From positions 1 to 46,729 of the IMG/VR virus record IMGVR_UViG_3300042555_003436: a DNA stretch of 46,729 nt. One strand, written 5' to 3'. The stretch is from a virus. Below the pieces are notes generated by a model. That model was not told the origin of the DNA. It saw only the letters and a list, made by a program, of their open reading frames with translations, and did no database searches. Position 1 is the first letter of the stretch. Each line of letters begins with the position of its first letter. A program made the translations under genes and the position numbers. This document shows positions 1-46,729 of the stretch, in pieces.

Positions 1-1867
1 TTCTTGGTCTAAACTTTATGACACTTATGCTGACCATATTCATTATATTTATGATGACCCAAATGGCAACTATATTTTTATTAGCGCTGATAATGGAACT
101 TATGGATATTTTAAGTCAATAAATGGTTTTAAAAAAATAGTTTCATATTCTTATGATACAAATCAACTAAACTCTACTTGGAGATCTTACACTGGATCTG
201 GTATTACTTGGACAGATTTAGGAGACATTGAAAGCTACAATTTTGTTGCATATAGAGGTCAAACTCAAGCAATAAATTACACAGGAGCTATTGGAAGTTC
301 ATTTATCCCTCCAACAGGTTTTACAAATAGTTCTGTTTCATTTGAAGGGGCAGTGTTAGCTTCAAAAGATGGCGCATTATCATTTAGAATTGATAGTAGT
401 GTTGGGTATAATTTATTTGTTAATGATACTCTACAAATAAGTAATTATAATCAATCTACAAATTTAACGACTCTTTATTCAACAAACGCTTTTAATACAA
501 CAGAAGGCGATTTACTCAAGATAAAGCTTCAAACTACTAATAATGTTGGGTCTGGAACTACTTTTAAATTATTGTGGCAAAAAGCAGCTGGAGAAACATT
601 TGAAGCAATTCCATCTTCGCAATTCTACGGCTCAAGTAAAATAAAATCTGTCACTGCAATTGGAAATACATTCTACGGTGCTGGAATGGATGGTAGTGTT
701 TATGAATTTACTACAACTCCATATGAAAACAACAGTAGATATATTTATGCTAGATTCAAGGATGAAGCAGGCAACATTCAAGGCGTAGCTCTTCCAGCTC
801 ATGCTTCTGGATTTCCATTAGTAAGTGACAGAATGATACAGGTGGCAAATACAGCAAATAACACAAGTTCATTTATTCAATACACCAACACTACTATTGT
901 CTCAAATTCAAATACAACAATCAATCCTGTGACTGGAAATACTCAGAACAACCAGAATAATAATCCAACACAGGGTCAAACAAATGCAAATACTACACCC
1001 ACAACAACGACAAATACTAATTCTAATAACCAGAATTTATCTACGACTAATAATTCAGGCGTTATCTATCAAATTCAAAAGAATGCTGACAACTCGCTAT
1101 CTAGGAAGGGGATTTATGTTCCCCCTTCAAGAACTTACCCAGTTTACGCTCCTGACCGTAAAATCAGAGAGTATGGAATTTATGAAGTTCAGCCAATTTA
1201 TGTTCCAACACTTATTACGTGGACACAGATTGTTGCCTTAATTTTAAATAAATATCCATCAAGCCCAGATTCTTCATTAGATAACGGCACACAAGTTAAT
1301 ATTTATGTAAAAACTGGCAATACAAGAGCAGAATGTATTGCTGCATCATACGGAGATCCTCAGTCATTGTCCACAATCAATGACAGTCTTGCACAAACAA
1401 CTACACAATCACTGTCAGTAGATTTATCTGCATATTCAGGAAAATGGTTGCAATACAAAGTAGAGTTGATAACTGCTACTCCAAATGTCACTCCAGAATT
1501 GCTGTCTTTGACTATTTCTTACACTTCATCAACAGGCAGCTATTTCTTCACAAGAATGTTTGATACATCTAATTATGACACTGATGCTCCAATGATTAAA
1601 AGAGGATTATTATCCTCTAACGAATTAAAAAACAATGGTAGCATCGTGTACGGATACACAACTTCTGATGACACTAATGAAACATTTAATTTTGCTAACT
1701 ACACAGTAATTTCGCCTAATCAAACATTCGAATTATCAGAAGCATCAAGCAAAATTAGATTTGGAATTTTTCTTACAAGTGTAGGAACAACTCCATCTAT
1801 GGTCTATGATTTTGCCGTACAACTTGATATAGGAGATGCTAGCATCAAATTCAATCCAAGTTTATAG
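1..1867 (+). CDS. Large virion (tail/baseplate-like) protein, 5' end missing
   Basis: The reading frame is open from base 2 to the TAG at 1865-1867, so the window cuts into this gene and its true start lies upstream. An internal GTG at 353 has no ribosome binding site and is unlikely to be the start. The visible part (about 621 residues) is rich in Ser, Thr, Asn and Tyr, like phage tail proteins. Around bases 360-580 the pattern GALSFRIDSS, a Gly-Tyr-x-Leu-x-Val step, and a final KLLWQ resembles a PA14-type beta domain, which binds carbohydrate in other proteins. Bases about 870-1050 encode a low-complexity Asn/Thr/Gln linker. The C-terminal third looks all-beta. It ends 5 bases before the next giant tail gene, so the two are probably co-transcribed and sit in the same structure. 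The PA14 assignment is tentative. Confidence 0.72.
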   Translation, partial: SWSKLYDTYADHIHYIYDDPNGNYIFISADNGTYGYFKSINGFKKIVSYSYDTNQLNSTWRSYTGSGITWTDLGDIESYNFVAYRGQTQAINYTGAIGSSFIPPTGFTNSSVSFEGAVLASKDGALSFRIDSSVGYNLFVNDTLQISNYNQSTNLTTLYSTNAFNTTEGDLLKIKLQTTNNVGSGTTFKLLWQKAAGETFEAIPSSQFYGSSKIKSVTAIGNTFYGAGMDGSVYEFTTTPYENNSRYIYARFKDEAGNIQGVALPAHASGFPLVSDRMIQVANTANNTSSFIQYTNTTIVSNSNTTINPVTGNTQNNQNNNPTQGQTNANTTPTTTTNTNSNNQNLSTTNNSGVIYQIQKNADNSLSRKGIYVPPSRTYPVYAPDRKIREYGIYEVQPIYVPTLITWTQIVALILNKYPSSPDSSLDNGTQVNIYVKTGNTRAECIAASYGDPQSLSTINDSLAQTTTQSLSVDLSAYSGKWLQYKVELITATPNVTPELLSLTISYTSSTGSYFFTRMFDTSNYDTDAPMIKRGLLSSNELKNNGSIVYGYTTSDDTNETFNFANYTVISPNQTFELSEASSKIRFGIFLTSVGTTPSMVYDFAVQLDIGDASIKFNPSL

Positions 1868-1872
1868 ACAAT

Positions 1873-4800
1873 ATGGCTAATCGTACATCAATTTACAAGT
1901 TTTTATATTCATCGTTTGGCGATATTTGGTATCCAGGTTATGACTATGAAAATATGCTTACAGCTGAAACCAATTTTTCAGGCATATACTCTTTCTTTGG
2001 GCCTGGAATCATCAATGGGTGGAATGTAACAAAGTTAGAAGATAGTAGAGCTGATCAAATTTTGCTTCTTGATGGATACAATTCTAGTGCATCAAGCGAA
2101 TATGGTCAAAAACTTGCTTTATTGAATCTTAATTTTTCTATAACTTGTTTAGCAGCTACAACTACAAATATTACTTTATCCAATACTCAAACAATAGATG
2201 GTATTTCTGTAGTAGTTGGTGATTTGGTATTAGTGAAAAATCAATCCACATCTTCTCAAAATGGCGTTTATACTGTCGCCTCTGGCTCATGGACTAGACA
2301 TTCTTTACTTAATTCTTCTTCAGATTATTCTGATAACTTTGTTGTTTATGTAAGTTCAGGCACAGTAAATCAAAAAACTTTATGGATTGGCAGTGTTGCA
2401 TCGTCAAACTTTACATTAGATACAAGTAATTTATATTTTGAAAATGCTTTCAAACAGTGCATAAAAGTTAGCACAGGCGATGGCATCATTGATAAATATG
2501 CAGCAAAGACAGAAAAACCATATTACTTTAGGCAAACAATTGGTAATATTTTTTATGTCTGGGCTGAGTCTGGAATATCTACTTTATCTGATGAAGTATG
2601 TAATATTACTTGCCCATTAATTCCTGATGCTAAATACAACACATATTCGAATGCAGTCTATCTTGCAACTGTAATTTATAAAGCAGACCCAACATATACT
2701 GATTATAATGTTATTTCAGAAATAATATATGAAGAAAGAAGAAATCAAATAAATGAATCTTCAGGAGAATTTCAAAGACAACTTCAACTTTCATACCTCA
2801 AACACAAACATTTGGGAGAAATTAATTCAGCTTCCAAAATAGATTTAGGAAATTATCTAGTCTTGTTTGCATCAAATAATGATGGAAGTCTTTCTTATGA
2901 CAATACCAATATTTTTGTACTCAAGAAGTCTGATGGATCAATTTTTAACGAATCTTTGACAAGATACGGCACTCCTGTTGTAAAACTCGATGGAACTATA
3001 CTTTCTACTTCAGATTATTCAATAAGTGAAACAAATAAATTATATTTATATCAAAATATAAAGGCAACTTCTAAAATAGAAGTATATTTGCCATATTCTA
3101 CTGACAAAACTCTTTTTGCTATAGATGTCAATCAAGCTTTGCTTTCAAGTTCATTAGTCTTTGAAAGTTATATAAGTTTGACAGATGGCACGATTTATCA
3201 ATTTACTGACGCTCTTGGAGTTACTACAGATAAGTACAATTATTTTTCTTGGACAGATTTTCAATATAATGATGCAAAAGTTTATTTGTCAGAAAATCTT
3301 ATTGAACCAGTAAATTATGAAATCAATCCGTATTCTGGAACAATACTCCTCAAGAGTTCAATACCTAACTATGATAACTTCACATTTTCAGATTTAAGAG
3401 TAATTATTATCTCTCGCAAAGAAGAAATTAGAAATTCACTTTCAAATGATTTTATCAATAGTTTATCTGCAGACAGTATATCAACTGGTAAAATATCACT
3501 CAATAACTTAAGAATAAACCATTTTAGCGAGAATAGATATAAAGAAACTTTGACTTTCGTTCCTGATAAATTCTTAGTAACAGGTATCGGAAAATCATAC
3601 TTATATCCTCAGAATACAAATTCGTCCATTCAATACAATGATAGTTTATGCTTCTTCTATAAAAGTGCAAATATTTTTTCTAGTTTAAATTTAATTTATG
3701 TTGCTTCTTCTAGGGGTTTGTTTCAATTTAATATCAATAGCAACACAGCACAAACTACAAACTGGCAAAATGATTTTGGAAAAATATTATCACTACAAGA
3801 CAATATAATTTATCCGACAAATGAAAATTATTTTAAGAAAGTTTATGCATCAACAACTTTAGGGAAAGTTTATTATAAAGATACTGAGGATGTATGGTCT
3901 GAATTAAAACTTCCTATAACAGAAAGCGGAATAGCAAAAACCATAAGTGCTTTTAAGATTTCTTCTGATAAAACTGCAGACGGATCTTATCAAACTTATC
4001 AATATGGTTTGACAAACGATAAAGTTTATTACAGTATCATTCCAGACAATACAGCTTATCAAAATTGGAATTGGAGTGAAATTTCAAGTTTTTATAATAG
4101 CTCAGGTACTGCAATAACTAATATCTATAATCTTTCTGGAATTGAAGAAATATCTGTTCAAAAAACTACTTTTGTTGAAAATGCTGAAGATGATGTCACT
4201 ATTCAAAGAGCGTTATACATTGGAGCAATAGGTACAAGCACTAAAGGACTTTACTACGGAGACTTTAGCCAATTATTACAAATATTTGACGAGCCAGTAA
4301 AGGGAATTTATTGGATTCAAGATGGCACTTACAAAAATAATATTATCTGGTGGAATGATTATCAAGCATTTATAACTCACACTGCAAAGTATATTGAAGA
4401 TGCTACAGGTAAGTATTGGTCTCTTCCATTCTCGCAACCTACTACTTCTTTTAGTAATGCTTTATGTGCTACTACTGGGGATATCTCACTAACAGGAACA
4501 CAAATAATTGATGGTGTATCTGTAAGTGCTGGTAATATTGTTTTAGTTAAGAACCAAACAACTAAATCAGAGAATGGAATTTATGTTGCATCTGCTGGAA
4601 GTTGGACAAGATCAACTGAATTAGATGTCAACGCTGAATTCATCAATTGGAAAACTGTTTACGTCTTAAGCGGAACAATTAATGCTGATAGCTCTTGGCA
4701 CCTTGTAGTTGAAGATGCGTTTAATTTTGGAACTTCTGATGTTGTATGGGAAGTTCAGAGACTTAAGATATATCAAAATTCAACTCCTACTGGGGCTGGT

Positions 4801-7800
4801 TCTAGTAATATCATTAATTGCGTAGTTCAAAGAAATTCAACTACATTTCCAACTGATTATTTAGTTGGTCATTCAAATGGAATTGCAAGACTACAAGAAA
4901 CATCTTTTGGATCTACAACAGCATATACTGAATTATTTTGGGAACCTGTCTTCCAAGGATCAGTAAATGCTCTTTATAGTTATGATGATACTTCAAATTA
5001 TGGAAAATTATATGCTGGAACAAACAACGGCATTTTCATTAGCACAGAACTTCTTTGGCAAGATGTAAATATTTCAAACACTCTTTCTCTTGATTATCGA
5101 TGGAAAAGAGCCAATGATACATTTAGCGAAAATGATACAGAGTTTGCAGTTTTTGATAAAGAATATAATCAAATAACTAGCTTTTCCTTAAATTATCCTT
5201 ATCAAATGGTATCAATTGGAACTTCATATGTGCCTGGTAATCAGCTATTCTATGAAAGAAGTTTCAATACTTTCACAACAAATCCTTGGAATAATACACA
5301 AACTGATAGCACAAGAATAATTACTTATATCAACAATGAACCAAGTACAATTCCATTTTATTCCAATGCGTCTGAAGGCAAAATAACATTTACCCAATCA
5401 GTACTTAAAAAAGATATTGATAATGTAAAATTGTCTGTAGTTCATGATTTTCCAACAATATCGGATGCTGGAACAAAACCTCATTCTTCAACATTTGTTC
5501 CACTATATAAAACAAAAAAACCTATTGCATTACTAGCTAGAGCAAACTCAAATACAGACACTAAAATATATGTCAATCAAGATATAGAAAATTATTCTCT
5601 GATAGAATTGAAGAATGGCAATAATTATGAAATTGCCATAATAAAATCAATTGATAATACTTCTTTTCCTTCAGAAATCTCATTATCTGTAGCAAGACTT
5701 ACAAGCACTACTACATTTGATGTTGGTACAGAAGTATATGGTATTAAAAATGAGATTGTTTCTGGATTGGAAGATGATCTTTATCTTGCAATTTCAAATC
5801 AGACATACAACTTGGCATCTGAAAATAATTCCAATATTCAAGAGTTAGCAAGAAAAATCAAATCAATAAATTCAACTATATTTGACTTTACTGCGCCATT
5901 TATATCACAAACAGATACAAGAGGACTTAAGAACACTTTATTAATTAATAATTTCTCAAGTAATGCTAGTTTTGATAGTTTAAATTCATCATTCAAAAAC
6001 AGAACAGAATTAATTCCAACAGTAAATGATTTTGAAAGTGATCCAATCCAAGTCAAGGGAATTATTGGTTTGACAAAAGATGGCACAGGTACAAGAATAA
6101 TTACTGAAAAGGGTGTTTGGAAATATACTGGATATTGGGAGCTTGAAAGCACATTAGACAGTGCTTTTGATACCAGTTATATTTCATATAATCCGAATCT
6201 TGAAATAATTGTTGGCGCTTCTAATGGGCTTTGGAAGTTTGACACAACTTGGCAAAAACAAACTTCATCAGCAAGACAAAATGCATATCTCACTGGTTTC
6301 TGGAATGGTTCTTTATTTGAAGCATTTGCAACTAGTGATGGATTAAGTATTAAGCTTGGTTCTACTACTTTCCTATCTGACTTCCTAAAACTTACTTCGA
6401 ATAATGTAAATGGACTTTTCAAAGGTACGTATACAAAGAATAGTGCTGGAACTGTATCTGAATTTGAAAGTTTACACGCAGCAGGAGACGATGGATATTA
6501 TGTTATGACAAATAGCACACAATATTCAACATTCTCTTCATTCCTTGTTCCGAGAAAAATGTTCAATGCTGGAAATCCTGAAGGCGTAAACAAATTCTAT
6601 AAATCTTTTCAAGCATATAGCGTTCCTTCACTTACAAAGAAATCAGAATATGCAAATCCATTATTTATTCTTACTAATGATGGTATTTTAAAAGTAAGAA
6701 ATTGGAAATATTCTTATCCAGATGATTTAAATTCTTCTGACTTCATTGTTGAGAGCAGATATTTGAGAGGACTACATTGTTTCTCTTATGCAATTGACAC
6801 TGAAGCCGCTATTGGATCTACTCCTGGCAAATCTAAAATTTACATCGGAACAAATGATGGAGTTTACAGATCTTTTGATGAGGGAAATTCTTTTGAAAGA
6901 TCAGACTACATTGGTACACTTCCAACTTGTGTTTATGATCTTCAAGTCTTTTCTTCTACATTTGACAGCATCACTCAAAATGTTTTAGTTGCTTGTAGTA
7001 ATAATGGAATTTGGTACACACTTGATGATGGTGATTGCTGGTATAGAACTGGTGAAAATACAAGTGAAGGATATAGTCCAGTACTATTTGCATCCAAGCC
7101 TTCAAATGACATCAGATTTATAAATAATGATAGTTCTTCAGTCGGATATTTAGCGCAGACATTTACTACATCTTCAACTGCAAGCACAATTTCAAAAGTA
7201 TCTGCATTCCTGTCAATTAGAGAACAAGACAACATTGCAAATTCTTCATATAATGACAGTCTTGCAAATACAACTCTTACTGCTTATGTTTACTCTGTTG
7301 ACGCCAATATAAGGCCACAAACTCAATTAGCTGCTTCAAGTCCTATCACATCTTCAAGTGTAAATGTTGGTGGATTTACAAGTTTCAATCTTATTAGTGC
7401 ATTAGATATACCAGGAACAGGATCAACAACTTTAGCCCTTGTTATTAAAGAAACAGCAAGTTCTATTCCAATCTTTAAGTGGAAAAAAGCATCTACAAGT
7501 AATCCTTATTCTGGATATGGATATACTAGTGCAAATGCTATAACTTGGACAGGAATTAGTACAAGTTATGACTTCTTCTTTCAAGCACATTATGACAATG
7601 CTTATGCTCCAATAGAAACTATTGTTCCTATTGGTAATTACAATAACACTGAAGTTAATTGGGATAGTGGAAAAAGCAAAGGTGTTATTTCTAGTGATGA
7701 TGGCTACTTATATCTAAAGCCTAAATTTGTAATATCAAACGTTTTTGATAATTCTGCTTCTATGAAGATGTCATCAGGATTCTCAAACGATTTCAACAAT

Positions 7801-10446
7801 CTGATTACAAATATTTTTACTAGAACTAATCAACAATACTATGCTCAATTTTCTTTTGCAGATCTTTGGACATTTGGCACTAGCATAAAGCACGAGACAG
7901 GAAGCGGGTTTACAAACTCTGGAATCGCAATCACTTCTATCATTGGATCATTGAAATATGATGGCGATAATAGCAACTTGTATGACTGCCTTGAGTACGC
8001 TCTAATTGGACAGCAACCAGCAGCAATTTCAGGTATTGCAGACACATCTTTGATTTCAACTTACAAGGATTACTTGTCAGATGAAAATTTGATAAGACTT
8101 GATTTGCTCAAGACAAGATATAAGAATGAAAGCAACAAGCAGTTAAATCTAGTTCCAAAAACAGGAAGCTCTACAGGATCAACTCTTACATTTTCTACTG
8201 ATGGAACTAATACTTTCACTTGGAATACAACAGACTATCCATATGCTGAAGTTGTCAAAAATGGAACTACTTTGGGTTCAGGATTTACTGTAATACCATC
8301 AACAGGCAAAGTATCTTTCACTTCATCAATTGGTAGCACAGATTCAGTTGTTGTATATTTGAGACAAGATTGGAATGGGTTAGCAGACACAATTCCAGCA
8401 AATACTACGGTTTCAAAGTATATGATGGAAAGATTAGCCAGTTTATATATTCCATTGACATTCGTTGTTTCTGATGCTGACAACGATAATGCAGTATCTA
8501 TTTTAAGTTTAGAAAACAATATAAATTATAGCTGGGGAAATCAAGGTACGAAATTAGTTGCTTTTGGTGTTGATGATAAGATAAACTCTGGAAACTTAAG
8601 ACAATTAGTTCAAAATACAAGTGGTCTTTATTTTGATGCTAGTTCTTCATACTGGGCTGGAATAACTACTTCTTTATTGCACGGCGGAGTTAATTCATTA
8701 TTTGCTGGCTATTGGAAGAAAGAAGTAGAATTTGACACTCCTAAATTTATTAAGTCAATTACTACTGCGTACACGGTTTCTACAGGTCAGAGTGTAGATA
8801 GTGCCTGCACAGTCAAATACAAGTATTCTTCTGATAAAAAGAACTATAGTGATTGGATTACTCTTACTTCAACATCTACTCTCAATAAAGAAATTACAAA
8901 CTTAAATTTCCAAATTGATATGACTGAAGGATGGAATAATGTTACAAGCCTTCCTGTTTCTCCGTATGTCAGCCAACTGTATTACATAGAAGTTTCTCCA
9001 GCTGTAAACTATTTCTTTACAACTGCTCTTACTTCAACTGATGATATCTTTGAATACATTCTTTCAACTGATTATTCTGACACCGATAAAGCAAAATTGA
9101 CTTGGGGTATTTGTAAGGGTAATAGTACAAACTGGAATGATTATGAAGAACTTATTAAAAATAATAATGGGATAATTTCTTCTAGACAAAGATCTTATAA
9201 ATATACAAATGTAGCTTCTTTTGAAAAACTTACTTGCATCAAGTCAGTAAATAACAATTTTACATATTTTGTCTATAACAATAATGAAAGATTTACTTGG
9301 TCGTTGACAGATACAGTTGAAGTCTATTTAAACTCTTCACTTCTTACCTCAAATCTTTACACAATCGACAATGTAAATGGAACAATAACATTCAGACAAG
9401 AAGTATTGTCTGGTAATCTTGTTCAAGTTTCTATAAGCAGAATAGGAACAAGATATGAGGCTTTTGGAGAAGGCACTGTTTCTACCGACTATAAGAACTA
9501 TTTTGCTATAAATGGAAGATGGCCTGAAGATAGTAAAATTGTAGTTTTAATCAACAATGAAATAGTTCGTGGCGGATATAAATTAGATCGTTATGATGGA
9601 AAAATAATATTTGACACTAATAAATCTTCTAGCGATATTATTACTGTATTTATCTTGCAAAGTTCTGATTATAGATTAGGACTTAAAGTTGAGACATATG
9701 CTTCAACAGCATCAAGTACTTACAACTTTGAATTCACACAAAATTCAGTGCCTAATTCAAATGTTTACTCTCATTACTTAAATACAAACATTCCATCCTT
9801 AAAGGCTGAAAGTTTGGCATTGAAATCAGATGTTTCATTTGCTTCTGTCGGATCTTCTACCCAAATTGCTAGTTCATCAAGAATTTACGTTGATTACAAT
9901 TATTTATCTGACAACAAGCAATACAAGCCAAAAACAAGATGGTACAGAACTAGAGTTTCAGGTGGAGGGACGACAACCATAGAATTGGACTCTTCACCAA
10001 ACTACAGAGATAGATTGGTTCAAAGAAAATCAGATTTGAATGCAGCTAATGATTATTTTAAGATTAATGATATCGTTTATGTGACATTAGAGCCAAATGA
10101 CAATTTTGATTATGGAATCATGTATACTTCTGAACCAATTGTAATTAGATCTTTATCTGCTCCTTATGTGTACGACGTTCAAATTAAATCCTTGAATACC
10201 ATTATTGACAATAAAATATCAGCAAATAGTTCATTGCAAGCATATTATAATTTCAATGGAAGTTCTGATCTTTCTACTATTGAATGGTTTGAATGGACAA
10301 ATGGTGTTTCAAATAAAATTTCTGAAGGTAGTTTGCTTAATCCAGCTGTCGTTTTAAGAAATATGGCAATATCTTTCATAGTCAAACCTTATGATGGAAC
10401 AACTTACGGAACACCAATAGAAAGTCAAGTTCTTTACATTGTGTAA
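1873..10446 (+). CDS. Giant 2857-residue virion protein with vWA-like, Asp-box and tail-repeat domains
   Basis: The protein has no enzyme signature and is built from beta modules. (1) Two copies of a tail repeat with core DG-x7-VLVKNQ-x4-NG-x-Y, at about residues 93-180 and 865-960; the same repeat recurs in the 1941-residue protein at 28913-34738. (2) Asp-box-like turns typical of beta-propellers near residues 1660 and 1720 (SFDEGNSFER, TLDDGDCWYR). (3) A von Willebrand A-like domain with a MIDAS motif D1959-N-S1961-A-S1963, NSNLYDCLEYAL near 2033, and a later FVVSDADNDNA strand near 2197. (4) Repeated sandwich modules of the form Y-x-ID-x-x-x-G-x-I-x-F. (5) An Ig-like C-terminus. No Shine-Dalgarno is evident; it starts 5 bases after the previous stop. 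Probably a baseplate, tail-tip or fibre scaffold; exact position in the virion is unknown. Confidence 0.85.
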   Translation: MANRTSIYKFLYSSFGDIWYPGYDYENMLTAETNFSGIYSFFGPGIINGWNVTKLEDSRADQILLLDGYNSSASSEYGQKLALLNLNFSITCLAATTTNITLSNTQTIDGISVVVGDLVLVKNQSTSSQNGVYTVASGSWTRHSLLNSSSDYSDNFVVYVSSGTVNQKTLWIGSVASSNFTLDTSNLYFENAFKQCIKVSTGDGIIDKYAAKTEKPYYFRQTIGNIFYVWAESGISTLSDEVCNITCPLIPDAKYNTYSNAVYLATVIYKADPTYTDYNVISEIIYEERRNQINESSGEFQRQLQLSYLKHKHLGEINSASKIDLGNYLVLFASNNDGSLSYDNTNIFVLKKSDGSIFNESLTRYGTPVVKLDGTILSTSDYSISETNKLYLYQNIKATSKIEVYLPYSTDKTLFAIDVNQALLSSSLVFESYISLTDGTIYQFTDALGVTTDKYNYFSWTDFQYNDAKVYLSENLIEPVNYEINPYSGTILLKSSIPNYDNFTFSDLRVIIISRKEEIRNSLSNDFINSLSADSISTGKISLNNLRINHFSENRYKETLTFVPDKFLVTGIGKSYLYPQNTNSSIQYNDSLCFFYKSANIFSSLNLIYVASSRGLFQFNINSNTAQTTNWQNDFGKILSLQDNIIYPTNENYFKKVYASTTLGKVYYKDTEDVWSELKLPITESGIAKTISAFKISSDKTADGSYQTYQYGLTNDKVYYSIIPDNTAYQNWNWSEISSFYNSSGTAITNIYNLSGIEEISVQKTTFVENAEDDVTIQRALYIGAIGTSTKGLYYGDFSQLLQIFDEPVKGIYWIQDGTYKNNIIWWNDYQAFITHTAKYIEDATGKYWSLPFSQPTTSFSNALCATTGDISLTGTQIIDGVSVSAGNIVLVKNQTTKSENGIYVASAGSWTRSTELDVNAEFINWKTVYVLSGTINADSSWHLVVEDAFNFGTSDVVWEVQRLKIYQNSTPTGAGSSNIINCVVQRNSTTFPTDYLVGHSNGIARLQETSFGSTTAYTELFWEPVFQGSVNALYSYDDTSNYGKLYAGTNNGIFISTELLWQDVNISNTLSLDYRWKRANDTFSENDTEFAVFDKEYNQITSFSLNYPYQMVSIGTSYVPGNQLFYERSFNTFTTNPWNNTQTDSTRIITYINNEPSTIPFYSNASEGKITFTQSVLKKDIDNVKLSVVHDFPTISDAGTKPHSSTFVPLYKTKKPIALLARANSNTDTKIYVNQDIENYSLIELKNGNNYEIAIIKSIDNTSFPSEISLSVARLTSTTTFDVGTEVYGIKNEIVSGLEDDLYLAISNQTYNLASENNSNIQELARKIKSINSTIFDFTAPFISQTDTRGLKNTLLINNFSSNASFDSLNSSFKNRTELIPTVNDFESDPIQVKGIIGLTKDGTGTRIITEKGVWKYTGYWELESTLDSAFDTSYISYNPNLEIIVGASNGLWKFDTTWQKQTSSARQNAYLTGFWNGSLFEAFATSDGLSIKLGSTTFLSDFLKLTSNNVNGLFKGTYTKNSAGTVSEFESLHAAGDDGYYVMTNSTQYSTFSSFLVPRKMFNAGNPEGVNKFYKSFQAYSVPSLTKKSEYANPLFILTNDGILKVRNWKYSYPDDLNSSDFIVESRYLRGLHCFSYAIDTEAAIGSTPGKSKIYIGTNDGVYRSFDEGNSFERSDYIGTLPTCVYDLQVFSSTFDSITQNVLVACSNNGIWYTLDDGDCWYRTGENTSEGYSPVLFASKPSNDIRFINNDSSSVGYLAQTFTTSSTASTISKVSAFLSIREQDNIANSSYNDSLANTTLTAYVYSVDANIRPQTQLAASSPITSSSVNVGGFTSFNLISALDIPGTGSTTLALVIKETASSIPIFKWKKASTSNPYSGYGYTSANAITWTGISTSYDFFFQAHYDNAYAPIETIVPIGNYNNTEVNWDSGKSKGVISSDDGYLYLKPKFVISNVFDNSASMKMSSGFSNDFNNLITNIFTRTNQQYYAQFSFADLWTFGTSIKHETGSGFTNSGIAITSIIGSLKYDGDNSNLYDCLEYALIGQQPAAISGIADTSLISTYKDYLSDENLIRLDLLKTRYKNESNKQLNLVPKTGSSTGSTLTFSTDGTNTFTWNTTDYPYAEVVKNGTTLGSGFTVIPSTGKVSFTSSIGSTDSVVVYLRQDWNGLADTIPANTTVSKYMMERLASLYIPLTFVVSDADNDNAVSILSLENNINYSWGNQGTKLVAFGVDDKINSGNLRQLVQNTSGLYFDASSSYWAGITTSLLHGGVNSLFAGYWKKEVEFDTPKFIKSITTAYTVSTGQSVDSACTVKYKYSSDKKNYSDWITLTSTSTLNKEITNLNFQIDMTEGWNNVTSLPVSPYVSQLYYIEVSPAVNYFFTTALTSTDDIFEYILSTDYSDTDKAKLTWGICKGNSTNWNDYEELIKNNNGIISSRQRSYKYTNVASFEKLTCIKSVNNNFTYFVYNNNERFTWSLTDTVEVYLNSSLLTSNLYTIDNVNGTITFRQEVLSGNLVQVSISRIGTRYEAFGEGTVSTDYKNYFAINGRWPEDSKIVVLINNEIVRGGYKLDRYDGKIIFDTNKSSSDIITVFILQSSDYRLGLKVETYASTASSTYNFEFTQNSVPNSNVYSHYLNTNIPSLKAESLALKSDVSFASVGSSTQIASSSRIYVDYNYLSDNKQYKPKTRWYRTRVSGGGTTTIELDSSPNYRDRLVQRKSDLNAANDYFKINDIVYVTLEPNDNFDYGIMYTSEPIVIRSLSAPYVYDVQIKSLNTIIDNKISANSSLQAYYNFNGSSDLSTIEWFEWTNGVSNKISEGSLLNPAVVLRNMAISFIVKPYDGTTYGTPIESQVLYIV

Positions 10447-10499
10447 AGGAATTGGGAAAATTATATAAAGAATAATATACTTGTATCGAGGTGAACAAA

Positions 10500-11462
10500 A
10501 TGCAAGACAAAATTCAATTTATTCCTGAAGAAGACTTAAAAGTTGTATCGGTTCCGTTTGCAGCACTGTCTCAAACCCAAAACTGGGGTATGTCTCTAGC
10601 AAACATTCAAGATGTTTGGCAAGTTTCAAAGCAGGGTGAAGGTATAAAAGTAGCAATTCTAGATACAGGTTTCTCAGAACATCCTGACTTGGTTGAGGCT
10701 TGGAAATTAGAAGAAGCTGTAAACTGCTCTGCTGACGCAAGTGTTAATGATCAAGGCAGTGGACATGGTGTTCACGTAGCTGGAATTATTGCTGGTTCTG
10801 ATAATGATTTTGGCGTAGTTGGCGTGGCTCCCAAAGCAAAATGTTATGCTATTAGAGTTCTTGATAATAGTGGCGGTGGAAGCTATGACACTATAGCAGC
10901 AGGCTTGAGAAAAGCAATTGACTTAAACGTAGACATTATTAATATGTCCTTGGGAGCTCCATCTGAGCCTCCATCATTTATTCATGATTTGATCAAAGAA
11001 GCGGTGTCAAAGGGTATTGTTGTAGTTGCAGCAGCTGGAAATGATTCTCATGCAGTTAATTATCCAGCTAGATACGATGAAGTAATTGCTGTTGCTGCTT
11101 TAGATGAAAGTGGAAATCTTGCCACTTTCACATCAAAAGATTTTACAGTAGATATTGTTGCTCCTGGCACTAATATTTATTCCACTCACTTGAATGGAAA
11201 CTATTGTAAAATGTCAGGCACAAGTCAAGCATCTCCATTTGTTGCTGGTATTTGCGCATTGATAAAAGCAGGCTTAAAGAATCAAAATCTTCTTCCTGAA
11301 TTTGGAAATCAATTCTGTCAAGAAGACATGATGGTTGCTTTAAGAAATATTTCAAGTTTGCAAAATGTTCATGTTCAACCTGGAGACGAACAGAATTGGG
11401 GACCTGGAGTTCCTAAACTTGCAAATATTGATTGGTCAACTATTACTGTTAAAAAATCTTAA
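10500..11462 (+). CDS. Subtilisin-like serine protease (S8, intracellular type)
   Basis: This is a complete S8 catalytic domain of 320 residues. Numbered from ATG 10500, the triad is D55 (VAILDTGF), H89 (GHGVHVAG) and S242 (GTSQASPFVAG), with oxyanion Asn181 in AAGND. There is no signal peptide or long propeptide. The N-terminus carries an IxFIPEED segment reminiscent of the LIPY region of Bacillus intracellular subtilisins, so it should act in the cytoplasm or on virion precursors. I chose ATG 10500 over the in-frame GTG at 10491 because GAGGTG (10488-10493) is a well-placed ribosome binding site for the ATG. It follows the giant virion gene by 53 bases and leads a run of two more serine proteases and DnaJ. 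Roles to consider are processing of giant tail proteins or degradation of host proteins; neither is shown by sequence. Confidence 0.95.
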   Translation: MQDKIQFIPEEDLKVVSVPFAALSQTQNWGMSLANIQDVWQVSKQGEGIKVAILDTGFSEHPDLVEAWKLEEAVNCSADASVNDQGSGHGVHVAGIIAGSDNDFGVVGVAPKAKCYAIRVLDNSGGGSYDTIAAGLRKAIDLNVDIINMSLGAPSEPPSFIHDLIKEAVSKGIVVVAAAGNDSHAVNYPARYDEVIAVAALDESGNLATFTSKDFTVDIVAPGTNIYSTHLNGNYCKMSGTSQASPFVAGICALIKAGLKNQNLLPEFGNQFCQEDMMVALRNISSLQNVHVQPGDEQNWGPGVPKLANIDWSTITVKKS

Positions 11463-11524
11463 CTACGAGCAAAAAGCTAAAAAAAAGAAATGTCTTCAGC
11501 TCCTTTTATTACAAGAGGTGAAGC

Positions 11525-11983
11525 ATGAAAAAGAGATTATTAGTTTCTTTGGTAATTGGTTGTATTCTATTGTTATTGGCTTACTGTCAGCCATACAAAT
11601 TAGTAGTAGTTGTTGGTCGTTCAATGATGCCTACATATAAAAATAGACAAATATTGTTGGCAAAAAGAACTAAAGATTTTAAAAAAAGCGATATCGTAGT
11701 AGCTTTGAGTGATGATAGAAGTTTGATTGTTAAAAGAATATTGTATACTCCAGAAGAATACTATTACTACATGATGAAAAAAAATGGAGTTTTTCAACTT
11801 ATAGTTGATAACTCTTATCATTCAATCTTGGAATACAAAAGTTTAGATGACGTTTATATGATGGAATTGAAAGTACCAAAAGATCATTATTATTTAGTTG
11901 GAGACAATCTTAATGAATCTGATGATAGTAGAAGATTTGGAACTATTGATGAAAAAGACATTTTGTACAAAGTAATACAATGA
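11525..11983 (+). CDS. Type I signal peptidase-like protein (S26)
   Basis: The protein has 152 residues with one N-terminal membrane segment (about 5-20) and the conserved boxes of bacterial type I signal peptidase in order: catalytic S33 in GRSMMPTY, SDIVVAL, catalytic K70 in IVKRI, and GDNLNESDDSRRFG at about 126-139. These enzymes cut signal peptides from secreted proteins at the outer face of the inner membrane. It is shorter than E. coli LepB (324 residues) and has a single anchor, as in many Gram-positive or minimal forms. A GAGGTG ribosome binding site precedes the ATG. Its stop overlaps the next protease start (ATGA), implying coupled translation. LexA-like S24 peptidases share the Ser-Lys dyad, but the anchor and the GDN-SDDSR box favour signal peptidase. 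Confidence 0.9.
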   Translation: MKKRLLVSLVIGCILLLLAYCQPYKLVVVVGRSMMPTYKNRQILLAKRTKDFKKSDIVVALSDDRSLIVKRILYTPEEYYYYMMKKNGVFQLIVDNSYHSILEYKSLDDVYMMELKVPKDHYYLVGDNLNESDDSRRFGTIDEKDILYKVIQ

Positions 11984-12654
11984 ATTTTAAATTAGACGTA
12001 AATTATTTGGATGGTTTGATAAAGACTAGCCAGAGCACAGAAAAGATTGAAGATCCAGTTAAAAAAACAATACAACTGGGCCTTCAATCTTCTTGTTCTA
12101 TCTACGTAAGATCTGGTAAAAAAAATTGGTCAGGCAGTGGTTTTTATATTGGTAATAACATTGTAATTACTGCTGGACATGTAGTTCCGAACGATGAAAC
12201 ATTAACTGAAATATTAGTTTCATTTGATAATAAAAATTTTATTCCAGCAACTTTTTTGATATCTGATCCAAATATTGATTCAGGAGCAATCAGAATTGAA
12301 AGAGTACCTGACAACATTCCTGAATTAAGGCTTGTTAATAGCGATTCCGTTGAGGTAGGAGATATAGTTGCTGTTATCGGATCTCCAGAAGGCTTTCACG
12401 ACACAGCTACAGTTGGTAGAGTTTCGAACGTACACCAAACTATCAATGATCCTAATATGCCAGCTTGGAATGATATCATTTTTGTAGATGCAGACATTTT
12501 AGAAGGTTCTTCAGGCGGAATGGTCATTGGCACTGATAATTTAGTTATAGGTACAATAATGGGTGTAACAGGACAACATGCTGATATTGGAGTTGGTGAA
12601 AATGCAGTATGCCCTTCCAATAAAATTACTAATATGCTATCCAAATTAGTATAA
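11980..12654 (+). CDS. Trypsin/HtrA-like serine protease, single domain
   Basis: A 224-residue chymotrypsin-fold protease with triad H67 (ITAGHVV), D100 ([11 protein letters not shown]) and S178 ([10 protein letters not shown]). The layout is closest to the S1C (DegP/HtrA) catalytic core, but no PDZ domain and no signal peptide are present, so it is a stripped-down cytoplasmic or virion form. Residues 14-18 read IKTSQ, the same short motif found in several other proteins of this window (see findings). That suggests a shared processing or packaging signal; if cut there, an 18-residue leader would be lost. The ATG overlaps the signal peptidase stop by 4 bases and has no clear ribosome binding site, so translation is probably coupled. 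A TACAAA box lies 8 bases upstream of the ATG. Confidence 0.92.
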
Positions 12655-12655
12655 T
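12650..12655 (+). promoter_or_regulatory. Candidate -10 box for dnaJ
   Basis: A perfect TATAAT lies across the end of the trypsin-like gene, 6 bases before the dnaJ ATG, which has no Shine-Dalgarno. A transcript from it would start at or next to the ATG, making it leaderless. No good -35 box is visible. The genome is AT-rich, so a chance match is possible. Confidence 0.3.
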
Positions 12656-12661
12656 GATTTT

Positions 12662-13645
12662 ATGCCAAACCCATACGATGTACTAGGTTTACCTCAGAAT
12701 TCCTCATTAGATGATGTTAAAAAAGCTTATCGTAAGTTAGCAAAACAATATCATCCTGATGTCAATAAAGAAGCAAACGCTGAAGAAAAATTCAAAGAAA
12801 TATCTCAAGCTTATGAAGATATATTAAATCCCCCACCTCAACAGCCGCATTTTGAACCTCCATTTAATCCTTTCAGAAATACGCCGCAAAATGCATTTAG
12901 ACGTAATTTAAACACACCAATTACAGCAACAATTGAACTTGAATTAGAAGAAATCTATAGAAATGTAGTTAAAAACCTGAATTATGAAAGATTAGCTCCA
13001 TGTGGTGCTTGTTCTGGGGCAGGTGGTAGAGGAAATGTAAACGTTTGTATGACCTGTATGGGATCAGGTGAACATTACATTATTCAAAATTTAGGGTTCA
13101 TGCATGTAAGAAATTATGCTGGGCCTTGTCAGGATTGTTATGGGCGTGGTGAAAAGTTTGAGTCTTTCTGTAATTACTGCAATGGTTCTGGTCATGTAAA
13201 GATTTATGAAAACTTTGATCTAACTATCAATAAAGGCCATGTATATCGTTCTACAATGATTAATGGCAGAGGCAATCATGGTGATATTCATCAAGCACCA
13301 GGTCCTCTTATCGTAGAAGTAATTACCAAACCGAGAGATAAATATGAGATTGATGCCAACTTGAATTTAATTCATGAATTTGAAATTGATCCAGTTATGG
13401 CATTGATTGATCCAGAGTTCAAGTATACACATGTTAACGGAAACAAATTAAATTTTAAGTTCAATACTAGTCTTAAAAATGGTTATGTACATATTGTCAA
13501 AAATAAGGGAATTCCAACTTCAAACGATACATATTCTGACTTACATCTCAAAATAATGTATAAGGTTCCTAAAGATATTTCTGAAGAGGAAACCTTATTT
13601 TTGAAATCATATGTTGATTCTAGAAAAAGGAGGCAAATGTTATGA
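12662..13645 (+). CDS. dnaJ: DnaJ-type (class A) co-chaperone
   Basis: The 327-residue protein has the class A architecture. An N-terminal J domain (about 1-65) carries the HPD motif at 31-33, which stimulates DnaK ATP hydrolysis. A Pro/Phe/Asn-rich linker (about 56-85) replaces the usual Gly/Phe-rich region. Four CxxCxGxG zinc motifs follow (Cys 114/117, 129/132, 156/159, 170/173), then a C-terminal substrate-binding region. It is about 50 residues shorter than E. coli DnaJ (376). A matching DnaK lies 3 kb downstream on the same strand, so the phage supplies both partners. Its stop overlaps the next ATG (ATGA). No Shine-Dalgarno is seen, but a TATAAT box sits 6 bases upstream. Confidence 0.95.
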
Positions 13646-13860
13646 GTATGGTAAAAAGAGCAACAGGTAAGATTGAAAATTTTACAAGCGCTGAAGGCGA
13701 AGAAGTAAATGCAACTAATCTTGTTTGGGCTGATGAAAAGAAAGATGAAACTGTCACTGCACAAATTAAAGATGAACTAGTGATTCCTGCTACTACAAAT
13801 ATGGATCTTGATCCTAATGCATCTGATGATGATGACAGCGTAATCGCAAAGGACTGCTAA
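13642..13860 (+). CDS. Small acidic protein, unknown function
   Basis: A 72-residue protein whose start overlaps the dnaJ stop by 4 bases and is preceded by a strong AGGAGG (about 13629-13634), so it is almost certainly translated. The N-terminal fifteen residues are basic; the C-terminal half is acidic with a DDDD run. No domain is recognised. Its position between DnaJ and a membrane-anchored protein, only 2 bases before the latter, shows it belongs to the same operon. Confidence 0.7.
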
Positions 13861-13862
13861 CT

Positions 13863-14297
13863 ATGGAATCTCTTACTAATTTATTGAAATCAACCCAGAA
13901 TGAAATTATTATTTATGTAGTTTGTTTTATTTTGGGCAGTGTAGTTTTCTTTTTCTTGGCAAAATCTAAATCTGAAAGTTCAGCTGCATTACAAACTCTT
14001 GAAGTTGTAAAGCTTGTATTGCGCAGTAAATTGGGCGAAAAAGCAGACGGAATTTTAGATATTTGGATTGAAGGCTTAAAGAAAATTCAAGATGGCGAAT
14101 TCTCACAGGATGATGCTGTTGATCAATTTGTAAGATACATTCGTTTAGGATGTGCTCAAAAAGGCATTGAATTATCTGAAGAAGATGTTGACAAGATACA
14201 TATGCTTGTTCTTTCTACATTGGAAACATTTGTAGGTAAGAAACCAAAGCAAATTCAAATTGCAGTTAACAAATTCAACGCAATGAATCATCGTTAG
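13863..14297 (+). CDS. Membrane-anchored helical protein, possible holin-like
   Basis: The 144-residue protein has one strong N-terminal membrane segment (about residues 16-33, IIIYVVCFILGSVVFFFL) followed by a soluble helical region with heptad-like leucines and an FVRYIRLGCAQKGIELSEED segment. One membrane helix followed by a charged helical tail resembles LL-H-type phage holins, but no diagnostic motif is certain, so this is a weak guess. An alternative is a membrane tether for the upstream signal peptidase or chaperone. An AAAGGA ribosome binding site lies 9 bases before the ATG. It is the last gene of the protease-chaperone run and is followed by a strong hairpin. Confidence 0.65.
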   Translation: MESLTNLLKSTQNEIIIYVVCFILGSVVFFFLAKSKSESSAALQTLEVVKLVLRSKLGEKADGILDIWIEGLKKIQDGEFSQDDAVDQFVRYIRLGCAQKGIELSEEDVDKIHMLVLSTLETFVGKKPKQIQIAVNKFNAMNHR

Positions 14298-14314
14298 GAC
14301 TGCTTTCTTTCACA

Positions 14315-14352
14315 AAACAACCATTTTGTTGACATCAACAAAATGGTTGTTT
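14315..14352 (+). terminator. Strong hairpin terminator
   Basis: A perfect 18-base inverted repeat (arms 14315-14332 and 14335-14352) separated by CA closes the protease-chaperone operon. The right arm ends in GTTT followed by CTTTAA, and the left arm begins with an A-run, so it may work in both directions. It fills most of the gap before the helicase gene. Confidence 0.8.
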
Positions 14353-14361
14353 CTTTAATGG

Positions 14362-14367
14362 TATACT
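14362..14367 (+). promoter_or_regulatory. Candidate -10 box for the UvsW-like helicase
   Basis: TATACT follows the terminator and ends 7 bases before ATG 14375, which lacks a Shine-Dalgarno. As with dnaJ and dnaK, the spacing predicts a leaderless transcript. A new promoter is expected here because the hairpin should stop upstream transcription. Confidence 0.35.
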
Positions 14368-14374
14368 GGTTATT

Positions 14375-16141
14375 ATGGTAGAAGTTGAAGTTTACAATGA
14401 TAAAAGTGTCATCATAAACCACGACGATCCTATGGGAAAATTACCCTTCCCTTATCAAGAAGCTTTAAGGAATGAACTTTCCTATAAAGTACCTGATTCT
14501 GAATGGTCTGCAAAGTATAAAACTGGTCAATGGGATGGAAGAATTTCTCTTTATGTGAAGCGAAATCAATCTTTTCCTACTGGTCTTACTATGCGTGTGG
14601 CTCGTCTTTTTGATGAATTGAATGTAACATATAAATTTTCTGATAAAAGAGAAAAGCCCATTAGAGATTACAATATAACTTGTGATTTTATGGGAAAAGA
14701 TCTTCGTGATTATCAAATGATTTCAGGAGACTTATCTCTTAAAAATCAACGTGGAATGCTTGCTCTTGCTACTGGAGCTGGAAAGACTATGACTTCTTGT
14801 TATATCTTTCATAAACTCAAAGTAAAGCCTGTTGTATTCATTGTTCCAGCTATTGAACTTCTCAAACAAACGCAAAAAGAATTTGAGAAATATCTTAAAA
14901 TTGATGGTCAACCTGTTAAAGTTGGTATTGCTGGAGGTGGACTCTGTGATATCAATATGGAAGGCATAAATGTAATTACTTATCAGACAGCTCTTATTGC
15001 ATTTGATAAGAAATATATGGAAAGCAATAATAAGATAGTTGAAGACTCTGGAGAAGGATCTAAACCTACTGGACTTCTTCAAAAAGAATTAGACGAGTCA
15101 ACTATTAAGTACAAAAAAGCTCGACAATTAGCTTCTGGTAAACTTTCAGACTTATATGAAGAAGTTGAAAAAGCAGAAGAAAATGGCACAAAAGATGCTG
15201 AAAAATTGCGCAAGAAATATGAGCGTGAAATTAGTTTACTGATAAAAACAGAATTAGCTGCTTATAAGAAAGCACAAACAGCTTGGGATAATAGGCAAGA
15301 TACATTATTTCAGAAAGCACAAGTTAGAAATGTAATTCAGTGCTGCAATGCTTTGATAATTGATGAAGCACACTTGGCTGCTGTTGTCACTGAAGAAATT
15401 GGAAATCAAGCAAAGCAAGCATATTACAGATTGGGACTTTCAGCTACTCCTTTTCGTACTGACAATCAAGAAATTAGAATTGAAGGCACACTAGGTGGAA
15501 AAGTTTGTGAAGTAAGTGCTAGTGATCTTGTAGAACGTGGCTTTCTTGTTCCACCCAAGATTTTTGTAGTAAATATTAGTACTGTTGAACCTGGACAGAC
15601 TTATCACGAAGTTTACAATCTAAATATAGTAAATTGCTGGGAAAGAAATTTCAGAATTAAACAATTCGCTGAAGGATTGAAAGCAAAGGGTGTTCCAACT
15701 CTTATTCTTGTTGAAAGAATGGAACATGGCAATATTCTTGAAGGAATGATTGAAGATGCTGTTTTTGTTCCTGGAGGCGATAAGGGTGAAATTGATCCTA
15801 GTGATGAGGAAAAGAATTATCGTCGAAGAATGCTTAATTCAGTTGAAAACAACGAGATAATTTTGATTGCAACACAGTGGGCAAATGTAGGTGTTGATGC
15901 TCCTAAGATTTCTGGATTAATTCTTGCGGGTACTAGTTCATCTCCAGTAACTACATATCAGCAAGTTGGAAGAGTGCTTCGTTGTGTTGGAAAGAATGTT
16001 GAGGACTCTATTAAAAACGGAAAACCTGAAGCTATAATTATAGATTTTGCTTCAAGCCATAAGAATTTGAGATCTCACGTAAATATGAGGAAGAAAGTAT
16101 ATAAGAATGAACGAGCCTGGAAGATGTTTGAATTGAAATAA
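14375..16141 (+). CDS. uvsW: UvsW-like SF2 DNA helicase
   Basis: The 588-residue superfamily 2 helicase has Walker A GAGKT (134-138), DEAH (330-333), SATPF (356-360) and a QQVGRVLR motif VI near the C-terminus. The N-terminal 100 residues include GQWDGRISLY, matching the GxWDGR segment of the T4 UvsW N-terminal domain, so the UvsW call is better than a generic helicase. In T4 this enzyme unwinds R-loops and branched DNA and helps switch from origin-primed to recombination-primed replication. Unusual feature: residues about 228-318, between the first strands and DEAH, form a charged coiled-coil-like insert that T4 UvsW (503 residues) lacks. It has no Shine-Dalgarno and follows a terminator, so it probably has its own promoter. 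Confidence 0.9.
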   Translation: MVEVEVYNDKSVIINHDDPMGKLPFPYQEALRNELSYKVPDSEWSAKYKTGQWDGRISLYVKRNQSFPTGLTMRVARLFDELNVTYKFSDKREKPIRDYNITCDFMGKDLRDYQMISGDLSLKNQRGMLALATGAGKTMTSCYIFHKLKVKPVVFIVPAIELLKQTQKEFEKYLKIDGQPVKVGIAGGGLCDINMEGINVITYQTALIAFDKKYMESNNKIVEDSGEGSKPTGLLQKELDESTIKYKKARQLASGKLSDLYEEVEKAEENGTKDAEKLRKKYEREISLLIKTELAAYKKAQTAWDNRQDTLFQKAQVRNVIQCCNALIIDEAHLAAVVTEEIGNQAKQAYYRLGLSATPFRTDNQEIRIEGTLGGKVCEVSASDLVERGFLVPPKIFVVNISTVEPGQTYHEVYNLNIVNCWERNFRIKQFAEGLKAKGVPTLILVERMEHGNILEGMIEDAVFVPGGDKGEIDPSDEEKNYRRRMLNSVENNEIILIATQWANVGVDAPKISGLILAGTSSSPVTTYQQVGRVLRCVGKNVEDSIKNGKPEAIIIDFASSHKNLRSHVNMRKKVYKNERAWKMFELK

Positions 16142-16160
16142 TCTACGACGCTGTAGATTA
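16139..16160 (-). terminator. Hairpin overlapping the helicase stop codon
   Basis: An 8-base inverted repeat (16139-16146 and 16153-16160, loop GACGCT) includes the helicase TAA. Read on the minus strand it is followed by TTTCAATT, so it could weakly terminate the short antisense unit at 16170-16311. On the plus strand no T-run follows. Confidence 0.4.
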
Positions 16161-16169
16161 TAAGTTGCC

Positions 16170-16241
16170 TTACAATTCTACGTTGAATAATGCTGAAATA
16201 ACTTGATTCATCATTTCTTCGAGCTGTTCAAAAATTCTCAT
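16170..16241 (-). CDS. Tiny antisense ORF (23 residues)
   Basis: On the minus strand a consensus AAGGAGG (16251-16257) lies 9 bases upstream of an ATG at 16241; an in-frame ATG at 16247 is too close. The frame encodes MRIFEQLEEMMNQVISALF plus four residues and stops at 16170-16172. It looks like a single amphipathic helix. A complete set of signals surrounds it: a -10-like box, a leader hairpin, the ribosome binding site and a downstream hairpin. It is the only minus-strand gene in the 1-19353 plus-strand block. A function cannot be inferred. Confidence 0.4.
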   Translation of the reverse strand: MRIFEQLEEMMNQVISALFNVEL

Positions 16242-16260
16242 AATCATTTGCCTCCTTACA

Positions 16261-16298
16261 CAAAAATATCCACTGGCCTAGATTTATCCGCCAGTGGA
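16261..16298 (-). terminator. Leader hairpin or attenuator of the antisense unit
   Basis: A perfect 9-base inverted repeat (16269-16277 and 16290-16298, 12-base loop) is followed on the minus strand by TATTTTTG. That is the form of an intrinsic terminator, but it lies upstream of the tiny ORF. It may therefore attenuate the transcript, or cap its 5' end as a stabilising stem. On the plus strand the right arm is followed by CAATAG, so it should not terminate the sense operon. Confidence 0.55.
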
Positions 16299-16305
16299 CA
16301 ATAGT

Positions 16306-16311
16306 AGTATA
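16306..16311 (-). promoter_or_regulatory. Candidate -10 box for the antisense unit
   Basis: TATACT on the minus strand lies 7 bases before the leader hairpin, so a transcript would begin at the hairpin base. No convincing -35 is seen. Confidence 0.3.
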
Positions 16312-16334
16312 CAACATTGAATGGTTTACGTCCT

Positions 16335-16408
16335 ATTAAGATTTCTTAATAAAAGTTAGGCTGCGCTTTGCAAGGAATAATAAATTGCTTATTTGCGCAT
16401 TGGAGGTG
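16335..16408 (+). promoter_or_regulatory. Structured 5' leader of the zinc-protein gene
   Basis: Upstream of the ribosome binding site GGAGGTG (16402-16408) there is a 6-base stem with a 4-base loop (ATTAAG/CTTAAT, 16335-16350). A nested inverted repeat follows: outer TGCGC 16362-16366 with GCGCA 16395-16399, inner GCAA 16370-16373 with TTGC 16385-16388. It ends just before the ribosome binding site, so folding could affect translation. The rest of the 16142-16412 gap holds the antisense unit. Confidence 0.4.
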
Positions 16409-16412
16409 TGCT

Positions 16413-16766
16413 ATGTTTCATCAAACCATCGTCGGCAAACCCAAATGTTGTCTAAATCGTAATTGCAAAACTCAATTCACAAAAGCTTCCCATCTTGGTT
16501 GGCTTCCCAAATCTGAAGTTGAAGTTTATGCAATTATGAGATGCCCAAAATGTAAAGACACATTTGCAGTAGTACAACTTATGTCTATGGCACACGATTA
16601 TAGATCTAATCTGCCAAGAGACGAAAGTAAAGTAACTCCTAGTGGGCCAATAACAAAAAAAGAAACATTGGACTTTAAGAAAAAATTGGAGAATAAGGAT
16701 TCTTTAAAAGAATTAATGGAAGGATATGTGCCTGGAGGGACAATATTACCTGACGAAACAGAATAA
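16413..16766 (+). CDS. Small zinc-binding protein, unknown function
   Basis: The 117-residue protein carries a probable zinc site formed by Cys12/13 and Cys18 (KCCLNRNC) with Cys44 and Cys47 (RCPKCK), as in a treble-clef or zinc-ribbon fold. The C-terminal half is charged and helical. The start at 16413 is chosen because GGAGGTG ends 4 bases before the ATG; the longer frame from TTG 16368 has no such site and would run through the leader structure. It lies 15 bases before dnaK. No specific role is recognised. Confidence 0.75.
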   Translation: MFHQTIVGKPKCCLNRNCKTQFTKASHLGWLPKSEVEVYAIMRCPKCKDTFAVVQLMSMAHDYRSNLPRDESKVTPSGPITKKETLDFKKKLENKDSLKELMEGYVPGGTILPDETE

Positions 16767-16768
16767 TG

Positions 16769-16774
16769 TACAAT
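16769..16774 (+). promoter_or_regulatory. Candidate -10 box for dnaK
   Basis: TACAAT, preceded directly by TG, ends 7 bases before the dnaK ATG, which has no Shine-Dalgarno. It resembles the TGTACAAA at 44149-44156 before the macro-domain gene. No -35 is evident. Confidence 0.3.
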
Positions 16775-16781
16775 TATTCTT

Positions 16782-18473
16782 ATGAGTTATGCAATTGGAA
16801 TTGATTTAGGAAGTACTTTTAGTGTAGTTTCTTATGTTAATGAGAATGATCAAGCAGAAGTAATTCCAAATGATTTAGGCGAAAGAATCACTCCTAGTGT
16901 TGTTAGCTTTGGAGATGAAGTTTATGTAGGGCAATATGCTGTCGATATGGAGCAGCATTTGCCCTATTCTCATACTATACGTGTCGTTAAGAGACATATG
17001 GGGACTAACAAGAGATTTGATATTAATAACAAATCTTATAGCCCAGAAGAAGTATCATCTTATATTTTAAAATATCTCAAAAATTGTGCAGAGAGACACT
17101 TAGGCACAGAAGTAATTGAAGCTGTTATTACTGTCCCTGCATATTTCAATAATGATCAAAGGCAATCTACAAAAACAGCTGGAGAATTGGCTGGCCTCAA
17201 GGTATTACGCATCATCAATGAACCTACTGCAGCATCTTTGGCATATGGTCTTGATAAAAAGAATGATGCAACAATTTTAGTTTATGACTTGGGTGGTGGA
17301 ACTTTTGATGTTACTTTACTCAAGCTTATGGATGGAGTTGACTTTCACGTTCAATCAACATCTGGAAATACTTCTCTTGGTGGTGTAGATTTTGACGCTG
17401 CTATTGGAAAAATTATTAGCCAAAAAACTTCTCATACATTAGATCCTGTTGATTTAAGAAACATATCAGAAAAGGCAAAAAAGATGCTTTCTCATATGAC
17501 TGTTGCTAATGTCATGATTGAAAAAGCACCAATTAAAATTACTCGTGAAGAATTTGAAGAGTCTATCAAGGCGTATATTGACAAAACTATGGTGTGTGTC
17601 AATGATGCTTTAAGGGATGCAAATACAAAAACAGACAAGGTAGATGAAGTTGTATTTGTAGGCGGTAGTACTAGAATTCCAATGATTGAAAGAGTCATTG
17701 AAGAAAAGTTCGGAAAAAAGCCAAATAAGTCAATTAATCCTGATGAAGCCGTATCGATAGGGGCAGCAATTCAAGCATCAGTTTTGACTGGAAAATCAAG
17801 CAGAGAAGTGTTTCTTTTAGATGTTTGCCCTCTTTCATTAGGTGTAGAAACTCAAGGTGGCATTATGAGTATATTAATTCCAAGAAATACTCAAGTGCCA
17901 GCAGTTGTTAAGGAAATCTTTACAACTGCTTATGACGATCAATCTTCTGTTGATGTAAAGATATATCAAGGAGAAAGACCAAAGACTGTTGATAATTTAT
18001 GTCTTGGTGAATTTAAGTTAGATGGTATTGAAGAGAAACCTAGAGGATTACCTAAAATTGAAGTGGCATTTGAAATTGATGCAAATGGTATACTTTCAGT
18101 TAAGGCTCAGGATCTAGATACTGGAGTCAACAAAGATATTGAGATTACTGGCCAAGCATCGTTATCAAGTGAAGAAATATCAAAAATTATTGACGACGCA
18201 CAAAAACACAAAGAAGAAGATGAATACTTTAGAAAGATTACAAATATACACGATCTTCTTTATGATTGTGAAATTCAAATTGAAGAATTACTTCGAACAA
18301 ATGTTTTAAATAATGAAGATATAATTGATTTGAAAGATCTTAAAAAGTCTATCGAGGATGATGGTAAAAGTCAAAATAAAGAACTTTTATCAAGTCTATT
18401 AGAATCTGCTAGAGAAACTTTAAAAGAAAAATCTTTACTGGTACACCAGATAGCAAAAGAGAAAATGGAATGA
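16782..18473 (+). CDS. dnaK: DnaK (Hsp70) chaperone
   Basis: A 563-residue Hsp70 with the full ATPase signature set: IGIDLGSTFSVVSY at the N-terminus, VYDLGGGTFDVTLL, and VFVGGSTRIPMI. The linker region DVCPLSLGVETQGG leads into the substrate-binding domain. It is shorter than E. coli DnaK (638): the segment between LGGVDFD and ITREEFE is about 15 residues shorter, and the C-terminal lid is reduced, lacking the usual acidic tail. It should bind unfolded proteins in an ATP-dependent cycle with the phage DnaJ (12662-13645) and possibly the second J-protein (36196-37185). Host GrpE would be needed, since none is seen here. Its stop overlaps the start of the MerC-like gene (ATGA). Confidence 0.97.
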   Translation: MSYAIGIDLGSTFSVVSYVNENDQAEVIPNDLGERITPSVVSFGDEVYVGQYAVDMEQHLPYSHTIRVVKRHMGTNKRFDINNKSYSPEEVSSYILKYLKNCAERHLGTEVIEAVITVPAYFNNDQRQSTKTAGELAGLKVLRIINEPTAASLAYGLDKKNDATILVYDLGGGTFDVTLLKLMDGVDFHVQSTSGNTSLGGVDFDAAIGKIISQKTSHTLDPVDLRNISEKAKKMLSHMTVANVMIEKAPIKITREEFEESIKAYIDKTMVCVNDALRDANTKTDKVDEVVFVGGSTRIPMIERVIEEKFGKKPNKSINPDEAVSIGAAIQASVLTGKSSREVFLLDVCPLSLGVETQGGIMSILIPRNTQVPAVVKEIFTTAYDDQSSVDVKIYQGERPKTVDNLCLGEFKLDGIEEKPRGLPKIEVAFEIDANGILSVKAQDLDTGVNKDIEITGQASLSSEEISKIIDDAQKHKEEDEYFRKITNIHDLLYDCEIQIEELLRTNVLNNEDIIDLKDLKKSIEDDGKSQNKELLSSLLESARETLKEKSLLVHQIAKEKME

Positions 18474-18865
18474 AAAAGGCAGGAGTTTGGGCTTCTATAA
18501 TTTGTGCAATACACTGCACTTTATTGCCATTACTATTTATTTTAGTTCCTACAACTGGCGTTTATTTATTTATTAATGAAACTTTCGAATATATTTTATT
18601 GGCAGTTTCATTAATATTTAATATCTCAAATGTTTGTTTTGGATACAGACAACATAAATCAAATAAAGCAGTTGCATTATTGGCTTTGGGATTATTTTTA
18701 TTTGTAACAGGAAGACTGTTGCACAAACATAATGATCATCATGATTTTGAAATTGATTTATTTAATATTTTTATGATTGGTGGTGGTCTTATAATGGCTA
18801 TCTCATCAATAGTTAACGACAAACTTTGCAATCAATGTAAAAAATGTGGAATTGATAAAAAATGA
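18470..18865 (+). CDS. MerC-like four-helix membrane protein
   Basis: The 131-residue protein has four hydrophobic segments (about 8-28, 38-58, 66-86, 99-118). The first contains ICAIHC (Cys12, His15, Cys16), the Cys-x-x-His-Cys pattern of MerC-domain proteins, which take up mercuric ions and are also found as uncharacterised metal-related membrane proteins. Additional metal ligands are a His-rich loop HKHNDHHD and a Cys-rich tail CNQCKKC. Both ends overlap neighbours by 4 bases (dnaK upstream, DUF151-like downstream), so it is firmly part of the dnaK operon. The MerC fold is a fairly confident call; the transported ion and role in infection are unknown. Confidence 0.7.
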   Translation: MKKAGVWASIICAIHCTLLPLLFILVPTTGVYLFINETFEYILLAVSLIFNISNVCFGYRQHKSNKAVALLALGLFLFVTGRLLHKHNDHHDFEIDLFNIFMIGGGLIMAISSIVNDKLCNQCKKCGIDKK

Positions 18866-19353
18866 AAGACAAAAAAATAGATAGGCATTCGCTTGATAAC
18901 AGTGACCGTTACGAGCTTATACCTATCTTAGTTGAAAGTGTTGTTGTAAACCCCGAAGAAAAATCTTTTATTGTATTGAGTGATGGAGATAAAAAATCTG
19001 CCATAGAAATTAATTCTTTTGAATCGGGTATGTTGACTTTTGTAGCCAAAGATTACCACAAGAATTCTCACATACAAACTATACATCAGGCTTTTGTAAA
19101 ATTGCTTGAAGTATATAAATCAGAAGTCGTAAGTGTTGAAATAGAAAATAAAGTTGGAGATGTAATTTATACATCTGTCAAGTTTTTAGATAAAAATTTG
19201 AATAATTTTTATTTTGTAATGTCTTTATGTGATGGAATAATTTTGTCCATATTATCCCAGACCAATTTAAAAATTGTTTCTGATGTCTGGGATAATATGG
19301 ATCCTCTAGATGAGGATTGGGATTATGAAAACTTTATGTTTGATGATGACTAA
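18862..19353 (+). CDS. Probable DUF151/bifunctional nuclease-like protein
   Basis: The 163-residue protein follows the layout of the bifunctional nuclease (DUF151) fold. An EINSFESGML segment sits where that family has the IGxxEAxAI motif. It is followed by a helix with TIHQAFVKLLEVY (family: THDLL-x-LL), a VEIENKVGDVIYTSVKF hairpin (family: V-I-x-D-x-x-dGtFYA), then SLCDGIILSIL (family: RPSDAIALAL). Key family residues are changed (R-P-S-D to S-L-C-D), so nuclease activity is doubtful. The C-terminus is strongly acidic. It overlaps the MerC-like gene by 4 bases and ends 5 bases from the convergent virion gene. The fold assignment is by eye only. Confidence 0.5.
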   Translation: MKDKKIDRHSLDNSDRYELIPILVESVVVNPEEKSFIVLSDGDKKSAIEINSFESGMLTFVAKDYHKNSHIQTIHQAFVKLLEVYKSEVVSVEIENKVGDVIYTSVKFLDKNLNNFYFVMSLCDGIILSILSQTNLKIVSDVWDNMDPLDEDWDYENFMFDDD

Positions 19354-19358
19354 TCTAA

Positions 19359-20378
19359 TTAGACAACGTAGCACATAAAGTCAAAGTCAACAGTCAAGAT
19401 ACCAGTGCTTACAGAGAAGTTGGTAGCATTGATGATTGCTTTTGATAATCCAATACCAGGGATCAAGCTACCCCAAGTTGGAGCAACGTTAGCAAAGCCA
19501 GTTTGTTGTGCAATTTCAAGTGCAAATGTAACATCACCAGCACTTGCAAGAACAGCTCTACCAGCAGATTGAGTGGTAACACCAGCAGTTGTTTCAGATG
19601 CATATGTAGATCCAACAACAACAGCACCCTTGCCCTTACCGGAGATGGTCAAGCCATTGACACCGATATGTGGGAATTGAGTACCATACTTGTAAGAAAT
19701 TCCGTTGCCAGAAAGAACGGATGGTAACATAGTACCGCCACCACCACTTAATTGATAGCCAGCATTTGGATCACTGAAATCGTAAGGGTTGATGAAGTAT
19801 GTTTTTTGAGTTTCAACGTTAACGTCAACACTTGCTTCTTGGATGAAATATTTTCTTTCACCAATTTGAGCTCTAAAGTCGTAGAAACGAGCAACTCTTG
19901 TAGGACCAAACGCAGTAGTACCAGATCCACCAGTTCCAACAGGATTCAATGTTGGGTGAGGCTGGTTGGAGTTTACAACGAAGAATGCAGAAGTTCCAAG
20001 TCCTGAATCGCCATCACTTTCAAGTGTAAGAGAAACAGATCCACCACCTTCATTGATGCTAAATGAAGCTGATTTGAGGATAGGTAAGGTTGCAGATGTA
20101 GGATCTAAGATCTCATTGATTTTTTGTGTTGCGATAGCTCTTCCGTCGGCAGCAGCACCACCACCAATCAAGATAGGAGCTTGGATTGAGATAGTCTCAG
20201 TAACTCCACCGATGTCCATAATTCTGGTTTTTGGACTTCCTTGCATCAAGACCTTAGGTGAAGCATCAATAGTAATGTTTCTACTTGCGCTCTCTACAAT
20301 GTATGATCTAGCAGTTCCACCAGCAACTGTGATAAACACTGATTTATAAATACCAAGTATATCATTGTTAATAGGCAT
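19359..20378 (-). CDS. Abundant virion protein, possibly tail tube
   Basis: The 339-residue beta-rich protein has no enzyme motif. Its base composition is much richer in G+C than its neighbours (two sample 60-base rows have 26 and 31 G+C, against 14 in a row of the LamG gene), as expected for a strongly expressed gene with selected codons. The start TITIDASPKVLMQGSP-like region and paired beta segments (AFSINEGGGSVSLTLES-type) resemble the arrangement in the next upstream gene, 20468-21418, hinting at paralogy. A major tail tube or sheath-linked protein is the most likely role, but no family is certain. It converges with the DUF151-like gene with 5 bases between stops. Confidence 0.65.
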   Translation of the reverse strand: MPINNDILGIYKSVFITVAGGTARSYIVESASRNITIDASPKVLMQGSPKTRIMDIGGVTETISIQAPILIGGGAAADGRAIATQKINEILDPTSATLPILKSASFSINEGGGSVSLTLESDGDSGLGTSAFFVVNSNQPHPTLNPVGTGGSGTTAFGPTRVARFYDFRAQIGERKYFIQEASVDVNVETQKTYFINPYDFSDPNAGYQLSGGGGTMLPSVLSGNGISYKYGTQFPHIGVNGLTISGKGKGAVVVGSTYASETTAGVTTQSAGRAVLASAGDVTFALEIAQQTGFANVAPTWGSLIPGIGLSKAIINATNFSVSTGILTVDFDFMCYVV

Positions 20379-20467
20379 TTTATCAACTCACTTTCAAAAG
20401 ATTTATTAACTTCTTTTGTTTTTTTAGGTTATTCAAAATATTCTTTTTTTCATTGATGCTTACCTTT

Positions 20468-21418
20468 TTAAACAAAAGTGAATAATCCATTGTCGTTCAT
20501 AGAAGCATCAGGTTTATTAATTCCAGCCCATTCTGTCGTTCTCCTTATTATTTGTGCTGTCAAAGGAGTTTGTCCAATCTTGAAAACTGGATTTGGATAA
20601 GTGGTGGTGACTGGTCCAAATCTCAAAACTAGATTTGAGTCATGCATTAATCCACCATGAATGAATGTGTTTAAATCAGACCCATTTCTGATAACTTCAG
20701 TGAATGACCCTGACCATTTTGTTGATTGAACACCTATCAATTCAATCTGATCATTCTGTTCAGTTACAGCTGATCCAGGGAAAGATAAATATGGCATTAA
20801 AAAGACTGGAGTGACTAATTCATTTTCAATTCTAACTTCAATACTGCTTGTAGTTCTCATAGAAGATTCTTTTCTACTAGCATTGCAGTCTGCCCATGAG
20901 AGCGTTTTGCCTAATATGTATTCAGTGCTAAAATTAAAAGTTGACTCTGTTTCAGTATCTACCATAGCAGTCAAATTTATATTGACCATAACATTATTAT
21001 TTTCACTAGCAGTAAGAGTCAAGCTACTTATTACTACAGAATCTAATGAAAGGTTTTTATTATCATCAGTTCCAGGGTTGACCACAGTAGTGGTTTTGCT
21101 TGAAAGTAAATGATGAGTATCAATTCTCAAAGCTGACATGGGCTTTGCAGCATATTGCAATATTATTTTTGAAGCCTCTTCTAGGTTGCCATCTTGATCA
21201 ACTCTTAATGGAAATGATATTGAACCTTCATATTTTTTAGCACCCAAGTTGTATATAGCATAAGCTGGACCACCTTGAATGTAGTTGTTTAAGTCATGAT
21301 CTTGAACTTGATTGACATTGAAATTTTCAACAATCAAGTATTTACCATTGACACAAATACCTTTCGTATTCAGTCCAGTAGAGAATTCAGCTCTTGTTAA
21401 GATACCAGGAAATGCCAT
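20468..21418 (-). CDS. Virion protein, tail tube-like
   Basis: The 316-residue protein is mostly beta: GSISFPLRVDQDGN, VVISSLTLTASENNNVMVNI and SSIEVRIENELVT alternate with loops, a pattern seen in phage tail tube and baseplate hub proteins with duplicated barrels. Its start abuts the previous stop (TAAATG) and has GAGTGG as a ribosome binding site. An 89-base A/T-rich gap without a gene or hairpin separates it from the abundant virion gene downstream. The family is not certain. Confidence 0.6.
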   Translation of the reverse strand: MAFPGILTRAEFSTGLNTKGICVNGKYLIVENFNVNQVQDHDLNNYIQGGPAYAIYNLGAKKYEGSISFPLRVDQDGNLEEASKIILQYAAKPMSALRIDTHHLLSSKTTTVVNPGTDDNKNLSLDSVVISSLTLTASENNNVMVNINLTAMVDTETESTFNFSTEYILGKTLSWADCNASRKESSMRTTSSIEVRIENELVTPVFLMPYLSFPGSAVTEQNDQIELIGVQSTKWSGSFTEVIRNGSDLNTFIHGGLMHDSNLVLRFGPVTTTYPNPVFKIGQTPLTAQIIRRTTEWAGINKPDASMNDNGLFTFV

Positions 21419-21736
21419 TTACCACTCATAATCCTTTACTTCAAAAAAACTTTTGTAAGTAGTTTGTATTGTTCCTGAGGCTTTCCAAGAATATTTGTAA
21501 GTACCAATTCTAGATGGAGTCCATTGTTTATAATATATGCCCACTGTATCTGTAGCTTGAACAGGTTCAGAATTTCCACTTCCTGATCCAACATTATAAT
21601 AATATGTATGCCCGATTCCACCTGGTTCAGTCATATAGAAAGTTAAACTATCTGCTGAAACACCAGTACCACTTTCATCTTTCAAGTGAGCATAAATTTT
21701 AAGAGTTGTTCCTGATAAATATTCATTGTTAAGCAT
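21419..21736 (-). CDS. Small Ig-like virion protein
   Basis: The 105-residue protein looks like a single beta-sandwich: TTLKIYAHLKDESG, LTFYMTEPGG, a YYYNVGSGSG strand, VGIYYKQWTPSRIGTYKYSW and a final FFEVKDYEW. The G-x-Y-x-x-x-W ending is typical of Ig-like modules in phage head or tail decorations. It sits in a string of virion genes with 13 bases to the upstream stop and direct abutment downstream. No exact family is named. Confidence 0.6.
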   Translation of the reverse strand: MLNNEYLSGTTLKIYAHLKDESGTGVSADSLTFYMTEPGGIGHTYYYNVGSGSGNSEPVQATDTVGIYYKQWTPSRIGTYKYSWKASGTIQTTYKSFFEVKDYEW

Positions 21737-21749
21737 ATCTATATTCCAT

Positions 21750-22580
21750 TTAGTAATTATTTTTAGTAGAATTGTAATGTGCTACTATTTCACTTGTTGT
21801 AAGTATTCCACTTGAAATGAGAACTTGCGATACTTTTCCATTTAAGTATCTAGGATAAGCATATGTAGTAAAGTCACTTCTTCCTATTTCAGTGTGTAAA
21901 GTTGGTGTATATATTGCAGATGCAGGACCAGAATAACGTAAGATTCCATTAACATATAAATCATTAGAAGTATCACTATTAATATTCAGTGAAATATGAT
22001 TCCAAGAATTAGATGATAATGCAATTCCAGAATTGTACCAACGTACATTTCCATATCTTATGTAAACATTGCCAGAAGTTACATATTCTTTATTGATAGC
22101 AACACCGTAGCCATTTAAGTTTTGCTCACTTCCTATGTAAACAATCATCTGACCTGATTGAGCAACTATAGAGGAATTGACCCATACAGTAATATTGACA
22201 TCATTTGTGTTTCTAGTGACAGTGGAATTTATTCCAACGTAATTATTGGTTCCATCAAAGAATAAATAGTCAGCAGCTCCATTATCAAAATAAGAAACAC
22301 CATTGTAAAGGTATCCATTGTTTCCATAATTACTGAGGTCATAAATAGTAAAACCAGTACCTGGATATGATGAAGAATTTGGTACAGAAAAGTACAATAC
22401 AGTGTTTCCAGTACCACTTGTACCGCCCCCACCGCCTCCACCACCGCCTCCTCCAGTGCCTCCTGTGCCACCGCTTCCTCCACCAGTTCCACCAGTGCCA
22501 GAAGCAACAAACACATTTACATGGCTAGAATCAAAAAAGTATGCTCTATTTATCCAAGATTTTATAGTTGCGTTGTTCAT
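21750..22580 (-). CDS. LamG/lectin-like fibre protein with polyglycine linker
   Basis: The 276-residue protein has three parts. Residues 1-27 may anchor it to the virion. Residues about 28-58 are nearly all Gly with Thr and Ser. Residues about 60-276 form a concanavalin A-like (LamG-type) domain, shown by FSVPNSSSYPGTGFTIYDLS, a NNGYLYNGVSYFDNG step, NVNITVWVNSS-type strands, WNHISLNINSDTSNDLYVNG and GRSDFTTYAYPRYLNGKVSQ. Such domains bind sugars and are common on phage fibres, so it may contact the host surface. The ATG has only a weak GAG upstream. It is the first gene after the terminator at 22631-22658, so a promoter is expected between them. Confidence 0.75.
   Translation of the reverse strand: MNNATIKSWINRAYFFDSSHVNVFVASGTGGTGGGSGGTGGTGGGGGGGGGGGTSGTGNTVLYFSVPNSSSYPGTGFTIYDLSNYGNNGYLYNGVSYFDNGAADYLFFDGTNNYVGINSTVTRNTNDVNITVWVNSSIVAQSGQMIVYIGSEQNLNGYGVAINKEYVTSGNVYIRYGNVRWYNSGIALSSNSWNHISLNINSDTSNDLYVNGILRYSGPASAIYTPTLHTEIGRSDFTTYAYPRYLNGKVSQVLISSGILTTSEIVAHYNSTKNNY
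22407..22499 (-). repeat. Low-complexity Gly-codon tract
   Basis: A run of GGA/GGC/GGT codons with interspersed ACT encodes the polyglycine linker of the LamG protein. It is the most G+C-rich stretch of the window. Short repeated units make it a plausible slippage site that could change linker length, or frame if the change is not a multiple of three. Confidence 0.7.
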
Positions 22581-22630
22581 TATTGGGTCTCAATTGTTAA
22601 AATTCCCATTTTTCACATACTTTTACCTAT

Positions 22631-22658
22631 AAAAAAAGCTCTAGAAAATCTAGAGCTT
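22631..22658 (-). terminator. Intrinsic terminator after the gyrase operon
   Basis: A perfect 10-base inverted repeat (22636-22645 and 22649-22658, loop AAA) is followed on the minus strand by seven T residues (22631-22637, two of them also in the stem). The TAG stop of the upstream gene (22650-22652) lies inside the stem. It closes gyrB-gyrA-virion protein. Confidence 0.88.
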
Positions 22659-23036
22659 GAAAATTCTGTTATCTGTATTACTCCATTGCAGAGTAATGTT
22701 TCCACCATTGGGAGTCACAGGTAAGTTTGAAGATGTGTCAAAATATGCTATAAGTTTTTTACTAATATCGTGATACACAATATATTGCGTAATTGTAGTT
22801 CCAGCAACTCCAGAAATAGTTAAGTCATTTGCATCTGCTACGCCTTTACCAGGAGTTATGGTTGTCATAACTCCTGATATTGCGACAGTTCCGCCAACGT
22901 TTGCTGTAGTAGTATGATTGAGTAAATCTACTGTATATTGACTAGAAAGCAAAATTACTTTAAAAGAATCTGCTGACCAATTAAATTCACCATTCAAAAA
23001 ACCATCTCTACCACTATCAAACAATGCGTTAGCCAT
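22650..23036 (-). CDS. Small virion-associated protein of a widespread phage family
   Basis: The 128-residue protein begins MANALFDSGRDGFLNGEFNW and ends with PVTPNGGNITLQW and a terminal IFKL. This layout (ALxDxGRxxFLxG... DxxDLTxSGVxG... LIAYxDT... PVTPNGG) is shared by a common but uncharacterised group of phage structural-region proteins. I recognise the pattern but know no assigned function. An AAGGTG ribosome binding site precedes the ATG, and it follows gyrA by 10 bases, so it is co-transcribed with the gyrase genes. Confidence 0.75.
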   Translation of the reverse strand: MANALFDSGRDGFLNGEFNWSADSFKVILLSSQYTVDLLNHTTTANVGGTVAISGVMTTITPGKGVADANDLTISGVAGTTITQYIVYHDISKKLIAYFDTSSNLPVTPNGGNITLQWSNTDNRIFKL

Positions 23037-23046
23037 AATTTACACC

Positions 23047-25566
23047 TTATTCTGTAAATTCTTCTTCAAACTCAGATTCGCCTACATTAGGAACAACCAC
23101 TGCAGTTTGTACTGAATCATTATCGTCTAAAGCAACAATAGTAGTAGCTTGTGTAGCCTTGGATTTATTGCGCAAACTGTCCAAATTGCAACGCATCATC
23201 TTACCCCTGTTTGTCAGTACCAAGATGTCATCATTGTCATTAATAGCAAGAGCTGAAACAATTTTGCCTGTCTGCTCACGCTTTGTCTGATTGATGGTTC
23301 TTTGGCCCTTTACAGATCTACCTGCAGTTGAGCGATATTCTGAAGCAGAAGTCTTTTTACCCTTGCCAAGTTCAGTAATTACCAAGACAGAAGGATCAGA
23401 CTCTGCATCAATTGCAAGCATAGCAGCAATACTATCTTCAGGCCTTAGAAGCATTGAACGGCTACCTTGACCATTCTTACCAATACAGCGAACTAAAGTT
23501 TCATTATAACGAACAGCCATGCCCAATGAAGTAACAAGCATTACATCCTTGTTTCCATCAGTATTCATCACAAAGTTCAAGTTGTCGCCTTCAGTTAGAC
23601 TGATGGCCTTCAACCCACGCTTTCGTAAACTAGTATTGTATTCACGAATTTCAGAACGCTTAATCAATCCTTTGTGTGTGACCATAATGAAATAGCCATC
23701 AATATCTAAAGACTTTAAAGTAATAGTTGACGAGACTGTTTCACCTTCAGTCAAATTCAAAAGATTATTAAGGTGAGTACCCTTGGATGTACGTGAAGCA
23801 AGGGGAATTTCATAACCCTTCTTCTTCAGTAAATTACCTTGATTTGTAAAGAACAAGAATAAGTCATGAGTTGTACCGCTGAAGATATCAGAAGCTTCAT
23901 CTTCTTCACGACCCTTTACTCCAATTACACCCTTGCCACCACGGTTTTGTGTTCTGAAAGTATCAAGTGGAACACGCTTGATATATCCATCTTTAGTAAG
24001 AGAAACGATAATTTCTTCTTCTTTGATTAAATCTTCATAAGAAATTTCATCTTCAAGGGCAAGAATTTCAGAGCGTCGATCATCTCCAAACTTTTCAGCA
24101 AGTTCAAGCTGTTCTTTGGAAATAAGACCAAGCATTTTCTTTTCTGATGCCAATTGAGCAGCCAACCATTCATTTCGCTTGGTCAACTTATCAAACTCAT
24201 CTTGTAATGCACGAGTATCAAGCTTAGTCAGGTTTCCAAGAGTAATTCGGAGAACTGCATCAGCTTGTTCTTGTGATGTCACAAACTCTTGAGCAATAAG
24301 TTCTTTTGCTGCTTCTTCTTTATTATCAGCATTGCGAACAAGCTTAATTACAGCATCAATCTTGTCAGTAATTCCAAGAAGACCCTCAAGAATATGGATA
24401 CGTGCACTGTTCTTAGCGTGTTCAGCAGTAAATTTATTTGTGAGAACTTCTTTACGATGATCTACAAAAGCCTTTACAAGCTGGAGAATGGAAACATTCT
24501 CAACAACTTTCTTGCCGTCCAAAAGAACAGTGGAATTGACAGAAAAGCTTGTTCGAAGAGATGTCCGTTTAAGAAGTTGATTCAGAACAACTTGAGAACT
24601 TGCAGTCTTATGAAGCCAGATGCGAACATCCATACCCTTCTTACTTGTAAGATTCTTGAGACCAGTAATTCCCTCAATTTTCTTACTTTCAACAAGGTCT
24701 TTGATTTCACGACAAAAGCTTTCAGCACTACTACCATAAGGCAATTCACTTACCTTGATAATTTCCTGATTACGCTCTTGAACAATGTCGTAATAACCTT
24801 CAAGCTGAACAGTTCCACGTCCATTTGTAAAGTATGAACGAATACCATCCAACCCTAAAACCTTGCAGCGAATGGGGAAGTCTGGACCTGGAACAATCTG
24901 AAGCGCTTCGTCAGTTGTGATATCTGGATTCTTGATATAGGCATCAATCAACTTAGCAACTTCACGTAAATTGTGAGGTGCCATATTTGTAGCCCAACCA
25001 ACTGCAATTCCACTACATCCATTAACAATCAAGTTAGGGAAGAGTGATGGAAGAACAGTTGGCTCCATCATTTCATCATTGTAGTTAGATTGGTAACGAA
25101 CTACCTGATCAGACAATTCATTGACCATCAAATCACCAAATGAAGAAAGCTTTGCTTCTGTGTAACGCATAGCAGCTGGCTTATCTTCAGGAGCAGGGGA
25201 ACCAAAGTTCCCCTGTGGAGTGATCAATGGATAACGCAATGACCAAGTTTGTGCCATACGAACAAGAGTTGGATAAACTACTGCTTCTCCGTGTGGGTGG
25301 TAATTACCAGATACATCCCCACAAATCTTTGCACACTTCTTAGTCTTACCAGATGCTCGGAGTTTAAGGTCATCCATTGCAACCAGGGTACGACGTTGTG
25401 AAGGTTTCATACCATCACGAGCATCTGGCAGTGCACGATCTTCCATAACTGCAAAAGCATAGTTAGTGAAGCGCTCATCGATAAGATCGACAAAGTTCTT
25501 TTCAAGAATGGTGTCAACTAAGTCTGATGCTTCAACAACATTCTTAACTCTAAGATTCCTAGCCAT
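23047..25566 (-). CDS. gyrA: DNA gyrase subunit A-like (type IIA topoisomerase)
   Basis: The 839-residue protein is a complete GyrA/ParC: N-terminal breakage-reunion domain with catalytic Y135 in AAMRYTEAKL, the YHPHGEAVVYPTLVRMAQ helix, PEDKPAAMRY, and a C-terminal propeller. Residues 540-546 read QNRGGKG, nearly the GyrA box (QRRGGKG) that distinguishes DNA-wrapping gyrase from topoisomerase IV. It cuts and religates both strands, with gyrB supplying ATP. Length is close to E. coli GyrA (875). Its ATG overlaps the gyrB stop (TAATG). One sample row is about 47 percent G+C, above the window background. Together these genes should supercoil or decatenate the phage genome independently of the host. 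Confidence 0.97.
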   Translation of the reverse strand: MARNLRVKNVVEASDLVDTILEKNFVDLIDERFTNYAFAVMEDRALPDARDGMKPSQRRTLVAMDDLKLRASGKTKKCAKICGDVSGNYHPHGEAVVYPTLVRMAQTWSLRYPLITPQGNFGSPAPEDKPAAMRYTEAKLSSFGDLMVNELSDQVVRYQSNYNDEMMEPTVLPSLFPNLIVNGCSGIAVGWATNMAPHNLREVAKLIDAYIKNPDITTDEALQIVPGPDFPIRCKVLGLDGIRSYFTNGRGTVQLEGYYDIVQERNQEIIKVSELPYGSSAESFCREIKDLVESKKIEGITGLKNLTSKKGMDVRIWLHKTASSQVVLNQLLKRTSLRTSFSVNSTVLLDGKKVVENVSILQLVKAFVDHRKEVLTNKFTAEHAKNSARIHILEGLLGITDKIDAVIKLVRNADNKEEAAKELIAQEFVTSQEQADAVLRITLGNLTKLDTRALQDEFDKLTKRNEWLAAQLASEKKMLGLISKEQLELAEKFGDDRRSEILALEDEISYEDLIKEEEIIVSLTKDGYIKRVPLDTFRTQNRGGKGVIGVKGREEDEASDIFSGTTHDLFLFFTNQGNLLKKKGYEIPLASRTSKGTHLNNLLNLTEGETVSSTITLKSLDIDGYFIMVTHKGLIKRSEIREYNTSLRKRGLKAISLTEGDNLNFVMNTDGNKDVMLVTSLGMAVRYNETLVRCIGKNGQGSRSMLLRPEDSIAAMLAIDAESDPSVLVITELGKGKKTSASEYRSTAGRSVKGQRTINQTKREQTGKIVSALAINDNDDILVLTNRGKMMRCNLDSLRNKSKATQATTIVALDDNDSVQTAVVVPNVGESEFEEEFTE

Positions 25567-27692
25567 TAGTTTTCAATTTCCTTACTACGTTCAAAAGACT
25601 TCTTGATAATATGAGCCTTACGTGGACCAACTTCACTTCCCATCAAAACAGAAAGCATATTGGAAGCTTCTTCAGCATCTTCAACACCAATTTTGATAAT
25701 TTGACGTGTGCCAATTTCCATAGTTGTGTGTCCAAGCTCATCTGCATCCATTTCGCCCAATCCCTTGAATCGTGTAACATCAATTTTATCACCATACTTG
25801 GCACGATATGAATTGAGTTCTTCTTCTGTATGGATATAATTGTGATTATTTTTTACAGTTACACGATATAGAGGTGGCTTTGCAAGATACAAATGACCCT
25901 TCAAAACAAGAGGACGCATAAATCGATAGAAGAATGTCATAAGAAGAGCTGCAATATGAGCACCATCATCATCAGCGTCAGTCATAATGATAATCTTGCC
26001 ATAACGTAAATCTTCAATCTTGAATTCATCACGAATTCCAGTTCCAATTGCTGAAATTAAAGCAGAAACTTCTTCATTAGCAAGAAGTTTAGCAAGTTCA
26101 TTCTTCTCTGGGTTGATGATTTTTCCACGAATAGGAAGAATTGCTTGAGTGATTGGATTTCGGCCACCCTTTGAAGATCCAGCAGCAGAATCACCTTCGA
26201 CTAAGAATAACTCAGAAATAGCTACATCTTCAGTATCACAGTCAGACAATTTGCCTGGGAGTGAACCTGATTTACCTAAAAATCCTTGGCGCTTGATAGA
26301 TTCAGATGCTTTCTTTGCAGCAGCTCTTGCACGAGCAGCACGTAAAGCACGTTCAGCAATCATCTTGAGAATAGATGGGTTCTTCTCAAAGTATTCTGTA
26401 AGAGCTTCAGAGAAAAGCCTATTTACAACGCCTTCAACTTCAGGAGAGCCAAGTTTGCCCTTAGTTTGTCCTTCAAATTGTGGCTGTGGTAAGCGAACAG
26501 AGATAATAGCGACAATACCCTCACGAATATCTTCGCCAGTCAAATTAGGCTCTTTTTCCTTGATAACACCCAATGAACGAGAGAATTGATTGACTACTCT
26601 TGTGATAGATGTTTTGAAGCCACTAAGATGAGTACCACCATCAGCGGTATTAATGTTATTTGCATAGGCATAGGTTGTTTCATCATCATCCTCTGCATAT
26701 TGGAATGCAACTTGAACATTTACTTTTCCAGACTTATTTTCAAAATAAAATGGTTTTGATGGATATGGATTTGAACGAGTAGATGCAAGATAACTTACGT
26801 AATCAGCAATTCCACCTTCAAAATAAAATTCTTCTTTGGTTCCTGTGTGCTCGTTTTTATAAACAATCTTCAAGCCACCATTAAGATATGCAGTTTCTTT
26901 TAAACGACGAACTATAACAGTTTCATCAAAATGGATATTGTCATTAGAACGCTTATTCCAAATTTTATAAATTACATATAAAAGCTGTTCATCAATATTA
27001 GTTGACTTAAATATATCGTAAAAAGTAATACCGTTTACTTCTCCGTTAATTAAGGCTTTACGCCATTTTCCAGAGCATTCAGCAAACACTTCATCAATTT
27101 CAAAATCGTCTACAAGAACTTCACGAAAAGCATCTTCAACTGCAAATTGACCAAAAATATTATAGTCAGGAGTAAAAGAAATTTTAGTTCCAGTAGAATT
27201 TGATGTGCCAATTTCCTTGACAGAAGAAACTGGAATACCACGCTCAAAAGATAATTGATATTTCTTCTTATCACGAGAAACTTCAACATCAAGATTCAAT
27301 GAAAGAAAGTTTACACAAGAAGCACCAACACCGTGCAAACCACCAGATGCTTCGTAGCCAGAACCATCATCACCAAATTTTCCACCAGCATGAAGTTCAG
27401 TTAATACAATTTCAAGAGTACTACGCTTTTTAGGGTCTTCTTGCTTAACAGCCGTTGGAATTCCACGTCCATTATCAATTACTGTCAGAGTGCGATTGTC
27501 TTTAGAAACAATGACATCAATTTTGGAACAATGGCCAGCCATATGCTCATCAACAGAGTTGTCCAAAATTTCCCAAACAAGGTGATGAAGTCCCCTTTTA
27601 CCAGTATCACCAATATACATTGCAGGACGTGTACGTACTGCTTCTTGGCTCTCCAAAATCTGAATGGAGTTTTCGTTGTATTGATTTGCCAT
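25566..27692 (-). CDS. gyrB: DNA gyrase subunit B-like, with an insertion
   Basis: Numbered from ATG 27692, the 708-residue protein has GHKL ATPase motifs (E41 and N45 in EILDNS, VIDNGRGIP, GGLHGVGASCVN), the transducer region, and the TOPRIM site (EGDSAAGSSKGG at 499-510, TDADDDGAH at 571-579), then RFKGLGEMDADEL. The start is set at ATG 27692 with AAGGAA upstream; a longer frame from TTG 27716 has no ribosome binding site. Unusual: about 70 extra residues (roughly 186-258) lie between YNIFG and ETVIVRRLKETAYLN, which are nearly adjacent in ordinary GyrB. The large E. coli insert in the C-terminal part is absent. It overlaps gyrA by one base. Confidence 0.97.
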   Translation of the reverse strand: MANQYNENSIQILESQEAVRTRPAMYIGDTGKRGLHHLVWEILDNSVDEHMAGHCSKIDVIVSKDNRTLTVIDNGRGIPTAVKQEDPKKRSTLEIVLTELHAGGKFGDDGSGYEASGGLHGVGASCVNFLSLNLDVEVSRDKKKYQLSFERGIPVSSVKEIGTSNSTGTKISFTPDYNIFGQFAVEDAFREVLVDDFEIDEVFAECSGKWRKALINGEVNGITFYDIFKSTNIDEQLLYVIYKIWNKRSNDNIHFDETVIVRRLKETAYLNGGLKIVYKNEHTGTKEEFYFEGGIADYVSYLASTRSNPYPSKPFYFENKSGKVNVQVAFQYAEDDDETTYAYANNINTADGGTHLSGFKTSITRVVNQFSRSLGVIKEKEPNLTGEDIREGIVAIISVRLPQPQFEGQTKGKLGSPEVEGVVNRLFSEALTEYFEKNPSILKMIAERALRAARARAAAKKASESIKRQGFLGKSGSLPGKLSDCDTEDVAISELFLVEGDSAAGSSKGGRNPITQAILPIRGKIINPEKNELAKLLANEEVSALISAIGTGIRDEFKIEDLRYGKIIIMTDADDDGAHIAALLMTFFYRFMRPLVLKGHLYLAKPPLYRVTVKNNHNYIHTEEELNSYRAKYGDKIDVTRFKGLGEMDADELGHTTMEIGTRQIIKIGVEDAEEASNMLSVLMGSEVGPRKAHIIKKSFERSKEIEN

Positions 27693-27726
27693 TTGCTTTC
27701 CTTCGCTTAATTCCAAATACAGGCAT

Positions 27727-27760
27727 AAAAAAATGCTGTGATTTAGATTATCACAGCATT
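27727..27760 (-). terminator. Intrinsic terminator upstream of gyrB
   Basis: An 11-base perfect inverted repeat (27732-27742 and 27750-27760, loop of 7) is followed on the minus strand by a T-run (27727-27733, partly in the stem). It stops transcription arriving from the 28849-27791 genes. The gyrB promoter overlaps its upstream arm. Confidence 0.88.
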
Positions 27761-27763
27761 ATA
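27758..27763 (-). promoter_or_regulatory. Extended -10 promoter for gyrB
   Basis: On the minus strand TGGTATAAT is a full extended -10 element. The expected start point (about 27750-27752) lies in the first arm of the terminator hairpin, so transcripts starting here lack that arm and should not be terminated. No clear -35 is visible. Confidence 0.6.
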
Positions 27764-27790
27764 CCAAAAACAAGCGAATTTTGCTATTTT

Positions 27791-28369
27791 CTACAAGATA
27801 CGATCCGCTACACTATACATACCCAATAAATCAAAATTATGGGCTAATTTTACCATATTTTCTAGTTTTCTTGATGCCATTCCAGGCATCCCACCACCAG
27901 CTGCTCCAGCACCTTGCTCTTTTCCTTTATTTTTGGCAAAACCAAAAGATAAAAATTTCACGGCATTGGCAAAATCATCAAGAGTAATTTCAAGATCTAA
28001 TAAGTTTTGACCCTCAGGCAATCTTTCCCACCTAGTTTTATCAGTTCTCTTAATTTCTTCTTCGGTAGCTTCTTCGGTTTCTTTTCTCTTGCCTCTTTTT
28101 TCTTTATCAACACCACCGTCTTCGACTCCACCATATTGAATCCAAATATCGTTGGCAATTCCTTGTTCGTTATCTTCAAGTTGCTCTAATAATTTCTTTT
28201 CTATTTCAGCATCTGCCAATATTAGGCCTAAGTTTGCCAAAGGTACTAATATTTGTTTCTGACCTGAAGGAGGAGCAGTTGGTGCAACAGGCATAGCCAT
28301 AGGAGCTGCTGGCATAGCCATACCAGCTAATGGATCCATGGGCATTTGAGAAATTTTAATATATTTCAT
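27791..28369 (-). CDS. Putative virion protein carrying a split tag module
   Basis: The 192-residue protein starts MKYIKISQ and has a Pro/Ala/Met-rich stretch (about residues 9-40), then a charged helical region. It ends with LENMVKLAHNFDLLGMYSVADRIL. The two ends match the second and first halves of a module found intact at the N-terminus of the lysozyme-like protein (37226) and of the protein at 43383. Here the halves lie at opposite ends, as in a circular permutation. No enzyme domain is recognised. It follows the upstream gene by 3 bases and is followed by a terminator. Confidence 0.7.
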   Translation of the reverse strand: MKYIKISQMPMDPLAGMAMPAAPMAMPVAPTAPPSGQKQILVPLANLGLILADAEIEKKLLEQLEDNEQGIANDIWIQYGGVEDGGVDKEKRGKRKETEEATEEEIKRTDKTRWERLPEGQNLLDLEITLDDFANAVKFLSFGFAKNKGKEQGAGAAGGGMPGMASRKLENMVKLAHNFDLLGMYSVADRIL

Positions 28370-28372
28370 TTT

Positions 28373-28849
28373 TTATCTTATTGGGGCTGAAATAAAATCA
28401 GAGCGATGTCTGCCTCTACCAGGAGTGTCAAATGCTTCTGTAGTTTGTTGAGCATTCTCTAATTTTGTTTCTGATTCTGGTTCATCATCTTCTTCAAATG
28501 AAAATGTATCTTCAATAACATCTGGATTTAAGATATCCATTTGTCCCCAGTTTGGTTTTGTAGTGTTTGCAACTCTTCTTATAAGTTGGGAAGCTGAAAG
28601 ACCCCTTCCATCAAATATATCTTCTTCATCATTGTCCCAAGATGATAAAGTGGACATAGCAACAAGAATTGCGTCTGTCATTTGTGCTTCTATAACTCTA
28701 TTGTTTGTTTTTGCAAAACGTCTAGAATTGAATTTTTTAGAAATTGTAGCTGATGCCAATGCTATAATTTTAGCTTGTTCTTCATGTGAATGAACGTCAG
28801 GAGCAATATCTTCTAAAAGTGTATGTATCTGGGACTCTAAATTTTGCAT
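28373..28849 (-). CDS. Unknown acidic helical protein
   Basis: The 158-residue protein has a helical N-terminal half (residues about 1-70, with a DVHSHEEQAKIIALAS segment) and an acidic, probably disordered C-terminal half ending in a basic GRGRHRSDF stretch. The ribosome binding site is AAGAGAG, about 8 bases before the ATG. It lies between the 1941-residue tail-like protein and the tag-bearing protein, so a virion or assembly role is likely, but nothing specific can be claimed. Confidence 0.65.
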   Translation of the reverse strand: MQNLESQIHTLLEDIAPDVHSHEEQAKIIALASATISKKFNSRRFAKTNNRVIEAQMTDAILVAMSTLSSWDNDEEDIFDGRGLSASQLIRRVANTTKPNWGQMDILNPDVIEDTFSFEEDDEPESETKLENAQQTTEAFDTPGRGRHRSDFISAPIR

Positions 28850-28912
28850 ATTTTATCTCTCTTGATAAATTCTTATTACTATATTTTTAAATTGTAGCGG
28901 GTTATACCTTTA

Positions 28913-31900
28913 CTAATCTTTTGCTATTAAGTATTCTACTTTGAATTTCATGTTTCTTACTTGCCCGTTTAAAGTAATATTGTTTGCTGAAAGAGCTGTT
29001 GTACTTGGAGTTTTTATTGCAATTCCAAAACTTTTGCTCTTTGCAGTTTGATCAATTCCCAAAGTTGCTCCACCAAGATATACAGCATTATCATATCCTG
29101 AAGTCAGTGGTTGCCAAGTTTCAGGAGATGAATTATATAATTGGAAATTAGCAGTATCAATCCAATCAATATTGTCTGTACCTAAGTTATAAGCAGTTGT
29201 TTGAGTGTTTGTAATTGTACTAGGAATTGGTAATTTTATTCTGAAATTTTTGTCAGCATTTGTTGTTCCATATCCGACTTGTATAGACAATTGAGGCAAC
29301 AATTCTGCACTATTGTCTAAGTCAGTAGCTCTAGTCCAAATGTTAGATGAGCCTATCGATGAAACTACGTAAACACCATTTGTTGTTTTATTAGTTTGAT
29401 CTTTTACCAAAATTCTGTCATATTTTTGCAAAATAACTTCGTCTACTTTGCTTGGAGGATTTGTCAATGAAATCTCCGATGTTGTTGCTACTTTTGCATT
29501 TGTTAGATATGAATTGGTATTTACTTTTACCCAATATAAATTTGTAGAATCCATAGTAGGAGTTCCGCTTTCATTGTACACAAGCGCATAAGTTCCTGTC
29601 GTAGCATTTCCACTTGATACAATTACTCTTTTATTAATTGATATTTCAGATGAATTATCCAAAAGCTCATGTCTATTCAAATAGTTTGTCACAACTTCAT
29701 CAATGACATAAATTCCATTTTGCAAATTATCACTTTGATTTTTTACTAACAATCTATCTCCCTTTTGTGAATTAGGGATATTAAGATTGGAATTCAATGT
29801 CAAGTTTGATGTGCTAGCAAATGAACAAGCTGTGAAATTACTAATTAGTCCTTGCTGGAACCACTGTATATTGTCAGAGCCTACAGATGTATTTGAGGGA
29901 TTATAATAAAGTTCGTAGTTGATATTTCTATTTGAATCATTTACGTACAAACTTGCAATTTGAAATTCTGTTGTTGAAGTTCCATTGCCAACTCTTATCA
30001 AATTAGGCTCAGTTTTTTTGTTAATTCTTGCTACAATATTTTCAGAGCTAGTTGTTTGATTGATGAACAATACTTTGTCATTTTGTAAAGTTGACACTCC
30101 ATTGATTACATCTGGCAATGCTTGTAAATTAGCAAAGTTTGTATGGCCCAATCCGGCTACATCAATTACATGTTCAGCCCCTACACTTCGCCAGAACAAT
30201 GGTGTGTTTAATGCTGAGGCACCAAGGTTATAAGCAGTTGAGTCTTCGGGAAGATTTAATTCGTATGTCCTGTTGTTGTATACCACTCTTCCAAGCGCAT
30301 ATAATTCATTAGTGGCATCCAAGTCTGCCGTTCTTGATAACACAAACTTGTTGTTAAGAACGGCTGTGTATATTCCATTTTTTGTACTATCAGATTGAAA
30401 TTTGATTGCAACTTTATCGCCAACTTGTATATTGTAGCCATCTATCATAGCTGTAGCACCAGACCCAGACGGAGCTCCCATAGGACCAATTACAGGGATA
30501 TATGTAATATCATTGAAATTTGGAATATTGCCAGTATTTCCTACTGCAGCTGCAAAAGTAGTCCTAGTGCTTACATCAATCCAAGATCTAGCTGAAGTAT
30601 TTATATTTGTGCTTAAAGGATCAAAATACAAACAGAATGTTCCGAATCCAGCTGAATTTGAAAGCCTTACTGTGGTTGGATAAAGTGAAGATCCAAAAGC
30701 TGAACTATAAGCCATTGTTACTTCTTGTATTTCTGATCTCTTAAAGGTGTAAAGTTTTTGATCACGCTTACCAGCTTTGTTATGTGTGACTAATCTATTG
30801 ATATCATCGTAATATGTTGTAGTTAAAGTTGAATCAATGGTGGCATCTGAATAATCTGATGTAGTTTTATTTTTCAAAACTAATACATTTGTGTTTGCAG
30901 AAAGTCCTAGTCCAGAATACCAGGATGTTAATGCAATTCCAGATGGTTGATAAGCTTTTTCTAGATAAACATCACCAGTAAAAAGCCCAATTGAATTCAA
31001 AGTTACAGGATCTGTAAAATTACCACTAAATGTAGAGCTATTTCCTAGTCCAGTTTGAATATAATATCCGTCTTGTGATAGCCTACTCGTCAAGAAATAA
31101 TCAGTGACAGATTCATTTTCAACAATAATATTAGCATTGGATGCATAATTATTGCTTGAGTTGAATGAAGAAATCCAAGAACTTCTATCTCTGTTGTATT
31201 TGACTTCTGAAGTTGTGGCTGTTCCAATAATATTTACAATTTGGAAGTTTTGTGAATCAACATTCCAAGATCCTGATAATTTTGGATTAGGTGAAAGCAA
31301 GAATAATTTATCACGTAATACTTGAGGAATGTAATAATATCTATTTAATGTTTGTTTTGGATTTTCGTCATATTTTGGAACAGTTGAATCTTTGTAAAGA
31401 TAGGCATACAATGTACCTGTCCAGCTTGAACCTGAAGTATTTAAGATCCCATTTTTTGCATCTACGGTGAAATCAGTGCTATAAGTCTTTGAAATTACAG
31501 TTCCACCAGTTGAAACAACAAAGACATCTATTAAGGCATCTGGATAATTAGATGTAGACCATGTGTAAACATCACTAGTTGATTCTGGTCTTGCAAGATA
31601 AATTGTATTTCCAAATGAAGATGAGTGTCTTACTAAATTTTTGGCATGATCAAGATGGCCATTTATTGAATTGTATTTTATTTTTCTTAAGTAATAATTG
31701 AAGTTTGCGTCAATACTTACAATTTGATAAATTCCACTTGTTGATTTTCGTACAGTGGAGTTATATTCATCCTCACTGCTGACATAATAAAATACTCTGT
31801 CATTGATTTCATATGGATACTGTATTGAGTCGCCACTTATATTGCTATAAAGTTGCACACCATTTCTTCTGACAAGTAAGATATCTGAAGTTACTGAATC

Positions 31901-34738
31901 TAAAGTAACATCTGCAGCAAGAATATGTTGTATCGGCGCTAATCTTGGGAAATTCGCTACATCTAATTGATTGGCATTTAGTCTAATTTCTGAACCTTGA
32001 TAAAAAACTTCACTTCCGGTATGTAAATATTTGTCTAAATCAGATGTGGCATAATCGCTTCCAAAAGTACCCTGCCTAATTCCAACTTCTGATTGCATGT
32101 AAACTTTGTCATAAGAAAAAGTTGTGCCAACTCCCATATAGCCATAATCAATTTTGACCAAAGTAGGCCTTTCATATGGAGATGCTAATGATTTTTGATC
32201 TGTTCCAAGGGTAAACTTAGAATTATAATAAAAATCTTCGTGTGGTGTAAAATATACGCTTCCAATGCCAGTAAATGTTGGCCTGTAAATTCCATTAGAG
32301 ATACTTGATGATGAATATCCAGTGCCGACAAAAACAATTACGCTATCATTTACATCAAGTAAAGTAACTCCGCTGCCACTAGAGCTTCTTATCAAGCTCG
32401 AAATTGCAGTTCCTGATGTTGTAGGTATGCTGGTCGAAGAATTGACCATAAATACTGCTTTGACATTATACTTTTGATAATCTTGCTCATACCAATCAAA
32501 ATCTAATTCTTGAAGAATTGAACTACCTTTGCCTTCGGTGCTAAAGTAGTTTTCATAATTTTGAAATGATGGGAAAAGAATTTCAGGAACAAATATTTCG
32601 CCATAATGTGTTGAAGCAATGGACGCTATTTGCATAATTCCTGATATTTGTTTTTTTAAATTTGGTGATACTGCATAAGTACCATTGTTGTTGTTAGACA
32701 AGATATTTGTAAAAATATTTTGAGTCCACGATGATAAACTATTATCATATTTGAAAACTTGTTTAGTTGAAGCTCCAATTGCTGTTACTGAATAAACTCC
32801 ATTTACCAACTCGTTACTTGTATTTACAAGAACAGATGTACCAATTGCAACAGGAACATCAAAATTTGTTGGCGATAAATAAGTAGAATCAAATTTATCT
32901 ACAGTTGTTGAAGCAGTCACAAATAAATTATTTTGATTTGTGATATTGACCCAAGTAACACCTATTGAACCTGCTGCAGTTTGAGTTCCAGGGGCATACA
33001 AGAAATAAGTAGTACCAGCCCCTGTAGTACCGTTTGTTATTGTGGTAATACTTCCACGTAAAACTGAATAATCAGTTGAAAATTCAAGTCCAAGTACAGT
33101 ATCACAAACTGAAGCAACTCTATAAATTCCATTCTGTGATGGATATGCCGTTTGACCTGATACCAGTACTCTTTGTGATATTGCTATTCCTGAATTTACA
33201 AAATCAACTTGGCTTACATTTGTTAAGTCAGTTTGATTTGTAATAATCAAATTAGTTACAGGTTCATAGGTATAAGGATAAAATCTTTCTTGAATATTAA
33301 TTCCATCAAAATTAAGCTTAAACGTTGAGTTGTAAGTTGTAGATTTACCCAAGAACCAAACATTTCCGCCAAGACTATTTTTAGAATTCACTGCATAAAC
33401 TATATTTTGATTTATTTCAGATGGTTCATTAAAATCAGAAGCTCTTACCCACAATCCAGTACTTCCAAAACCTACATTTGAAACTGTGTAAATTCCGCTG
33501 TAATTATTGTTGTAATGCTTGACAAGTATTCTGTTTGATGTAGATAATGTTGTTGCAACACCTGAGTAATTTGTAATCGTTCTAGGTGTGCTAGTTAGTG
33601 TTCCGGTGTTTGATCCGAAATCAAAGCTGAAGCCTATTGCACTTCCAGTTGTAACTTCATAATAATAATCAACATTAGAATGACCATAATTATATGTAGC
33701 ATCTGTCCATTTCATAGACGCTGTTGAAGCTATTCCACCTGTAAGACCAATAGCTGAATAGTATCTAAAATAACCTCCACTTTTTGCAACACCAGCATTA
33801 ACAAATTGAACGTTTACTGGCAAATTTGCATTAATATAATTTATTGCAGTTTTCCAAAAATCATCAGCTGTTTCAGTGCTAGTGTATGGATCTATAAGTG
33901 AAGAAGAATTTGGTTTTGTTAAACTTGAAACGTAATAAATACCGTTTTGTGATTTTGTGGTTTGATCTTTGACGAGTACTCTATTATTTAAAGATAAAGT
34001 AAAATTGTCTAAAACCAAAGATGAATTTGTTAATCCAGTAGATGATTGCTGTAAATTTGAGGTCGTAGCACAATTTACAGCAGCTAATGCATATCTGTTT
34101 GTTCTGTCAACCCAAATAAAGGAAGTTGAACCTGCAGATGCTGTTTCAAAAGGATTTAAGTATGGACTGTAAAGATAATATGAAGATGTTCCTACTCCTA
34201 CGATCTTTGCTGCTGTAAGTACATCTTCTGCTACTATTGCCCCTACAGTCCCACTACCGACTTGTGAAGATACTCTGTAAAGTCCATTTTGAAATGCTGA
34301 TGATTGAGATCTTACAAGAACTACTTTTGAACTGTCTAATTTAACTCCATCAATATATGTAGAAGCAAATAGTACACTTGTTCCACCAATTGTTGCTGAA
34401 GATAAATTAGACACTGTTCCAACGTCAGCATTTAGTTTATTGATTATGAATGAATCAAATAGTGTAAATCTTATATCAAAACCTAGATCTTGAAGTAATT
34501 TAATATTATCAGTATTTTTAACTACTGGATAATGCTGGTTAGTATAAATGTCCGCAAACTCATTGTCAATCCAAAGTCTGATGTCATCAACATTTGTGTT
34601 TATCCATTTTAATCTGAATAATTTTTTATTCCAAGTGCCAGATATGTTAGTACCAAATCCAGCACTTGAAATTTCTCTATAAATTTCAGATTGTGAATTA
34701 TCAGCGTTTACTTCAGACCAAATGAAAGCGTGGGACAT
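28913..34738 (-). CDS. Giant 1941-residue tail-repeat protein
   Basis: This beta-rich virion protein consists largely of about twelve diverged copies of a tail repeat whose core is V-L-V-K-x-Q-T-x4-NG-x-Y-x-V followed by W-x-R-x-x-D. Clear copies lie near residues 115-170, 220-275, 380-445, 1635-1695 and 1745-1815. Two related copies occur in the 2857-residue protein. Between copies are sandwich modules also shared with that protein (VYTWSTSNYPDALIDVFVV near the middle). Residues 1-100 form a distinct N-terminal region and the last 70 a distinct C-terminal one. Repeat proteins of this type are phage tail or baseplate components. Its stop is followed by an A/T-rich gap of 63 bases; it starts 14 bases after phoH. 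Confidence 0.85.
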   Translation of the reverse strand: MSHAFIWSEVNADNSQSEIYREISSAGFGTNISGTWNKKLFRLKWINTNVDDIRLWIDNEFADIYTNQHYPVVKNTDNIKLLQDLGFDIRFTLFDSFIINKLNADVGTVSNLSSATIGGTSVLFASTYIDGVKLDSSKVVLVRSQSSAFQNGLYRVSSQVGSGTVGAIVAEDVLTAAKIVGVGTSSYYLYSPYLNPFETASAGSTSFIWVDRTNRYALAAVNCATTSNLQQSSTGLTNSSLVLDNFTLSLNNRVLVKDQTTKSQNGIYYVSSLTKPNSSSLIDPYTSTETADDFWKTAINYINANLPVNVQFVNAGVAKSGGYFRYYSAIGLTGGIASTASMKWTDATYNYGHSNVDYYYEVTTGSAIGFSFDFGSNTGTLTSTPRTITNYSGVATTLSTSNRILVKHYNNNYSGIYTVSNVGFGSTGLWVRASDFNEPSEINQNIVYAVNSKNSLGGNVWFLGKSTTYNSTFKLNFDGINIQERFYPYTYEPVTNLIITNQTDLTNVSQVDFVNSGIAISQRVLVSGQTAYPSQNGIYRVASVCDTVLGLEFSTDYSVLRGSITTITNGTTGAGTTYFLYAPGTQTAAGSIGVTWVNITNQNNLFVTASTTVDKFDSTYLSPTNFDVPVAIGTSVLVNTSNELVNGVYSVTAIGASTKQVFKYDNSLSSWTQNIFTNILSNNNNGTYAVSPNLKKQISGIMQIASIASTHYGEIFVPEILFPSFQNYENYFSTEGKGSSILQELDFDWYEQDYQKYNVKAVFMVNSSTSIPTTSGTAISSLIRSSSGSGVTLLDVNDSVIVFVGTGYSSSSISNGIYRPTFTGIGSVYFTPHEDFYYNSKFTLGTDQKSLASPYERPTLVKIDYGYMGVGTTFSYDKVYMQSEVGIRQGTFGSDYATSDLDKYLHTGSEVFYQGSEIRLNANQLDVANFPRLAPIQHILAADVTLDSVTSDILLVRRNGVQLYSNISGDSIQYPYEINDRVFYYVSSEDEYNSTVRKSTSGIYQIVSIDANFNYYLRKIKYNSINGHLDHAKNLVRHSSSFGNTIYLARPESTSDVYTWSTSNYPDALIDVFVVSTGGTVISKTYSTDFTVDAKNGILNTSGSSWTGTLYAYLYKDSTVPKYDENPKQTLNRYYYIPQVLRDKLFLLSPNPKLSGSWNVDSQNFQIVNIIGTATTSEVKYNRDRSSWISSFNSSNNYASNANIIVENESVTDYFLTSRLSQDGYYIQTGLGNSSTFSGNFTDPVTLNSIGLFTGDVYLEKAYQPSGIALTSWYSGLGLSANTNVLVLKNKTTSDYSDATIDSTLTTTYYDDINRLVTHNKAGKRDQKLYTFKRSEIQEVTMAYSSAFGSSLYPTTVRLSNSAGFGTFCLYFDPLSTNINTSARSWIDVSTRTTFAAAVGNTGNIPNFNDITYIPVIGPMGAPSGSGATAMIDGYNIQVGDKVAIKFQSDSTKNGIYTAVLNNKFVLSRTADLDATNELYALGRVVYNNRTYELNLPEDSTAYNLGASALNTPLFWRSVGAEHVIDVAGLGHTNFANLQALPDVINGVSTLQNDKVLFINQTTSSENIVARINKKTEPNLIRVGNGTSTTEFQIASLYVNDSNRNINYELYYNPSNTSVGSDNIQWFQQGLISNFTACSFASTSNLTLNSNLNIPNSQKGDRLLVKNQSDNLQNGIYVIDEVVTNYLNRHELLDNSSEISINKRVIVSSGNATTGTYALVYNESGTPTMDSTNLYWVKVNTNSYLTNAKVATTSEISLTNPPSKVDEVILQKYDRILVKDQTNKTTNGVYVVSSIGSSNIWTRATDLDNSAELLPQLSIQVGYGTTNADKNFRIKLPIPSTITNTQTTAYNLGTDNIDWIDTANFQLYNSSPETWQPLTSGYDNAVYLGGATLGIDQTAKSKSFGIAIKTPSTTALSANNITLNGQVRNMKFKVEYLIAKD

Positions 34739-34752
34739 TTATACTACCAATA

Positions 34753-36120
34753 CTAATTTCTTCTAGCTTCTGGTCTATTGAAAATTTCACTAGCTACAGC
34801 AGCTAATTCAGATCTTTCGACCTTGCTCAATGTGACAGATGCAACGAGATCACTTTTCTTACCACCAGATATAGCATGAGAAAGGCCATTGGATTTAGCG
34901 TCAAGATAAGGATTTTCGACCTGTGAAAGATCGCCAAGAAGGATGACTTTACTGTCTTTTCCGCATCTTTCTACTACCATCCTTGCTTCTCTAGGTGAAA
35001 TATTTTCAGCTTCATCAAGAATAATGATAGATCTTGGGATGGAACGGCCTTGAATGAACGCCATAGCTTCTACTTCAATGATTCCATCTCTAACCATTTC
35101 TTCAAACATATTGTTTGCAGAAAGAGACTTAGATCCTAATATTTGATCGATATTGTCTTTGATTGGACCAAGCCATGCTGAAATCTTATCAAATTTATCT
35201 CCAGGAAGAGCACCAATATCTTTACCACCAACTGGAATCAAAGGCTTCATAACAACAATTTTGTCATAAATACCTTCATTTATCATTTGTAATGCAGCAG
35301 CCAAAGCTAAGAATGATTTACCTGTACCTGCTGGGCCAGAAAGAGTGACAAGAGCAATTGTCAAGTCAGCTAAAATTTCTAAAGCACATTTTTGTTCTAA
35401 GTTTTTACCTTGAACTCCAGAATACCCTCTAGTCTCTTTTGCGTTAGATTTTTCTTTTAGAACCTTGAAAATACCTCTCTTATAAAGAGTTGGGCAAATA
35501 TTTTCTCCGTAATGGAATAAAATGAATTCATTTGGATATATGTCGCCAAGTTTATTAATTGTATCTTCGGATAATTTTTTAAGTTCAATTTCGTTATCAG
35601 ACCATAGATAGTTCCAATCTTCTTGATTGGTAAGTTCAAATTTTCTTAAACCAGTGTAAATTTCATCAGAAAGTTGATCTGCTCTATAATTTTCAGCTGC
35701 ACAGCCCCAAGTAATAGCACGAATTCTTAATCCGGTATCTTTTGTAATAATTGCAACCTTTTTTCTAGGATTTGCTGACTTAAGAGCCAAGCAACATTCT
35801 ATAATTGCATTATCAGAGTGGACTTTAACAATATTAGGTCTTTCATTTTTTTGTAAAGGAGACTCTGTATTGTAGACAAACAATCTTCCTCCAAGCTCAT
35901 TGATCTTTACGCCTTTGAGAAGATCTTGAAGAGAGTAGTGTTCTAAATTTCTAAATACTTGTCTGGCTGACCATCCAACATTTTCTTTTCTTGTCTTGAT
36001 GTCGTCCAAATCATCGATGACAGCTAATGGGATATAAATATCATTGTCACCGAATTTGTAAAGAGCAAGGGGATCGTGAAGTAAGACACAAGTGTCGATG
36101 ATGTAAATATGCTTTGCCAA
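34753..36120 (-). CDS. phoH: PhoH-like ATPase with N-terminal PIN domain
   Basis: The 455-residue protein joins a PIN nuclease-like domain (about 1-150; acidic residues D9, D103 and D128 in IIDTCVLLHD, SDNAIIE and ITKDTGLR) to a PhoH ATPase domain with Walker A GPAGTGKS (262-269) and Walker B IIILDEAENIS. This is the PhoH2 arrangement, linked in bacteria to RNA unwinding and cleavage; many phages carry PhoH genes of unclear role. The start is TTG at 36118-36120, supported by GAGGAG about 11 bases upstream. It sits between the J-domain gene and the giant repeat protein. Confidence 0.93.
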   Translation of the reverse strand: MAKHIYIIDTCVLLHDPLALYKFGDNDIYIPLAVIDDLDDIKTRKENVGWSARQVFRNLEHYSLQDLLKGVKINELGGRLFVYNTESPLQKNERPNIVKVHSDNAIIECCLALKSANPRKKVAIITKDTGLRIRAITWGCAAENYRADQLSDEIYTGLRKFELTNQEDWNYLWSDNEIELKKLSEDTINKLGDIYPNEFILFHYGENICPTLYKRGIFKVLKEKSNAKETRGYSGVQGKNLEQKCALEILADLTIALVTLSGPAGTGKSFLALAAALQMINEGIYDKIVVMKPLIPVGGKDIGALPGDKFDKISAWLGPIKDNIDQILGSKSLSANNMFEEMVRDGIIEVEAMAFIQGRSIPRSIIILDEAENISPREARMVVERCGKDSKVILLGDLSQVENPYLDAKSNGLSHAISGGKKSDLVASVTLSKVERSELAAVASEIFNRPEARRN

Positions 36121-36195
36121 ATTATTGGTCTCCTCGCATTTTTGTTGATTTTGTAATCACAATGTTGTTTTCTTTTTTATGCTGATTCAGCCCTA

Positions 36196-37185
36196 CTATA
36201 AAGGCAATTCAGGCTTGGCTGATTTTTTAAAAACAGGTCTAGATTTGTCTATATTCTCAAGAAATTCTGCAGCTTGTTCGTCATTGTTATAAATGAATTT
36301 TCTAATGTTTAATATTTCTGAAAGTTTATTTTTATCAAACTCTTTCATTGATTCACTATCCATCATCATTGCTTGATTGACGTTTACTTTTGCTTTCAAC
36401 TCACCAGTATTGTATTTTCGCAAATCTTCTAATAATTTATGTTCAATATAATCATTTGCAGTAGATAGATTTGTAGTTTCTAATAAATCCAAATCACTAT
36501 ACGCAGCTTTTGTTATATTGCCATTGATAAGTTTTTTTCCATCAGGAGATACAACAGCATTTTCTTCTCTTAGGAAATATAAATTTGCTTTTGGTATACA
36601 AATATAAATTTTAAATGGAAGTGCTTTGTCAACATCTTCATTTGTTGTTAATCTTAATACTTCATTCTCATCATTAACTATTGAAATTACAAGTTTAGTT
36701 TTGTCATGGTCTTTTATAACAAAATCCCATTCATAATTGTGTTCGTTTGAAGATGGAAAGAATGCTGGAACAATATTTAAGTTATTCTTAATCTCGCATA
36801 ATTTTAAGAACAAACTGAACCCAATGGTATCTTCTGGAGTACCTTTGCGGTATGTACCTACTTTGGTCCAGTCTACTTTAAAATTTTCGTTTTCATCAGA
36901 TACAATATATTCTTCGAAAAACCCTTGATCATAAATTTTTTTAAGCAAAGGATCTTCCAAAATTCTTCTAGCTCGCACAATGTCTAAAAATTGTTCACTG
37001 GACCCACCAAAATCAGGATGACATTTTCTTGCTTTAATTCTAAAAGCTTTTTCTAAAACTTCTGATGTTTTGATAATTTCTGATCTTGATTTACCTGTTG
37101 GGAGGTCCTCTTTTACCAATCCCAAAATAAAATAGTAATCTTTATTAAAATCTATTATTTTTTTAGGGTCAAATTCATTGGACAT
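36196..37185 (-). CDS. J-domain protein with unknown C-terminal region
   Basis: The 329-residue protein has an N-terminal J domain (about residues 16-90) with DYYFILGL, a basic helix and HPD at 56-58 (KCHPDFGGSSEQF), followed by a helix ending LLKKIYDQGF. The zinc and Gly/Phe regions of class A DnaJ are absent, so it is a class C J-protein that would bring DnaK to a specific target. The remaining 240 residues have mixed alpha/beta character and no family I recognise. The ATG has AAAAGG close upstream. It is transcribed away from the lysozyme-like gene, from a 40-base shared gap. Confidence 0.85.
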   Translation of the reverse strand: MSNEFDPKKIIDFNKDYYFILGLVKEDLPTGKSRSEIIKTSEVLEKAFRIKARKCHPDFGGSSEQFLDIVRARRILEDPLLKKIYDQGFFEEYIVSDENENFKVDWTKVGTYRKGTPEDTIGFSLFLKLCEIKNNLNIVPAFFPSSNEHNYEWDFVIKDHDKTKLVISIVNDENEVLRLTTNEDVDKALPFKIYICIPKANLYFLREENAVVSPDGKKLINGNITKAAYSDLDLLETTNLSTANDYIEHKLLEDLRKYNTGELKAKVNVNQAMMMDSESMKEFDKNKLSEILNIRKFIYNNDEQAAEFLENIDKSRPVFKKSAKPELPL

Positions 37186-37225
37186 ATACCTTTTATAAAG
37201 GATTTAGTAATTTGGAGATTTATTG
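37186..37225. promoter_or_regulatory. Divergent promoter gap
   Basis: Only 40 bases separate the J-domain gene (-) and the lysozyme-like gene (+). The gap contains CCTTTTATAAAGG, a palindrome with a TATAAA on both strands, and the ribosome binding site GGAG for the plus gene. It must hold promoters or be crossed by transcripts on both strands. Confidence 0.35.
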
Positions 37226-38179
37226 ATGAAATATCTTACGTTGGCAAAACTAGCTAATAAACTTGATAAGCTTGGTTCTTATTCAAAAGCAGATGAAATT
37301 ACAAATACCCTTATAAAAATATCTCAAAAAGAATTACCTTTTGACATAACTGAAGGAGAAACATATAACGATCCTGACACAGTTATGAAATACTTTACAG
37401 GTTTTGCTTTTGACATGTATACAAAGAATAAAAACATTTCAAAAAAACGAATTGAGATGGAAGTTAAGAAAAAACTTCAAGACAAAATACAAGACATGAA
37501 ACTTGAAGATAAGGAAAAATATAAAAATTTTGATTTAGAAGTTATGAAAAATCTAGAAAATCAATCATGGTACAAAGATTTAAATGAAACTCAAGATTTT
37601 GAAATGCAAGATGAATCTGTTAAATTTGATCCAAATAGTAGTGGTTTCAAGAATGCAATCAAATATATCCTAAATGTTGAAGGCGGATACAGTGACTATA
37701 ATTCAAGCACTGGAGATCCAAGAACAAACTTAGGAATAATCCAAAGTGAGTATGACGAGTACAGATCTGATAAAGGTTTGGAAAAACAAAGCGTTCGTAA
37801 TATTACCGTAGATGAAGCTAAAGAGATATACTTTGATAATTATTGGGTGCCAACAAAAAGTGAAACTATTTATAAAAGTTTCCCAAAAACTGCTATTGCG
37901 ATCTTTGATTTTGCTGTAAATTCAGGATTATCTGGCGCTTCATCATTGGTTGCTAAAACACTAGATATTCAAAATACAAGATTTGACAATAATATGGTCA
38001 ATCAGATAATGATGGCAGCTGGAACAATTGGTGATTCTCAGTTAGTTAGCAACTTAATTCAAAAAAGACGTATCAATTATCAAGATATTATCAAGAGAAA
38101 ACCACAAAAATCAGTTTATGGCCCAGGTTGGCAGAATAGAATGAATAAATTAGAAAATTTTACTGAAGACGACAAATAA
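37226..38179 (+). CDS. Tagged GH108-type lysozyme (muramidase)
   Basis: The 317-residue protein starts with the shared tag module: residues 1-34 have LAKLANKLDKLGSYSKAD and IKISQ (30-34). A charged helical linker follows, and then a C-terminal domain (about 137-310) resembling glycoside hydrolase family 108: VEGGYSD with likely catalytic E152, GDPRTNLGI, EIYFDNYWVP, IFDFAVNSGL and a final GPGWQNRM. GH108 enzymes cut peptidoglycan glycan strands. The tag in place of a signal peptide suggests a virion-borne lysozyme used at entry rather than a secreted endolysin; this is inference. ATG 37226 is chosen (GGAG 8 bases upstream) over TTG 37223. Confidence 0.85.
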   Translation: MKYLTLAKLANKLDKLGSYSKADEITNTLIKISQKELPFDITEGETYNDPDTVMKYFTGFAFDMYTKNKNISKKRIEMEVKKKLQDKIQDMKLEDKEKYKNFDLEVMKNLENQSWYKDLNETQDFEMQDESVKFDPNSSGFKNAIKYILNVEGGYSDYNSSTGDPRTNLGIIQSEYDEYRSDKGLEKQSVRNITVDEAKEIYFDNYWVPTKSETIYKSFPKTAIAIFDFAVNSGLSGASSLVAKTLDIQNTRFDNNMVNQIMMAAGTIGDSQLVSNLIQKRRINYQDIIKRKPQKSVYGPGWQNRMNKLENFTEDDK

Positions 38180-38180
38180 C

Positions 38181-38678
38181 ATGTGGTATAAATTTGCTAA
38201 GAAATATAACATGTTTGGATTGCCAATTTCTGGTGACTTAAAATTTAATTTATTTGCTGATGAAGATGCAGATGAATCAACTGTAGAAGAAACACCTTTG
38301 GAAATTCCTGACACTGAGCTTCCAGAAGAAAGAGATGAACAATTAGGTGAGAATGAAGGCCCACCAAATCCTCTTGAAATTACAGTAGAAGATCCTTCTG
38401 GTGATGATAATTTTACAACAGAAGACTTGCAAGAAAATGTTGAAAAAATAGAAAACGATCCTACAGCAATGATACAATTGCCACCATTACATGATCGTTG
38501 CCATTGTAGAATTGAAACTTTCCCAATTTTATCTATTCCTGGCGTAAGAGATGGTAAAAGAGTTTGGCAGAAGTCTGAAAATTGTTGCCCAAAATGCTAT
38601 GAAACAGCTGTAAAATTCAATGAAGCTGAAGTGCAGAGATTACTAAATAAAGGAATTGATCTTAATAGAATATCCTGA
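38181..38678 (+). CDS. Acidic protein with Mu F-like CxC motif
   Basis: The 165-residue protein has a short hydrophobic/basic start (MWYKFAKKYNMFGLPISG), a long acidic, probably disordered middle (about 25-95), then LPPLHDRCHCRIE (H104, C107, C109). This resembles the P-x-x-H-x-x-C-x-C motif at the C-terminus of phage Mu gpF/SPP1 gp7-type head proteins. A second Cys group (C135, C136, C139) may complete a zinc site. It lacks the usual N-terminal region of those proteins, so it could be a reduced relative or a coincidence of motif. It follows the lysozyme by one base. Its 3' end overlaps the convergent gene by 36 bases. Confidence 0.65.
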   Translation: MWYKFAKKYNMFGLPISGDLKFNLFADEDADESTVEETPLEIPDTELPEERDEQLGENEGPPNPLEITVEDPSGDDNFTTEDLQENVEKIENDPTAMIQLPPLHDRCHCRIETFPILSIPGVRDGKRVWQKSENCCPKCYETAVKFNEAEVQRLLNKGIDLNRIS

Positions 38679-39215
38679 TAAATCTATATCAATCTTTTTG
38701 TTTAATATTTTTTTATTGGGATTCTTAACCAATTTCAGATTTGCTAGCAGTCTGTTTTTTAAGTCAATACGCAAATCAGATTTCATGATTTCTTTTGCAA
38801 TTAAAGATTTTATTTTAAATAAATCAATTTCAATGTGTAGCAAGTTGTAAAAAATTTTCTCTTCTATAGCTTCAAAAGTGCTTGAATTATGCTTTGCTTC
38901 TTGAATTGAAAGACATTCAAATAAGTTAGAAACAAAATATTTAATAGTATTATATTTTTGCAGATTCATAATTGATAGATCGTGTAATTCGTTTAAATTA
39001 AACAAATAATCAATGTCCCCAATTAATTGAAATAAATTACCGTCAGCATCAATTATATAAAAAGCAATAATTTTATTGTTTTGTATTATTGATATAACTG
39101 GTTGCCCAGACCTCAAACCAATAAACATAATTTTAGAAATATTAGACGGATTACTGATTCCAAGCATATGGACATCATCTTCTTTTCTGCGAACAAAAGT
39201 TAAATATGCTTTCAT
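38643..39215 (-). CDS. Unknown protein, convergent overlap
   Basis: The 190-residue protein has a beta-rich N-terminal half (VHMLGISNPSN, IMFIGLRSGQPVISIIQ, IIAFYIIDADGNLFQLIG) and a helical C-terminal half. Its start overlaps the upstream gene's stop by 4 bases (ATGA), which supports it as a real gene. The last 36 bases are also coding on the opposite strand for the Mu F-like protein. No domain is recognised. Confidence 0.6.
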   Translation of the reverse strand: MKAYLTFVRRKEDDVHMLGISNPSNISKIMFIGLRSGQPVISIIQNNKIIAFYIIDADGNLFQLIGDIDYLFNLNELHDLSIMNLQKYNTIKYFVSNLFECLSIQEAKHNSSTFEAIEEKIFYNLLHIEIDLFKIKSLIAKEIMKSDLRIDLKNRLLANLKLVKNPNKKILNKKIDIDLSGYSIKINSFI

Positions 39216-39814
39216 TTAATGATCAAATGTTCAATCAAAGTAGATTCTTTGTAGTTTGCAGAATGACCCCAAATATTTATCCAATAGTCAATTATTTTAT
39301 TTTTTCTGGATAATGTAAAACAAGTTTCATAAATTTGATGTTCAATATTTGCTTCTGACAAAAGATAATTTGCATATTTATTTCTTGAATTGTAAATATT
39401 CAAAATATTACTTGAAAAATAATTTTGATTACATAAAATAAAATTATGTAAATCATCTTTGTCAAATGGATTTAGTCTCAATTTGTCATACACAACAGTA
39501 AGTTGCAAATCTTCAAAAATTTCTTCAATCAAGCTTATCAACTGAAGTTTTTTATTTTTAGGCAAGAGAAATAAATCTATTGGTTTTAAATTAATTTTTC
39601 TTATGTTATTTTCATTTATTTTCTTCATTTCTGAAGGATTTAAATTTTGACATGAAAATAACTGTTCTTCATAAGACTCATGATTTTCAAAACTAATCCA
39701 ATAATGTACAGGGTGTTCAAACAAAAATGCTCTCAAACTAATAATAATTTCCAATCTATCGTTTTGAGAGCATTGATTTACCTTATTGGAAATTTCAATT
39801 AATGTATTCAACAC
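39212..39814 (-). CDS. Unknown protein with GTG start
   Basis: The 200-residue protein is mainly helical and rich in Asn, Lys and Ile. The start is GTG at 39812-39814, directly after the in-frame stops TAA and TGA that end the upstream gene; no Shine-Dalgarno is visible, so translation is probably coupled. It overlaps the next gene by ATGA. A frame of this length in a tight four-gene minus-strand run supports it as real. No family is recognised. Confidence 0.6.
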   Translation of the reverse strand: MLNTLIEISNKVNQCSQNDRLEIIISLRAFLFEHPVHYWISFENHESYEEQLFSCQNLNPSEMKKINENNIRKINLKPIDLFLLPKNKKLQLISLIEEIFEDLQLTVVYDKLRLNPFDKDDLHNFILCNQNYFSSNILNIYNSRNKYANYLLSEANIEHQIYETCFTLSRKNKIIDYWINIWGHSANYKESTLIEHLIIK

Positions 39815-39817
39815 TCA

Positions 39818-40081
39818 TTATTTTTTGCCAAATAAATGATAAACAGCTTCATTGACGATTGGCTGTAAGCTCATTCCTTTTGAATATAATCTCACGTTGG
39901 CAATAGAACCATAGCTTTCATCCAAATACTTAAACAATCTTCTTAACTTTCTATCAACTTCGATTTCAGAAGGATTGTAATTTTTTTGAAGAGCACAAAG
40001 TCTTCTGATAGCATTTTCGCCATCAATTTTAATGATCTTCATCTCGTAAGTTGGTTGTTGCGGATCTGGTTCAGTACTCAT
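39818..40081 (-). CDS. Small unknown protein
   Basis: The 87-residue protein has a central helical, basic region (EIEVDRKLRRLFKYLDESYG). It starts 2 bases after the upstream stop and ends in a double stop (TAATGA) leading into the next gene. No domain is recognised; the context is an operon of unknown genes driven from the divergent region at 40318-40401. Confidence 0.6.
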   Translation of the reverse strand: MSTEPDPQQPTYEMKIIKIDGENAIRRLCALQKNYNPSEIEVDRKLRRLFKYLDESYGSIANVRLYSKGMSLQPIVNEAVYHLFGKK

Positions 40082-40083
40082 AA

Positions 40084-40317
40084 TTATTTACTTATATCTA
40101 AATTTTGTACGTGAATTTCGTTATATGCAAAAGCAACATTTTGGCTTGGGACATTGAATAAACATATCACCATCTTCTCATCTTTGAATATAGTGTAAAA
40201 ATCTTTATTCACTAAAAGAACACCCTCAATTGGTCCTATAAGTGCTGATGGATTGTAGGTTTGAATTTTCCATTTTCCATTACCCCTATTTTGTGAATTA
40301 TTATCAACTGTTGCCAT
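40084..40317 (-). CDS. Small unknown protein, first of the minus-strand run
   Basis: The 77-residue protein is beta-rich (KWKIQTYNPSALIGPIEGVL, EKMVICLFNVP) with a polar N-terminus. A strong GGAGGA ribosome binding site lies 7 bases upstream of its ATG. It heads a four-gene minus-strand operon divergent from the ClpX-like gene. No function is recognised. Confidence 0.65.
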   Translation of the reverse strand: MATVDNNSQNRGNGKWKIQTYNPSALIGPIEGVLLVNKDFYTIFKDEKMVICLFNVPSQNVAFAYNEIHVQNLDISK

Positions 40318-40401
40318 ATTTTTTCCTCCAAAACGAATATATTATTATTTGTAGACTCACTTATATCCTACCTATATGTATAATATTTAGGAGGGAAACA
40401 T
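40318..40401. promoter_or_regulatory. Divergent promoter region
   Basis: The 84-base A/T-rich gap holds ribosome binding sites for both flanking genes (GGAGGA on the minus strand, AGGAGG at 40389-40394 on the plus). It also has TATAAT at 40379-40384 (+) and a TATATT-type box on the minus strand. The plus TATAAT is too close to the ribosome binding site to be the only -10; TTATAT and CTATAT copies further upstream are alternatives. Confidence 0.5.
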
Positions 40402-41754
40402 ATGGGTAATAAGACATTAGTTCACGCTTGTAATTTTTGCGATAGACCGGCCACCAAAGATGTATTAGGCGAATTAGAAATATTTGAGTACAAAATTGCA
40501 AAAATTTATCTTTGTGATCAATGTTTCAAGAGCTACAAAACTGGAAATAAATTTGGACAGCTTCAAATTCATCAAAACATCATGTCATTGATAATCAATG
40601 CTGAAGATGATGCTCCTATTCTTAGTTTGAAAGAAAAGTTAGCTGAAGTAGCTCCACTATCTAAAAAGTTCTTATTTGAAAGAAGACAGAATATTTTTAA
40701 GAAAGTTACTCCACAAGATCTTTATGAAAATTTAGACAAAAAAGTTGTTGGGCAAGATAACGCAAAGAAGCGAATTAGTATAGCTGTGTTTGAACATATG
40801 AGAAATATCATGCATACTAGACTAAATGATAAGCAAAATATTTTGTTTCTTGGTCCTTCTGGTAGTGGAAAAACTTTGATTGTTAATACAATTTCTAAGT
40901 TTTTAGATGTGCCTTATGTTTCCGGAGATGCAACATCTTTTTCTCCAACAGGCTTTCAAGGATCTGATTCAGACTCTGTAATTACTGATTTATTGATAAA
41001 AGCAAATGGTGAACCTGGCCTTGCGGAAAAAGGTGTCGTTTTCATTGATGAAATTGATAAGCTTGCTTCCAATATGAGTTCAGCAACAAGATTAGAAAGC
41101 TTTCATTATTCAACACAAAGCACTCTTTTGAAGTTGATAGAAGGCAAAAAAATAAAGGTAAATTCGTCTGCTTTAGGAGAACAAGGCTCTCCTCCAGTAG
41201 TAGTCGATACATCTAGTATTTTATTTTGTTTTGGAGGCGCTTTTAACGGGCTGGAAAAGATTGTTGCTAAGAAGCTAGGTCTCACTGAAGGATCTATAGG
41301 ATTCAGAAATACAAAAAGTGCTGATTATGAGACTCAAATAAAAAATTATGAAATTTATGAAAAAGCTTCACACGAAATTTTGAGTGAAAGTTTGATTGAA
41401 TATGGCATGTCTACAGAGTTCGTTGGCCGAATTCAGAGCATAGTTCCTTTGGTTCCTTTATCAAAAGAACAAATGCTATATTGCTTGTTGCAACTTGAAG
41501 ACTCTCCAATAATTAAGAATCAAATTATGTTTGCTGAATCTAATGTTGAATTGATGTTCGATGAAGAATATTATGATGAAGTAGTTGAAAAAGCCATCAA
41601 GTCTGGCACTGGAACTAGAGCGTTAAATTCTATAGTAAAGGCTTCATTATCAAGTGCAGCATTTGATTTATTGGGATTACAACACAGCCAAGTAAAAAAG
41701 GTTTCTATATCTAAAGGTTGTGTATCAAATCCAAAATTATACACACTTGAATAA
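40402..41754 (+). CDS. clpX: ClpX-like AAA+ unfoldase
   Basis: The 450-residue protein has the ClpX layout. An N-terminal four-Cys zinc finger (C10, C13, C38, C41) is followed by an AAA+ module with Walker A GPSGSGKT (151-158), Walker B VVFIDEIDKL (216-219 DEID) and a sensor-2 region GTGTRAL. The substrate pore loop GYVG is replaced by GFQG (184-187). GSIGF at 298-301 keeps the IGF tripeptide that docks ClpX onto ClpP, so it may recruit host ClpP; no ClpP is in the window. ClpX unfolds tagged proteins and also remodels complexes such as Mu transpososomes. It has a strong ribosome binding site and its own promoter region. Confidence 0.95.
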   Translation: MGNKTLVHACNFCDRPATKDVLGELEIFEYKIAKIYLCDQCFKSYKTGNKFGQLQIHQNIMSLIINAEDDAPILSLKEKLAEVAPLSKKFLFERRQNIFKKVTPQDLYENLDKKVVGQDNAKKRISIAVFEHMRNIMHTRLNDKQNILFLGPSGSGKTLIVNTISKFLDVPYVSGDATSFSPTGFQGSDSDSVITDLLIKANGEPGLAEKGVVFIDEIDKLASNMSSATRLESFHYSTQSTLLKLIEGKKIKVNSSALGEQGSPPVVVDTSSILFCFGGAFNGLEKIVAKKLGLTEGSIGFRNTKSADYETQIKNYEIYEKASHEILSESLIEYGMSTEFVGRIQSIVPLVPLSKEQMLYCLLQLEDSPIIKNQIMFAESNVELMFDEEYYDEVVEKAIKSGTGTRALNSIVKASLSSAAFDLLGLQHSQVKKVSISKGCVSNPKLYTLE

Positions 41755-41789
41755 AGGTTGTCTATTTTGACATCTAGTAATTTAATAAC

Positions 41790-42725
41790 ATGGAAAATCA
41801 TGAAATTATTAAGCTTGCAGTAAGGTTAACAGAAGAGAATAATTATGTTTGCAAAATTGCTGCAATCAATCAAGCTTTTATGATTAAAGCAAAAGATAAG
41901 CTAGGTACAATCGATACTTTCATTACTGTGAGAGGTATTGAGACAGCAGATCAGTGGAAATTAGCATTTACAACTGCAGGATTCTCTGATGTAATTGTCT
42001 CCCCTTTTAGAGGAAGTGGCAATCTGTCTATGAAAGATGTAAATAGTGATTTATTTGACGCAGTTTCTGAACGTGCAAAATGGAGATTTGAGACAAAACC
42101 TGAAGGTTACAATACTCCTTTCACATCTTATAATCCATATGCTGGGAAAGATACTGAATTTGATTCATCTGACCCTAGATTAAGTAAAACTGTTTCCGTT
42201 GATGACACTAATGAATATCAGAAATATTTATTTGAAAAATATTTTAAAAAAGAAAAAGACAGAATTTTTTCAGGTTGGTTTGATGGAAGTTTGGTAGATT
42301 GGTTGTCTAAAATTGCTAGTATTGATACAGAAGTAAATGAAATATTAAGTAAAAAAACTTTTGCATATTTGTATTCTTCTCCCAAGATTATTCAATTTAT
42401 GTATGACATGAGTGTTCACAATCCAGAATTTGATCCGAAAACTTTTGAACCAAGCAAAGTCCAAATAAAAAATCTTATAATAAAAATGTATCCTTTAATA
42501 AATATTTTAGTTTCGTCTGATGTTGATGCTGATGAATTTCCAGAAAATTTAATTTACCCTCAACTTGATATGATTGTTCAAAAAGCAAGAAATCATAAAT
42601 TTTTCAAACAATATGAACAAAAAGACTTAAACGAAATGCAACAATCTGAAATTAATCAGCAATTTGAAAAAGATAAAGCAACATACCAAAAAATAAAGAG
42701 ATTCTTGAGAGGTCTTTCAGCATGA
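41790..42725 (+). CDS. Unknown protein of the tagged-protein cluster
   Basis: The 311-residue protein has an alpha/beta N-terminal part (residues about 1-75, with LGTIDTFITVRGIETADQW) and a helical remainder with a charged C-terminus. The first residues, IIKLAVRLTEENNYVCKIA, weakly resemble the shared tag module. No ribosome binding site is visible; a TAATTT box ends 6 bases before the ATG. Its stop overlaps the next start (ATGA). No enzyme motif is seen; a virion role is inferred from neighbours only. Confidence 0.65.
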   Translation: MENHEIIKLAVRLTEENNYVCKIAAINQAFMIKAKDKLGTIDTFITVRGIETADQWKLAFTTAGFSDVIVSPFRGSGNLSMKDVNSDLFDAVSERAKWRFETKPEGYNTPFTSYNPYAGKDTEFDSSDPRLSKTVSVDDTNEYQKYLFEKYFKKEKDRIFSGWFDGSLVDWLSKIASIDTEVNEILSKKTFAYLYSSPKIIQFMYDMSVHNPEFDPKTFEPSKVQIKNLIIKMYPLINILVSSDVDADEFPENLIYPQLDMIVQKARNHKFFKQYEQKDLNEMQQSEINQQFEKDKATYQKIKRFLRGLSA

Positions 42726-43402
42726 GTAAATTTAGAAAAATTGCAGCGATTCCCGCCAAGCTACCAGGCAATGCTGGCATGGCAGGTTTGTTTAGTCAGT
42801 TTATGGATGCTAAAGATATGGATGAATTCTTAAATAAAAAGAACATCTCGAGAAACTTACAATTTATAGCAGCTTTATTTCCTGGTTTTACAGACAGATA
42901 TTCTCCATCAGCTTTTTACCATGCTTTAGAATATGATAAAGACAGAGGCTACAATAATACCTCTCACTCACAAGGCGCACATGAACTTTTAGATCCAAAA
43001 ATTATGGAGGAAGTGAAAAAGTTTAAGAAGAATCCTCCAAAAGACCTTAAGGATGTAGACGGAAAACCAATAAAAAGTTTGGAAAATATAAATTTACCAG
43101 AGACATCAGGAAGATATAAAGCCATGGAAGAACAATTGTATCCAGAAGAAAAGAAAGAAGCTCAAAATACTAATTCTAAATTTGTAAAAACTTCTCAAGT
43201 ATCAAAAGCTAAAGAATTAGAAAGAATCGTTCCAAAGTGGACTATTGAAGATGTTATTAAAGACATGGCAAGAGTTGCAAAAAGATCAGATCTTTCACAA
43301 GTAGACAAACAACAAACAATGATTAACATATTATCAAATTATGAAAAATTGATAGCTCCGTTGAGTAATTTTCTAAATAAAAATGGCATACAATATAAAT
43401 AA
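42722..43402 (+). CDS. Putative virion protein with internal KTSQ motif
   Basis: The 226-residue protein begins MSKFRKIAAIPAKLPG and contains FVKTSQ at 154-159, matching the motif that ends the tag module in other proteins here. After it comes a helical C-terminal region. Translation is supported by GAGAGG 9 bases before the ATG and overlap with both neighbours (4 bases upstream, 20 bases downstream). If the motif is a cleavage site, the protein would split into parts of about 159 and 67 residues. No known domain is recognised. Confidence 0.65.
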   Translation: MSKFRKIAAIPAKLPGNAGMAGLFSQFMDAKDMDEFLNKKNISRNLQFIAALFPGFTDRYSPSAFYHALEYDKDRGYNNTSHSQGAHELLDPKIMEEVKKFKKNPPKDLKDVDGKPIKSLENINLPETSGRYKAMEEQLYPEEKKEAQNTNSKFVKTSQVSKAKELERIVPKWTIEDVIKDMARVAKRSDLSQVDKQQTMINILSNYEKLIAPLSNFLNKNGIQYK

Positions 43403-44144
43403 ATTATTTGAAATTGCAAAGTTATTAGATACAAAGGGTAAGTACTCTTTATCTGATAAAGTTGATAATTTCATTAAGACTTCTCAAAGTTTACTTCCAA
43501 CTTTGCCAAGTGAATATCAGCCTACATCATCGCCTGTAACTGGAAATCCATTTATTGACTCAATGTTTCAAAACATGAGCGATACAGCAGCTGGATCACA
43601 ATTTGCTGGAGGTGGAATGTATGATCGTTTTTCACCTTACAAATCCAAAATGGGTCCAAATGCTCCAGGTATATTGCCTACAATTACTCCTGCTCAATTA
43701 GCTGAATTATCAAAAACTGAAAAAGGCAGAGAGTATCTTGCACAAATGCAACTTAGAGGTGGTTTAAAAGCCACAAATTATGAAAATTTATCAAATGCAG
43801 GTATGACAAGTTTTGCAAAGCTTGTAGACCAGTTCTTGAATCCTGGAGTTGCCAAAGAAGTTCAGCAATCATTTTTGAATGATACTTTCCCAGGCGCATT
43901 AACTGGCCAATTATCTAATATTTTGACAAGATTTCCAATTAATGAATGGCTTATGAGATTAAACCCATTTTATAACCTTGCTTCAAAATATCCTCAACAT
44001 TCAGCAAAAATTACACAGAGTATAAATACTGCTGCAAAATCTGCAATAGAAAATTTAAGATATCACGATCCAGTTCAATACGAAAAAATTATTAAAGATC
44101 CTAAATTCAAGCCATTTCAAGCAAAATTTAATTTCAATATTTAG
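43383..44144 (+). CDS. Tagged putative virion protein
   Basis: The 253-residue protein carries the clearest tag module: residues 7-35 with LFEIAKLLDTKGKYSLSD and IKTSQ at 31-35. The rest is Pro/Gly/Met-containing and helical, with no recognisable enzyme motif. Its ATG lies inside the previous gene, giving a 20-base overlap in another frame. It ends 18 bases before the macro-domain gene. Its module aligns with that of the GH108 protein at Leu, Ala, Leu-Asp, Gly, Tyr-Ser, Asp and Ile-Lys-x-Ser-Gln positions. Confidence 0.7.
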   Translation: MAYNINKLFEIAKLLDTKGKYSLSDKVDNFIKTSQSLLPTLPSEYQPTSSPVTGNPFIDSMFQNMSDTAAGSQFAGGGMYDRFSPYKSKMGPNAPGILPTITPAQLAELSKTEKGREYLAQMQLRGGLKATNYENLSNAGMTSFAKLVDQFLNPGVAKEVQQSFLNDTFPGALTGQLSNILTRFPINEWLMRLNPFYNLASKYPQHSAKITQSINTAAKSAIENLRYHDPVQYEKIIKDPKFKPFQAKFNFNI

Positions 44145-44150
44145 ATTCTG

Positions 44151-44156
44151 TACAAA
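44151..44156 (+). promoter_or_regulatory. Candidate -10 box for the macro-domain gene
   Basis: TACAAA, preceded by TG, ends 6 bases before ATG 44163, which has no Shine-Dalgarno. It matches the arrangement before dnaK (TGTACAAT). Confidence 0.25.
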
Positions 44157-44162
44157 ATTTAT

Positions 44163-44906
44163 ATGTCAGAATTATGTCCAGTTTATTTATCATCTGGTGA
44201 TTGTTTAGTAAAAGTATTATCAAACCCAAGATTATCTTCATTTATCGCTAAAATTCAGCTTGATGTTGTAATAGAATCTTGGGGTAAAGATTGTCAAGGC
44301 AATCGTAATTTATGCACTTTTAAACATCAAATTGAAGAACAATCCTCCCCAGAACCAGAACCAACTCCAGAACCAATAATTGATAATAAAACAAAAATTA
44401 GTATTCATAAGATAGAAAATCCTTATCTTGTCAAGGCTGATGTTTTAGTTTACCCTACTAATATTGGTCTTACTATTGATGATCCTTTACTCAATAAAAT
44501 GTCTCGTGGTGTTGTTCAAAATGAGCTTGACAGATTTCAAAAACCTATTAATATGGGAACTGTTTACATTACTTCAAACGGTGGTGAAAATTCTAAAGTC
44601 AAATCTAGAAAAATTTATCACGCTACAGTGTCTGGAGAAAGTAGGCTTGTAAATGAAGTGGATCTCAAATCTGCAATGAGAAAAGCTTTGTTTTTAGCAG
44701 ATGAAGAACAAGCCAGAAATGTACTTTTCATACCTGCTGATTGTGGCACTCACGATATCAATGATGCTGCTAGAGTTCAATTAGCTGCTATCAAGACCTA
44801 TTTACAATCAGCCAAAGAATCAAATATTAAGAATATTTTCATCGTAATGGAAGACGAGGAGAGTTATCAAGTCTTTGAAGAATATTATAATAGAATCTTT
44901 CTTTGA
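44163..44906 (+). CDS. Macro-domain protein with Cys-rich N-terminus
   Basis: The 247-residue protein has a C-terminal macro-like domain (about residues 77-245): KISIHKIENPYLVKADVLV, YPTNIGLTIDDPLLN where macro domains have the VNAAN loop, a glycine-containing ITSNGGENSK strand, RKIYHATV, and NVLFIPADCGTHDIN where they have the FPAIGTG loop. Macro domains bind or hydrolyse ADP-ribose. The N-terminal part has C5-x8-C14, C44, and C51-x3-H55, resembling a CCCH zinc finger with a long internal loop. A Pro/Glu linker (about 61-72) joins the parts. The diverged loops leave binding or catalytic activity uncertain. It could counter ADP-ribose-based host defence, as inference only. Confidence 0.6.
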   Translation: MSELCPVYLSSGDCLVKVLSNPRLSSFIAKIQLDVVIESWGKDCQGNRNLCTFKHQIEEQSSPEPEPTPEPIIDNKTKISIHKIENPYLVKADVLVYPTNIGLTIDDPLLNKMSRGVVQNELDRFQKPINMGTVYITSNGGENSKVKSRKIYHATVSGESRLVNEVDLKSAMRKALFLADEEQARNVLFIPADCGTHDINDAARVQLAAIKTYLQSAKESNIKNIFIVMEDEESYQVFEEYYNRIFL

Positions 44907-44917
44907 GGCATAATTGA

Positions 44918-45244
44918 ATGGAACAAAATATAGAATGCAACAACTCATCAAATTTAATTTGTGGTCTTCTTGATACCTTTAGTTGTGCAGCTTATATTTT
45001 AGATGACAATAAAAACCTGATAATGAATGACAAAGCACGAGAACTTTTTATGAAAGGTCTTGACATAAAAAATTATCTATCAGCATCATATATACAATTT
45101 AGAGATCAAAGATACAGTTTGAAACAAAAAGATATAAATCACGGCACAAAAAGCAAATTATTTATTCTTGAAACTGTTGATGACACTATTGTAAAACTTT
45201 CAGAATCCTCAAAGAAATTACGACAAGTTCTCTCTGCTCTTTAA
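44918..45244 (+). CDS. Small PAS-like domain protein
   Basis: The 108-residue protein resembles a single minimal PAS domain: LLDTFSCAAYILDDNKNLIMNDKARELF matches the beta-beta-helix start of PAS sensors, followed by YIQFRDQRYSLKQKDIN, SKLFILETVDDT and a C-terminal helix. No output domain is attached. A GAGG ribosome binding site lies 9 bases before the ATG, and it sits 11 bases after the macro-domain gene, 12 bases before the coiled-coil membrane protein. The PAS call is by pattern; a bound ligand cannot be inferred. Confidence 0.55.
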   Translation: MEQNIECNNSSNLICGLLDTFSCAAYILDDNKNLIMNDKARELFMKGLDIKNYLSASYIQFRDQRYSLKQKDINHGTKSKLFILETVDDTIVKLSESSKKLRQVLSAL

Positions 45245-45256
45245 TTGGAGGATACA

Positions 45257-45712
45257 ATGCAAGATAACGAAGTCGGATTAGAACAACTTAAGAGCGTTTA
45301 TAAAGCACAGACAGAGGCATATTTAGATTTTAATATGGCCCTCATCAATATTCTTACAAATCAAAAAGAAATATTAGCTCGTGTAGAATCTTTAAAATTA
45401 TTATCCGAAGATGAATTTAAAAAACTTTCTAAAGATTATGCAGTTTTAGAAAGATTATTTGAAAATTTCCAAACAGCACAAGTTAAAAGAGATTCTGACA
45501 TTGAAGAAGCAACTCTTGAATACACTGCGCAAATTTCTGATTTTGGTTCTGATATCTCTGAAGTCAAAGAAGATATCAAGAGTATGAAGAAAATCTATTG
45601 GGATGTAAAAAACACAATAAACAGAATTATGTGGACAATTGGTGGAGTTATTGCTTTCTTAACTGTGCTTCAATTATTTACTGGCAAAACTGTATCGGAT
45701 TTTGTAAAGTAA
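45257..45712 (+). CDS. Coiled-coil protein with C-terminal membrane anchor
   Basis: The 151-residue protein is a long helical, coiled-coil-like region (about 1-115) followed by one membrane segment (about 125-142, MWTIGGVIAFLTVLQL) and a short polar tail. This resembles XhlA-type haemolysin/holin-associated proteins and similar tail-anchored phage proteins, so a lysis role is possible but unproven. ATG 45257 is chosen (GGAGG 45247-45251) over an upstream TTG at 45245. Its TAA overlaps the next ATG by one base. Confidence 0.65.
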   Translation: MQDNEVGLEQLKSVYKAQTEAYLDFNMALINILTNQKEILARVESLKLLSEDEFKKLSKDYAVLERLFENFQTAQVKRDSDIEEATLEYTAQISDFGSDISEVKEDIKSMKKIYWDVKNTINRIMWTIGGVIAFLTVLQLFTGKTVSDFVK

Positions 45713-45942
45713 TGCCAACTGTAGCTTGTTATTGTGAAAAATGTGGGCAAAGTTTTTTCTTAAAAGATGAATTATATTTGCCTGGTTTGAAAAATAGATT
45801 TCAATTTACCCGCCCAGAAAAGAAAGAATTAAAAACCTGGGATGATTATGTAATGCATATTTCTACAAATTGTGAAGATTGCAGAATAAAAGAAGTGCCT
45901 GAATCTTGCTTAGAAGATTACAAAAAACATAAATATCATTAA
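45712..45942 (+). CDS. Small zinc-binding protein
   Basis: The 76-residue protein has CxxC pairs at Cys8/Cys11 and Cys54/Cys57, plus Cys6, which should form one zinc site. The start is ATG 45712, overlapping the previous stop (TAATG); a longer frame from 45598 runs through the coiled-coil gene and is rejected. It converges with the minus-strand gene, overlapping by 4 bases. Function unknown. Confidence 0.65.
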   Translation: MPTVACYCEKCGQSFFLKDELYLPGLKNRFQFTRPEKKELKTWDDYVMHISTNCEDCRIKEVPESCLEDYKKHKYH

Positions 45943-46214
45943 GCTGATTTAATTATCCCATTTATGCTATTCACTATATCATTAATACTTTGTGGGGATA
46001 AATTATTTCCGACAAATTTTAGGTTGTTATCAAGGTTTAAATGATACAAAACACCACCTATAATATCGTCCATTTCTGAAATAATATCAGCATTAGAAAA
46101 AATTACATCTGGGCTAGCCTGTGTCTTCATAGCGTCAGCAAGATTTGTGGCTTCCTCTTCAAAGCCATTTTGTTCCAATTCTTGCACTAATTGAGCTAAT
46201 TTGATATAATTCAT
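45939..46214 (-). CDS. Small tagged protein
   Basis: The 91-residue protein is almost entirely the tag module plus a short helical tail: residues 1-32 have YIKLAQLVQELEQNGF, then EATNLADAMKTQ, a degenerate form of the L-x-x-L-x-x-x-G-x-x-x-x-A module ending in KTQ. The start overlaps the upstream stop (TAATG). Being so short, it could be a scaffold, adaptor or decoy carrying the tag. No other domain is seen. Confidence 0.65.
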   Translation of the reverse strand: MNYIKLAQLVQELEQNGFEEEATNLADAMKTQASPDVIFSNADIISEMDDIIGGVLYHLNLDNNLKFVGNNLSPQSINDIVNSINGIIKSA

Positions 46215-46516
46215 TAGTCGGCCTTAAAGATCTCTGAGAAAAGATTGTCAATATAATCATTTTTTGAAGCGTTGACTGTTTTTTCTGTGAGTTGTTTTTG
46301 AATTTGAGGAGGTAAACACGAAATACAAACTTTTTTGCCAACACGATCTTGTTGCCAATTAGCGTATTCTACATATTGTGGCAAGTAGAAAAACAAGCCA
46401 CTATTCATAGGTACCTGAGCCATACAAACTTCGCACTGACGCATTAGATTAATCTTTTGCTTTGGCGCATTTTGTGAGACGGTGTGATAAGATTTCATTG
46501 AGTCGATTGGGTTCAT
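46214..46516 (-). CDS. Small four-Cys zinc protein
   Basis: The 100-residue protein has CEVC (C28, C31) and CISC (C64, C67) on either side of an aromatic loop (GLFFYLPQYVEYANW), giving a likely zinc-binding fold. ATG 46516 is chosen; an in-frame TTG at 46528 is an unlikely extension. TGGAAA is a weak ribosome binding site. It overlaps the small tagged gene by one base. Function unknown. Confidence 0.65.
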   Translation of the reverse strand: MNPIDSMKSYHTVSQNAPKQKINLMRQCEVCMAQVPMNSGLFFYLPQYVEYANWQQDRVGKKVCISCLPPQIQKQLTEKTVNASKNDYIDNLFSEIFKAD

Positions 46517-46602
46517 ATGTATTTCCAAAAAATAAAAAACACTATAATTACTATATAAAAGATTTCAAGTGATTTCCTGCTTGAAATGAAAAGGAGATAA
46601 CA
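46517..46602. promoter_or_regulatory. Divergent region with hairpin
   Basis: The 86-base gap between divergent genes contains TATAAT (46543-46548) and TATATAAAAG on the plus strand. A perfect 8-base inverted repeat follows (46562-46569 and 46580-46587, 10-base loop), just before AAGGAG (46591-46596). The hairpin lies in the predicted 5' leader of the next gene and could be an operator or a leader stem. Confidence 0.5.
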
Positions 46603-46729
46603 ATGATTGAGGTAATCAGTCAGGTGATTGTTTCCATAATTCTTTTGTTCATAAACATTGGAATTATTCATTCACCGAAACCATACCATCAAGATGCGAA
46701 AGTTTCCGTATCAACATCAAAGGATAAAC
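46603..46729 (+). CDS. Small membrane protein, 3' end missing
   Basis: The frame starts with ATG after a consensus AAGGAG and stays open to the window end (42 codons). Residues about 4-24 (VISQVIVSIILLFINIGII) form a membrane segment, followed by a polar tail. The protein is cut by the window edge and no family can be named. Confidence 0.65.
   Translation, partial: MIEVISQVIVSIILLFINIGIIHSPKPYHQDAKVSVSTSKDK

Follow-up and report, generated by a model that had tools for sequence, protein, structure and literature searches.

In phage T4, the head protease cleaves off the capsid-targeting sequences at a motif that also occurs in other head proteins. The targeting sequences are described as short N-terminal propeptides of 10 to 20 residues that ensure incorporation into the prohead, and T4-type proteases are reported to cut after glutamate (PMC5694885). 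For the giant phages SPN3US, phiKZ, and 201phi2-1, the same account describes N-terminal propeptides of head and ejection proteins that are removed by the prohead protease, with an identical 15-residue start in two diverged paralogs and, in SPN3US, cleavage after AxE (PMC5694885). DarB of phage P1 is part of an antirestriction system that the virion carries, and its N-terminal 30 residues are reported to be sufficient for directing a reporter to the capsid (PMC9024508). Packaging in the capsid has been considered likely for phage polyvalent proteins, with ART, ArdC, and metallopeptidase domains packaged with the DNA or delivered beside it (PMC5512222), and ART and GNAT domains are reported from injected polyvalent proteins (PMC7824862). 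Among the papers listed on MWYK/MWYR, or on N-terminal or packaging signals that proteins of huge or jumbo phages have in common, the titles and abstract openings mention no tags of the kind described below.

The window analyzed here is a stretch of 46,729 nucleotides of viral DNA (Table 1). Its GH108 muramidase (lysozyme) and the protein encoded from position 43383 share a helical module of approximately 33 residues at their N termini (residues 2 to 35 and 3 to 35, respectively). When a profile built solely from the copies of other contigs was searched against the 94 genes of the known 122 kb, these two proteins were recovered with E values of 5.8e-9 and 9e-7, which bears out the common module that an earlier note on this DNA had described. 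The ortholog of the 43383 protein in a 358-kb relative carries the long tag as well, with the end IKVSQ. The same profile detected a third copy, absent from the earlier note, at the extreme C terminus of the 27791-28369 product (residues approximately 166 to 192; E = 3.3e-4, and domain E = 0.003 with a two-sequence profile). Relatives of this protein have a C-terminal copy in the 358-kb genome and a degenerate C-terminal copy in a 379-kb genome, and its orthologs begin MKKTILSQ and VGKFVRKAQ, with M as the next residue in each. The degenerate copy that had been proposed on the 45939-46214 product is weak when taken singly (E = 4.5 with the two-sequence profile and 0.011 with the other-contig profile), and it gains support from the relatives: the ortholog in the 358-kb genome (53% identity) has a similar start, and the gene at the equivalent position of the 379-kb genome has a clear module. 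The trypsin-like protease at 11980 was not matched by the module profile (E = 2.7).

Table 1. Tags, tag copies, and end motifs located in the window
Feature	Position	Strand	Basis
Long tag, helical hairpin, end IKISQ; N terminus of GH108 muramidase 37223-38179	37226..37327	+	Profile, AlphaFold2
Long tag, end IKTSQ; N terminus of protein 43383-44144	43383..43487	+	Profile, ortholog
Long-tag copy, extreme C terminus of 27791-28369	27794..27874	-	Profiles, relatives
N-terminal MKYIKISQ of 27791-28369	28346..28369	-	Ortholog starts
Degenerate long tag, N terminus of 45939-46214	46113..46214	-	E 0.011; ortholog; equivalently placed gene
Short tag MWYKFAK, N terminus of 38181-38678	38181..38201	+	Ortholog starts
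N-terminal segment, end LIKTSQ, of trypsin-like protease 11980-12654	11980..12033	+	Sequence comparison
Candidate short N-terminal tag MSKFRKIA of 42722-43402	42722..42745	+	By eye
Internal VKTSQ, residues 155-159 of 42722-43402	43184..43198	+	Motif scan

AlphaFold2 predicted helices at residues 2 to 16 and 20 to 37 of the lysozyme tag (mean pLDDT of 88, 96, and 93 over residues 1 to 30 and 70 over residues 31 to 40). A homologous-locus search that started from the lysozyme and from the 43383 protein returned, as close relatives, only the near-identical 121-kb record. In Foldseek, the best match of the whole lysozyme model had an E value of 0.14 (Sen1395), TPR-domain entries appeared at E values of approximately 1 or more, and no PDB fold matched the model at E <= 0.001. 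A TPR repeat was rejected; the 109 tagged proteins that were searched against Pfam matched no TPR family. A known family was rejected likewise, as none of the Pfam, PHROGs, and NCBIfam models matches more than 2 of these 109, the 2 being related GH108 muramidases. We also rejected a recoded TAG stop at the end of 27791-28369, where KIAKF follows the stop; TAG ends 17 of the 84 genes of at least 100 amino acids, and read-through would add 15 residues or fewer in 13 of these 17, so this TAG looks like a normal stop.

Beyond the window, the long tag is a helical hairpin of approximately 30 residues, L..LA..LD..G...EAD.ID..I, followed by K-x-[AS]. The profile scan revealed a family larger than had been noted, with 147 genes in 23 virus contigs, and blastp with the module masked divides the tagged proteins into approximately 120 unrelated groups, in agreement with the earlier statement that no common fold follows the module. 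The strictly N-terminal placement that had been supposed does not hold: most copies are N-terminal, but among 167 copies, 11 are C-terminal and 22 internal, and tandem copies also occur. Reversed or shuffled ORFs gave no match, and a strict pattern was found in 28 stretches of viral contigs and 0 of genome contigs, the latter in a scan without a positive control. Among 26 control contigs chosen by chance matches to a preliminary pattern, 12 passed E <= 1e-3, so this threshold by itself is too lax for small pattern-chosen contigs; all 12 passed via the 11- to 15-residue seed, with scores of at most 17.0 bits. The long tag was matched, at E <= 1e-3, in none of six phages (T4, phiKZ, G, SPN3US, P1, and 201phi2-1) and, at E <= 0.01, in none of three records with a portal like that of the tag group (Tunturi_5, LR745208, and Rctr197k), nine named phage records in all. 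No cultured member of the group was found.

A second, short N-terminal tag, MWY[KR]x[AS](Q), is present in the relatives and, in the window, on the 38181-38678 product, whose orthologs begin MWYRQAK and VWYRDFKTRLAQ. Its position 5 is L in 34, F in 19, I in 14, and T in 10 of 116 cases. Tagged genes number up to 35 per genome, the maximum being that of the 358-kb relative, G060, which has 20 copies of the long tag, 3 at a C terminus, and 15 genes that begin with MWY, 12 of which fit MWY[KR]x[AS]. This is some 8 to 9% of the genes called, 408 having been called for G060 plus 20 kb of another contig. Seven consecutive genes of G060 comprise five with MWY followed by two with the long tag. Of the 24 contigs found by the short tag only, 17 have the long module at E <= 1e-3, and all 17 score above the highest control (17.0 bits).

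The two tags exchange on orthologs: in three protein families, members from different contigs carry the long tag in one case and the short tag in the other. The swap point (marked by a slash) is exactly AQ in two of the three, MWYRKAQ/DMSVPFYRYP versus MYTSLL...KFAQ/DMSIPFYRYP in one and MWYRTVIAQ/ISDVD versus ...LIKQAQ/ISDVD in a muramidase family. In one contig the third protein occurs on its own with MWYRFAM; in another it forms part of a fused protein, where an internal long tag precedes it. The K/R, A, and Y residues of the tags are encoded by several codons, which indicates that the tags are selected as protein. Although the majority of copies are N-terminal, a translation-start or expression leader acting via RNA is therefore hardly credible: synonymous codons differ, and no upstream element of the MWY genes was seen beyond a purine-rich stretch at the expected ribosome site. 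The internal and C-terminal copies also speak against such an RNA-level leader.

The end common to both tags is [KR]x[AS], with Q frequent in some lineages only, and SQ, which had been taken as the end from the window, does not hold for the wider family. (I/V)K(I/T)SQ itself is present, as had been noted, in the protease at 11980 and the 42722 protein, and a scan of the 94 genes placed it above background, with 5 occurrences versus 0.17 expected from shuffles (0 of 300 shuffles reached 5) and 4 versus 0.01 within the first 40 residues, figures that are flattered because the motif was picked after the fact. In contigs that also use the short tag, [KR]x[AS]Q ends 22 of 59 N-terminal long copies, against a background of 0.8%; in the remaining contigs it ends 7 of 100, against 0.6%. 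The count rule also admitted a small number of tile duplicates and the copy at the C terminus in the window. The third residue past the core is [AS] in 65 of 116 clearly N-terminal copies versus 5 of 22 internal copies. At the N terminus of the trypsin-like protease, all 8 sequences compared, the window included, retain [KR]x[AS]Q, while the flanks vary.

A similar motif, hydrophobic-[KR]-x-A, is enriched in untagged proteins of the head cluster, which we delimited around portal, protease, and terminase homologs and which in the relatives has matches to the head maturation protease, portal, and terminase PHROGs. The motif was first spotted by eye; in a scan of 2401 classes that preselected no motif, hydrophobic-[KRH]-[ST]-A ranked first in the head clusters of four relatives, which supplied 61 untagged genes (60 versus 11.0 expected), and 397th in 200 sampled other genes (27 versus 21.4), the four genomes not being independent because their head proteins are homologous. 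This top class has S/T before A, a minority state among the short tags. The class closer to the tags, hydrophobic-[KRH]-hydrophobic-A, ranked 13th (53 versus 26.1), and 382nd in G004 alone. In 13 untagged head genes of G060, [hyd][KR][ILTFV]A occurs 26 times versus 4.1 expected, and the excess is weaker in G029 (10 versus 3.2), G025 (13 versus 6.5), G035 (7 versus 3.7), and G007 (5 versus 3.0). Looser motifs show an excess in some rest-of-genome samples as well (G029, 99 versus 73.2; G009, 143 versus 118.6), and aligned head sites are kept little above control tetrads (40/66 versus 72/138).

These results bear on two other explanations. An uncleaved docking or assembly domain, by which the hairpin or the aromatic short tag would attach to one shared phage partner and so gather the tagged proteins on a scaffold, a condensate, or the head surface with no proteolysis, would suit the confidently predicted hairpin, the tandem, internal, and C-terminal copies, and an end motif that is not strict. 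We consider it unlikely, since in two families a short tag with the same end takes the place of the entire hairpin, with AQ as the boundary, the protease N terminus keeps its motif between changing flanks, and the similar motif is over-represented in untagged head-cluster proteins. Orthologs gain and lose tags and neighboring tagged genes form runs, as might be expected of a recombination-prone 5' gene end that was spread by shuffling and has no tag function. This is very improbable, as the residues hold while codons vary, one end is common to two unrelated tags, and untagged head proteins share a similar motif.

Cleavage by one of the phage proteases had been suggested. The head maturation protease region has homologs in 10 of 23 contigs, including G007, G029, and G035, in which the trypsin-like protease of the window was not found; the head maturation protease of the relatives, which lies outside the window, is therefore the likelier enzyme to cut the tags. 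No homolog of this region was found in the other 13 contigs, most of which are fragments and which include the heavily tagged 223-kb G020, and blastp found none in the 121-kb record to which the window belongs. The PF07068 (T4-type major capsid), S77, and S78 protease models gave no match, PF07068 and S77 having missed control genomes too, and no major capsid protein was identified.

The 109 long-tagged proteins match 17 Pfam families, including GH108, LysM, ArdC-N, ferritin-like, DnaJ, and PcfJ. Tagged proteins also match DarB-like antirestriction and minor head PHROGs, and other tagged domains are ART-PolyVal, InPase, and GNAT. Among the tagged proteins are muramidases and domains that injected phage proteins are known to carry. 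A nucleotidyltransferase and DnaJ, also tagged, are atypical as injected proteins. The large size of the genomes, their gyrase and chaperone genes (named by eye), and the many cargoes without known function might suggest a signal that localizes proteins to a different compartment of the infected cell, for example a phage nucleus or a replication site. That is quite improbable: the gyrase, helicase, DnaK, ClpX-like, and PhoH-like proteins of the window (named by eye) have no tag by profile while the muramidase is tagged, and the 17 families include no gyrase, helicase, replicative polymerase, or tail family and only one poly(A)/CCA-type nucleotidyltransferase family.

Capsid targeting is the best-supported reading because there are two exchangeable tags with a common end, swaps at AQ, and a similar head motif. 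The sorting or processing signal that had been proposed by analogy with T4 is upheld to this extent, and targeting to the head and cleavage of the tag are inferred. Presence in the virion is suggested by the domain content of the tagged proteins, and the exchange of tags on orthologs is indirect support for a tag that may bring a foreign protein into the head. With a probability of roughly 0.6, these two interchangeable cargo tags of large tailed phages are capsid-targeting propeptides, probably cut by the head maturation protease. The internal and C-terminal copies, which suit a simple leader poorly, and the lack of a general Q count against this reading, as do the weaker head-motif excess in other contigs, the contigs without a homolog of the protease region, and the tagged proteins atypical of injection. 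The tag would bind a head or scaffold component during head assembly, and the prohead would thereby enclose the protein bound through it. Cleavage by the head maturation protease at [hydrophobic][KR]x[AS](Q) would follow and release the cargo (muramidases and ADP-ribosyltransferase-like, GNAT, pyrophosphatase-fold, ArdC-like, and unknown proteins), which would enter the host with the DNA. Whether this two-form address code, ending in a head-maturation cleavage motif, loads several tens of effectors per head, with the injected set readable from sequence alone, we regard as evenly balanced. Injected proteins are normally learnt from purified virions, which uncultured huge phages do not offer. 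If the reading is correct, candidate injected effectors could be listed from metagenomes (muramidases, ADP-ribosyltransferase-like, GNAT, and ArdC-like proteins and dozens of unknown families), the cleavage site would be predictable from sequence, and the tags might serve as short handles to load proteins into phage heads. The tag code is open to direct test.

As in T4, an N-terminal element is common to several otherwise unrelated proteins, here with internal and C-terminal exceptions. The tags differ from those of T4, which has no long-tag match, in that they end in [KR]x[AS](Q), take two forms (one a helical hairpin), occur on up to 35 genes per genome, and include internal and C-terminal copies. 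The P1 signal is described for one protein (PMC9024508), and P1 likewise has no long-tag match. In SPN3US, phiKZ, and 201phi2-1, also without a long-tag match, the propeptide is described as common to paralogs (PMC5694885), whereas the tag described here occurs on approximately 120 unrelated groups. Polyvalent proteins are large and multidomain and have no shared targeting tag in the accounts cited above, whereas here the domains mostly stand alone behind a tag.

Our results demonstrate that the helical module of about 33 residues carried by unrelated proteins of this phage belongs to a tag system that is real and widespread and, as far as our searches go, undescribed. The earlier note had proposed that the lysozyme and the protein at 43383 share such a module; this was borne out, and a further copy terminates another protein of the window (see the table). 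A DNA pattern for LDxxGxYxEAD retrieved 44 viral stretches, among which about a dozen protein families were judged true carriers (with the module N-terminal, internal, or C-terminal) and the remainder chance. With an iterated profile, the tally is 167 copies, spread over 152 ORFs and 23 contigs, or 147 genes once overlaps were removed, as a few ORFs are one gene in two overlapping tiles; this profile had 0 matches among reversed or shuffled ORFs. The window copies were also recovered when the profile was built without window members. With the module masked, the tagged ORFs form 120 groups. The copies are N-terminal (133, 17 of which lie over 60 residues from the start of the longest reading frame), internal (22), C-terminal (11), or near-whole protein (1). 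The AlphaFold2 model of the lysozyme places helices at residues 2-16 and 20-37, with residues 1-30 confident in a model that is poor as a whole (mean pLDDT 68.5).

Coordinates of features (window positions unless a record is named)
Record	Position	Feature	Remarks
Window	37223-38179	Lysozyme	GH108 muramidase, E 2.3e-16; long tag
Window	43383	Long-tagged protein	
Window	27791-28369	Protein ending in the module	Homologue in G009
Window	38181	MWY-start gene	
Window	11980-12654	Trypsin-like protease	
Window	10491-12654	Subtilisin-like, signal-peptidase-like, and trypsin-like genes, adjoining	First two named by eye; order kept in relatives
Window	44163-44906	Macro-domain protein	Pfam E 8e-5; kept in both large relatives
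G001 (L006, L007)	1-22000	Extended series of genes	Resemble sugar/nucleotide-sugar enzymes, by eye
G060	42-60 kb	Head region	Head maturation protease match, portal, terminase
G060 (L295)	5855-9994	1379-residue protein	Head maturation protease match, E 3.7e-20; best match a family of unknown function, E 5.2e-28; two C-terminal CxxC pairs, zinc-ribbon-like by eye
G060 (L295)	10118-12499	Portal protein	C-terminal restriction-endonuclease-like match (MTES_1575, DUF559), residues ~706-777
G009	114897-117500	Terminase	Apparent insertion of several hundred residues vs homologues, possibly intein
G004	4416-9839	Head protease	Comparable large insertion, possibly intein
G009	219827-222913		Comparable large insertion, possibly intein

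Viral contigs contain 28 stretches that fit a strict DNA pattern of the module, genome contigs 0. A tblastn search of 50,697 phage records, a method weak at 33 residues, matched the consensus once, at chance level (E 10), and the lysozyme module not at all; 72,556 plasmids gave no match. The module profile matched 0 of 9 phage records, among them T4, P1, phiKZ, SPN3US, 201phi2-1, and phage G, and the models of Pfam, PHROGs, and NCBIfam each fit at most 2 of the 109 tagged proteins.

Orthologue comparison brought to light a second, shorter tag, an MWY start that mostly reads MWY[KR]x[AS], often with Q next. Such starts open 9 genes in G005, 9 in G009, 8 in G017, 6 in G019, 2 in G015, and one each in G001 (the near-identical 121-kb record; the gene is that at window 38181), G004, and G013, against a chance expectation of at most 0.24 per genome; G031 has one LWY start, apparently chance, and the remaining 14 contigs have 0 MWY starts. 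A scan for MWY[KR][LF]AQ gave 37 stretches. Among 116 unique MWY-start ORFs from the loci collected up to that analysis, 83 lie outside the scan pattern and include clear chance cases such as MWYIFPL. K/R occupies position 4 in 61 of these 83 and A/S position 6 in 59, with both present in 53; Q is the seventh residue in 16. The long module is present at E <= 1e-3 in 17 of 24 contigs picked by the short tag alone, which are partly interrelated and thus not 24 independent trials; all 17 score above 17.0 bits, the top control score.

Both tags share their ending. The core of N-terminal long tags leads into [KR]x[AS] in 50/59 cases in short-tag contigs and 72/100 in others (background, 19% and 22%), and [KR]x[AS]Q in 22/59 and 7/100 (0.8% and 0.6%). 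Three residues past the core, [AS] stands in 65/116 clearly N-terminal, 5/22 internal, and 5/9 C-terminal copies that are long enough. All 8 sequences of the trypsin-like protease that were compared have [KR]x[AS]Q at the N terminus; the seven from outside the window are 41-87% identical to the window's. The pattern [hydrophobic][KR][ILTFV]A, fixed only once the G060 head proteins had been viewed, occurs 26 times versus 4.1 expected in 13 untagged genes of that head region and 23 versus 15.5 in a sample of 80 untagged non-head genes. Observed and expected counts in other head clusters are 19/5.8 (G009), 22/4.1 (G013), 22/6.8 (G004), 10/3.2 (G029), 13/6.5 (G025), 7/3.7 (G035), and 5/3.0 (G007). 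When all 2401 four-position residue classes were scanned, hydrophobic-[KRH]-[ST]-A came top for the head clusters of four genomes taken together (60 versus 11.0; ranks 1, 2, 1, and 3 individually); among 200 other genes, taken as a sample, it ranked 397 (27 versus 21.4). The looser, tag-derived [hyd][KR]x[AS] shows a smaller excess (59 versus 31.2 in G060), and conservation among orthologues is modest, with 40 of 66 sites kept versus 72 of 138 control tetrads; core identity is 0.57 and that of the flanks 0.38.

Homologues exchange the two tags. One family begins MWYR[KFL]AQ before DMSVP in three contigs and has a full hairpin ending [FI]AQ before DMS[IV]P in two; GH108 muramidases read MWYRTVIAQ before [IM]SDVD in two contigs and have a hairpin ending AQ before ISDVD in two. 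A third family includes a free-standing protein that begins MWYRFAMIRTANEYW, and the homologue of this protein in G009, a 379-kb relative, sits behind an internal hairpin within an 855-residue protein, raising the possibility that internal tags may mark fused cargoes. Consecutive genes of G060, a 358-kb relative, bear short and long tags. Other contigs contain homologues of 53 long-tagged proteins; for 41 of the 53 there is a tagged homologue and for 26 an untagged one, and some of those scored as untagged bear a short tag or degenerate module, as does the 27791 homologue in G009. The genes flanking the window lysozyme are direct neighbours in G060, with no lysozyme between them, and the lysozyme therefore looks like mobile cargo; its homologue in G009 is located elsewhere in the genome.

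Window positions 1-45784 are contained in the 121,334-bp G001 at 99.998% identity. The 358,269-bp G060 has orthologues, in inverted order, of most window genes tried from 10.5-46.5 kb, with none in that comparison for the lysozyme or 41790, and 55 of the 91 G001 gene calls recur in the 378,848-bp G009; this gene sharing suggests that the phage probably comes from a lineage whose genomes exceed 350 kb. Relatives carry terminase, portal, and head protease genes. A terminase match was found in 9 of 32 contigs searched, and in 6 of these (G007, G026, G027, G029, G035, and G037) a tagged gene lies within about 2 kb upstream, G026, G035, and G037 being apparent near copies of each other there.

The role of the tags is most likely capsid targeting with processing; in this proposed mechanism the tag would be recognised, the tagged protein packaged, and the tag cut. 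The head maturation protease seems a likelier cutter than the window's trypsin-like protease, because homologues of its protease region occur in 10 of 23 contigs, among them some where the search for the window's protease found none; the latter was found in 7 of 28 records searched. Many records are fragments, and in the heavily tagged G020 neither was found. Tagged proteins carry GH108 (2), LysM, cell wall hydrolase, ArdC-N, ferritin-like, DnaJ, poly(A)/CCA nucleotidyltransferase, PcfJ, DarB-like antirestriction, minor head, ART-PolyVal, InPase, and GNAT domains or matches and, by eye only, Nudix-like, P-loop kinase-like, and additional ADP-ribosyltransferase-like ones. ART, GNAT, peptidase, and related domains are reported, in the passages cited here, from phage-packaged or phage-injected proteins (PMC5512222, PMC7824862).
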